Virus record (IMG/VR): IMGVR_UViG_3300020162_001995
Location: 1 to 37,066 of that record
Strand: one strand, 5' to 3'
Origin: a virus
Length of the DNA: 37,066 nt
In this document: positions 1-37,066 of the stretch, in pieces
Layout of the letters: each line of letters begins with the position of its first letter
Position numbering within the stretch: position 1 is the stretch's first letter
Made by a program: the position numbers and the translations under genes
Notes under the pieces: model-generated
Told to the model about the DNA's origin: nothing
The model's input: only the letters and a program-made list of their open reading frames with translations
Database searches by the model: none

Positions 1-1
1 T

Positions 2-280
2 ATGTTAAATTTCATGCAACGAAACATTAAAAATGAGGTTGATGTTCTAAAGGAAGTTTTTTGTTTAATTGAGGGTTCTTATTCTTGTTGGATTTTTAAC
101 ATTAAAACTAAAAATTGTTTTTTATTAAAATGCAATTCGGATTTATATGCAAATATATATGATAATGATTTTTCAACAAAAGAAATTAATGGTTTTGAGC
201 TATTAAATGATGGTGAGATATATCAATTGACCAAAGAAGGTATAACTTCTGTGGCGTATTTCGACTGTAGTTTATATTGA
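2..280 (+). CDS. C-terminal part of a class II glutamine amidotransferase-like protein (left-truncated)
   Basis: The reading frame is open at the window edge, so the first ATG here is probably internal and the gene begins upstream. The visible 92 residues contain GSYSCWIFNIKTKN, then DFSTKEINGFELLNDGEIYQL and an ending in VAYFDCSLY. This order (a 'G-x-YS-x-W' strand, an 'FS' turn, then 'L-x-x-GEIY-x-L') recalls the C-terminal half of class II (Ntn-type) glutamine amidotransferase domains found in large T4-like phages. The catalytic N-terminal Cys would lie outside the window and cannot be checked. The gene stops directly against the stop codon of the convergent minus-strand gene. The family call is from memory of the motif pattern and is tentative. 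Confidence 0.45.
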   Translation: MLNFMQRNIKNEVDVLKEVFCLIEGSYSCWIFNIKTKNCFLLKCNSDLYANIYDNDFSTKEINGFELLNDGEIYQLTKEGITSVAYFDCSLY

Positions 281-946
281 TTAATAGTTAGATGATCTAA
301 AATCTTCATCATCTTTTCTAAAATCTGTACCCATGTCTCTGATTATATCTTCCCACTTACCCTTTAGTTCTTGTTTTTTCCAGTCTTGTTCTCTTTCATC
401 AGAGTCGTCAAATTCCGAATAGTCATCATCTTCGAAAGACTGAAGAACGTCTGGTTCTTTATCTGGATCAAAATCTTCAAACTTATCATCATCCATTTCT
501 TCTTCGCTAATAGCGTTTAGTTCTATCAATTTATCGTAAATTGATAGAGGTGATGCGGTGATAATCCCCTCTTCATCATTTGTTGAAGAGTTTACTCTTT
601 CTATAGCTTTTTTGATAGCGGATAAAATATCGACATCTTCCGTTACATTTGGAATATTTCTAAGAATTTCTCTAAGCTTTGGTCCAATATTCGTACTCAA
701 ATCTTCTGCTTTTACAACAACTTTTCTTTTAGGTTTTTCCTCTTGTTCTGTATCATTACCTTCTAAGTCAATATTTTCAGCATCATTATCCAAATCTCCC
801 GTATCTATGTCATTTTCCACACTTGATTCTATATCACCAGTGTTGTCTTTCTCGTTATCGTTCTCATCAGAAACACTATCTTTGAACTTTTTTAAAATTT
901 CTTCTCTATAGGATTCGAATATTGCTACTTGATCATTATTTCTCAT
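281..946 (-). CDS. Acidic late protein with a capsid-targeting-like N-terminus
   Basis: A 221-residue, very Asp/Glu-rich protein with long acidic low-complexity stretches at about residues 25-70 and 165-200 and a more ordered helical centre (KLREILRNIPNVTEDVDIL region). I do not recognise a family. Residues 8-19 (AIFESYREEILK) match the pattern shared by the other minus-strand late genes of this window ([ILN][FY]xx[YT]xxx[IVL]L), but with Lys in place of the expected cleavage-site Glu. It sits behind a late-type box (CTAAATAA, 957-964) and diverges from the glycosyltransferase gene. Inference: a late, possibly virion-associated or head-assembly protein. Highly acidic composition would also suit a scaffold or DNA-mimic role, but nothing proves this. 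Confidence 0.7.
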   Translation of the reverse strand: MRNNDQVAIFESYREEILKKFKDSVSDENDNEKDNTGDIESSVENDIDTGDLDNDAENIDLEGNDTEQEEKPKRKVVVKAEDLSTNIGPKLREILRNIPNVTEDVDILSAIKKAIERVNSSTNDEEGIITASPLSIYDKLIELNAISEEEMDDDKFEDFDPDKEPDVLQSFEDDDYSEFDDSDEREQDWKKQELKGKWEDIIRDMGTDFRKDDEDFRSSNY

Positions 947-951
947 ATTTG

Positions 952-964
952 TTGAATTATTTAG
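952..964 (-). promoter_or_regulatory. Late-type promoter (CTAAATAATTCAA) for the acidic protein gene
   Basis: Read on the minus strand, CTAAATAA (957-964) is followed by TTCAA. The identical 13-mer CTAAATAATTCAA lies in front of the gp15 gene at 16211-16223. It is one base different from the T4 late core in positions 1-2 (TATAAATA). It overlaps the -35 hexamer of the divergent early promoter. Confidence 0.5.
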
Positions 965-979
965 TTTTTGGGTTACAAT
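952..979 (+). promoter_or_regulatory. Early-type promoter for the glycosyltransferase gene
   Basis: TTGAAT at 952-957, 16 bases, TACAAT at 974-979, then 7 bases to the ATG at 987. This is the same geometry as at nine other genes in the window, so transcription should start at or just before the start codon. Confidence 0.6.
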
Positions 980-986
980 AATCTCA

Positions 987-1670
987 ATGAAAATTGTAGC
1001 TTGTAGTATAACCAGAGAACATGATCCTTGTCAAACAAAAATTTTTAAAACTTTTCAAAAAATAAACCAATACCACCCTTCTAAAAAAATAGAATTAAAA
1101 TTAAAATGTGGTAACTTCACCATGGGGTTGAGTGAATATTATAATAATTGTATTGACAATTACGCTGAAAGTTGCGACTATATGGTTCTTGTTCACGATG
1201 ACGTTGAATTTATTAATATGGATTTACATTACCAAATAGAGAAATCTATGGAATTTTACGATATAGTAGGTGTCGCTGGATGCTCCAACCCAAAAATTGG
1301 GGATACGAATCTTTGGCATTTGATGAGCGAGAAGCAAAATTTAAAAGGATTTGCGGGGCATAACTGTAAGGAAACGTTGAACGAATACTATATTACTGCT
1401 TTTGGGGCATCTCCATCTAGAGTTGCCATGATAGATGGCGTTTTTATGGTTATTAAGTGTGATAAAATTTTAAAAACAAAAACTAGGTTTGATGAGAGTT
1501 TCAAATTCCATCATTATGATCTGGATTTTAGTCTTTCTAGTAATTTGAATAGGTTAAAAATTGGTGTTTGGCCGATACTAATCGATCATTCATCGCCAGG
1601 TCTAAGATCATTTAATGAGAGTTGGAAAACTTCAAACGAATATTTTAAACAAAAATGGATAAAGAAATAA
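987..1670 (+). CDS. Family 2-like glycosyltransferase
   Basis: A 227-residue GT-A-fold glycosyltransferase that would transfer a sugar from a nucleotide-sugar donor, perhaps to modified phage DNA, a virion protein or host surface glycan. Visible features are an N-terminal beta strand (MKIVACSITR), the acidic donor/metal motif in YMVLVHDDVEF (about residues 66-76), a glycine/Trp segment (GVAGCSNP...LWHL) and a C-terminal IDGVFMVIK...FDESFKFHHYDLDFSL block typical of GT2 enzymes, where the acidic residues include the catalytic base. Start is the ATG 7 bases after an early-type -10. Its end overlaps the helicase start by 16 bases, so the two are co-transcribed. The acceptor cannot be told from sequence. 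Confidence 0.8.
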   Translation: MKIVACSITREHDPCQTKIFKTFQKINQYHPSKKIELKLKCGNFTMGLSEYYNNCIDNYAESCDYMVLVHDDVEFINMDLHYQIEKSMEFYDIVGVAGCSNPKIGDTNLWHLMSEKQNLKGFAGHNCKETLNEYYITAFGASPSRVAMIDGVFMVIKCDKILKTKTRFDESFKFHHYDLDFSLSSNLNRLKIGVWPILIDHSSPGLRSFNESWKTSNEYFKQKWIKK

Positions 1671-2992
1671 CAAAAATAGATTTGGACTTTTATGAAAAAG
1701 TCGTAATATATAATTGCCTGTTCAACTCTGAATATTTGGCATCTGTAATAGATCATTTGAATGTTGATTTATTTTCTGATAAAGATATTAAATCGAGTAT
1801 AGGTATTATAAAAGATTTCTATTTAAAACGTAGTGAAATTCCTACAATTACTGAAATTAAAACATATTTAAATGATCCAGATCTTAAACAATCTTTTAAA
1901 AACGTTTTAACCAAATTGGACGAATTAGACAATGTTAAATTTAACAGAGATGAGCTTTATGAAAATACTGAAATATTTCTAAAAGAAAAATCCGTATATA
2001 AAGTTTTATTAGAAGCTGCTCAGAAAATAGATAACAATAAATTAGACTCTTCCGATCTTTTAATGAAGATGGAAAAGGCTGTTAGTATAAATCTTTCAAA
2101 TTCCATGGGTTTGAGTTTATTGGACGATGTTGATTATTTCATTACAGAAATGTCGAAAAATGAATCCAAAATATCCAGTGGGTGGAAATGGCTGGATAAT
2201 AAAATAAGTGGTGGGTTCGCTGAGAACGGTAGAGCATTATACGTTTTTATAGGTGAAACGAATGTTGGTAAGTCTATATTTTTAGGGAATGTTGCCGCAA
2301 ACGTTGCAATGCAAGGAAAAACGGCACTTGTCATATCTCTAGAAATGTCGGAGATAATGTATGGAATGAGATTTGCATCCAATTTGACCAAGATACCGAT
2401 GTTTGAATTGAAGAAAGACGTATCTATTTTAAGAAATGAATTATTAGATTTGAAGACTAAAAATAAAAAATCTAAAATTTTAATTAAAGAATTCCCACCA
2501 TCAACGTTATCCACTTTCCAAGTTTCAGCATATATCAAAAAGTTGCAACAAAATGGTATAAAAGTGGATTGTTTAGTATTGGATTATTTAAATTTGATGG
2601 ATAGTTCCAAGGGTACTAATATGTATGAAAGGATCAAATACATATCAGAACAATTGAGAGCTATTTCTTACAAATATAGCATACCTGTCATTACAGCTTC
2701 TCAAATTAATAGATCTGGTTATAATTCATCAAATCCTAGTTTGGAAACAATATCCGAGGGTATTAGCTTGGCGAATACCGCCGATTGTATTTTCAATATA
2801 TGGCAATCGGATGAGGATAAAGACATGGGTGTTATAAACATGGGTATAGCTAAAAATCGCTTTGGTCCGAATTTCGGATCTACTATATTAAAAATTGATT
2901 ATACCACACTCACTTTGGAAGAGGATGATTTGAGAAACGACACTAGCGAGTTGGCAGAATTTAGTAAATCAATAAAAGAACTTGAAGATTAA
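1655..2992 (+). CDS. 41: Replicative DNA helicase, T4 gp41 / DnaB type
   Basis: A 445-residue RecA-fold hexameric helicase that unwinds the replication fork 5' to 3' and works with the primase encoded at 8127. The N-terminal ~160 residues are helical, as in DnaB-like helicases. Walker A is GETNVGKS (200-207), followed by the ISLEMSE block (228-234). Walker B lies in CLVLDYLNLM (306-315) and the switch/sensor motif is TASQINR (348-354). Length is close to T4 gp41 (475 residues). Translation starts at an ATG that overlaps the end of the glycosyltransferase gene. Confidence 0.93.
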   Translation: MDKEITKIDLDFYEKVVIYNCLFNSEYLASVIDHLNVDLFSDKDIKSSIGIIKDFYLKRSEIPTITEIKTYLNDPDLKQSFKNVLTKLDELDNVKFNRDELYENTEIFLKEKSVYKVLLEAAQKIDNNKLDSSDLLMKMEKAVSINLSNSMGLSLLDDVDYFITEMSKNESKISSGWKWLDNKISGGFAENGRALYVFIGETNVGKSIFLGNVAANVAMQGKTALVISLEMSEIMYGMRFASNLTKIPMFELKKDVSILRNELLDLKTKNKKSKILIKEFPPSTLSTFQVSAYIKKLQQNGIKVDCLVLDYLNLMDSSKGTNMYERIKYISEQLRAISYKYSIPVITASQINRSGYNSSNPSLETISEGISLANTADCIFNIWQSDEDKDMGVINMGIAKNRFGPNFGSTILKIDYTTLTLEEDDLRNDTSELAEFSKSIKELED

Positions 2993-3029
2993 AAATATAT
3001 TGATAAATTATATATAACAATATAAACAA

Positions 3030-3947
3030 ATGGATAATATTAAAAAGATACACGTATTTACACATGCAGATTTGGACGGAAGTGCTTCTTATTTGGTATT
3101 ATCTTGGTATATGTGGAATAGTCCAACATATGTTTTATGTACACATGATTCGTTGAGATCTACGGTGTCGAAATGGTTGTTGAAAAATAAAATAGAAGAT
3201 TACGATGCTGTTTATTTTTTAGGTTTGGATACTTGCGATATATGTGATTTGATAGATTATAAAAAAGTATATGTATTGGATCATCATCAAGAGGCTAACA
3301 GGTGTAAAGATCTTTATAAGAATTTGAACATTGAACTTTTTGAATATGGTTCTAGTGTTTTGGGTGTATATAGATATTTTAAAAATAAATATCAAGATAG
3401 AAAAATAACGGCAAATCAAAGAAAATTTGTAGCTTTGGTGGATGATTACATTTCTTATAGACTTTTAGAAAAGGATTTATCTATTGGATTGAATATGTTA
3501 TACTGGAATTATCAAGGGGATAAACTTCAAAAGTTGAAAAAAGATTTTAACGATGGCTTCTCTCATCTTTCAGATGATCAAATTAAGATAATTGATTTCT
3601 ATAAACAAAAAATACATAAAATAGTACAGGATGCCGATTTTTATGTTGGCGATTTTAAAATTCAAGGAGTTTTTAGAAAAATCATAGCTACTTTTGCGGA
3701 TACTTGTGTCAATGAGGTTGCTTCAGAATTGACAAATATGGGATATGAAATCGCTGTGATCGTGAATACCAAAACTCAAAAGGTGAGTTTTAGGAAAAAT
3801 CATTTTTCCAATGTTGATTTACCGAAAATAGCTAAAACTTTAGCCGATGGTGGGGGTTATAAAAACATGGCTGGTGGATTACTTAATGATAAATTTATGA
3901 ATTTTACAAAACTTTTAAAAAAACATGACATTGGAAAAAGAATATAA
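3030..3947 (+). CDS. DHH-family phosphoesterase (NrnA/RecJ-like)
   Basis: A 305-residue DHH/DHHA1 enzyme; family members hydrolyse short oligonucleotides, ssDNA or cyclic dinucleotides with two metal ions. The motifs are HADLDG (12-17), LGLDTCD (64-70), the signature VLDHHQE (82-88), a middle acidic motif at LVDDYIS, and a C-terminal DHHA1 nucleic-acid/nucleotide-binding glycine loop ADGGGYKNMAGG. The size matches NrnA-like oligoribonucleases rather than full RecJ. It lies between helicase and ssDNA-binding protein genes, so a role in nucleotide salvage or DNA replication clean-up is plausible. An alternative is degradation of a cyclic-dinucleotide defence signal. A weak -35/-10 pair (TTGATA at 3000, TATAAA at 3021) precedes it. 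Confidence 0.88.
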   Translation: MDNIKKIHVFTHADLDGSASYLVLSWYMWNSPTYVLCTHDSLRSTVSKWLLKNKIEDYDAVYFLGLDTCDICDLIDYKKVYVLDHHQEANRCKDLYKNLNIELFEYGSSVLGVYRYFKNKYQDRKITANQRKFVALVDDYISYRLLEKDLSIGLNMLYWNYQGDKLQKLKKDFNDGFSHLSDDQIKIIDFYKQKIHKIVQDADFYVGDFKIQGVFRKIIATFADTCVNEVASELTNMGYEIAVIVNTKTQKVSFRKNHFSNVDLPKIAKTLADGGGYKNMAGGLLNDKFMNFTKLLKKHDIGKRI

Positions 3948-4209
3948 AGAGATTGAACATATTTTCAACTCCTTTTGTAGTTTTATGTGTATCATAAACA
4001 ACAAGAAGATGAATTATGCTTCTATTTTACTTTTATACATACAAGATAAAAAAATAAGAGAATTTTTTAAGATGCTACATAATGTTGATAATGATATGTC
4101 TGCTGTTAAGATTTTTTTAGAACAAGATCCGAGTCTTCATAAATCGAAATATATTATGAAGTTTATAAATAACAAAAAAAATAAAAAAATTCTAGAAGCT
4201 TTAAAGTGA
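3925..4209 (+). CDS. Unknown small protein between DHH enzyme and putative helicase loader
   Basis: A 94-residue, Lys/Ile/Asn-rich, predominantly helical protein that starts inside the end of the DHH gene (23-base overlap) and overlaps the next gene by 4 bases, so it is clearly part of the operon. I recognise no family. In T4 the corresponding place (between 59 and 32) holds gene 33, the late-transcription co-activator, and the segment KKMNYASILLLYIQDKKI faintly recalls the gp33 helix. There is no terminal clamp-binding tail, so I do not call it gp33. Confidence 0.65.
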   Translation: MTLEKEYKEIEHIFNSFCSFMCIINNKKMNYASILLLYIQDKKIREFFKMLHNVDNDMSAVKIFLEQDPSLHKSKYIMKFINNKKNKKILEALK

Positions 4210-4856
4210 AAGATATAGAAGATATATATAACACTCACTTACGTATAAGTAGGAGTAAAAAAAATCTACCTTTTACTTTGAAAAAAGATTTTTCGAAGAT
4301 AGAAGAACATGAAAAATATGCTGTCTTGTTGAAATTGAAAAATTTCTTTGAAAGAAATTCCTATGTTAACATGAGTGATTTCATGGAAGCTCCCTACATT
4401 GTGTATGAGGACGAAAGTTATTTTGATTTGGATTTTTATTTAACACAAAAAGCTGTTAAGAGCTATAATCTATATAGAAGAAAAAAGACATATTCTGAAC
4501 CAGATTCTGAAATTCAAAAGAAAGCTGTAACTGATGGGCTTATGTTTATCTACAGATTTTGCAAGGATCATGATTTAAATATTGAAGAATATTTCCACCA
4601 TAAAAACGGTGCTATCAATACTATTTTTTTACACTTGAAACAGAAAAATATATCTATTTATAACTGTTTAGCTTATGAAAATTTTCAAACAATATTGAAC
4701 CAAAACAATTATGAATTGTTAGAATTTATGCTTGGAGATGTAATCTCTAAAATTTCTATTTTTAGGACAAAATTTTACATATCAAAGTCTTGTAAAAAAA
4801 TTTCAATCGAAGGTCTAAAAATAATAAAAGAAAAGCTTGCAAAAGAAAAAAAATAA
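4206..4856 (+). CDS. Possible helicase loader, T4 gp59-like
   Basis: A 216-residue, mostly helical basic protein. T4 gp59 (217 residues) loads gp41 onto gp32-coated forked DNA and is encoded just before gene 32. This gene has the same length and the same place, directly upstream of gp32. The C-terminal half (EEYFHHKNGAINTIFLHL, then KNISIYNCLAYENFQTIL) resembles the gp59 pattern of a hydrophobic helix followed by an 'IS-x-[YE]-x-x-[LC]' turn. The N-terminal half shows no convincing match by eye. The identification rests mainly on synteny and length; structure prediction against gp59 would decide it. Confidence 0.5.
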   Translation: MKDIEDIYNTHLRISRSKKNLPFTLKKDFSKIEEHEKYAVLLKLKNFFERNSYVNMSDFMEAPYIVYEDESYFDLDFYLTQKAVKSYNLYRRKKTYSEPDSEIQKKAVTDGLMFIYRFCKDHDLNIEEYFHHKNGAINTIFLHLKQKNISIYNCLAYENFQTILNQNNYELLEFMLGDVISKISIFRTKFYISKSCKKISIEGLKIIKEKLAKEKK

Positions 4857-4864
4857 CGTAATAT
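4837..4864 (+). promoter_or_regulatory. Candidate early-type promoter for gp32
   Basis: TTGCAA at 4837-4842, 16 bases, TAATAT at 4859-4864, with the ATG at 4876. The 16-base spacing is as in the other early-type promoters, but the gap to the start codon is 11 rather than 4-8 bases and the -35 lies within the upstream coding sequence, so this is weaker. Confidence 0.4.
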
Positions 4865-4875
4865 CTAAAAAGTAT

Positions 4876-5739
4876 ATGAATACATACACCAACAAAATGT
4901 TCAACAGCATCAAAGACGCACTGCAAAAAAATTCAACTCAATCGAGTGGAAGAAACATTCTCAAGTTTGAGAAAGACAAGACGTATACCATTCGTCTCAT
5001 TCCTAATATCAATAATCCAGAGAAGACATTCTTCCACTATTACACATATGACTGGACTTCTTATGGTAATGGTCAATACACCACCGCATTGTCTCCAGCA
5101 ACCTTTGGTCAAAAGTGCGTGATTACAGATACAAAGTATCGTTTATTGAGGAATGGTTCAGATGAGGAAAAGCAAAAGGCTGATTTGCTCAGAAGGAATG
5201 AACGTTGGCTCGTAAATGCATATGTAGTGGACGATCCTACCAATCCTGACAATAATGGATGTGTCAAGATTATGCGTTATGGTAAACAGTTGCATAAGAT
5301 TATTTCTGATGCTATTGATGGTGAGGGTTCTGAGGATTATGGCGCTAGGATTTTCGATCTATCTGAAAATGGCGTTAACTTGAAGGTTAAGTGTGAACAG
5401 CAAGGTGATTACATTACATATGTCTCTTCTAAGTTTAGTTTACCTAGAAAGATTGAAGGTCTTGATGACGCTAAGGCTGAAAAGTTATACTCTTCGATTT
5501 TTGATTTGGAGTCTATCGTACCAACCAAATCTAATGAGGAGTTGGTTGCTGTTTTGGATGAGCATTTTTTCGCAAAGCCAACTCTTATTTCAGAGAAAAA
5601 AGTTGTTAGTTTCTCTGAAGAGGAATCTTCTTCAAATACATCCAATTTGATCGATAATCAAAAGATTACTACATTGGAATCTTTGAACGATGACGATGAT
5701 GATGAAAATTTGAAAAAGCTCATTGCGGATTTAGATTAA
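4876..5739 (+). CDS. 32: Single-stranded DNA-binding protein, T4 gp32-like
   Basis: Coats ssDNA at forks and organises replication, recombination and repair. The 287 residues follow the gp32 plan: a short basic N-terminus, an OB-fold core (GRNILKFEKDKTYTIRLIP; FFHYYTYDW; RRNERWLVNAYVVDDPTNPD; CVKIMRYGKQLHKII) and an acidic C-terminal tail ending DDDDDENLKKLIADLD, which in T4 recruits partner proteins. The T4 zinc ligands (His plus three Cys) are not conserved: only FGQKC keeps a Cys. Start chosen at ATG 4876; ATG 4897 (MFNSIKDALQ) is also possible and closer to typical gp32 N-termini. Codon choice in the first third is noticeably richer in C/G-ending codons than neighbours, as expected for a very abundant protein. 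A strong hairpin follows the gene at once. Confidence 0.9.
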   Translation: MNTYTNKMFNSIKDALQKNSTQSSGRNILKFEKDKTYTIRLIPNINNPEKTFFHYYTYDWTSYGNGQYTTALSPATFGQKCVITDTKYRLLRNGSDEEKQKADLLRRNERWLVNAYVVDDPTNPDNNGCVKIMRYGKQLHKIISDAIDGEGSEDYGARIFDLSENGVNLKVKCEQQGDYITYVSSKFSLPRKIEGLDDAKAEKLYSSIFDLESIVPTKSNEELVAVLDEHFFAKPTLISEKKVVSFSEEESSSNTSNLIDNQKITTLESLNDDDDDENLKKLIADLD

Positions 5740-5740
5740 T

Positions 5741-6217
5741 ATGAATTTTGATTCAATAGTTCCAGAGGGTGATTTGCCCCCCAATCACCCTCTGGTTTTG
5801 GAGGCTTTAAAGGGTATAATATCTGGTCCGATTTCTGAATTACGTCAGAAAGTTGACAAGAATATTACTGAAGAAACTAGTCAAGCTGGACTTAGGAGCG
5901 GTAAAATAGATTATGAAAATATTTTACCAAACTTTAATTCTAATAATAATATTAATATTATACCCAATAGGGAATATAATAACACTGCGAATAATGTCCT
6001 TGAGACTTTGGTTTCTTCTCAAAAACATAATGTTTTACAAAACAATAATGTAGAAATTCGCAACCACTCTTCTCCAGAAAAGGAATATGATGATCCAGAT
6101 CAAATGCAACTTCCTTTATTTAAGCCTACTGAAATGTCGGATTTATATTCTAAAATGTTTGATTTGGAGAGAAAACTTGATACTATTATAAAGTATGTCA
6201 AACCAAATAAAAATTAA
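5741..6217 (+). CDS. Unknown Asn-rich protein with a beta-clamp-binding-like motif
   Basis: A 158-residue protein, with no family recognised. The N-terminal 30 residues contain EGDLPPNHPLVLEALKGI, the middle is an Asn-rich likely disordered linker (residues 60-110), and the C-terminus is a predicted coiled coil (EMSDLYSKMFDLERKLDTII). Between them, at 121-127, is QMQLPLF, whose last five residues fit the QL-x-LF clamp-binding consensus. It begins two bases after the gp32 stop and overlaps the sliding clamp gene by 23 bases. A replication or late-transcription adaptor that binds the clamp is a reasonable guess only. Confidence 0.65.
   Translation: MNFDSIVPEGDLPPNHPLVLEALKGIISGPISELRQKVDKNITEETSQAGLRSGKIDYENILPNFNSNNNINIIPNREYNNTANNVLETLVSSQKHNVLQNNNVEIRNHSSPEKEYDDPDQMQLPLFKPTEMSDLYSKMFDLERKLDTIIKYVKPNKN
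5762..5795 (+). terminator. 13-bp perfect hairpin just downstream of gp32
   Basis: CCAGAGGGTGATT (5762-5774) pairs perfectly with AATCACCCTCTGG (5783-5795) around an 8-base loop TGCCCCCC, followed by TTTTG. It is by far the most GC-rich inverted repeat in the window and starts 22 bases after the gp32 stop codon, inside the first codons of the next gene. It could be a partial terminator or attenuator, or an mRNA 3'-end stabiliser, setting gp32 expression above that of downstream genes. Confidence 0.7.
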
Positions 6218-6935
6218 AAATAAAATATCTTTTGTAAAAAATTTTTTATCTCCCATTTGTAAAGTTTCCGATTCAGCCGTTTTGGAAATTGAAAATGGTG
6301 TTATAAAGGCTTTGGTCTGTACTTCTGACAATTCTATCATTTTTCATAATACCCATGCTATAGAATCTTCTAGTGAAGATTTGGTTGTTTTAAATTGTTC
6401 AGACTTGAAAAAGTTAATTCGTGCTTTGGATACTATAGTTTCTAAAAATGAAATTATGTTTACTTTGGAAGAAAATAATATTTCTTATAATGATTCAAAG
6501 ATTAAATTTAAATATCATCTTTTAGAAAATGATATTATCAAAAAACCTAAAATTAGTTTAAAAAAATTAGAAAGTATGGATGCTCTCTCATCTTTTGTTA
6601 TCACTAAAGATTCTTTAAAGGAGCTTGTTAGGGGGTCCGTTTTTAGTTCAGATTCGAATAAATTCTATTTAAATAGTGAAAATAACGGAGTTTTTGCTGA
6701 GTTGACAGATAAGACTAGAAACAATATAGACACTATAACAATGCAAGTTTCTGATAGTTTTGATGGAAATTCTTTTGAAGCGTTGCCTTTGAATTTTGAA
6801 ATTTTTAGAATTATGGAAATTGGTGATTCTAATGATATAATTGTTAAAATTAATAGTAAATTAGGAATTGTATTATTCGAGATTTGTAATAATTATAATA
6901 AGATGTTATACATTATGTCATCTTTAATAAAATGA
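6195..6935 (+). CDS. 45: Sliding clamp, T4 gp45 / PCNA-like
   Basis: A 246-residue protein with a two-domain beta-rich layout like gp45 (228 residues): an opening FVKNFLSPICKVSDSAVLEIENGVIKALVCTSDNSII, the IYDL-equivalent VVLNCSDLKKLIRAL, then a second domain starting FVITKDSLKELVRGSVFS and running through NFEIFRIME...IIVKINSKLGIVLFEI. This is how T4-like clamps read: 'ALLKNFA-x-IN..' then '..L-x-x-FL' then 'L-x-x-LLR'. It encircles DNA as a trimer, tethers the polymerase, and in T4 also activates late promoters, which fits the late boxes seen here. It overlaps both flanking genes by a few bases. Confidence 0.75.
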   Translation: MSNQIKIKNKISFVKNFLSPICKVSDSAVLEIENGVIKALVCTSDNSIIFHNTHAIESSSEDLVVLNCSDLKKLIRALDTIVSKNEIMFTLEENNISYNDSKIKFKYHLLENDIIKKPKISLKKLESMDALSSFVITKDSLKELVRGSVFSSDSNKFYLNSENNGVFAELTDKTRNNIDTITMQVSDSFDGNSFEALPLNFEIFRIMEIGDSNDIIVKINSKLGIVLFEICNNYNKMLYIMSSLIK

Positions 6936-7312
6936 AAAAAAACAAAAATTCGATTAAAACTCCTAGTTATTTCATAAAACGTTTAAAAGACTCTGGTTTC
7001 ATAGTTTGGAAAATTTTTGACGATTATGGTGTCCATGATCCTAGATGTTGGACTGTTTTAGTAGACCCTAAAGGAGCCTCCGTATATATCACATGTTTTT
7101 TAAATAAAGAGTTTTTTGGTGATGTTATGTTTGAGTTAAGTGACGGTGGGCAAAAGTTTTTAAAAAATTTTTCTATTAAAACTGAAAGCTTGGAAGTTAT
7201 CATTACCCACTTAATAAGTGCTGGTGTGAAAAACGATGCTGGAAATAGTCCATTTAGAAAAGATAAATATTCATATCATGAGTCAACAGAGGGGCAAAAA
7301 GAAAGATCCTAG
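6932..7312 (+). CDS. Conserved phage protein of unknown function
   Basis: A 126-residue alpha/beta protein. The block KTPSYFIKRLKDSGFIVWKIFDDYG, then HDPRCWTVLVDP, VYITCFLN and FELSDGGQKF looks like a compact conserved domain, and I have the impression of similar proteins next to the clamp in other large T4-like phages, but I cannot name it. The C-terminal 20 residues are charged and probably flexible. It is coupled to the clamp gene by an ATGA overlap and overlaps the following gene. Confidence 0.65.
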   Translation: MKKNKNSIKTPSYFIKRLKDSGFIVWKIFDDYGVHDPRCWTVLVDPKGASVYITCFLNKEFFGDVMFELSDGGQKFLKNFSIKTESLEVIITHLISAGVKNDAGNSPFRKDKYSYHESTEGQKERS

Positions 7313-7610
7313 AATATTTCTTGGAAAAGAAAAGGAAAAATTGTCTTCTCTAGACAAAGCTCAGATAAATGAACTTTTATCTGAGTCTATTAGTAGTTAT
7401 GTATCCAAGGTCGCTAAAGAGGTTAAGAACACTGATGATATGGTTTCACTATTGAATGGATACATAACTGAATTTTTGGAAGCTTTTTTATTATTCGGAT
7501 ATGATATAAAAGGCACTCCGCTTTGTATTCATTATGCGAGAAATCAAAAAGATGCTGATGCTTTGAATTGCTTGGTGAATAAAGCATTGTTTAATAAAAT
7601 GAATGAATAG
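7278..7610 (+). CDS. Unknown small replication-block protein
   Basis: A 110-residue protein from the ATG at 7278 (MSQQRGKKKDPRIFLG); a longer frame from 7236 would add 14 residues inside the upstream gene and is less likely. The N-terminus is basic and the rest is helical (QINELLSESISSYVSKVAKEV; VSLLNGYITEFLEAFLLFGYDI). No family is recognised. It overlaps both neighbours (35 bases upstream, 8 bases downstream), so it is translated as part of the clamp operon. Confidence 0.65.
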   Translation: MSQQRGKKKDPRIFLGKEKEKLSSLDKAQINELLSESISSYVSKVAKEVKNTDDMVSLLNGYITEFLEAFLLFGYDIKGTPLCIHYARNQKDADALNCLVNKALFNKMNE

Positions 7611-7896
7611 TTTTATTAAAAAGTTAATTACCGAGAAATCTAATAAAACACATATACCTTTAGGTTCTTGCTATGCGGTGTTGCGAGGTGATTATCATGG
7701 TGAAATATTTGTATTTTTTAAACAAATTGCAAATGATTTGATGTTTGTCTCTTTACCTAAAATGATATTAAGAGAGGTTGATGTGGTTAAATTTGATATA
7801 GGGTTGAAGGAAAATATACTAGATTCTTTTAATATATTACCAGAAGATATATATAAAGTTATAGAATCTCATGGAAATAATCTCATCGAGAGTTAA
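7603..7896 (+). CDS. Unknown small protein
   Basis: A 97-residue alpha/beta protein: a basic first helix (SFIKKLITEKSNK), a beta-rich centre (GSCYAVLRGDYHGEIFVFFKQIANDLMFVSLP) and an acidic C-terminal half. The centre reads like a small SH3- or OB-like barrel, but this is only an impression. It overlaps the previous gene by 8 bases. Confidence 0.6.
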   Translation: MNSFIKKLITEKSNKTHIPLGSCYAVLRGDYHGEIFVFFKQIANDLMFVSLPKMILREVDVVKFDIGLKENILDSFNILPEDIYKVIESHGNNLIES

Positions 7897-7904
7897 ATAA
7901 TTGA

Positions 7905-8096
7905 ATGAATAGAGTAGAAGCTAGAATAATAACATCGCCTATTTCTGGACAACCTTGCGCTCCTAGAATTATTGAAACTAGAGTTGGTAACAATATAGTT
8001 AAAGAAGCTCATTGGATCGATCCAGCATCTGGCGCTTTTATAAGAAAAGGGGTCATTGAAGTGAAGCCCTATATCAGAGAAGATAAAAAGTCTTGA
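7905..8096 (+). CDS. Unknown 63-residue protein
   Basis: A small beta-rich protein (MNRVEARIITSPISGQPCAP, IIETRVGN, HWIDPASGAFIRKGVIEVKP). The regular strand pattern and operon position support a real gene. No family is recognised. A TTAAATAA box overlaps the upstream stop codon but could be chance. Confidence 0.55.
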   Translation: MNRVEARIITSPISGQPCAPRIIETRVGNNIVKEAHWIDPASGAFIRKGVIEVKPYIREDKKS

Positions 8097-8120
8097 CATG
8101 TATTTTTGAAGATGTAAAGT
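8093..8120 (+). promoter_or_regulatory. Early-type promoter for primase, with leaderless GTG start
   Basis: TTGACA at 8093-8098, 16 bases, TAAAGT at 8115-8120, 6 bases, then GTG at 8127. An in-frame stop (TAA at 8115-8117) excludes any start further upstream, so the GTG is forced and coincides with the expected transcription start. Confidence 0.65.
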
Positions 8121-8126
8121 GGGTAT

Positions 8127-9146
8127 GTGGTCAAATTACCTGAAACTTACGTTGTAAATAAATTCTATCAATATGCTGGTTCGCCTAAACATAATAGGGG
8201 TACTAATGTTTATCAAGCTAGTTGCCCGATTTGTAGGGAAGGTAAATCTTGGTTGAGAAAAAAAAGGTGTTATTACATTCCTTCTAAAAATGTAATCCAT
8301 TGTCATAATTGTGGTTGGCATGGTAATCCTGTTAATTGGATCATGGAATTGCAGTCTTCTTCCTTATCCGAAATTCTAAGCGAGTCTAATAATTATGACA
8401 CGATAGTTATTCCTATCAATGAGAGTAAAGATGATAAAAAGGTTACAAATTATGAATTACCTTGCGATTGTATAGATTTGGAAAATAGCGACGAATTGAA
8501 TTTTTATAGTAATAACAATATAGTAATGCAAGCTGCATCGATTCTAAAAGATAGGGGATTGTTGACATGCATAAATAGGCCGAAGAAATATTATATTACT
8601 TTAACAGATTTTGTTCATAAAAATCGTATAATTATACCTTTTTATGATGAAAATAACAAAATCATCTTTTATCAATCTAGGAAAATATTGAACAATGACG
8701 ATAGACCTAGATATCTTTCTAAAAAGAATAGTGAGAGAAGTGTTTTCAATATAAACAATGTTATTGAAGATATTCCATATGTTTTTATAACGGAGGGTCC
8801 GTTTGATTGTACTTTTATTAAAAATGGTATAGCTTTGGCTGGAATAACTGAGAGTGGATCAGATACATTTACTGAAAAACAAAGGGTGCAGATGCAAATG
8901 TTTCCATTGCATGAAAATGTTTTTGTTTTAGATAATCAATGGAACGATACAACATCTAAGAAAAAAACTAAAGATTTAATTGATGCTGGTAAAAAGGTAT
9001 TCTTGTGGCCAAAAGAATATAATAAATTTAAAGATATAAATGATGTATGTATTAGATATAAATTGAACGAGTTTCCTTATAAGTTTATATTAAAAAATTC
9101 TTTTTCTGGAATGGTTGGTAAGTTGAAATTAGCTGAAATTAAATAA
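8127..9146 (+). CDS. 61: DNA primase, T4 gp61-like (zinc finger plus TOPRIM)
   Basis: Synthesises RNA primers for lagging-strand synthesis with the gp41-type helicase. The N-terminal zinc-binding domain is visible as CPIC (33-36) and CHNC (59-62), followed by GWHGNPVNW. The catalytic TOPRIM region begins with YVFITEGPFDCTF, where Glu223 is the first metal ligand, and continues to ENVFVLDNQWNDTT with the conserved acidic pair. Length (339) equals that of T4 gp61 (342). The start is GTG, fixed by an upstream in-frame stop. It is transcribed from its own early-type promoter. Confidence 0.9.
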   Translation: MVKLPETYVVNKFYQYAGSPKHNRGTNVYQASCPICREGKSWLRKKRCYYIPSKNVIHCHNCGWHGNPVNWIMELQSSSLSEILSESNNYDTIVIPINESKDDKKVTNYELPCDCIDLENSDELNFYSNNNIVMQAASILKDRGLLTCINRPKKYYITLTDFVHKNRIIIPFYDENNKIIFYQSRKILNNDDRPRYLSKKNSERSVFNINNVIEDIPYVFITEGPFDCTFIKNGIALAGITESGSDTFTEKQRVQMQMFPLHENVFVLDNQWNDTTSKKKTKDLIDAGKKVFLWPKEYNKFKDINDVCIRYKLNEFPYKFILKNSFSGMVGKLKLAEIK

Positions 9147-9149
9147 ATA
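9123..9149 (+). promoter_or_regulatory. Weak early-type promoter for the YczE-like gene
   Basis: TTGAAA at 9123-9128, 15 bases, TAAATA at 9144-9149, then 7 bases to the ATG at 9157. The spacer is one base shorter than in the other members of the set. Confidence 0.35.
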
Positions 9150-9156
9150 TTTTTCT

Positions 9157-9756
9157 ATGAACAAATATATAATTTATCTTTTAGGCTGTATTTTATTCTC
9201 CTTTGGAGCTACACTATTTATTACTAGCAATTTGGGTACTGACCCCTTGGATGTTCTGGCTATTGGAATGAAAGACACATTTGGTTGGATGATAGGTACA
9301 ACTCAAAGCGTTTTCGCATTATGTTGTTTATTTCTATATAGTTATTTGAATAAATGGAAATTCCCACCAATCTCAACCTTCTTGACTTTTTTCATATGTG
9401 GATATCTTATAGATTTTTTTCTATTTTTATTAAACCATCAACACATTGTTAATCCATTTCTGGAAATGCTTTTTGGGGTTATTATTTGTACCCAAGCTAG
9501 TGCTTTAATAATGATGTCTGGATTTGGTATAAGAGCCATGGATTTGGTTGCAATATCATTATCCGAGATAACCAAAAAACCATTTTGGCTGTTTAAAGGT
9601 ATTGCCGAGGTATTGCTTTTGACCGTTGGTTATTTTTTGGGAGGCATTGTTGGTATCGGCACTATTTTCTTTTTACTATTTGTGGGTTGGTTAATACAAC
9701 CATGTATTCGTTTAAATAGTAAATTGGGAATACCTAATTACGGCAAGGTTCATTAA
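9157..9756 (+). CDS. YczE/YitT-like integral membrane protein
   Basis: A 199-residue polytopic membrane protein with about five or six hydrophobic segments. The N-terminal pattern GCILFSFGATLFITSNLGTDPLDVLAIGMKD... is the hallmark of YczE/YitT-type bacterial membrane proteins: a Gly-rich first helix followed by 'LG-x-DP-x-[DT]-x-L-x-x-G'. A second copy of that theme, MSGFGIRAMDLVAISLSEI, appears after residue 120, showing the internal duplication of the family. The function of YczE proteins is unknown. This looks host-derived and is rare in phages. It is inserted between the primase and a convergent late gene. Confidence 0.85.
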   Translation: MNKYIIYLLGCILFSFGATLFITSNLGTDPLDVLAIGMKDTFGWMIGTTQSVFALCCLFLYSYLNKWKFPPISTFLTFFICGYLIDFFLFLLNHQHIVNPFLEMLFGVIICTQASALIMMSGFGIRAMDLVAISLSEITKKPFWLFKGIAEVLLLTVGYFLGGIVGIGTIFFLLFVGWLIQPCIRLNSKLGIPNYGKVH

Positions 9757-10172
9757 TCTTGCTCACCAGCAATTAAGTATCCCTTTAATGCTTCAGCTAA
9801 ACCGCTGAGTTCAACTGCTATACGAGATATTCTACGATGTTCCGAGGATGCTATTTTCTCGAAAAGGGTATCGCAACCAGCATTGTGTAATTGAGCTTGA
9901 ACGGATGTTTGATTCACACCATTCACATATTCAACAAATTTTTCAATTTCTGCAACCCATTCAGATAAAATTTTCTTTTGTTTAGCTAAAGATTCTTTTC
10001 TAATAACTTCAACTTGACCAACATCTGTATTGAAAGATTCTGGTGGTGTCCCAGCATCTAATTCAGCGGTCATAGCTGCTGTTTCCGCATTCGCGGTAGC
10101 TTCTGGTGCAGCCACAGCCTCTTGTTCATCTTGTTCCAAGATGGCGTTGAAATATTTTTCGTATATACCCAT
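9753..10172 (-). CDS. Ala/Glu-rich late protein with capsid-targeting-like N-terminus
   Basis: A 139-residue protein beginning MGIYEKYFNAILE-Q. The first 13 residues follow the pattern shared with the late genes at 12865, 31208 and 31483, ending at Glu13, a T4-type prohead-protease site (I-L-E). Residues 14-55 are Ala/Glu/Thr-rich and likely disordered. The rest is two long helices (SLAKQKKILSEWVAEIEKFVEYV; HRRISRIAVELSGLAEALKGYL). No family is recognised. It is transcribed from a canonical late TATAAATA box. Inference: an internal head protein whose leader is removed during maturation. Confidence 0.7.
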   Translation of the reverse strand: MGIYEKYFNAILEQDEQEAVAAPEATANAETAAMTAELDAGTPPESFNTDVGQVEVIRKESLAKQKKILSEWVAEIEKFVEYVNGVNQTSVQAQLHNAGCDTLFEKIASSEHRRISRIAVELSGLAEALKGYLIAGEQD

Positions 10173-10198
10173 AAGATTATTTATTTATTACGTCTAAA

Positions 10199-10206
10199 TA
10201 TTTATA
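10199..10206 (-). promoter_or_regulatory. T4-like late promoter TATAAATA
   Basis: On the minus strand TATAAATA (10206 to 10199) lies 27 bases before the ATG at 10172. On the plus strand the same segment reads CTAAATATTTATA (10194-10206), so a second late-like CTAAATA faces the gene at 10211. Confidence 0.6.
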
Positions 10207-10210
10207 ACAA

Positions 10211-10597
10211 ATGAAAGAAAATTTTAAAATACTTCAAGAAGACGATCAAAAAATATACAATAAATGGGTTAAAGGTATAGCAAAACAGGAAGCTCCGTCT
10301 CAAGTTATTACAGTTGATGATATTGTAAATAGATATAGAAATAATGTTTCCTATGAAGCTAGTAGGCAATTACCATTTGGTTTAGATTTTTTATTGGATA
10401 GAATAGGTGATATTTTCGTAAAATGTTCAAATGTGAGAATGGATTTGGCAAATGCTATGAAGAATCCAGTCATATATGAACATAATCAAAGAATATCAGC
10501 TGTTAAAAAATTGAATGATAAAATAGACAAAGTACAAGAAATGTTATTTTCCTGTACGGAAGAGATGAATGAAATAGTTGAAAGTCACGAAAAGTGA
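10211..10597 (+). CDS. Unknown helical protein
   Basis: A 128-residue, mainly helical protein (KILQEDDQKIYNKWVKGIAK; FGLDFLLDRIGDIFVKCSN; KKLNDKIDKVQEMLFSCTEEM) with a likely C-terminal coiled coil. It diverges from the late minus-strand gene (start codons 39 bases apart) and overlaps the next gene if that gene uses its TTG start. No family is recognised. Confidence 0.6.
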   Translation: MKENFKILQEDDQKIYNKWVKGIAKQEAPSQVITVDDIVNRYRNNVSYEASRQLPFGLDFLLDRIGDIFVKCSNVRMDLANAMKNPVIYEHNQRISAVKKLNDKIDKVQEMLFSCTEEMNEIVESHEK

Positions 10598-10613
10598 TAT
10601 AATTATTGATGTA

Positions 10614-11090
10614 ATGTTTAATGTCACAAATCCTATCATTAAAAGAATAATATCTAGCTTGCTCATAACATCAACAATATCCTTTCTAGGAGCTTTGTTT
10701 TTATTAAATTTTGGTTTTAATTTTATAGTTAGTTTGTTTTTTATTTTTATTCTACAATTTGTAGTTTTTTATTTTTATGGAGAGCATGTTAAAAGGAAAA
10801 ATGCATATATTGAGGCAGAATTGGAATTGCAAGCTGCTTCTGAATTGAGAAAAATAACCGCTGATGTTGTATGCCCATGTGATCAAAAAGTTCAAACTAC
10901 CATACCAGTAGAGATGAATCGTGAAAATTCATATGTGTGCGGTCAATGTAATAAAAGAGTTGGAATTTTGATAGATCTTAAAACCGTATTAAAAACAGAT
11001 CCGATAATTGATGATCCGTTAAAAAATTCTGAAATTTTAAAAAATGTAAATGAAGCTTTAAAAGACCCATCTCATAATGATAGAATTTAA
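10614..11090 (+). CDS. Membrane-anchored protein with a C-terminal zinc-ribbon-like domain
   Basis: About 158 residues from the ATG at 10614; a TTG at 10578 would add 12 residues and overlap the previous gene. Two adjacent hydrophobic segments (SSLLITSTISFLGALFLLNF and FIVSLFFIFILQFVVFYFYG) form a helical hairpin in the membrane. A charged helix follows, then CPCDQKVQTTIPVEM...YVCGQCNKRVG, in which CxC and CxxC would form a zinc ribbon. The layout suggests a cytoplasmic zinc domain tethered to the inner membrane. No named family is recognised. Confidence 0.65.
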   Translation: MFNVTNPIIKRIISSLLITSTISFLGALFLLNFGFNFIVSLFFIFILQFVVFYFYGEHVKRKNAYIEAELELQAASELRKITADVVCPCDQKVQTTIPVEMNRENSYVCGQCNKRVGILIDLKTVLKTDPIIDDPLKNSEILKNVNEALKDPSHNDRI

Positions 11091-11445
11091 AAAAACAGAT
11101 AGTAGTTCCATTCCTCCAGAAATTACATCTAGAGAAATTGTTAAAAATGAAGATGTTTTATATTTTTTTGAACAATTGTGTAAAAAAAATGTTGAGGATT
11201 ATATGGTTTTTAAAAAAAATAGTTTTAAAAATCAAAATTTAGATATAATTAAAGATTTTTTAAACAAATTTGAGAATTTCATAAAAGATGAAAGTTCAAA
11301 TAAAGACAATAAAGAAGTTGTTAATATAATTTTTAACAATATAAAGAACAATATAAAAATATTAGAACATTTGGAAATGCTTCCAAAAGATAATAAAAAC
11401 AAAGCATTTTTATTATCATTCGTATCTTCTAGATTATTTCCTTGA
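11077..11445 (+). CDS. Unknown Lys/Asn-rich helical protein
   Basis: A 122-residue charged helical protein, starting inside the end of the preceding gene (14-base overlap). It has no recognisable motif or membrane segment. Codon use matches the surroundings and the frame is tightly coupled, so it is probably real. Confidence 0.6.
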   Translation: MIEFKKTDSSSIPPEITSREIVKNEDVLYFFEQLCKKNVEDYMVFKKNSFKNQNLDIIKDFLNKFENFIKDESSNKDNKEVVNIIFNNIKNNIKILEHLEMLPKDNKNKAFLLSFVSSRLFP

Positions 11446-11479
11446 CTTTCTTTTTAAAAATTGAGACACTGCATGTCTT

Positions 11480-11767
11480 ATGAATGAAAAAGTTGTAATC
11501 AAAACAAGCAAAGAAGAACATGTAATGGATAAAGACGCTTTTATACGTTGGCTATGCTTGATAGAGATTGTTCAATTGGCCGAAGAAAAAGCGATTGATT
11601 TGAAGGTAGATTTGGAAGATGTTGATTGGGTCAAACCATTGGCTTTTAAAAAATATATGAATGAGCGTTTTAAAAGTATGGAAATTGATTTAATGGCTGA
11701 CGAACGAAATGGTAGTATGGTCTTGGATTACGTCAATAATAACCACCATATTCCAGAGTATTGTTAA
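11480..11767 (+). CDS. Unknown small acidic protein
   Basis: A 95-residue protein: a beta hairpin (KVVIKTSKEEHVMDKDAFIRWL) followed by helices (CLIEIVQLAEEKAIDLKVDLED; KYMNERFKSMEIDLMADE). No family is recognised. Its last 35 bases overlap the convergent neck gene. TTGACT at 11442 resembles a -35, but no matching -10 follows. Confidence 0.6.
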   Translation: MNEKVVIKTSKEEHVMDKDAFIRWLCLIEIVQLAEEKAIDLKVDLEDVDWVKPLAFKKYMNERFKSMEIDLMADERNGSMVLDYVNNNHHIPEYC

Positions 11768-12488
11768 TGCTCATATCGAATACGAATTTTTTAGATTCGG
11801 TGTCTGAATCTTGTGGATATGATGATAGTCTTTCTGTTGGGGTTTGTAAAGACCCCGACAGATCTCCATAGAATGTATCATCATGTACTTGATAATTTCC
11901 CTTTTCTTGGGGTATATTCTCAAAAGAATGTTCAAGACGTTTAGCTTTCAATAACCAAACATAATGGCCAGCTAAAGGATTTATGGAAGAATTGTCCTCA
12001 TCACATCTTTCTGTAATTTCGTACATTTTACCGTCTCTTTCACCAGGTCTATCTGAACCGTATTCCACTAATTTAAAAACATCTCCAGATTTAGGTTCTA
12101 ATTTTTTATCTGGAAAATGAGCATAAAATGAACTTATGTGTAAATATGCTGTTACTTGATCATCAGATCTATAGCCGAATTTTGATAATACCAAAGCATT
12201 CTCAGCCAAAGTGAATATCATTATCATCTCTTTAGGTTCTTCGAATTGATCGACTGGCATTTCCCCATAAGTATTATCACCGTCTTTTAAATTGTATAAA
12301 TTTCTATAATACAATATTTTTTGACCATATAAATCTATTTGCTCTCTCCAATAATTACTATATAATAATCTTTCAGCTTCATTTTTTTCTTTATCTGTAA
12401 AACGCAATGTTGATGACACATAGTTATTGTAATTATCGGGATAAGTCCTGATACAATTCACACCTTTATGTTTATCGTAAGTTATCAT
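11733..12488 (-). CDS. 14: Neck protein, T4 gp14-like
   Basis: A 251-residue virion protein (T4 gp14 is 256) that joins the filled head to the tail. It starts MITYDKHKG (compare MATYDKN in T4). Its core has the gp14 order: VLSKFGYRSDDQVTAYLHISSF (T4: FSNFGMQVQDEVTLSINP), LEPKSGDVFKLVE (T4: EPKEGDLIYFP), KMYEITE (T4: LFEINWV) and a Leu-rich closing strand HYVWLLKAKRLEHSFENIP. It overlaps the stop codon of the upstream minus-strand gene by 4 bases and forms one late operon with the portal gene. Confidence 0.65.
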   Translation of the reverse strand: MITYDKHKGVNCIRTYPDNYNNYVSSTLRFTDKEKNEAERLLYSNYWREQIDLYGQKILYYRNLYNLKDGDNTYGEMPVDQFEEPKEMIMIFTLAENALVLSKFGYRSDDQVTAYLHISSFYAHFPDKKLEPKSGDVFKLVEYGSDRPGERDGKMYEITERCDEDNSSINPLAGHYVWLLKAKRLEHSFENIPQEKGNYQVHDDTFYGDLSGSLQTPTERLSSYPQDSDTESKKFVFDMSINNTLEYGGYY

Positions 12489-12865
12489 TTTTTTAATATA
12501 AAGGATTTTTTACTATCATCCCAAACTATTTGTATTCCAGTATTTCCTAATTTTTTTGGTTCCGTTTTAGATACGCTATATATACCATATTTTTTACATA
12601 CCTTTTTCAATTGTACACTATTTAAAGGGACATTCACAGATGGATTATTTTTCAATTTCTCCACTTGCTGAATGATTGTCATATCTGGTTTATGCATATC
12701 TGGAACAGTTTGTGCATGTTTTCTTTTAAAAGGATCTAATATTAAAGACCTTCTGTGTCTGGCTCCCTTTTTTATAGGTGGTTTTTGTGGTAAAAACATG
12801 TTCACGTAACCATGATTCCATGTTTGCTCTAAAATAATAGAAAATGTTTTTGCGAATAGCCCCAT
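12485..12865 (-). CDS. Small basic late protein with capsid-targeting-like N-terminus
   Basis: A 126-residue protein starting at the ATG at 12865 (MGLFAKTFSIILE-Q), 16 bases after the portal stop; a longer frame to 13000 would only read through the portal C-terminal code and is rejected. The first 13 residues match the shared late-gene leader ending at Glu13. The remainder is rich in Lys/Arg/Pro (PQKPPIKKGARHRRS) with an ordered C-terminal part (LNSVQLKKVCKKYGIYSV...IQIVWDDSKKSFIL). No family is recognised. Between portal and neck genes, it is likely an internal head or connector-associated protein. Confidence 0.65.
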   Translation of the reverse strand: MGLFAKTFSIILEQTWNHGYVNMFLPQKPPIKKGARHRRSLILDPFKRKHAQTVPDMHKPDMTIIQQVEKLKNNPSVNVPLNSVQLKKVCKKYGIYSVSKTEPKKLGNTGIQIVWDDSKKSFILKK

Positions 12866-12881
12866 GGAACTATTTATTATT

Positions 12882-14741
12882 TTATGCTTCTGGAGTTGGA
12901 GCCTTACCTTCGTTACTAGGTGGAGGCGTTGGGGCCGATGCTCCAGATGGAGGAGGTCCAAAATCTGGTGGGGCTTCTTCCGCACCACCTCCTGCTCCAC
13001 CTATTGGTGATCCAGCAGGAGCGCCACCACCACTTCCAGTCGGAATAGCTCCACCACTTCCAGCAGCCATAGGTTGCCCTTCTACAACTTCACCTCCAGC
13101 GGTTGTCAATTGCCTCCAATTTGGTCCCATAGCTGTGATTTGAGCCAATTCAAATTCCAATTCTTTATCCTTTTTCAAGAATGCTCTATTTGCTAAAATT
13201 TCTTGATCACTCCATCTCAAATATTTTTTCTGAGCATATGTTTTTGATATGGATTCGTTTTGAGTCATATTGTTGAATGTTGTGTATTTTATTTCAGCCT
13301 TTTGAGCCTCTCTCATTTCAAAAAAGTTGGTTGGTGGGGTAAATTTGATATCAAAGTCTGTTTCTTTAACATCATATTTACTCCATAATTTTTTTAATTT
13401 TAAATGCACTATAAAAGTATTCTTTAAACTTTCCGCAAAATGCATTTGCATACGCATAATAAATTTAGCAAATTTTAATTCCTCTCTCAAAATTTGCATA
13501 CCATCACCATATGCTGAATCTGGAGCTATTCTATTGACAGGTACTTTTAAAGATTTATACAATTTGATTAAAAAATAATCCAAATCTGGCAAAGTGTTTA
13601 ATTGAGGTCCACCTTGAAGCTCTCTAACATCTGTTCCTTCAGAACCTTGTCTTTTTGCAAACCAATAATTATCCAAATAACTCTGAGGATTGAATTTGTT
13701 CACTTGACCAGCTTGATCAACATCAAATGTTCTTTTAGACCAATAATCTTGAATCATTTTTCTCAAATATGATTCAGCTTTAGGTGCTGGCATTGTTCCA
13801 ACATCAACGTTGAAAACTAGTCTTGAAGGCGCTCTTGCTAGTCTATGAATGACTACACTATCTTCTATCAGAGATAGTTGACGATATGCGCGTCTAGCGT
13901 TTTCAATGAAAGGTATTCTCATTGTTTTATTTTCATTCCATATTCCAGAATTGACATATGTAATTTGATTTTTATCCATAGGCACTAAAGCATAATCAAC
14001 CACTTTAGATGGATTTGTCTGATCGAATACAGGTTTTCTTAAAAGAAATCCTTTTATCAACATGTTTTGAATATTTCCAAAAATAGGATCTATTAGTTCT
14101 GTTGGAACACTGACAACACCGAGTACACCTTCTTCTTCTCTTTCTTTATGTATAATGTTTTCCCAATATAATTCTCCATCAACCATTACATTTCTAAAAT
14201 ACTCCCAACCCTTTTTTTCAAATTCAAAATAATTTATAATTTTATCAAATTCTTCTGTTAAATCAGATTTTGCGTCAGATTTTAAATCTTCATTGGGGAA
14301 TTCCAATTTAACAATCTTGTTATTCTCATCTTTATTAACAGATTCATCACATATTTCATCCAATGCTTCAGCCACTTCCGAAAAAGCTGCCATTACTCTA
14401 TAGTCACGCAATCTTGCAATTTTATCCGCTTGGACATTCGCATACATGTATTGTGTGAAATTCGAATCAATATTAAAAAATGCCGTTGGAGATAACTCGT
14501 TATATTCTGAAGATGAACTTATACTCTGTCTAGCTAACGCTTCTGTCCTTTTGGAACCCGTATCTTGGAAAGATTTAAACTTTGGATTTAATTTAGAGAT
14601 GGTATCTATTACAGTATATGACTGATATGGAAGGTATGAATTTACATAATTCATTAAGCTTCTTCCAAATGTAGACTCTCTTCCTGATGATGAATTTGTT
14701 GGCACAGTATTATTTATATCGGAAAATGCTAAAGAAAACAA
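12882..14741 (-). CDS. 20: Portal protein, T4 gp20-like, with a Gly/Pro-rich tail
   Basis: Forms the dodecameric ring through which DNA is packaged and ejected. The 619 residues carry the gp20 hallmarks: DYRVMAAFSEVAEALDEICDE (113-133), the central RLVFNVDVGTMPAPKAESYL (307-326), then FAKRQGSEGTDVRELQGG (361-378) and FLIKLYKSLKVPVNRI (390-405), which match gp20 segments containing 'DVG-x-[LM]PA-x-KAE', 'RR-x-G-x-GTEI-x-x-L-x-GG' and 'KLYKSL-x-VP'. From about residue 548 the protein runs into a roughly 70-residue Gly/Pro/Ala/Ser low-complexity extension not expected of gp20. The start is TTG at 14741, because an in-frame stop lies just upstream; the next in-frame ATG is at residue 30. Confidence 0.93.
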   Translation of the reverse strand: MFSLAFSDINNTVPTNSSSGRESTFGRSLMNYVNSYLPYQSYTVIDTISKLNPKFKSFQDTGSKRTEALARQSISSSSEYNELSPTAFFNIDSNFTQYMYANVQADKIARLRDYRVMAAFSEVAEALDEICDESVNKDENNKIVKLEFPNEDLKSDAKSDLTEEFDKIINYFEFEKKGWEYFRNVMVDGELYWENIIHKEREEEGVLGVVSVPTELIDPIFGNIQNMLIKGFLLRKPVFDQTNPSKVVDYALVPMDKNQITYVNSGIWNENKTMRIPFIENARRAYRQLSLIEDSVVIHRLARAPSRLVFNVDVGTMPAPKAESYLRKMIQDYWSKRTFDVDQAGQVNKFNPQSYLDNYWFAKRQGSEGTDVRELQGGPQLNTLPDLDYFLIKLYKSLKVPVNRIAPDSAYGDGMQILREELKFAKFIMRMQMHFAESLKNTFIVHLKLKKLWSKYDVKETDFDIKFTPPTNFFEMREAQKAEIKYTTFNNMTQNESISKTYAQKKYLRWSDQEILANRAFLKKDKELEFELAQITAMGPNWRQLTTAGGEVVEGQPMAAGSGGAIPTGSGGGAPAGSPIGGAGGGAEEAPPDFGPPPSGASAPTPPPSNEGKAPTPEA

Positions 14742-14750
14742 ATTTTATCA

Positions 14751-14778
14751 TTGGAATGTTTATAAAACGTGATAATAT
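14751..14778 (+). promoter_or_regulatory. Early-type promoter for the gp62-like gene
   Basis: TTGGAA at 14751-14756, 16 bases, TAATAT at 14773-14778, 6 bases, ATG at 14785. It overlaps the minus-strand late box of the portal gene. Confidence 0.55.
14757..14764 (-). promoter_or_regulatory. Late-type promoter (TATAAACA) for portal operon
   Basis: TATAAACA on the minus strand, one base from TATAAATA, 16 bases before the TTG start of the portal gene; the same distance separates the late box and start codon at 31684/31668. Confidence 0.5.
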
Positions 14779-14784
14779 TGATAT

Positions 14785-15066
14785 ATGGAAATTTTTGATT
14801 TTATAAACAACGTACTTTTTTTTAAAAAAGATGTTGTTGAATTGAATTGTGAGGAATATAAAAAATATAATTCTTATTTGATTAATAGATGGATTTCTAT
14901 GCACAGTCCAGACAATGCAATGATCATAAATCAAACAGTCAATAGAAAAAATTTCTTATGCAAGGACTCCGATTCTCAGTATAAGTTTTTATTAAATGTG
15001 ATCCCAAAATCAAAGTATAAAAAAATCGAATATATTAAAAAAAATACAAATGAAGATAAAGCTTGA
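14785..15066 (+). CDS. 62: Clamp-loader small subunit, gp62-like (short form)
   Basis: Part of the ATP-driven loader that places the gp45-type clamp on DNA together with gp44. The 93 residues contain the pattern YKKYNSYLINRWISMHSP, then MIINQTVNR and DSQYKFLLNVIPKSKYKKIEYIKK, which reads like the N-terminal half of gp62 in marine T4-like phages ('Y-x-P-[FY]-x-[VI]-NR-x-[LI]-S', 'NQMN', 'Q-x-x-YL-x-x-[VI]-x-x-x-KR'). T4 gp62 is about twice as long (187 residues), so only the collar-contact part remains, as in other short versions. It has its own leaderless-type promoter. Confidence 0.7.
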   Translation: MEIFDFINNVLFFKKDVVELNCEEYKKYNSYLINRWISMHSPDNAMIINQTVNRKNFLCKDSDSQYKFLLNVIPKSKYKKIEYIKKNTNEDKA

Positions 15067-15090
15067 TTTCTATATATCATATCTTAAATA
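15063..15090 (+). promoter_or_regulatory. Early-type promoter for the co-chaperonin gene
   Basis: TTGATT at 15063-15068, 16 bases, TAAATA at 15085-15090, 7 bases, ATG at 15098. Confidence 0.55.
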
Positions 15091-15097
15091 AAAAAAC

Positions 15098-15550
15098 ATG
15101 AATATAGATGCATTAACACCACAAAAATCTTTAATTGACCTAGATGGCTTTTCACAAAATTCTTTAAATAGTGTTTTTATTGGTTACAACTTATCAAAAG
15201 TATTAGACGATATTATATTGGTAGAACTTGTAGATTTGGGTGGCAATTCCAATGAAATTGTTAGGAACGGTATCGTTGTTCCAATTAACGCCGAAACTCA
15301 AGCTTGGAGAATTGGTAAGGTTATTCTTTGTGGGCAAGGTACATCTTTAGTAAAACAAGGAGATCATGTCATATTTCCCAATAATAAAGGTATAATGATT
15401 TCAAATGTTGAAATTGAGGGTTACGGTAAATTGGAGCATGGTCAATTTTTAAATGAACATAGAATTTTTGGAATAGCCACACCTAGACAAGATGTACATA
15501 TCGAGACAGAATCTAAAAGCACTGCTAAGAACAAGCGTTTGCGAAATTAA
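15098..15550 (+). CDS. GroES-like co-chaperonin (gp31 analogue)
   Basis: A 150-residue protein with a chaperonin-10 fold pattern: SKVLDDIILVELVDLGGNS (residues ~34-52, the first barrel strand and mobile loop region), GIVVP, WRIGKVILCGQG, VKQGDHVIFPNNKG and a closing INEHR-like strand FLNEHRIFGIA. Cpn10 members read 'P-x-x-D-x-[VIL]-[VIL]-x-x...G-x-[VI]-x-x-VG-x-G...V-x-x-GD-x-V-x-[FY]'. In T4, gp31 replaces GroES for folding the major capsid protein. It lies downstream of the portal operon on the opposite strand and is expressed from an early-type promoter. Confidence 0.75.
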   Translation: MNIDALTPQKSLIDLDGFSQNSLNSVFIGYNLSKVLDDIILVELVDLGGNSNEIVRNGIVVPINAETQAWRIGKVILCGQGTSLVKQGDHVIFPNNKGIMISNVEIEGYGKLEHGQFLNEHRIFGIATPRQDVHIETESKSTAKNKRLRN

Positions 15551-15869
15551 ATTTAGAAGAAGAAATCCGATAGCTGGGAGATCTTTATATAGGAGAATGT
15601 TATGTACAACGTCTCCAACTATTTTGAATTCATTAGATGGTCGTTTAACTTTAAATTTTAGACCAACATCTAATCCTCCCTCCTATAATCCAGATCAATA
15701 TAATTTGGTCATAGTTTGGGATATTTTAATGCAAGACTATAGGAGCGTTAATATGTCTTATTGCAATTTAATAGCAAAAATTCCAGCAAATAAAACATTT
15801 TGGGATTATTTTATAAAAGAAATTTTACCCAAAAGTTCGAATGAGAAAAAATATTGGATGGATATTTAA
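15492..15869 (+). CDS. Small beta-barrel protein, possibly SH3-like (DUF2693-type)
   Basis: Up to 125 residues from the ATG at 15492, which lies 59 bases inside the co-chaperonin gene; no later ATG precedes the conserved core, so the long overlap or a non-ATG start near 15530 must be accepted. The core is LRTSVCEIKFRRRNP, then LYRRMLCTTSPTIL and NLVIVWDILMQDYRSVNM. This order ('V-x-V-x-F-x-K...R-x-M-x-CT' then 'VWD-x-x...WRS') recalls small phage proteins annotated as SH3 beta-barrel fold or DUF2693. Function unknown. Confidence 0.6.
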   Translation: MYISRQNLKALLRTSVCEIKFRRRNPIAGRSLYRRMLCTTSPTILNSLDGRLTLNFRPTSNPPSYNPDQYNLVIVWDILMQDYRSVNMSYCNLIAKIPANKTFWDYFIKEILPKSSNEKKYWMDI

Positions 15870-15875
15870 CAAATT

Positions 15876-16205
15876 ATGAATAATGATAATGATATATTTT
15901 TGAATAATTTACATAGAAATTTTAAATTCATATGTAATGGTAAAACAATTAAAGAGGGTAAACTTATTCTGTTTAATTTGAATGATTTTTATTACTCTTT
16001 CACGTTAGATGTGTCTGGTAATATAAAAAATTTTAAAATGCCTATGGCTTTTTCCGTCATGGACAATTTGAGTTCCATTAAATTGGATTATAGAATAAAA
16101 ACATTGTGTCATAATGTTTACGATTTTGAAATTTACAGTAGAACCATTGAACCTAAATCTAAAACTTGTTTTTATGATAATATAGTTGAAATGGTATTTG
16201 CTTGA
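15876..16205 (+). CDS. Unknown beta-rich protein
   Basis: A 109-residue protein of alternating strands (FKFICNGKTIKEGKLILFNLNDFYYSFTLDVSG; MPMAFSVMDNLSSIKLDYRIKTL). It has no recognisable family or signal. It sits between the SH3-like gene and gp15, six bases after the former. Confidence 0.55.
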   Translation: MNNDNDIFLNNLHRNFKFICNGKTIKEGKLILFNLNDFYYSFTLDVSGNIKNFKMPMAFSVMDNLSSIKLDYRIKTLCHNVYDFEIYSRTIEPKSKTCFYDNIVEMVFA

Positions 16206-16210
16206 TTTGT

Positions 16211-16223
16211 CTAAATAATTCAA
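16211..16223 (+). promoter_or_regulatory. Late-type promoter (CTAAATAATTCAA) for gp15
   Basis: Identical over 13 bases to the minus-strand box at 952-964; the ATG of the tail-completion gene lies ten bases further at 16233. Confidence 0.5.
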
Positions 16224-16232
16224 ACACCGATA

Positions 16233-17048
16233 ATGAAAAAATCTCCTTATTTTTTTGAAATAAAAAATCTTCTAATACAATTTTTGGCTGCTTTTAATAA
16301 TGTTGTTATTAAAAGATTTGATGAGGATAGAGATATTAAGCAAACATTACAAGTCAGATATGTATATGCCCCGAAACAGAGAGTTATATATGATTTGGTT
16401 AATTTTTCTCAAAATATAACTTTACCAGTTGTTAGCGTTAACATAACAAGTTTTTCTAGAGATGAAAGTAGAGTTTTTAACAAAAATTTAGGATTTCATA
16501 GACCAGATAGTTTAAAAGAAAATCAACCTACTCATTTAACTAGATTTTACAGAACTCCAGTTCCAGTGAATATAGGAGTTAATATGAATATAATGACCAA
16601 ATATCAAACGGATTTGGATCAAATAATGTCTAATTTTATTCCATTTTGCAATCCTTATATAATATTATCTTGGAAAACTCCCGAAGAATTCAATCTACCC
16701 TTCATAGAAGAAATAAGATCTGAAGTTCTTTGGAATGGGCAAGTTAGTGTGGAGTATCCAACGGACATAGATGGTAATAAAAAATATTTTGTTGTAGGTA
16801 ATACTAGTTTTACAATCAAAGGATGGCTTTTTTCAGATGCTAAACCAGTTAATAACATTTTTTATATAGATGCTGGTTTATCTGTGGTTAAAGGTGATCT
16901 ACATGAGAGTAGGTATTTCGAATTGAGTTCTCAAATTGTGCCGTATGAAAATTGTCACGAATATTATAATACGGAAATAATTTCAATTTCTGCTAATCCT
17001 CAAATAGAAGATGTTCAATTTGAGTACTCTCCAATTTTTGAAGAATAG
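16233..17048 (+). CDS. 15: Tail completion and sheath stabiliser protein, T4 gp15-like
   Basis: Caps the contractile tail and binds the neck. The 271 residues (T4 gp15: 272) follow gp15 along their length: NVVIKRFDEDRDIKQTLQVRYVYAP (T4: NIQIKRQLESGDK...VPITYASK), LPVVSVNITSF (LPRINLHLVDF), FYRTPVPVNIGVNMNIMTKY (YNPSPIKMIYELSIFTRY), DLDQIMSNFIPFCNPYI (DMFQIVEQILPYFQPHF) and FVVGNTSFTIKGWLF (WSLTFEVNGWMY). A late-type box precedes it, fitting a virion gene on the plus strand. Confidence 0.88.
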   Translation: MKKSPYFFEIKNLLIQFLAAFNNVVIKRFDEDRDIKQTLQVRYVYAPKQRVIYDLVNFSQNITLPVVSVNITSFSRDESRVFNKNLGFHRPDSLKENQPTHLTRFYRTPVPVNIGVNMNIMTKYQTDLDQIMSNFIPFCNPYIILSWKTPEEFNLPFIEEIRSEVLWNGQVSVEYPTDIDGNKKYFVVGNTSFTIKGWLFSDAKPVNNIFYIDAGLSVVKGDLHESRYFELSSQIVPYENCHEYYNTEIISISANPQIEDVQFEYSPIFEE

Positions 17049-17050
17049 AC

Positions 17051-17078
17051 TTGATTTTTAAATTATTTCGTATATAAT
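17051..17078 (+). promoter_or_regulatory. Early-type promoter for a 53-residue protein and nuclease gene
   Basis: TTGATT at 17051-17056, 16 bases, consensus TATAAT at 17073-17078, 6 bases, ATG at 17085. Confidence 0.65.
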
Positions 17079-17084
17079 AATCTC

Positions 17085-17246
17085 ATGGAAAATACAGAAT
17101 CCGTTAAAAACGATAATATGGTGAAGGCTAAACAAGAAATAGAAGAAGTTCTTGAAAAATATAAGATTGTTTTAGTCCCAGTCATTATACATCAAGGTGA
17201 TAAGACTATTAGCCGAATTGATATAACATCTTTGAGCGAAGAGTAA
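17085..17246 (+). CDS. Small unknown protein (53 residues)
   Basis: An ORF too short for a usual length cut-off: it opens at an ATG exactly at the predicted transcription start and ends one base before the next gene. The product is MENTESVKNDNMVKAKQEIE followed by EVLEKYKIVLVPVIIHQGDK and an ISRIDITSLSEE tail: one helix, then two strands. This looks like a small phage protein of the 'KYKIVLVPVI-x-x-G' kind. Function unknown. Confidence 0.65.
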   Translation: MENTESVKNDNMVKAKQEIEEVLEKYKIVLVPVIIHQGDKTISRIDITSLSEE

Positions 17247-17247
17247 G

Positions 17248-17973
17248 ATGTGGGTTGAAGAATTTCCCTTGATTGGGGAAAAAATCCCATCCTTAGAAAA
17301 GGATACACATACTTATCGTTGCTCGGATGGTTATTTATATAAATCCGTTTCTTCAATACTTTCTTCTATAAAACCAAAATTTGATTTAGAACAGAAAGCC
17401 TTGGAATATTCTTTAAGGAGAAAGATTCCAATAGATGATGTTTTTAAATTGTGGGAAGATAAGAAAAATGTCGGTTTAAAATATGGTACCGATGTTCATG
17501 AAAATGTTGAAGAATATTTTAAAACGAGGAATGTTATAAATTCTAGATATGAATCTATTATTAAAGAAATCTACGATAGGGTTTATGTTGAGAGTGGACA
17601 TAACGAATTGATATGTTTTGATAAAAATAAAAAAATATGCGGTACAGCCGATTATGTTGTATTTGGTTTTAATTTTTTTGATATTTTTGATTTTAAAACA
17701 AATTTAAAATTTAATTTTGAAAATCAATATGATGATAAATTTTTATTAGATCCAGTATCCCATTTACCAAACTCTGAGTATTTTATATACTCTTTGCAAT
17801 TATCTTTTTATGCTAATATGATAGAAAGATTGACTGGTTTAAAATGTAGATTTTTAAATATATTTTGGTTGAAACGTATGATAGATACTAAATTAGTCTT
17901 CAAGGCCAAGTGGTTGAAATATACAGTCCCTTACTTAAAGGAAGAAGTTGAAAATATTTTATGCAACGTTTAA
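17248..17973 (+). CDS. RecB/Cas4-like PD-(D/E)XK exonuclease
   Basis: A 241-residue nuclease of the RecB family. The visible motifs are YKSVSSILSSIKP (30-43), the GxxxH-type GTDVHENVEEYF (80-91) with a metal-ligand His, GTADYVVF (132-139) with the catalytic Asp, DIFDFKTN (145-152) with the D-x-K pair, and the QxxxY-like LQLSFYANMIERL. Members degrade DNA ends in recombination and host DNA breakdown. It lacks the four-Cys cluster of Cas4. It overlaps the dCMP deaminase start by 13 bases; both would serve nucleotide supply and recombination. Confidence 0.85.
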   Translation: MWVEEFPLIGEKIPSLEKDTHTYRCSDGYLYKSVSSILSSIKPKFDLEQKALEYSLRRKIPIDDVFKLWEDKKNVGLKYGTDVHENVEEYFKTRNVINSRYESIIKEIYDRVYVESGHNELICFDKNKKICGTADYVVFGFNFFDIFDFKTNLKFNFENQYDDKFLLDPVSHLPNSEYFIYSLQLSFYANMIERLTGLKCRFLNIFWLKRMIDTKLVFKAKWLKYTVPYLKEEVENILCNV

Positions 17974-18389
17974 AATGGGAAGAATATGCACTCGAATTGG
18001 CAAGAACGGCTTCTTTGAGGTCCGAAGATCCTTTTAGAAAAGTTGGTGCTTGTGCATTGTCTTATGATAATAGAGTATTGGGGGTTGCATATAATGGTTT
18101 AAAGAGTGGTAAAATTGTTGATGAATCTTTTTGGAAAGATAGAGACGCTAGAAGACCTTTCATGATTCATGCTGAAACTAATCTTCTTTCACTATTTCCT
18201 AGAAATGAGGGTTCTTTGATAGCAGTAACTTTGTTACCATGTTCTAGTTGTGCTAAAATGATTTGTTCTTGGAATATTAATACTGTTGTGTATTCTGAAG
18301 AATATGAAAATGTTGATGCTTTGCATAGTAAAGAAATATTTGATTTTTATAATATAAGATTGAAAAAAATAACATATTCGAATAAATAA
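17961..18389 (+). CDS. cd: dCMP (deoxycytidylate) deaminase
   Basis: Zinc-dependent deaminase converting dCMP to dUMP for dTMP synthesis. Zinc ligands and catalytic Glu are visible as HAE (70-72) and PCSSCAKM (93-100); the N-terminal block WEEYALELARTASLRSEDPFRKVGACAL is typical of the dCMP/Cyt deaminase fold. At 142 residues it is shorter than T4 Cd (193), lacking the extra zinc-binding insert. The substrate could also be another cytosine nucleotide. It lies directly before the tail-fibre gene. Confidence 0.85.
   Translation: MQRLKWEEYALELARTASLRSEDPFRKVGACALSYDNRVLGVAYNGLKSGKIVDESFWKDRDARRPFMIHAETNLLSLFPRNEGSLIAVTLLPCSSCAKMICSWNINTVVYSEEYENVDALHSKEIFDFYNIRLKKITYSNK
18382..18389 (+). promoter_or_regulatory. 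Candidate late-type box before the tail-fibre gene
   Basis: ATAAATAA, followed by TTTG and the ATG at 18398, resembles the late boxes elsewhere. It overlaps the stop codon of the deaminase gene, so chance is possible. Confidence 0.35.
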
Positions 18390-18397
18390 TTTGAAAT

Positions 18398-20203
18398 ATG
18401 GCTACAGTTGCAACTATTTCTGTCAATTTCGCAAATTACGGCACCTCATCATTCACTCCAGCTGGAGTAACAGATAGGTCTATAAACCCCTTAACATTAT
18501 CTCAATTTTGTCTAGGTTCATCTACTGGTGATTTCGGTTATATTGGGGGGTTTGTTAAAAAAACGGGCGATACCATGAGTGGTATGTTGACCCTTCCTTT
18601 GACGATGCCTACAACCGATAATCATGCCGCTAGAAAGGGGTATGTAGATTCTAGAATAAATTCTTTATCTTCAACTATATCTGACACTGGTGTTATTGGA
18701 TATGTTCGTATTTCTGGATCTACCATGACTGGTATGTTGACTTTACCAACTACCGACCCTACTAATGTCAATCATTCTACGAGAAAGGGTTATGTTGATG
18801 GTAGAATAGCTTCATTATCTGGACAAGTTAATAATGTATTGGCAGGAAATCCAGGCTATTTGAAACTAAATGGTGGTACCATGTCTGGTATAATCAACAT
18901 GGGTAATAGCAAAATTACTCAATTACCAACCACTGGCCTTAATGATACTGATGCTGTTCCTAAGAAATATGTGGATGATGCTATTGGTGGTGGTACTAGT
19001 GGTTTGGTTAGTAAATCATATGTTGATGCCGCTGATGGTTTACGAGTGTTGAAGACTGGCGATACCATGAGCGGAACTTTGAATATAGCTGGTACGACTC
19101 AGACTATAGGGGTTAATACTGGACCCACTGGAGCTAGTTTGGATATTCAAGCCAGTACCACTGGTATTGACGGCAATGCTGCATATATGAGTTTTCATAG
19201 ACCATCCAAATATGCTGTTAGATTGGGTCTAGATACTGATAATAAATTAAAAGTTGGTGGGTGGAGCATGGGTAATGTAGCCTATGAAATTTTAAATTCT
19301 AACAATTGGTCTACTTATATACCCAATCAAACGTCTAATGATCTTAGATACATATTAAAAGCTGGTGATACCATGAGTGGTTTTTTAACATTAAATGCTA
19401 ATCCTACTTCAAATTTACATGCTGCCACTAAACAATACGTAGATAGTGCCGTTGGCGGTGGTACTAGTGGATTAGTTAGTAAAACATATGTAGATAACGC
19501 CGATGCCTTGAGGGTGTTGAAGACTGGTGATACCATGAGTGGTTTTTTAACATTACATGCTAATCCCACTTCAAATTTACATGCTGTCACTAAACAATAC
19601 GTAGATGCTGGCTTGGGTGGTAAAGTAGATTCCGCTACACTTGGGCTTTATTTACCTTTGAATGGTGGTACTTTAACTAACTTTTTAACATTACATGCTA
19701 ATCCTACTTCAAATTTACATGCTGCCACTAAACAATACGTAGACAGTGGTGTTTCTGCCGCAACAACCGCTGCCAATACAGCAAAAACAGCTGCCGATAA
19801 TGCCGCTACTGCTGCTGCGGCTGCTAATACGAATGCTAATACTAGAGTTTTAAAAGCTGGTGACACCATGACTGGCTCATTGACAGTTCAAGGTAATATT
19901 ACCGCTAGTGGAGAAGTTACTGCATATTCGGATGCAAGGTTAAAAACAAATATTAAAGTTATAGAAGATGCCTTAAATAAAGTTCTGAAATTAAAAGGTG
20001 TAAGTTTTGAAAAAAAACCTGATAATAGAAAATCCATAGGTGTTATTGCGCAAGATGTCATGGAAGTTATACCTGAAGTTGTTAATTATGAAACAGATGG
20101 TTATTATTCCGTAGCGTATGGTAACATTGTTGCCGTTTTGATTGAAGCTGTAAAGGAGCTTTCAAATAAAGTTGACATTTTAGAACAAAAGTTAAATAGT
20201 TAA
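18398..20203 (+). CDS. Tail fibre with repeats and C-terminal S74 intramolecular chaperone
   Basis: A 601-residue fibre. From about residue 50 to 490 it is built of repeats of the type GDTMSG-x-LTL, then P-T-[DS]-x-x-HA-[AV]-[TR]-K-[QG]-YVD, a common trimeric fibre module. A short Ala/Asn-rich helical stretch (AATTAANTAKTAADNAAT) follows, and the last ~95 residues form a peptidase S74 / intramolecular chaperone domain: SDARLKTNIKVIEDALNK, SIGVIAQDVMEVIPEVV and a final trimeric coiled coil. The Ser of 'SDARLK' is the expected self-cleavage nucleophile, so the chaperone is removed after trimerisation. The protein probably binds host receptors or carries the adhesin encoded next. Confidence 0.92.
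   Translation: MATVATISVNFANYGTSSFTPAGVTDRSINPLTLSQFCLGSSTGDFGYIGGFVKKTGDTMSGMLTLPLTMPTTDNHAARKGYVDSRINSLSSTISDTGVIGYVRISGSTMTGMLTLPTTDPTNVNHSTRKGYVDGRIASLSGQVNNVLAGNPGYLKLNGGTMSGIINMGNSKITQLPTTGLNDTDAVPKKYVDDAIGGGTSGLVSKSYVDAADGLRVLKTGDTMSGTLNIAGTTQTIGVNTGPTGASLDIQASTTGIDGNAAYMSFHRPSKYAVRLGLDTDNKLKVGGWSMGNVAYEILNSNNWSTYIPNQTSNDLRYILKAGDTMSGFLTLNANPTSNLHAATKQYVDSAVGGGTSGLVSKTYVDNADALRVLKTGDTMSGFLTLHANPTSNLHAVTKQYVDAGLGGKVDSATLGLYLPLNGGTLTNFLTLHANPTSNLHAATKQYVDSGVSAATTAANTAKTAADNAATAAAAANTNANTRVLKAGDTMTGSLTVQGNITASGEVTAYSDARLKTNIKVIEDALNKVLKLKGVSFEKKPDNRKSIGVIAQDVMEVIPEVVNYETDGYYSVAYGNIVAVLIEAVKELSNKVDILEQKLNS
19381..19740 (+). repeat. Three ~60-base near-identical direct repeats in the fibre gene
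   Basis: Copies at 19381-19440, 19543-19602 and 19681-19740 differ from each other at only a few positions. They encode the FLTL(N/H)ANPTSNLHA module and are long enough for homologous recombination between copies, so module number could vary. Confidence 0.85.
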
Positions 20204-20212
20204 CATATTATT

Positions 20213-21298
20213 ATGGCTATTAGAATATCTGGTCCCTTACCTATACAAGAAATATCCAACGAGTTCGGCGGTTCAGTGCCGCATGCTTTATCGGAATATT
20301 ATGCTGATGGGGTTTTCGTGAAAAATGAATATAACCCAAAGACTCCACCAATTCCAAATAAAGGTGTTGGTAATAATACTATTAAAGTTGGAGATTTTTA
20401 CGGTAAAGGTAAGAAAAAAGCGGTGACTGTTACAATTACATCCAATGAATCTTCTGTCAATGTTTATGCTACAAAATTTAGATCTTTAATTCAAAACGAG
20501 ATTCAGGATGTGGACGCTACTTTAATTATTAATTCTGGAGTTACTCTTACTGGAAATCCAGCATTGATTGTAACAGCCAATGATCCCACTAGACTTAATG
20601 GTTTTAGATCTACAGATTCAATTACAATAATTAATAACGGCAATATTATTGGGAATGCTGGTACTGGTGGTGATGGAGGATGTGCTAGTGGTGTCGCTGG
20701 GAAGAACGGAACCGTTGGAGGAATGGGTGTGCAATTATATAGAGCAACTAGCATCATAAACAACGGAACTATAGCTGGAGGAGCTTCTGGTGGTAAGGGT
20801 GGTACTGGTGGGGTTATTACATCTTATAATCAAAGAGCAGTTGCAGCTACTAGAAAATATTGTCCACCAGCGCAGCAACAAAGAAGTCAAGTAAATGTGT
20901 GTAACACTGATGAAAATTGCAGAGGTGTTGGTTGGATGAGTTGTGGTTGCAGAAGACCTTGCGGGAAGACTAACGCTAGATGCGATGGCAGATATGGAAG
21001 AGGTAGAGGGCAACAAAGAACTAACTATTATCCACCTTGTCAGGGTAGTGATACGCCAGCTAGAGCACAAAACAATGATGTTAGAAGTACAGATACTTGC
21101 GGAGGTAAAGGTGGTGACGGCGCTACACCTTTCAGTAACACAGTATTGGCTGGAGGTAATGGTGGCGGTGGAGGTGCTACAAACGGCAATGCTGGAGGTA
21201 AATGGGGTGAAGGCGGTTCTTATTATTTAAAAGGTGCTAATTCCTTGGTAGGTACTGTAGGTGGAACTCTACTTGGCTTATCTTCAGCTACACCATAA
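20213..21298 (+). CDS. Glycine-rich, cysteine-studded tail-fibre adhesin (gp38-like)
   Basis: A 361-residue distal adhesin. The N-terminus MAIRISGPLPIQEISNEFGG is a module seen at the start of many phage fibre-tip proteins, followed by a NTIKVGDFYGK turn. Residues 75-145 are beta-rich. From 138 on come SI-x-I-x-NNG-x-I-x-G strands and Gly-rich runs (GTGGDGG, GGKGGTGG, GGNGGGGG), as in the polyglycine-helix adhesins of T-even and S16-type phages. Between 217 and 296 an insert carries nine Cys (217, 230, 236, 244, 246, 250, 257, 276, 296), a possible disulphide or metal-bound loop. It follows the fibre gene by nine bases and is the likely host-range determinant. Confidence 0.8.
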   Translation: MAIRISGPLPIQEISNEFGGSVPHALSEYYADGVFVKNEYNPKTPPIPNKGVGNNTIKVGDFYGKGKKKAVTVTITSNESSVNVYATKFRSLIQNEIQDVDATLIINSGVTLTGNPALIVTANDPTRLNGFRSTDSITIINNGNIIGNAGTGGDGGCASGVAGKNGTVGGMGVQLYRATSIINNGTIAGGASGGKGGTGGVITSYNQRAVAATRKYCPPAQQQRSQVNVCNTDENCRGVGWMSCGCRRPCGKTNARCDGRYGRGRGQQRTNYYPPCQGSDTPARAQNNDVRSTDTCGGKGGDGATPFSNTVLAGGNGGGGGATNGNAGGKWGEGGSYYLKGANSLVGTVGGTLLGLSSATP

Positions 21299-21307
21299 AA
21301 AAAAATA

Positions 21308-21335
21308 TTGACATTTATAATTCATATACTATATT
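21308..21335 (+). promoter_or_regulatory. Early-type promoter at the start of the accessory block
   Basis: TTGACA at 21308-21313, 16 bases, TATATT at 21330-21335, 4 bases to ATG 21340 (10 to an in-frame ATG at 21346). Confidence 0.55.
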
Positions 21336-21339
21336 ATAG

Positions 21340-21987
21340 ATGTATATGTTTAATTATAATTACTCGATTATTAATGAATCTTCGATAGATAAAGACGAGC
21401 ATTTTCAGATTTTAATAAAATCTGAAAAACTTTTAAAAAAATACGATATTAAAATTAAGAAATATGTAGATGATGACTTATTGAACATAATTTGTGAATA
21501 CTACGGAAATAAATTTATGGAATCTGAAAAAAAATATATTGCGATAATTGAAAAATTAAAAGAAGAATCTCATTTTGAATTCTTCTTTAAAAAAAATTCG
21601 GAAGAATCTATCGACTATGATAGATTGCCAGATATAACTTTGGATATATTGGAAATAGATCATGATAATTTAGAAGTTAAATTTTTGCCTTATTCTAGCT
21701 TGTATAAGAGTGTTAATAAATCTGTATACCCGACAATAAGTTGTAAATTCGATTTATTGGATGGTGTGGTGTCTAATGGTTTAGACCTTGGAAATTTATT
21801 ATTAGATTATTCTCAACAGTTGATATCTAATATTTTGGATGAAGAAAAAAATGATCCAAACATTTATTCTAAAAATGATATTGTGGGTACTGTTATGGAT
21901 GGTGGTGATGATGATCGGGAATATTTAAACGATACTGTATTTTTTGGTAAATCTAATAAAGCACTCGATGCTTTGAATTTTATATAA
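21340..21987 (+). CDS. Unknown acidic protein
   Basis: A 215-residue protein. The first half is helical and Lys/Glu-rich (LIKSEKLLKKYDIKIKKYVD; KFMESEKKYIAIIEKLKEE). The second half is beta-rich with acidic turns (LPDITLDILEIDHDNLEVKFLP; YPTISCKFDLLDGVV). No family is recognised. It is the first gene behind an early-type promoter; ATG 21346 is an alternative start. Confidence 0.6.
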   Translation: MYMFNYNYSIINESSIDKDEHFQILIKSEKLLKKYDIKIKKYVDDDLLNIICEYYGNKFMESEKKYIAIIEKLKEESHFEFFFKKNSEESIDYDRLPDITLDILEIDHDNLEVKFLPYSSLYKSVNKSVYPTISCKFDLLDGVVSNGLDLGNLLLDYSQQLISNILDEEKNDPNIYSKNDIVGTVMDGGDDDREYLNDTVFFGKSNKALDALNFI

Positions 21988-21988
21988 T

Positions 21989-22309
21989 ATGGATACATTT
22001 TTTAATCTTTTATATTTTGTGCTTTTATCTTTAAGCATTTCTGTTATGTGGAATTTTTCTAAAATTTTTAATCCTTTTAGAAATTTAATATCCAGAATTC
22101 CTTATGTTAGGGTACCTTTATTGTGTCCAGAGTGTAGTTCTTTTTGGTTTGGGCTTCTATGCTCTTTATTATATAATCCAATTGTTTTAGATTTTAATTT
22201 TTTTATAATCTCTAATATATTTTGTGGTTTAATTGTTTATTTGTTCGCTCATTTTATTTTTAAAAATGAACAAATAAATCTTGAAAATAAAATCAATTTT
22301 ATTAAATAA
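21989..22309 (+). CDS. Small integral membrane protein with CPEC motif (DUF1360-like)
   Basis: A 106-residue protein with an N-terminal hydrophobic helix (LLYFVLLSLSISVMW), a conserved-looking turn LLCPECSSFWFGLLCSLLYNP and a third hydrophobic stretch (FFIISNIFCGLIVYLFAHFIF). A CPxC-x-x-FW-x-G motif between membrane helices is a feature of DUF1360-type phage and sporulation-associated membrane proteins. The role is unknown; membrane protection or superinfection exclusion are possible. Confidence 0.65.
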   Translation: MDTFFNLLYFVLLSLSISVMWNFSKIFNPFRNLISRIPYVRVPLLCPECSSFWFGLLCSLLYNPIVLDFNFFIISNIFCGLIVYLFAHFIFKNEQINLENKINFIK

Positions 22310-22317
22310 AAAAAAAT

Positions 22318-22752
22318 ATGAACAAAGAACTATTATTAAAAGCCGTAACTGAATATGAATTTACCCATGGTATTTTCATAGAATTAAACAAAGATGGGTC
22401 CGATTTCCAAAAAGAATTTATAAAATTAGCGCCTTCAATTGAAGCGGATATTAAAAGTTCTGCTTTAAATCGAGAATGTTCATGCACAGTTAAGGTTAAA
22501 AACTTTATCAGAGATCATAAAGATGAATGTATTTCTTTTTTAAGAAATATGGTGGAATCTTCAATTATAACAGAAATTGATTTTGAACTTTTAAATAAAG
22601 AATATCGTGTATTAGTGGTAGCTGGAAAAGTGGCTAAAACTTCTATAAAAGATTGGCCAGAATTTATAAACAATCTGGAAGAGAGTAATGCTACTTATAA
22701 AGGTATGCATGTTGTTAAAGAAAACGATGATATTTATGTTTTCTTTTCTTGA
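22318..22752 (+). CDS. Unknown protein
   Basis: A 144-residue alpha/beta protein (MNKELLLKAVTEYEFTHGIF; ECSCTVKVKNFIRDHKDECISFL; YRVLVVAGKVAKTSIKDWPEF) with no recognised family. The upstream base run is A-rich without a Shine-Dalgarno sequence. It probably couples to the oxygenase gene that follows. Confidence 0.6.
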   Translation: MNKELLLKAVTEYEFTHGIFIELNKDGSDFQKEFIKLAPSIEADIKSSALNRECSCTVKVKNFIRDHKDECISFLRNMVESSIITEIDFELLNKEYRVLVVAGKVAKTSIKDWPEFINNLEESNATYKGMHVVKENDDIYVFFS

Positions 22753-22754
22753 AA

Positions 22755-23411
22755 ATGATAAATTTTGATACAAAAAATTTCTCATCTTTAAAAGTGTATG
22801 ATTTTAATTGTGAGAAATCTTTAGTGGATAAAACTTTATATTCTATAAAAAATATAGAATATAGAAATAATGATTTCAATAAAATTTCCATAGGTAGATT
22901 AAATGATTTGGATGAATTTAAAGATTTACACGAATGGTTTCAGAAATGTGTTGACACTGTATTTTTAGATTTAAATTTACCAAAAACTTTTAAAAATATA
23001 AAGATTATAGAATCTTGGGCGAATAAAAGTGTTAGAAGTGAATCACATCATATGCACCATCATCCTAATTCGTATTTGAGTGCTATATTTTACTTAACAT
23101 CCAATTCTTCTGGATTTACAAAATTTGTGACAGATAATATGTGGTATAATGATGAGCATTTATTTTCTTCTCATTTCGATACAGATTATTTCGAAAAGGA
23201 TAATATTTTTACTCAAAAACCAGAAGCTGGTAAACTTTTAATTTTCCCTTCGAGATTACATCATTACGTTGAGCCTAATATGGGGGATGATAGTAGATAT
23301 ACTATATCTTTTAACGCATATCCTGAAATATACGATGATAGACACAGTATTTATATATCTATAAGTGTAAATCCTTTTGATAGGAAAAAAATTGAAAACA
23401 CAGAAGTTTAA
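22755..23411 (+). CDS. 2OG-Fe(II) oxygenase-like protein (first of three)
   Basis: About 218 residues from ATG 22755 (a TTG at 22749 would add two). The double-stranded beta-helix core shows HHMHHHPNSYLSAIFYLTSN (about residues 98-117) with the proximal iron-binding His cluster, then EAGKLLIFPSRLHHYVEPN with the distal His, and RYTISFNAYP with the Arg that would bind 2-oxoglutarate. This order fits the putative 2OG-Fe(II) oxygenase family (Oxy_5) common in cyanophage-like genomes. The substrate is unknown; protein, nucleotide or base hydroxylation are all possible. It overlaps the deaminase-fold gene downstream. Confidence 0.82.
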   Translation: MINFDTKNFSSLKVYDFNCEKSLVDKTLYSIKNIEYRNNDFNKISIGRLNDLDEFKDLHEWFQKCVDTVFLDLNLPKTFKNIKIIESWANKSVRSESHHMHHHPNSYLSAIFYLTSNSSGFTKFVTDNMWYNDEHLFSSHFDTDYFEKDNIFTQKPEAGKLLIFPSRLHHYVEPNMGDDSRYTISFNAYPEIYDDRHSIYISISVNPFDRKKIENTEV

Positions 23412-23823
23412 AAAGTTGATTCAAATTTGTAAATCGTTTCAACCAATCCACCACCCCATTTCGTCGATCAGAACCTTTCATGTAACTTTTGCTATTTTAA
23501 AAAATAGAATAGTATCTATAGGGATGAACAATACAAAAACGCATCCTAATATTAAAAGGTTAAATTATAAATCTAATGATGGGGAAGATCTTAGAGATAT
23601 TGCTAGAATGCATTCTGAATTGAATTGTGTTTTAAAATTGCAAAAAAAAATAAATATTGAAAATTTCAAAAATATAGTTTTTGTAAATATAAGGCTTGAC
23701 AAGATGGGTAACTTGAGATATGCTAAACCTTGCAATGGATGTAGTCATCTCATGAAACAGACAGGATATAAAAAATTTTATTATTCTGGAGAATGTGGTG
23801 ATTTCATAGAATATGATAACTAA
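23377..23823 (+). CDS. Second cytidine-deaminase-fold protein
   Basis: A ~148-residue protein with MHSELN (H79, E81) and KPCNGCSHLM (C119, C122), the zinc and catalytic signature of the deaminase superfamily, separated by FKNIVFVNIRLDKMGNLRYA, the expected central strand. It differs strongly from the dCMP deaminase at 17961 (different N-terminus, 'HSE' instead of 'HAE'). No ATG precedes the domain: start is TTG 23377 or TTG 23392, both inside the oxygenase gene. The substrate could be a free nucleotide, or RNA or DNA cytosine. Confidence 0.75.
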   Translation: MIGKKLKTQKFKKLIQICKSFQPIHHPISSIRTFHVTFAILKNRIVSIGMNNTKTHPNIKRLNYKSNDGEDLRDIARMHSELNCVLKLQKKINIENFKNIVFVNIRLDKMGNLRYAKPCNGCSHLMKQTGYKKFYYSGECGDFIEYDN

Positions 23824-24067
23824 GAAAAAATACAGAAATTTAAAACACTTATCGGATTTTGCAAAATCTTTCAATTCATCTGAAAAATCTAAAGGGGATG
23901 TTAAGAAGAACCTTTTAAAATCTAAAGATGGTATTCGTATGCTTACTAGTAGTTCATGTATACGTCCAGATATTTTTTTAAATAATGATAGAACTTGTGA
24001 TCATTGTAAATACTCTGATGATTGCGTGTGCCGTATAAAAAAATTTAGCAAATATTATAAAAAATGA
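23813..24067 (+). CDS. Small Cys-rich protein, possible zinc binder
   Basis: An 84-residue, Lys/Ser-rich basic protein whose C-terminal part holds CDHCKYSDDCVC, a cluster of four Cys and one His suited to a zinc knuckle. It overlaps the deaminase-fold gene by 11 bases and the next gene by 4. A nucleic-acid-binding role is a guess. Confidence 0.6.
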   Translation: MITKKKYRNLKHLSDFAKSFNSSEKSKGDVKKNLLKSKDGIRMLTSSSCIRPDIFLNNDRTCDHCKYSDDCVCRIKKFSKYYKK

Positions 24068-24351
24068 AAACTATAGACAAAGAATTTACTTATAAAAATT
24101 TTAGTTACAAACAATTGCTCAGAGATGGTAAAATTGCAATATATGAACAAAAATTAAAGGATGGTATTAAATGCGATTATGAGGTTGTTATTATAGAAGA
24201 ACATAATGGCTATGAAATAGCTGGTAATAAATTTCCACCATCTGAGATGTATCCATCATCTAACCAGTGGGGTGTTAAGGGTTTTACATTCACTGATTAT
24301 GATGATGCATTGATAAAATTTAAAAAACTAAAGAAGAAACATGAAAAATAA
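24064..24351 (+). CDS. Conserved small phage protein
   Basis: A 95-residue protein with a compact pattern YEVVIIEEHNGYEIAGNKFP, PSEMYPSSNQWGVKGFTFTD followed by a basic C-terminal helix. I have the impression of similar proteins in many T4-like genomes, but no function is known to me. It is coupled to its neighbours by short overlaps (ATGA upstream, 11 bases downstream). Confidence 0.65.
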   Translation: MKTIDKEFTYKNFSYKQLLRDGKIAIYEQKLKDGIKCDYEVVIIEEHNGYEIAGNKFPPSEMYPSSNQWGVKGFTFTDYDDALIKFKKLKKKHEK

Positions 24352-24487
24352 TAATCAAGCGGGAAAAGGTGATCGTTATAGACCAGTCGATAAAAAAAAA
24401 TATGATTCAAATTATGACTCGATTAAATGGGGTAAAAAAGATGTTAAGAGTAATAGTTCTAAAAAAAACCTTTCTTCCGATAATTAG
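24341..24487 (+). CDS. Conserved 48-residue 'GKGDRYRPVD' phage protein
   Basis: A short ORF, MKNNNQAGKGDRYRPVDKKK then YDSNYDSIKWGKKD, ending in a Lys/Ser tail. The 'GKGD-x-x-RPVD-x-x-x-Y-x-x-[NS]YD-x-I-x-W' pattern is a recurrent small protein in unrelated tailed phages, so I consider it real although it is shorter than a normal ORF cut-off. It overlaps the start of the lipoprotein gene in another frame. Confidence 0.7.
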   Translation: MKNNNQAGKGDRYRPVDKKKYDSNYDSIKWGKKDVKSNSSKKNLSSDN

Positions 24488-24698
24488 TTTGTGTTTCCTG
24501 ACATCATGTTCTAATTTAAAAACAGAGGGTAATTTTGGAGGAAATGAATATAAAGCCTCTAATGAATTAACATTCACGTATGCTTTGTCTGAAAATGTAA
24601 AATTGAAAAGTAAAATTTCTCAACCTTACATCTATAAAAATTCTATAGATAAACATGTTCCAGATTATGCTGAAAGTGGAGTATTTTTCGATTTTTAA
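24441..24698 (+). CDS. Small predicted lipoprotein
   Basis: About 85 residues from ATG 24441 (MLRVIVLKKTFLPIISLCFLTSC-S). Basic N-terminus, hydrophobic core and lipobox LTSC predict signal peptidase II processing and lipid attachment, followed by a polar ~60-residue mature part. A longer in-frame start at 24369 would spoil the signal peptide. Phage lipoproteins can act in superinfection exclusion or as outer-membrane spanins (Rz1-type), but no paired inner-membrane spanin was recognised beside it. It would also point to a diderm host if it is a spanin. Confidence 0.65.
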   Translation: MLRVIVLKKTFLPIISLCFLTSCSNLKTEGNFGGNEYKASNELTFTYALSENVKLKSKISQPYIYKNSIDKHVPDYAESGVFFDF

Positions 24699-25799
24699 AT
24701 GAAAAATATTATATTGCAATCAAATATAATTCATGATGAGTATACTGATCAGACTAGTAAATTTTACGATGTTCCTTTTTCTGAAAAAAGTACATTTTCC
24801 ATAGAAAATAATATAGAACTTCCAGATGATTGGAAGATTGGTTTAATTTACGGTCCTAGTGGTTCTGGAAAAAGTACTTTATTAAAACAATTTGGTGAAA
24901 TCAAGAATATAGAATGGGATGATAGTAAATCTTTAATATCTAACTTTTTTCCATTTTCTTTTGAAGATGCTTCTCATGTTTTAACATCTGTTGGTTTTTC
25001 TACTATACCATCATGGTATAGGCCGTATAATGTTTTGTCTAATGGTGAAAAGTTTAGAGCGGATTTGGCAAAAAATTTGATATGTAAAGAATTCGTTTTA
25101 ATAGATGAATTTACCAGTGTGGTTGATAGAAATGTCGCTAAGTCCACATCTAATTCTGTTTCAAAATATATAAGAAATACTAATAAGAAGGTCATTTTTT
25201 CTTCTTGTCATGAAGATATTATAGAGTGGTTAAATCCAGATTGGATGTATAATCCAATAGAAGGTAAGATGGTGTTACCAAGGGGGTGTCTTCAGCGACC
25301 TAAAATTGAACTTAAAATTTTCAGAGTCAAATATGATGCGTGGGAATTATTCAAACAACATCATTATTTGAGCAATTCTTTAAATAAAGCTGCGAAATGT
25401 TTCATCGCCTATTGGAAAGATGTCCCAGTTGCTTTTAATGCCACCTTATCATTCCCACATCCATTCGTTAAAAATGCTTGGAGAGGTAGCAGGACTGTTG
25501 TATTGCCAGATTTTCAAGGTCTTGGAATAGGTTCTAGACTTTCTGATCACATAGCCAGTATGGTTGTTGAGAAGGGTGGTAGATATTTTTCTAAAACCAT
25601 ACATCCATCTATGATAGCATATAGATTAAAAAGCGGTCTATGGAAAGAAACTACTCATTCTAGAAAGTCCAGAAATCCTAAAAACAAAAGTATGCTTGCC
25701 ATGAATTGGAATGCTACAGATAGGTTTTGTTATGCTTTCGAATATATAGGAAAACCATCCTCATCCGAAGAATCTAAAATTTTTTGGGAAAAATGTTGA
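24699..25799 (+). CDS. ABC-type ATPase fused to a GNAT acetyltransferase domain
   Basis: A 366-residue two-domain protein. The N-terminal half is a compact ABC ATPase: Walker A GPSGSGKST (52-60), signature-like VLSNGEKFRADLAK (112-125), Walker B FVLIDEF (132-138), D-loop SVVDR and H-loop SSCHED (168-173). The C-terminal half (about 205-340) is a GNAT fold: FIAYWKDVPVAFNATLSFPH, VVLPDFQGLGIGSRL (267-281, the acetyl-CoA loop) and a Tyr/Leu-rich last helix. There are no membrane segments, so it is not a transporter. The arrangement matches the COG2401 type ('ABC ATPase fused to acetyltransferase'), whose GNAT part is related to DNA-modification enzymes such as Mu Mom. Acyl transfer to DNA, RNA or protein is inferred only. 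Confidence 0.85.
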   Translation: MKNIILQSNIIHDEYTDQTSKFYDVPFSEKSTFSIENNIELPDDWKIGLIYGPSGSGKSTLLKQFGEIKNIEWDDSKSLISNFFPFSFEDASHVLTSVGFSTIPSWYRPYNVLSNGEKFRADLAKNLICKEFVLIDEFTSVVDRNVAKSTSNSVSKYIRNTNKKVIFSSCHEDIIEWLNPDWMYNPIEGKMVLPRGCLQRPKIELKIFRVKYDAWELFKQHHYLSNSLNKAAKCFIAYWKDVPVAFNATLSFPHPFVKNAWRGSRTVVLPDFQGLGIGSRLSDHIASMVVEKGGRYFSKTIHPSMIAYRLKSGLWKETTHSRKSRNPKNKSMLAMNWNATDRFCYAFEYIGKPSSSEESKIFWEKC

Positions 25800-25823
25800 T
25801 TTACTATAATTATGCGCTAATAT
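25796..25823 (+). promoter_or_regulatory. Early-type promoter for the tandem oxygenases
   Basis: TTGATT at 25796-25801, 16 bases, TAATAT at 25818-25823, 8 bases to ATG 25832. A consensus TATAAT overlaps at 25821-25826. Confidence 0.6.
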
Positions 25824-25831
25824 AATCATAT

Positions 25832-26377
25832 ATGGGAGAAAAAAAATATATAACACCTGATGTTTATTACATCGATAATTTTTTAGAAGAATCTTTTATA
25901 GATAATTTGCACGATAAAATATCTAACCCTTCATCTTTGTGGTTTAGACATTCATGTAGAGGTTTTGATGTCGATAAAAATTTTTATTTCTATAATCCTT
26001 TAAGTCCTGACGATTATGCGGGTGAATATGAACATTTTTCTAACATATTGAAGGATAATGAAGTTACTAGAATTTATGTAAATGGTCAAGTTGGTGTGGA
26101 GCATGGTAATTTTCATAAAGATGATGGTGATGAAACTTTTTTAATAGGGTTGACTAAAGGTTGGAATTCAGAATCTGGTGGAGCTACCGAATTTAAATCG
26201 GGAGATGATTGTTCATTTTCCATATATCCAAAATATAATAGAATAATATGTTTTAAATCAGATATAGAACATAGGGCTTTACCAAACGTAGATTTACATT
26301 CTTTTAGAATGACTTTAGCGATAAAAACTAATAAAGTTAAAAAAAATAATATTTCAAATATAAATTTTATAGCATAA
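25832..26377 (+). CDS. 2OG-Fe(II) oxygenase, prolyl-4-hydroxylase-like (copy A)
   Basis: A 181-residue dioxygenase. The iron ligands are H95 and D97 in NFHKDDGDETF and H147 in DIEHRALPN; R159 in FRMTLAIK would hold 2-oxoglutarate. Between them, GLTKGWNSESGGATEF (106-121) is the 'GG-x-[TL]-x-[FL]' strand typical of prolyl-4-hydroxylase-type enzymes. It is a paralogue of the next gene. It is led by its own early-type promoter directly after the ABC-GNAT gene. Confidence 0.88.
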   Translation: MGEKKYITPDVYYIDNFLEESFIDNLHDKISNPSSLWFRHSCRGFDVDKNFYFYNPLSPDDYAGEYEHFSNILKDNEVTRIYVNGQVGVEHGNFHKDDGDETFLIGLTKGWNSESGGATEFKSGDDCSFSIYPKYNRIICFKSDIEHRALPNVDLHSFRMTLAIKTNKVKKNNISNINFIA

Positions 26378-26378
26378 T

Positions 26379-26909
26379 ATGAACAATAAAACGCACATCA
26401 ATGAAGATATATATTTTGTAGACAATTTTTTACCAGAAGATTTTTTGAATGACTTGGTTAATAAAGTATTGAACGATTCTTGGCATAAACATTATAGTAG
26501 AGACGGTGATGGAATTTTCTTTTGGGCTTTAAATTTAACTAATGATTCTTATGAAAATGAATTAGAATTTATAGAAAGTTTATTCCCTAATAATGATGTT
26601 TTGAGGGTTTATGTTAACGGACATTCGGGTATACAGCATGGGAGCTTCCATACAGATGATGGTGAAGAAACATATCTGGTGGGTTTAACTAAAGGTTGGA
26701 ATTCAGAATCTGGTGGAGCTACTGAATTTAAAACGAAACATGATAATTCTACACTTTCAATATATCCTCTATATAATAGAATGGTTTGTTTTCCAGCACA
26801 TATTGAACATAGGGCTGCTCCAAATATTGATTTATACACTTTTAGAATGACTTTAGCTATTAAAACTGATCGTAAAAATTCTACAAAAGGTTTAAATTTT
26901 ATACAATAA
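26379..26909 (+). CDS. 2OG-Fe(II) oxygenase, prolyl-4-hydroxylase-like (copy B)
   Basis: A 176-residue paralogue of copy A, starting one base after its stop codon. It has the same ligands (H91, D93, H144, R156) and an identical GLTKGWNSESGGATEFK segment, while the N-terminal 70 residues have diverged and are shortened. Roughly half the residues are identical by eye. Both copies keep every catalytic residue, so both are probably active, perhaps on different substrates or as a heterodimer. Confidence 0.88.
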   Translation: MNNKTHINEDIYFVDNFLPEDFLNDLVNKVLNDSWHKHYSRDGDGIFFWALNLTNDSYENELEFIESLFPNNDVLRVYVNGHSGIQHGSFHTDDGEETYLVGLTKGWNSESGGATEFKTKHDNSTLSIYPLYNRMVCFPAHIEHRAAPNIDLYTFRMTLAIKTDRKNSTKGLNFIQ

Positions 26910-26911
26910 AC

Positions 26912-26939
26912 TTGACAATGTGAAATGCCAGTTTATCAT
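26912..26939 (+). promoter_or_regulatory. Early-type promoter for the AbrB-like gene
   Basis: TTGACA at 26912-26917, 16 bases, TATCAT at 26934-26939, 8 bases to ATG 26948. Confidence 0.65.
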
Positions 26940-26947
26940 ATAAAGGT

Positions 26948-27226
26948 ATGACTAAAAAAGTAGAATGCGTTGAAGAGTATTTTGTGAAGTTCACCGATGA
27001 GGAATTCCAAAAATTAGGTTGGAAACCTAATCAAAAATTTTCAGTAGAATTAAAATCCGATGATTCTATTTTACTTAAACCTTTTGTTTCTTTGGAAATT
27101 GATCTTTCTGAATTTAAACGAGAAACTTTGGAGTTTATAATTTCTCTTTCTGTAGAAAAAGATATTTCTATAAATGATGTGATTTGTGAAATTTTAGAAA
27201 AGGAGATCGAAAAAAATGACAAATAA
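26948..27226 (+). CDS. Small putative regulator: AbrB-like hairpin plus RHH-like helix pair
   Basis: A 92-residue protein. Residues 10-45 (EYFVKFTDEEFQKLGWKPNQ...FSVELKSDDSILLKP) follow the swapped-hairpin AbrB/MazE pattern 'V-x-[LI]-x-x-E-x-x-x-LG-W-x-x-G'. Residues 48-90 (LEIDLSEFKRETLEFIISLS; ISINDVICEILEKEIEK) look like a ribbon-helix-helix arm. This combination suits a DNA-binding transcriptional regulator. No toxin partner is beside it, so an antitoxin role is unsupported. The target is unknown. Confidence 0.6.
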   Translation: MTKKVECVEEYFVKFTDEEFQKLGWKPNQKFSVELKSDDSILLKPFVSLEIDLSEFKRETLEFIISLSVEKDISINDVICEILEKEIEKNDK

Positions 27227-27431
27227 AGATAGTATTTTTAGAGTAGTTGATTCTTGTGAAGATGGTGAAGCTTTACGTCCAGTTGTGGATATGGAGATAT
27301 CTTCATTTGCAACTTTAAGCGATATGCTTTATGCTTTTGAACGTTTTTTATTATCCATAGGGTATGTGTTTCCTGATAATACGCATTTGGATTTTATATC
27401 AGATGACGAGAGTGATGGGAGGGAATTTTAA
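27216..27431 (+). CDS. Unknown small acidic protein
   Basis: A 71-residue acidic protein (VVDMEISSFATLSDMLYAFERFLLSIGY central helix). It is one of the few genes with a possible Shine-Dalgarno sequence: AGGAG ten bases before its ATG, inside the upstream gene. It overlaps the next start codon by one base. Confidence 0.6.
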   Translation: MTNKDSIFRVVDSCEDGEALRPVVDMEISSFATLSDMLYAFERFLLSIGYVFPDNTHLDFISDDESDGREF

Positions 27432-28012
27432 TGGGAATGTTTGATTACGTTAAGTGCGACTATCCTCTTCCAGATATAGAGGTGGCTGAAAAATGGAATA
27501 TCGATCTTAAATCGGTTTCTTTCCAAACAAAAGATATGGATAATTGTTTGGAAGAATATATAATTAAAAATGATGGAGAACTCTATATTGTAAAAAATGA
27601 ATACAAATGGGTGGATGATGATAATAGTTTTTTGAAAGGTTATTGTGAAGTTGTTAGCTCTGAGGAAGTTAAGGCTGAATATCATGGTATGATGAATTTT
27701 TACCACTATGAACATGACTTGACGAAAGATGATAAACATTTCACATTATCTATAGATTTTTTGGCTAAATTTGTAGATAATAAATTGGTGGATTTGAAGG
27801 TTTTGGAAGTTGAAGAGAAAGATATAACTGAGTATAAGCTTCAAACAGATAAACTATTTGAGGAGAGAAAACGTTATTGTAATAAATGGTATATAAAATA
27901 TATTTTTAATACCAAATATGTTTTATTTTTTAGAAAAATGTTAAAAAACTTTATACATAAAGTTTTTAAATTAGTCGAAAGGATATATCATTTCACATTT
28001 ATTCATTTATGA
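27431..28012 (+). CDS. Conserved 'MGMFDYVKCDYPLP' phage protein with an extended C-terminus
   Basis: A 193-residue protein. The N-terminus MGMFDYVKCDYPLPD, followed by FQTKDMDNCLEEYIIKNDGELYI, is a pattern shared by many phages of different hosts; the function is unknown to me. The last ~50 residues are an additional basic and aromatic-rich helix pair (WYIKYIFNTKYVLFFRK; FKLVERIYHFTFIHL) that could lie on a membrane. Confidence 0.75.
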   Translation: MGMFDYVKCDYPLPDIEVAEKWNIDLKSVSFQTKDMDNCLEEYIIKNDGELYIVKNEYKWVDDDNSFLKGYCEVVSSEEVKAEYHGMMNFYHYEHDLTKDDKHFTLSIDFLAKFVDNKLVDLKVLEVEEKDITEYKLQTDKLFEERKRYCNKWYIKYIFNTKYVLFFRKMLKNFIHKVFKLVERIYHFTFIHL

Positions 28013-28761
28013 AAAAGGTTAAATCTAAAAAAATTCAAATTGAATTTGATTATGAACATCTTTCAATTTTAACAACTGCTTTGGAAGTTTATTCTCGTCT
28101 TCGTTCTGGTCAAGTTGATATGGCTATGAGTGAGGCATATGCTGATAGGTATCTTGATTGGAACGAGAGGGAAGCTATCCATAGACATGTTAGATATGCT
28201 ATGTTCCCATCTTTACCAGAAAGAAGATATGATGGTCATGGTGGGTTTTACGATCAGTATAATAACGAATATGATGAGAGTGGTTCTATAATAAAAGAAT
28301 CAGAAGAGTGGGTTAAAAAGAAAAATTTCCCACATTTAGATCACCCGAATTCATCTTTTGGTGTTGGTAATACTGAAGAGATGAGAGATGGTACAATTGC
28401 ATGGGAGATTAAAAAGGTTATAGATCAATATCTCCATTATGAGAGAAATGATGGATATCGCAGGATATGTGATGTTAGCGGTGATGGTGCTATGAAGTAT
28501 TCAAACGTCGAGCCTCCTAAAATATTGGATGGCATTTTAGGATATTGGAAGCCTCAGAAGCAATTTAGAATACCTCAAAAGTTTCAAAAAAAGATTGATA
28601 ATGCTATTAAAAATAAAAAATTCGATAAAGCTTGGGATATTGTTTATGAAGCATTTGAAAAATCACCATTACCTAAAGGAAATTGTTCGAAAATAGAAGA
28701 TGTTGGTGGAAGTTATTATGTTATAATTGAAGAACCTTATAAATTTGATGAAAAGTATTGA
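28009..28761 (+). CDS. Conserved phage protein of unknown function
   Basis: A 250-residue protein. The opening helix EHLSILTTALEVYSRLRSGQVD resembles a phage family in which 'L-x-x-ALE-x-YSR-x-x-x-GQ' is followed by a variable middle. There is also a Gly/Tyr-rich loop (RRYDGHGGFYDQYNNEYDES) and a C-terminal helical part. No catalytic motif is visible. It overlaps both neighbours (4 bases upstream, 14 bases downstream). Confidence 0.65.
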   Translation: MKKVKSKKIQIEFDYEHLSILTTALEVYSRLRSGQVDMAMSEAYADRYLDWNEREAIHRHVRYAMFPSLPERRYDGHGGFYDQYNNEYDESGSIIKESEEWVKKKNFPHLDHPNSSFGVGNTEEMRDGTIAWEIKKVIDQYLHYERNDGYRRICDVSGDGAMKYSNVEPPKILDGILGYWKPQKQFRIPQKFQKKIDNAIKNKKFDKAWDIVYEAFEKSPLPKGNCSKIEDVGGSYYVIIEEPYKFDEKY

Positions 28762-29446
28762 TCCACATAAGCCTTTATTATTTTTAGGAGATCATCATGG
28801 AGAATGGTCTTATCTTCTTGATATTATAGATACTAAAAAAATAAGCGATTGTTATTTGATTAGCGTTGGGGATTCTGGAATTGGATTTACCAATAAGGAA
28901 AATCAAATAAAGATGATAAATTATTTAAATTATGAATTTAAAGAAAGAAATATTATCTTTATGGCTATTAGAGGTAATCATGATGATCCTGTTTATTTTC
29001 AAGGAATTGATAGAGTTTCATTAAGTAATTTTGAATTAATTGAAGATTATACTGTAGCCGAATATGATGGTAAAAAAATTCAATTTATTGGTGGTGCGGT
29101 TTCTATCGATAGAACATCTAGAACCGAAGGACGTTCGTATTGGGAAGATGAAGTAGTTAAATTCGATAGAGATAAATGCAAAGAAGTAGATATTCTAATA
29201 ACCCATACTGCCCCTTCTTGGTGCTTTCCACAGCAATTTAATGAATTGGTTTATGGATGGGCAAATGAGGATGCTTATTTGCTGGAAGACCTTACAGACG
29301 AAAGAGCCATTATGGATGAGATTTGTAAACTATGTAAACCATCATTACATCTTTATGGACATTTTCATTCTAGTTGGACTGAGGTTATAAATGGATGTAA
29401 ACATAAGCTTTTAGACATTAATGAATTTTGGGGGAATCGTGGATAA
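28748..29446 (+). CDS. Calcineurin-like metallophosphoesterase
   Basis: About 232 residues from ATG 28748 (MKSIDPHKPLLFLGDHHGEW); a TTG at 28727 would add seven. All dimetal motifs are present in order: GDHHG, SVGDSGIGF, RGNHDDP, ITHTAPSW and LYGHFHSSW. Family members hydrolyse phosphomonoesters or diesters of proteins or nucleic acids. It lies directly upstream of the RNA ligase gene (six-base gap), so a role in trimming RNA ends before ligation is possible, although a lambda-type protein phosphatase role is equally compatible. Confidence 0.9.
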   Translation: MKSIDPHKPLLFLGDHHGEWSYLLDIIDTKKISDCYLISVGDSGIGFTNKENQIKMINYLNYEFKERNIIFMAIRGNHDDPVYFQGIDRVSLSNFELIEDYTVAEYDGKKIQFIGGAVSIDRTSRTEGRSYWEDEVVKFDRDKCKEVDILITHTAPSWCFPQQFNELVYGWANEDAYLLEDLTDERAIMDEICKLCKPSLHLYGHFHSSWTEVINGCKHKLLDINEFWGNRG

Positions 29447-29452
29447 TTTTTA

Positions 29453-30547
29453 ATGAAAGTGAATATACCAACAGAGGAAGATTGTTTTAATATCGTTCCT
29501 AACAAATTTTGTGGTTTGGATTGTTATTTAATAACTCCAGAAATCGATGCGAAGTGGACTAGTAACAATTTATTTTACAGATCTTTAATTACAGATAAAG
29601 ATGGAAATGTTTTATCTTCTGGTTTTCCTAAATTTTTTAATTATGGGGAGAAGACAAACTGTTATCCAGACCCTCAAATTTTTAATGATTGGAGATGCGA
29701 AGATAAGATTGATGGTTCTTTGCTTATAGCTGATTATGTAAATGATCAATTTTCTATGAGAACGAGAGGAACTGTTTCATACTCCACTCAAGAAAACTTT
29801 AAAGATTTTGAGAGATTGCCAGAAAAATATCCAGAAGTTGTTAATTTTTTAAAAAATAATCAGCATTTGAGTCTTTTGTTCGAGATTGTTACACCGAACA
29901 ATGTGATTGTTGTTAGAGCTTCTCAGATAGAATTTTACCTCATAGGTGCTATAAACAAGAATGGTATGTGTGTTGTTTCCTCTGCCGATTTGACTGATAT
30001 ATGGAGGAAGATAGGTCCGATACCTACACCACAATCTTATAACTTCTTAGACACTAATGATCTTTCTAAGATAGCAGAAAATATAAAATATTGGAAGGGT
30101 AAAGAGGGTATTGTTGTTTCTTACAATAATGGTCAAAATAGAATCAAATTAAAATCAGATTGGTATTTGTTTTGTCACAGAGTTAAATCGCAACTCAGTT
30201 CTACTAAAAATCTTATTGATTATTATATAGATAATAACATGCCTTCTTATGAAGAATTTTATAAAATGATTGAAACAGAATTTGATTATGAGATTGCTAT
30301 TCAATTAAAATGGGAATTGGAAAAAATTTGCGAAGCAGGAGAAAAATCGAAAAAATATATTGATCATATACTAGAAGTAGTACATGATATTAGAAAAGTA
30401 GAAACGAGAAAAGAACAAGCAGAAATGATATTGAGAAATTTTAAAGATAATTCATCATTTGTATTTTCTGTTTTAGACGGTAAAAAAATAACCAAAGATC
30501 AATGGATTAATTTGATGAAACAAAATTTAATCATCTCACAGGATTGA
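29453..30547 (+). CDS. rnlA: RNA ligase, T4 Rnl1 type
   Basis: A 364-residue ATP-dependent RNA ligase that would reseal cleaved tRNA or other RNA. Nucleotidyltransferase motifs are FPKFFNYGE (58-66, the Rnl1 'KFFNYGE'), motif I EDKIDGS with adenylated Lys85, RTRG (103-106), motif III-like LLFEIVTP (141-148), motif IV KGKEGIVV (215-222) and motif V RIKLKSDWY (230-238). The C-terminal ~110 residues are helical, as in Rnl1. No polynucleotide kinase is within the window. It converges on the minus-strand nuclease gene, overlapping its end by 17 bases. Confidence 0.93.
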   Translation: MKVNIPTEEDCFNIVPNKFCGLDCYLITPEIDAKWTSNNLFYRSLITDKDGNVLSSGFPKFFNYGEKTNCYPDPQIFNDWRCEDKIDGSLLIADYVNDQFSMRTRGTVSYSTQENFKDFERLPEKYPEVVNFLKNNQHLSLLFEIVTPNNVIVVRASQIEFYLIGAINKNGMCVVSSADLTDIWRKIGPIPTPQSYNFLDTNDLSKIAENIKYWKGKEGIVVSYNNGQNRIKLKSDWYLFCHRVKSQLSSTKNLIDYYIDNNMPSYEEFYKMIETEFDYEIAIQLKWELEKICEAGEKSKKYIDHILEVVHDIRKVETRKEQAEMILRNFKDNSSFVFSVLDGKKITKDQWINLMKQNLIISQD

Positions 30548-31208
30548 TTTCGAAGGTTTTGTGTTTCATTACAATTTCCGCTGGAACGTATAAAGTCATG
30601 TCGAAATTGCCAAAACGTCTTCTAGTGTAGAAGACTGCTTCTTTGTTTGGTATAAGAACCGCATCTTCTTTAATATCTGTATATTTGACAGCTTCTTTGT
30701 TTGAGGTATGAAATAATTCTACACCCCTACCTTCTCCTCTCTTAGAGAAAAGTCCTAAAGATTCTATTTCTTTTAAAAGAGGGTGTCTTTTAACCATATC
30801 GAAACCTCCTCTTGAAGTATTGTAAAATGCTATGTAGTTCGCCTCACCATACATCCATCCTTTATGTCCCTTATTGCCTACAAATTCCAATAATAAGTTA
30901 TCTGTTCCTATCAATCTTTTGTCGTTTTTAACTTCAACATAACAAGATTTATTTTTAGCAACCTTACCCGCATTTTCAGGTCTATCCCCCCATGCAGGTT
31001 CTCCTTTATCTAATACTTTAAAATCGATGTGTAGAACTGTCTCTTCGTATTGATCTGCTTGTTTACATTTTAATTTATTCTGTTTACACAATTGTACGAA
31101 TAAATCTTCGTAAGCTTGCCCTCTAGCTTCATCTCTTTCGGCATTACTGGCATTTTCTCCAGCATGAGCTTCTAATACTAAATTATAATAATTGTCGAAA
31201 AGATTCAT
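30531..31208 (-). CDS. PD-(D/E)XK nuclease with capsid-targeting-like leader
   Basis: A 225-residue protein beginning MNLFDNYYNLVLE-AHAG, the clearest example of the shared 13-residue late leader with a cleavage-type Glu13 followed by Ala. The mature part shows a restriction-endonuclease-like core: LHIDFKV (D62), YVEVKNDKRL (E92, K94), GTDNLLLEF, and GWMYGEANYIAFYN, the 'AdY' strand common in such nucleases. It is transcribed from a late-type box on the minus strand. Inference: a nuclease packaged in the head and injected with the phage DNA, which might cut host or competing DNA or RNA. Substrate and packaging are unproven. Confidence 0.78.
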   Translation of the reverse strand: MNLFDNYYNLVLEAHAGENASNAERDEARGQAYEDLFVQLCKQNKLKCKQADQYEETVLHIDFKVLDKGEPAWGDRPENAGKVAKNKSCYVEVKNDKRLIGTDNLLLEFVGNKGHKGWMYGEANYIAFYNTSRGGFDMVKRHPLLKEIESLGLFSKRGEGRGVELFHTSNKEAVKYTDIKEDAVLIPNKEAVFYTRRRFGNFDMTLYVPAEIVMKHKTFEINPVR

Positions 31209-31214
31209 ATTAAC

Positions 31215-31222
31215 TATTTATG
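31215..31222 (-). promoter_or_regulatory. Late-type promoter (CATAAATA) for the nuclease
   Basis: CATAAATA on the minus strand, only six bases before the ATG at 31208, so a late transcript starting at the usual distance would be leaderless. Confidence 0.45.
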
Positions 31223-31483
31223 TCAAGATTTATCTCCCTTTTTCCAAGATATTCTTTTAGAACTTTTTTTATTTTTTTTTCTGGAATTGCACATTGCTTT
31301 GGTTGGTCTACATGCTGGATAACTTCTTCTTTTTTCTCCTTCTTGTCTACCACAAGGTTTTCCTGTTTTACAATCAATCCAACCCTTTCCTTTATTTCTA
31401 TCGAACCAACCCTTTAATCCTTTTTTCTTTTCACTTTCAAATTTTTCTAAAAGTATATTAACGTATGATTGGAAATTATTCAT
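31223..31483 (-). CDS. Lys/Cys-rich small protein, DUF5872-like, with capsid-targeting-like leader
   Basis: An 86-residue protein starting MNNFQSYVNILLE-K. After the leader it reads GLKGWFDRNKGKGWIDCKTG, KPCGRQEGEKRRSYPACRPT and ends in Lys-rich sequence. The 'W-x-x-R-x-[KG]GKGW-x-DC-x-TG-x-PCGR...YPACRPT-x-x-x-C' motif occurs in small proteins of giant viruses and phages (DUF5872-type). It is highly basic, with four Cys in the conserved region. It overlaps the preceding gene by 4 bases. Possible roles are DNA condensation in the head or action in the host after injection. Confidence 0.72.
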   Translation of the reverse strand: MNNFQSYVNILLEKFESEKKKGLKGWFDRNKGKGWIDCKTGKPCGRQEGEKRRSYPACRPTKAMCNSRKKNKKSSKRISWKKGDKS

Positions 31484-31668
31484 TTGCTTTTATTTCCCCA
31501 ATTTTTAGCTCCAGCTTTTCTACATTTTACTAAAGCTCCTGATGCATAAGCACTTGGCCAAACTTTATATCTGGATTTTACTTTTTTATAACAAGCGTCT
31601 TGTTTCTTTTTAGTTTTAGCCTCGTTTATAATTTGTTTACAAAGGTTGTCAAAATTTGAAATGCTCAT
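31480..31668 (-). CDS. Small basic protein with 'KVKSRYKVWPSAYASGALVKC' motif (DUF5872-like)
   Basis: A 62-residue basic protein: MSISNFDNLCKQIINE-AKTK leader, then QDACYKKVKSRYKVWPSAYA and SGALVKCRKAGAKNWG. The second part is a well-defined motif seen in phages, giant viruses and some algal genomes; its function is unknown. The leader fits the shared pattern with three extra residues and an I-N-E|A site. It is the first gene of a late operon from the TATAAATA box at 31684. Confidence 0.75.
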   Translation of the reverse strand: MSISNFDNLCKQIINEAKTKKKQDACYKKVKSRYKVWPSAYASGALVKCRKAGAKNWGNKSK

Positions 31669-31677
31669 ATTTTTTTA

Positions 31678-31705
31678 TTGAAATATTTATATTTTATACT
31701 ATGAT
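31678..31705 (+). promoter_or_regulatory. Early-type promoter for the gene at 31712
   Basis: TTGAAA at 31678-31683, 16 bases, TATGAT at 31700-31705, 6 bases, ATG at 31712. The divergent late box lies within its spacer. Confidence 0.6.
31684..31691 (-). promoter_or_regulatory. T4-like late promoter TATAAATA
   Basis: Exact TATAAATA on the minus strand, 16 bases before the ATG at 31668. Confidence 0.65.
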
Positions 31706-31711
31706 TGAATA

Positions 31712-31933
31712 ATGAAAGTAAAGGATCTAATTGAAAAACTTCAAACGGAAGACCCCGAAATGAAAGTTGTAGTAACTGGTTATGAGTGCGGGTATGACGA
31801 ATTGAAATACCTTAATAGGGTTGGTATATGTAAAAACTTAAAGAAAAAGGATAAATGGTGGGAGGGTGAGTATCACGATGCCCCCACATCCGTTTCGGAA
31901 GAGATTGCTTTACTTTTACCTAGAACATCTTAA
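31712..31933 (+). CDS. Conserved small phage protein
   Basis: A 73-residue protein with MKVKDLIEKLQTEDPEMKVV followed by VTGYECGYDEL, a widespread pattern in small phage proteins ('DLI-x-x-L-x-x-x-DP-x-x-x-V-x-x-x-GYE-x-GY'). Function unknown. It is the first gene of a run of small early genes and is preceded by an early-type promoter. Confidence 0.75.
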   Translation: MKVKDLIEKLQTEDPEMKVVVTGYECGYDELKYLNRVGICKNLKKKDKWWEGEYHDAPTSVSEEIALLLPRTS

Positions 31934-31942
31934 ATTATTACT

Positions 31943-32077
31943 ATGTTTTATTTTATTATATCTTTTATCGGATCGGTTGCTCTCGTAACGGTTGCTTTTG
32001 TATTGATATTGATACATAATTACGCTAAAGCGGCAGAAGAAGAATATGAAAATAGTAAATATGACAGTTATGACTGA
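31943..32077 (+). CDS. Single-helix membrane peptide (44 residues)
   Basis: A short ORF: MFYFIISFIGSVALVTVAFV then LILIHNYAKAAEEEYENSKY, ending DSYD. One transmembrane helix and a charged cytoplasmic tail. It fills the gap between two genes in the same direction, nine bases after the former and eight before the latter, which supports it being real. Function unknown. Confidence 0.6.
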   Translation: MFYFIISFIGSVALVTVAFVLILIHNYAKAAEEEYENSKYDSYD

Positions 32078-32085
32078 AATTTATT

Positions 32086-32484
32086 ATGGCTAAATTTAAA
32101 AATATTATAATAACTCATGAATTTTTAGATTCTAATGAGGGAGCTTATTTTATATTTGGGGATAATTTGGTGAGAAGGGGTTATGGTGGTGCCGCGAAAT
32201 TAAGAGATCATCCACATGCTTTGGGTTTTATTACTAAAAAATTTCCAGACAATGATGATTCATCTTTCTACAGACCTGAAGAATATAAATCTGTATTTTA
32301 CGAGGAGTTGTATAAATTACACACTATTATAAAAAAATATCCAAATAGAATTTTTTATGTGTCTAAGTTAGGAGAAGGTTTGGCCAATAGATTTCAAATA
32401 TGGGAAAATTTAATACAAAAAAATTTGTTAATTTTTTTGAAAAAGTTTGATAATGTAGTTTTTTGTTGGAATGAAGAAGAATAA
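32086..32484 (+). CDS. Conserved phage protein with 'FGDNLVRRGYGGAA' motif (DUF7831-like)
   Basis: A 132-residue alpha/beta protein: YFIFGDNLVRRGYGGAAKLR, then ALGFITKKFPDND, FYVSKLGEGLANRF and a final VVFCWNE strand. The Gly-rich 'GDN...GGAA' loop and alternating strands and helices resemble a nucleotide- or ADP-ribose-binding fold, and similar proteins occur in many phages, annotated as unknown. A role in nucleotide or ADP-ribose handling is inferred weakly. Confidence 0.65.
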   Translation: MAKFKNIIITHEFLDSNEGAYFIFGDNLVRRGYGGAAKLRDHPHALGFITKKFPDNDDSSFYRPEEYKSVFYEELYKLHTIIKKYPNRIFYVSKLGEGLANRFQIWENLIQKNLLIFLKKFDNVVFCWNEEE

Positions 32485-32773
32485 TTTTATGAAATACCAA
32501 AGAATTGATTTTCGTATTAACGACGAATGGATGAGTAGTTGTTTCGATGATCTTAATGAAGAGTGTAAAGATATTGTAAATGATTTAATAAATTCTTCAT
32601 TATCATGTCAACAATGGTCATATGATAAAAAACATTTATATTATACGAAAATTGTCGCTGTAACCTACGAGTTGGGTAGGAATAAAAAAAGAAACAAAAT
32701 TTCTAAAATAATATCACGTTTAAAAGATAAATTTTTTTGTCTAGTATCTAGGCTTGTGGTTTATATACCTTAA
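32471..32773 (+). CDS. Unknown basic protein
   Basis: A 100-residue protein, acidic in its first half (NDEWMSSCFDDLNEECKDIV) and strongly basic in its C-terminal part (GRNKKRNKISKIISRLKDKF), ending in a hydrophobic CLVSRLVVYIP. It overlaps the previous gene by 14 bases. No family is recognised. Confidence 0.55.
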   Translation: MKKNNFMKYQRIDFRINDEWMSSCFDDLNEECKDIVNDLINSSLSCQQWSYDKKHLYYTKIVAVTYELGRNKKRNKISKIISRLKDKFFCLVSRLVVYIP

Positions 32774-32776
32774 TTT

Positions 32777-33052
32777 ATGTATTTCAATCTATCATTAAGA
32801 AATTTTTGCAAACCAAGAAAACAATTCGAAAAGTATTTTTCATTTTACAAACAACTTTCCAAATATAAAAACTTAGAATTTGAAACATATTATTCAGGGT
32901 ATGACATTTTTATATTTGAATTAGATTTTTGTCCAATTGCAAAAGATCATGGCGGGTTGATTATAAATTTAAATTTTTTGGGATTTGAAGGTAGTTTGAG
33001 AATATATGATTCCAGACATTGGGATTATAAAAATTGGTGCTGGGAAGAATAG
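32777..33052 (+). CDS. Conserved small phage protein
   Basis: A 91-residue protein ending in AKDHGGLIINLNFLGFEGSL then RIYDSRHWDYKNWCWEE. The 'DH-x-G-x...[LI]-x-G...[IV]-YD-x-RHWD' pattern recurs in small proteins of unrelated phages. Function unknown. Confidence 0.65.
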   Translation: MYFNLSLRNFCKPRKQFEKYFSFYKQLSKYKNLEFETYYSGYDIFIFELDFCPIAKDHGGLIINLNFLGFEGSLRIYDSRHWDYKNWCWEE

Positions 33053-33054
33053 TC

Positions 33055-33082
33055 TTGACATTTTTTAAAAATATATTAATAT
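33055..33082 (+). promoter_or_regulatory. Early-type promoter for the gene at 33090
   Basis: TTGACA at 33055-33060, 16 bases, TAATAT at 33077-33082, 7 bases to ATG 33090. Confidence 0.6.
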
Positions 33083-33089
33083 TGAATAT

Positions 33090-33596
33090 ATGAAATCAGA
33101 ACTTGAGCTTGAGCTTGTAAAAAAATATCCAAAGATCCTCAGAGATTATAAGGGAGATAAAATGGAAACTTGTATGGCATGGGGAATGGAGTGCGACGAT
33201 GGCTGGTACGCAGTTCTAGACAAATGTATGGAGAAACTTCAATACTTTTGTGACCTTTGTACGAGTAGTGAAGAAGAAGTACAAGTAGTTGCAACACAAA
33301 TTAAAGAGAAGTTTGGAACATTGTCTTTCTATACAAGCGTTTACGGTGCAAACAGCATTGAAAACAGTATTATAGACAACATTATTGATGCAGCAGAAAT
33401 AAAATCTGCTCATACCTGTGAAGTTACAGGTAAAGAAGGAACAGTTTGTAAAAGGGGAGGCTGGTATAGAACTTTATCTTACGAACAAGCTCGAAAAGAT
33501 GGTTATGTTGCTTGTAACGAATCTACCGAAGCCTATTGGAAAGAAAAGGATGCAAAAGGAGAAAAGAACGATGATGATGAATCGGGAACAAATTGA
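33090..33596 (+). CDS. Conserved phage protein of unknown function
   Basis: A 168-residue protein with the pattern WGMECDDGWYAVLDKCMEKL, then VATQIKEKFGTLSFYTSVYG and SAHTCEVTGKEGTVCKRGGW, found in many phages ('G-x-E-[CI]-x-DGW-x-x-[LI]...V-K-EKFG-x-LRFY...CE-x-[TC]GK-x-G'). The last block, with two Cys, may be half of a zinc site. Codon choice is somewhat more balanced than that of its neighbours. Function unknown. Confidence 0.72.
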   Translation: MKSELELELVKKYPKILRDYKGDKMETCMAWGMECDDGWYAVLDKCMEKLQYFCDLCTSSEEEVQVVATQIKEKFGTLSFYTSVYGANSIENSIIDNIIDAAEIKSAHTCEVTGKEGTVCKRGGWYRTLSYEQARKDGYVACNESTEAYWKEKDAKGEKNDDDESGTN

Positions 33597-33855
33597 AGAA
33601 TATGCTTTTTATGAGTCGGGATTATCCGCTGATGGATGTTTGGATAAACTTGACGATTATGCTAAGAGTGCTATTCAAAGATATGGAAGACTTCTTATTG
33701 AGAAACAAACAGAAATTTCAAGAAAGCTTTATAGTGTTGCTTTGCAATTACAAGAAGTCTCTAAAACAAATATGGTAGTTGTAGTTGGTCCAAATTTTTA
33801 TTCAGAATTAGTAGATGCTATTAAAATGTATGAAGAATATAATTCAATTTCTTGA
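33571..33855 (+). CDS. Unknown helical protein
   Basis: About 94 residues from one of three consecutive ATGs (33571, 33574, 33577); a much longer frame from 33418 would only shadow the upstream gene. It reads NREQIEEYAFYESGLSADGC, then helices through YGRLLIEKQTEISRKLYSVALQLQ, and ends in VVVVGPNFYSELVDAI. No family is recognised. Confidence 0.6.
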   Translation: MMMNREQIEEYAFYESGLSADGCLDKLDDYAKSAIQRYGRLLIEKQTEISRKLYSVALQLQEVSKTNMVVVVGPNFYSELVDAIKMYEEYNSIS

Positions 33856-34000
33856 AAAATTTTTGTTTTTCCTTGTTATTCTCTTATTGATATTATCGGC
33901 TTTCGTTTTTAGTTACTTTATACAAAAACAAAGTCCATTGGACATGCAAGAATTGGAAGATATAGTAGAACAGGAATTATTAGAAAGAGATAAAAATTAA
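33815..34000 (+). CDS. Small single-pass membrane protein
   Basis: A 61-residue protein (ATG 33815, or ATG 33830 giving MKNIIQFLEK) with one long hydrophobic helix FLFFLVILLLILSAFVFSYF and an acidic tail (MQELEDIVEQELLERDKN). It overlaps the upstream gene and ends just before the next. This could be a holin-like or inhibitory membrane peptide, but nothing specific supports that. Confidence 0.55.
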   Translation: MLLKCMKNIIQFLEKFLFFLVILLLILSAFVFSYFIQKQSPLDMQELEDIVEQELLERDKN

Positions 34001-34001
34001 C

Positions 34002-34445
34002 ATGAATAAAGAAAACTACACACCAGATGGAATGCATCCAGAAGATGCTATTTATAAAGTAAAAACATTTATTAATGAACTCCAAAAAGTTCAGGAAAAA
34101 TATTTCAATGAATTGGTAGATGATTTAAATATAGATAAAATCGGAGAAGAGTGGTTGTTTGATTACATATATAATGGTGACGATGAATATGATGGCTTCG
34201 ATCATTATATTGAAAAGTCTGGAAAAAAATATGATGATTTTATCATTAAAGATATATTATATAATCCATTAGAAACCTTCTCGTCTACAGACTTTGGAGA
34301 ATTTAGTCCCATGATGCATATGAGTTCATATGATGCCGATATTGATACGACCTTTCCTACCGCTTTCAATGATAATGAACCTATCTCTTTAGGTTTGGAA
34401 GAAATTAAATTCAAGGCTTCAGATGTATTGAAAAATGATCAATGA
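34002..34445 (+). CDS. Unknown acidic protein
   Basis: A 147-residue Asp/Glu-rich protein (FNELVDDLNIDKIGEEWLFD; YNGDDEYDGFDHYIEKSGKK) with no recognised family. It starts two bases after the previous stop and overlaps the following start by 11 bases. Confidence 0.6.
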   Translation: MNKENYTPDGMHPEDAIYKVKTFINELQKVQEKYFNELVDDLNIDKIGEEWLFDYIYNGDDEYDGFDHYIEKSGKKYDDFIIKDILYNPLETFSSTDFGEFSPMMHMSSYDADIDTTFPTAFNDNEPISLGLEEIKFKASDVLKNDQ

Positions 34446-34698
34446 AATCACGAAATTAACCAGTGAGTGGTATTCTTTGATTGGAAAGGATCACCATAAG
34501 GATAGGGACTGTCATTGGTATATAGAGACGAAATTTAGTTATGGGAAACCACCGAAGTATACCGTACAACACTGGGGATATATTCTCGATGAGATTGTAG
34601 AAGAATGTGCTTCTTATGATGAAGCACTAAAAAAGCTGAAAGAAATATTGGAAAAAGAGATAAAGGAATATATGTCTTATGAAAGAGATGTTTGGTAA
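34435..34698 (+). CDS. Conserved small phage protein
   Basis: An 87-residue protein: GKDHHKDRDCHWYIETKFSY, GKPPKYTVQHWGYILDEIVE and a C-terminal charged helix. The 'HKDRDCHWYI-x...SYG-x-PP-x-Y-x-V-x-H-x-GY' pattern occurs in other phage genomes, function unknown. Confidence 0.65.
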   Translation: MINEITKLTSEWYSLIGKDHHKDRDCHWYIETKFSYGKPPKYTVQHWGYILDEIVEECASYDEALKKLKEILEKEIKEYMSYERDVW

Positions 34699-34701
34699 AA
34701 T

Positions 34702-34974
34702 ATGATTAAAGAATTACTATATCAAATTTCTGGATTGTTGATGACCTTTTGTTATTTGGTCTGTACAATACCACAAATTATAAAAACAATCAAAACAAAA
34801 TCTGCCAAAGATATATCAGTTAGTTCTTTGGGGTTAGTGGTTTCTGGTCATATGTTCTCTATCGTATATGCCACATTCGGTAGTAATAATATTTGGGTTT
34901 TTGTTTGTGCGTTTGGGGGTCTTTTGTCTGCTGTTACAATGTTAATTCTTTGGAATAACTACGGAAAAAAATAA
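34702..34974 (+). CDS. SemiSWEET / PQ-loop small membrane transporter-like protein
   Basis: A 90-residue protein with three hydrophobic helices (about 5-24, 42-60 and 63-84), the size and topology of bacterial SemiSWEETs. The PQ-loop motif is CTIPQIIKTIKTKSAKDISV (21-40), with Pro-Gln at the end of the first helix and the conserved KT-x-S-x-x-[DE]-[IV]-S. SemiSWEETs dimerise to move sugars by facilitated diffusion. Such a gene is unusual in phages; it might alter sugar flux during infection or act as a membrane-protection protein. Confidence 0.85.
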   Translation: MIKELLYQISGLLMTFCYLVCTIPQIIKTIKTKSAKDISVSSLGLVVSGHMFSIVYATFGSNNIWVFVCAFGGLLSAVTMLILWNNYGKK

Positions 34975-35053
34975 TACATTTGAGATGTAATCATAATTTA
35001 TTCTATAAAAATAGAAATGTTGTATAAATATTTTATAGAAATATTTTATATAT
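34975..35053 (+). other. AT-only spacer before the LRR gene
   Basis: The longest gene-free stretch in the window. It holds a short inverted repeat TTCTAT/ATAGAA (35001-35016) and a late box. No start codon leading to a plausible protein was seen. Confidence 0.6.
35023..35030 (+). promoter_or_regulatory. T4-like late promoter TATAAATA for the LRR gene
   Basis: Exact TATAAATA, 23 bases before ATG 35054. An early-type reading (TTGTAT 35020, 16 bases, TATTTT 35042, 6 bases) also fits loosely, so timing is not certain. Confidence 0.55.
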
Positions 35054-37066
35054 ATGAGAATATCTTTAATTGCACCGAATGTAAATGGTATATACGAAAT
35101 TAATTGTGGAACTTCAACACCAACAATAAGCGGTTTTGTAAATATTACAGATTTTCCAAATTTAAATAGCTTTATTTGCAAAGATAATGATATTGAAGGT
35201 TTTACTGTTTCAACTACAAAATTGTTTTTAACCCTTCTTACGTTATCTGGTAACAAACTTTATGGAAATTTTGATGCAAATAATATACCAAATATTAGAT
35301 TCTTAAACATTTCAAATAATTCCATATCAGCAATCGATACATCTTCGAATTTAAACAGTTTAGTCGATATAACAGCGAGATTTAACCAATTTAAAAATAA
35401 TTTTAGTATAACAAAATTTCCAAACTTAACTAGTTTAGATTTATATTGGAATGGATTAACAGCATTTCCAATATTTTCTGTAGGAAATAAAATCGAAACT
35501 TTAAATTTGTATTATAATCCAATTGTTGGGGATTGCGATTTGAGTTTAGTTCCAAATATTAAAGATATCGATGTCCAATATAATTATAACACAAGACTTA
35601 CAAATTACGGACCTTTGACTGGTATTGAAGTTATTAATGCTAGAGATACTCTTATAACTGGTTTAGAAACTCTCACTAATAAACCAAACATAAGAGTAAT
35701 AAACTTTGCTGCTAGTACTAGTAATAGATACATTTCTTTAACTGGACAATTCCCTCTTGATCTATCAAATTTAACAAAGCTTGAAGAGTTATGGATAAAC
35801 AATTCAAGTCTTAGCGGAACAGAAGCAGTAAATCTTAGTGGTTGTGATAAATTACAATATTTAAGAATACAAAACAATGCATTAACTGGACCACATCCAA
35901 TTCTTCCTCCATATTCTACAGCTTTAGCTTATGTAAATATTCAAGGAACTAGTGCTGCTGGTAAACAAAGATTGACAGGAAATATTCCACCACTTTCTTC
36001 TTTTCCTAATTTATTTGAATATGCAGGAAGTTTAAATAATTTTAGCGGAGAAATTCCAACTCTTGATTACAATCCGAATTTACAAACATTTTCTGTAGAT
36101 GGAGTAAATTCTTCTAATAGAGGTAGTTTAACTAAAATTAATTCTTTAAGTGGAGCTATAAATCTTGTGTCTTTTAGTGCAATTTTAAATTCTTTATCTG
36201 GCACTATTCCAAATATTTCTAATAATGTAAACCTCGAATATTTTCGAGTAGATCAAAATCCAAACTTATCTGGCCCTTTACCATCTTTGTCAAGTAATAC
36301 AAAATTAGAATATTTTTATGCTGATTTAACTAGCGTAACAGGATCTGCCCCAACTTTAGATTATAATCCAAATTTAAAGTATTTTACTTGCTATGATACA
36401 CAAATGAGCGGTAACATTCCTTCAATAGCAAATAATCCATTAATGGAGTATTTCAGTTTAAAATCATTAGCAACTGTTAAATTCACTGGCTCAATTCCAC
36501 CATTTGGAAATAATGATAAATTAACACTTTATCATGTACAAACTAACAATTTGACAGGTAATATACCTACATTAAGTGCTTTAACGAGCCTTTTAGATTT
36601 TAACGTTAGTACTAATTCACTTTCTGGTACAATACCTTCGCTTGATGCTCTATCAGCATTACAAAAATTTTATGTTTTTACTAATAACTTAAGCGGGGAG
36701 CTTCCTTCTCTTCAAAATAATAAAAACCTAAGAGAATTTTGGTGTTATACAAACAGTTTATCTGGTGAGCTTCCCCCTTTGGATGGATGTGATTCTTTAA
36801 CTAATTTTCAAGCCCAATCCAACAAATTTACTAAAATTAATTCTCTAAGCGGTGCTCCAAAACTTGCAACATATTACGTAAATAACAATGCATTATCTGG
36901 AACAATTCCTTCTTTAAACGGACTGAGTGCATTAAGTAATTTTAGAGTTCATATGAATTCATTATCAGGAGAAATTCCTTCTTTAGATGATTGTACGTCT
37001 TTAGTTACTTTCTATGCATATAGTAATAAATTAACTAAAATTAATTCTTTAAGTGGTGCTACAAAA
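35054..37066 (+). CDS. Large leucine-rich-repeat protein (right-truncated)
   Basis: The frame is open from ATG 35054 to the last base (671 codons seen). The first ~150 residues are an irregular LRR-like region (MRISLIAPNVNGIYEINCGT start; LTSLDLYWNGLTAFP). From about residue 280 on, regular 22-24-residue repeats appear with the form L-x-x-F-x-[VAC]-x-x-N-x-LSG-x-[IL]P-x-L, which is the plant-type LRR consensus (LSGxIP). No signal peptide is visible. With a late-type promoter and a curved solenoid made for binding, a virion adhesin or baseplate/fibre-tip role is most likely, although an intracellular effector cannot be excluded. Confidence 0.85.
   Translation, partial: MRISLIAPNVNGIYEINCGTSTPTISGFVNITDFPNLNSFICKDNDIEGFTVSTTKLFLTLLTLSGNKLYGNFDANNIPNIRFLNISNNSISAIDTSSNLNSLVDITARFNQFKNNFSITKFPNLTSLDLYWNGLTAFPIFSVGNKIETLNLYYNPIVGDCDLSLVPNIKDIDVQYNYNTRLTNYGPLTGIEVINARDTLITGLETLTNKPNIRVINFAASTSNRYISLTGQFPLDLSNLTKLEELWINNSSLSGTEAVNLSGCDKLQYLRIQNNALTGPHPILPPYSTALAYVNIQGTSAAGKQRLTGNIPPLSSFPNLFEYAGSLNNFSGEIPTLDYNPNLQTFSVDGVNSSNRGSLTKINSLSGAINLVSFSAILNSLSGTIPNISNNVNLEYFRVDQNPNLSGPLPSLSSNTKLEYFYADLTSVTGSAPTLDYNPNLKYFTCYDTQMSGNIPSIANNPLMEYFSLKSLATVKFTGSIPPFGNNDKLTLYHVQTNNLTGNIPTLSALTSLLDFNVSTNSLSGTIPSLDALSALQKFYVFTNNLSGELPSLQNNKNLREFWCYTNSLSGELPPLDGCDSLTNFQAQSNKFTKINSLSGAPKLATYYVNNNALSGTIPSLNGLSALSNFRVHMNSLSGEIPSLDDCTSLVTFYAYSNKLTKINSLSGATK
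36132..37066 (+). repeat. Higher-order DNA repeats within the LRR gene
   Basis: The string CTAAAATTAATTCT, followed by (T/C)TAAG(T/C)GG, recurs at 36132, 36831 and 37035; the last two are 204 bases (68 residues, three LRR units) apart. This shows recent segmental duplication of LRR units. Confidence 0.7.

Follow-up and report, generated by a model that had tools for sequence, protein, structure and literature searches.

T4-kind capsid-targeting leaders on otherwise unrelated proteins of an environmental T4-like phage: a sequence-based proposal

The window considered here, that is, the whole 37,066-nucleotide stretch of DNA that was analysed (IMG/VR record IMGVR_UViG_3300020162_001995), carries a T4-type portal gene, which marks the phage as T4-like, and a set of genes whose products begin with short, similar leader peptides. 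The wider genomic context was drawn from a partial 116-kb contig, G001, which is 99.99% identical to window positions 1-35779 and in which 153 genes were called; the gene caller missed a gene at 67614 and picked a later start for the gene beginning at 12865. The pertinent features of the window are the following (a slash marks the presumed cut position).

281..946, minus strand: 221-aa acidic protein; leader of a second dialect, MRNNDQVAIFE/S, at 914-946
9753..10172, minus strand: 139-aa helical protein; leader MGIYEKYFNAILE/Q, residues 1-13 at 10134-10172
11733..12488, minus strand: head closure protein Hc2, gp14-like (phrog_679, E 2.7e-7); leader absent
12485..12865, minus strand: 126-aa basic protein, between the portal and head-closure genes; leader MGLFAKTFSIILE/Q at 12827-12865
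12882..14741, minus strand: portal protein gp20, T4-type (PF07230, E 3.9e-97); leader absent
21340..21987, plus strand: 215-aa protein with a tag-like start, MYMFNYNYSIINE/S (13.5 bits with the G001-tag profile, 8.0 bits with the homologue-trained profile)
30531..31208, minus strand: 225-aa protein with a D-x(n)-E-V-K pattern; leader MNLFDNYYNLVLE/A at 31170-31208
31223..31483, minus strand: 86-aa basic protein with a GWIDCKTGKPCGRQ body; leader MNNFQSYVNILLE/K at 31445-31483
31480..31668, minus strand: 62-aa basic protein with a KKQDACYKKVKSRYKVWPSAYASGALVKCRK body; leader MSISNFDNLCKQIINE/A at 31621-31668

An earlier note on this DNA had described a common 13-residue leader on the products starting at 10172, 12865, 31208 and 31483, and all four leaders are present as claimed. 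With its first residue left free, the pattern occurs four times in the six-frame translation of G001 (116 kb), every time at an ATG, against 3.4e-6 matches expected from composition across 461 start candidates. The start at 12865, an ATG inside a longer open reading frame, is backed by 11 homologues whose alignment begins at this very residue and which all retain the leader, and in the family of the 10172 product F8, L12 and E13 are invariant in nine aligned sequences, including that of the window. The bodies behind the leaders are indeed otherwise unrelated, with similarity in 2 of 253 pairs (E 0.01) among 23 hand-listed leader-bearing G001 proteins. The model of the 10172 product (pLDDT 66) gave no fold match at E 0.001, and no homologue of the 946 product was found in the loci searched. 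For the 31208 product there were no matches in phages, PDB, Pfam or NCBIfam and a single weak one in PHROGs (phrog_13596, E 0.029); its AlphaFold2 model was set aside (pLDDT 36). Its D-x(n)-E-V-K pattern resembles the D...ExK motif of PD-(D/E)XK nucleases, so that it may be nuclease-like; a homologue in locus L251 retains both the pattern and a leader, MYSFDKYCNLVLE/A.

In T4, a capsid-targeting sequence is carried by IPI, IPII, IPIII and Alt and is cut by gp21. T4 propeptides span 10-19 residues, of which residues 4 and 7, both aromatic in MKTYQEFIAE, serve targeting and residues 8 and 10 cutting, according to PMC9026906, which also describes that Asp at the T4 junction inhibits the cut yet still permits targeting. 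The leaders described here are likewise short, N-terminal and borne by unrelated, often basic proteins encoded alongside T4-like head genes, with an aromatic residue at position 4 and a hydrophobic-x-E junction of the gp21 type, [IL]-x-E. Position 4 is F or Y and position 7 T or Y in the four window leaders; other dialects vary there. Unlike in T4, several dialects are present per phage, including the 12-13-residue and MxxDxxLIFE forms, and roughly 20 genes in 116 kb, with other cargo bodies, appear to be tagged, as judged from sequence.

Beyond the window, a profile built from the four leaders picks up further tagged G001 genes, in the kind of search that the note had suggested, and 14 of the 153 genes reach 10 bits with a leave-one-out profile, the training tags having been hand-picked from the same genome and only the tag itself being dropped each time. 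Two other parts of the original description fail. Tagged genes lie on both strands (plus-strand genes at 61341, 63523, 65449 and 66051 in G001 and at 21340 in the window), so that they are not restricted to one strand, and the length is not fixed at 13 residues, the terminal Glu being seen anywhere from residue 10 to 22. The 946 leader, formerly regarded as a Lys-for-Glu variant, was probably misread: it better fits a second dialect, MxxDxxL[IL]xE/x[YF], with IFE/S at residue 11, which opens 12 genes of three phages, the 946 gene among them. The dialects thus comprise MxxFxxxxxxILE of 12-13 residues, MxxDxxLIFE/xY and the T4-type MxTFKQFxxE of 10 residues. Two near relatives have head operons crowded with tagged genes; none of the 25 plus-strand G001 genes from 67.6 to 89.7 kb reaches 4 bits with the homologue-trained profile described next.

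A second profile, trained on other phages' homologues of the 31483 and 31668 products, retrieved 8 of 153 G001 genes at 8 bits against 1.04 in shuffled sequences; because of that training the hits to these two families are not independent, and with gp22 also set apart five remain. The 10172 leader was missed (<2.5 bits), and T4's own leaders were not recovered above shuffle by this profile or by the G001-tag profile (2 of 256 T4 genes at 10 bits versus 0.65). A seed-free test, which seeks unrelated genes with a common start peptide and requires no T4 motif, found such peptides in excess of shuffle in G001, G002, G003, G011, part of immuto and T4, where IPII/IPIII formed the top pair, so that T4's own leaders are singled out by this approach; its body filter is crude, and two of the eight highest-ranking G001 pairs, a T4 homing-endonuclease pair, the Alt duplicate and an immuto tail pair do not represent independent leaders.

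On one and the same body, leaders differ from phage to phage. A single DRC body carries MLTFKQFFVE (T4-type), MKFDVAVMQILSE, MSRFNNLIESLLE and others in different phages, each ending in [ILVF]-x-E, and retropepsin-like and nucleotidyltransferase bodies are also found with T4-type or 12-residue leaders; it is in the natural exchanges on these three kinds of body that interchangeability with the T4-type leader, which replaces long ones, is seen. The retropepsin of locus L264 starts MKTFKEYVNG, without the E, and in a few T4-type leaders P3 is occupied by F. The body of the 31483 product has 533 relatives; the best 80 loci comprise 51 leader-bearing and 29 leaderless ones (sorted by eye), and of 41 distinct N-terminal parts 29 end in [ILVM](x)E, again by eye, the remaining 12 being leaderless. 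Among named phages with this body, three of the seven non-immuto records were inspected. The leader accompanies the body in 11 of 11 contigs classified as T4-like versus 0 of 5 large contigs that lack T4-like markers (Fisher 2e-4), a comparison that covers 11 classified of 20 leader-bearing contigs and 5 gene-content-tested of 20 leaderless ones. Portal and gp23 genes were counted in 5 and 7 of the 20 leader-bearing contigs, respectively, versus none of the 20 leaderless; because differences in contig size confound these figures, nine contigs were also compared by gene content.

In the capsid protein, the inferred maturation site also reads [ILV]-x-E, resembling the leader junction, in 30 of 37 relatives (34 of 80 gp23 loci plus immuto, G001 and G011), when read off a conserved LLENQ motif; this was a changed criterion, the prior alignment to T4 residue 65 having given 2 of 38. 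Leader P1' residues, which include K, Q, D, E and M, are more varied than those of the capsid site. A search for gp21, which the note had suggested, found none in the partial 116-kb G001, where a tagged 270-aa gene occupies its usual place beside gp22, and none in the 36-kb record of locus L139; of the relatives searched, 7 of 11 with a leader and 0 of 6 leaderless ones have gp21. Flavobacterium phage immuto, a named phage, has both cargo domains together with gp20, gp21 and gp23.

The late promoters proposed for the tagged genes give a mixed picture: TATAAATA is exact for the 10172 (10199-10206) and 31668 (31684-31691) genes and has one mismatch for those at 12865 and 31208, and the 31483 gene, which overlaps the 31668 gene, has none of its own nearby. 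Of the 19 hand-listed tagged genes, 9 have an exact copy no more than 120 nt away, versus 8 of the 134 others (p 1e-5); for profile-called tags the enrichment is weak (at 4 bits, p 0.014 when one mismatch is allowed and 0.17 for exact copies), and the motif occurs in the window at chance frequency (9 versus a shuffle mean of 10.4).

Taken together, the junctions, the capsid site, the swaps with T4-type leaders, the leaderless bodies of contigs that lack T4-like markers and the untagged plus-strand genes from 67.6 to 89.7 kb of G001 give good sequence support to the idea of a T4-type, gp21-cut leader on head cargo, now shorn of the single strand and the fixed length. Very probably, then, these leaders act as T4-kind capsid-targeting sequences, presumably cut by gp21, with the bodies kept in the head and some of them probably ejected. 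Tagged proteins would be synthesised late in infection and, by analogy with T4, docked by their N-terminal peptide in the prohead core; a prohead protease (gp21 in T4) would cut after Glu at [ILVF]-x-E, a site seen in the sequence, and would mature the capsid protein at a similar motif. The tag would then be lost, and the bodies would stay beside the DNA inside the head, from which some at least would probably be ejected into the next host, depending on the cargo; the phage and its relatives would employ several dialects simultaneously. A more ambitious version, which we advance tentatively and consider somewhat less likely than its negation, is a multi-dialect head-import code of environmental T4-like phages, serving at least 20 proteins per phage, with freely swapped tags and dialects that may be directed at different core partners or different stages; possible enzymes among the cargo are a retropepsin-like protease, an NMNAT-like nucleotidyltransferase and a possible nuclease.

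The leader could instead be an uncut docking helix for scaffold or capsid, retained on proteins assembled into the head. In agreement with this, the 10172 leader is predicted, in a low-confidence model, to be helical without a break to residue 18, and D15-E16, past the cut position, are conserved; however, a mere docking helix needs neither the junction E, which is retained across swapped leaders, nor a like motif in the capsid protein, and we regard this explanation as unlikely.

Still less probable is that late genes acquired copies of one another's 5' ends, from the promoter and ribosome site to the first codons, and that the peptide has no function, even though some tagged genes do share an AT-rich upstream sequence with late-promoter-like motifs. 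The leaders of seven genes are identical at 20-29 of 39 DNA positions and 4-9 of 13 residues and hence are not recent copies; in homologues the peptide pattern persists with 5-6 of 13 leader residues kept versus 52-53 of 67 in the body, and the same body is leaderless in contigs lacking T4-like markers. The least credible alternative, that the leaders are signals for the membrane or for export or that they enhance translation as start peptides of late genes, would account for the hydrophobic positions but hardly for leaders that end in Glu, have no long hydrophobic core (judged by eye) and are absent from the portal gene and from the gene at 7779-11129, one with an exact TATAAATA.

Since the tag is of the kind that loads the T4 head, it probably marks proteins carried in the phage particle, which may also be injected into the host. 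To our knowledge, carried or injected proteins are known for few tailed phages. The system is of a known kind, what is new being several, more widely used leader variants. Finding cargo by its tag is already established for T-even phages, whose ip genes were recognized through the signal sequence (PMC12373910, citing Repoila 1994); these phages are close relatives of T4, whereas the present ones are distant environmental phages with several leader types. In giant phages such as SPN3US, which belong to a different group, a prohead protease is reported to cut head-packaged proteins, many of which are ejected into the host. If the tag holds, many uncultured T4-like phages could be screened for candidate cargo by sequence alone, and, as most bodies searched had no known function, the resulting list would be one of possible anti-defence and host-takeover proteins. 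A NUDIX protein adjoining the head genes starts with MDIFTAYKIIKE/S, either by chance or as cargo.

The portal protein matches PF07230 (E 3.9e-97), which identifies the window as part of a T4-like phage genome; cyanophage gp20 is ~30% identical to this portal. As the longer genome we used G001, an IMG/VR contig (116,359 bp, itself partial) that matches window positions 1-35779 at 99.99%. The four leaders claimed in the earlier note for the products starting at 10172, 12865, 31208 and 31483 are in the window where the note put them, and the pattern drawn from them (first residue free) occurs four times in six frames of G001, always at an ATG, against a chance expectation of 3.4e-6 over 461 start candidates. 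The genome-wide search of N-termini that the note had proposed, run with a profile of the four leaders, further matched MNNFDQLVNVLLE (18.2 bits) and MHRFNKAIDIILE (9.0) in G001 and, in the relative G002, MSLFANHFNSILE (20.0 bits) on a homologue of the 10172 product; in shuffles, a score above 8 bits came up 0.11 times per genome in G001 and 0.13 times in G002, and the maximum, 17.0, was reached once in 300 rounds.

The observation of shared leaders is confirmed. With a profile trained on leaders of 31483 and 31668 homologues from other phages, 8/153 genes of G001 reached at least 8 bits versus 1.04 after shuffling (two of the eight being the training families and one the scaffold gp22), as did 10/295 versus 1.79 in G002, 6/141 versus 0.79 in G003 and 5/89 versus 0.45 in G011; the T4 result (4/256 versus 1.80) is uninformative for that phage, and the 10172 leader was missed. 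A seed-free count of gene pairs aligning at 28 or more over residues 2-13, after a crude filter for similar bodies, gave 8 pairs in G001 (0.23 shuffled), 29 in G002 (0.73), 5 in G003 (0.10), 4 in G011 (0.13), 5 in T4 (0.43) and 7 in part of the immuto genome (0.03), with 0 or 1 pairs for residues 31-42 as a control. Six of the eight G001 pairs are leaders and the top three of G011 are non-leaders; IPII/IPIII heads the T4 pairs, of which two more link these proteins to gp61.1. Among 23 candidate leader-bearing genes hand-picked in G001, 2 of 253 pairs have similar bodies, and a leave-one-out profile of the hand-picked tags scored at least 10 bits in 14/153 called genes versus 0.48 in shuffles.

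The leaders come in three dialects. The first, MxxFxxxxxxILE, spans 12-13 residues; the second, MxxDxxL[IL]xE|x[YF], is found on both strands in 12 genes across G001, G002 and G003, 11 of which have Glu at residue 10 and [IL] at residue 8, the spacing of T4 MKTYQEFIAE; the third is T4-type, exemplified by MRTFKQFVLE (non-ATG start) and MRSFSSFINE in G001 and by MKPFKQFLTE and MVSYRQFIKE in G002. The T4-type capsid-targeting interpretation offered earlier appears right in kind but wrong on three points: tagged genes are not restricted to one strand, leader length is not fixed (the junction Glu also falls at residue 10 or 11), and the 946 product, read as a Lys variant, better fits the second dialect with Glu at residue 11. 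According to excerpts of PMC9026906, T4 leaders with their targeting and cutting residues, and similar sequences on other basic T-even phage proteins, have already been described, and an excerpt of PMC12373910 reports internal-protein genes located through the signal sequence in T-even phages. For cyanophages and environmental T4-like phages, the literature searched mentioned no leaders of this type in its titles or abstract openings. We regard the leaders described here as a variant of the known system, new in form. Another two shared start peptides, MKKS[EQ]L..IIKE and FDLKKFLVENKLT.NS.LLKE, occur at 26185-26655 and in neighbouring genes of Flavobacterium phage immuto (L444, MW353175).

The same body can stand behind different leaders. 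The DRC body (69-87% identity among three compared) is preceded by MLTFKQFFVE, MKFDVAVMQILSE, MNLTVLIEKVLSE, MSRFNNLIESLLEE and others; among 20 distinct rows, five have longer starts still ending in IVNE, LVE or LIE, and one, in a contig devoid of T4-like markers (G035), lacks a leader. A retropepsin-like body, 41% identical between G001 (PF05618, 7e-9) and G002, follows MKFIKLYKTILE and MRSYKEFFYE, respectively, and in L264 starts MKTFKEYVNG, without Glu. A nucleotidyltransferase body, so named from matches below curated cut-offs and from an immuto protein that carries an NMNAT annotation and is 27% identical, follows MKPFKQFLTE in G002 and MKFDRYVQLVLE in L273, the bodies being 31% identical over 62 residues. 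Two relatives of the 31483 product retain 5-6 of 13 leader residues versus 52-53 of 67 in the body.

Leaders follow T4-like genomes. The 31483 product has 533 relatives; sorted by eye, the best 80 fall into 51 loci (29 distinct N-terminal parts) with a leader ending in [ILVM](x)E and 29 (12 parts) without one, and one leaderless group begins with a member that is cut at its contig end. Searches recovered the T4 portal from 5 and gp23 from 7 of 20 leader-bearing contigs but neither from any of 20 leaderless ones, and gp21 from 7/11 versus 0/6; in each of four contigs that have a leader but neither portal nor gp23, 7-20 G001 proteins had matches, whereas five leaderless contigs of 55-115 kb matched 0-2. 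By these marker and gene-content counts, 11/11 leader-bearing but 0/5 leaderless classifiable contigs, all fragments, are T4-like (Fisher 2e-4). Among named phages, leaderless 31483 bodies occur in Prochlorococcus phage P-SCSP2 (Autographiviridae) and Roseobacter phages CRP-7 and CRP-902 (52-58 kb). Immuto, which encodes gp20, gp21 and gp23, has the two small basic domains fused, preceded by IKEILSE and IQELLQE, a polyprotein-like arrangement in which each cargo domain follows [IL]xE. Within large multi-domain proteins (L328-L407), a module found in the 31668 product, KDACYxKVKSRYKVWPSAYASGALVKCRK, often lies behind [LI]xE-like junctions, which suggests protease-cut polyproteins.

The capsid protein of the group carries [ILV]-x-E just past an LLENQ motif in 30/37 sequences (CIEE|Q in G001); at least three of the remaining seven have CFE|A or CLE|A. 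In T4, 65 residues are removed from gp23 (PMC9026906, excerpt). Head-operon genes of two near relatives start NIF[EN]SYxNNVxLNE|A. The protease gp21, which the note had asked to locate, was not found in the partial G001, and a tagged gene fills its place, so it is encoded outside the stretch that G001 covers, has diverged too far to be recognised, or does not exist in this phage; L125 and L139 likewise have tagged low-complexity genes there, beside gp22 and gp23, and in G002 and G011 gp21 holds its usual place.

Genes with tagged or tag-like starts beside head genes
G001 17813-18625, minus strand: tagged low-complexity gene in the gp21 place, beside gp22/gp23
G001 19093-19521, plus strand: NUDIX hydrolase adjoining the head operon, tag-like start [DN]IF[TD]AYKIIKE|S
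L139 3517-3942: NUDIX hydrolase beside the head operon, tag-like start [DN]IF[TD]AYKIIKE|S

Several tagged bodies (31483, 31668, 65418 and 12865) are small and basic, as are T4 internal proteins. The 31208 product has the pattern H[IF]D[FY]KV...CYVEVKN, preserved in its L251 homologue; as a nuclease-like motif, this pattern would make the product a candidate nuclease. None of the 25 plus-strand genes at 67.6 to 89.7 kb of G001, presumably replication genes by resemblance, reached 4 bits with the homologue-leader profile; one scored 5.6 bits with the leave-one-out profile. One T4 product has a start closely resembling MKTYQEFIAE, the leader of IPII/IPIII, and may be a further head cargo of T4:

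NC_000866 18966-19130, minus strand: T4 gene 61.1, 54 aa, start MKTFKEFIKE|D

Evidence for late promoters, also claimed for the tagged genes, was mixed: 9/19 hand-listed genes have an exact TATAAATA no more than 120 nt away, versus 8/134 others (p 1e-5), one of these eight, 63523, having subsequently been counted as tagged, but the association is weak with profile-called tags. The frequency of TATAAATA within the window is at chance level. Two neighbouring genes at window positions 25832-26909 (plus strand) resemble tandem duplicates and share a stretch of ~230 bp at 79% identity.
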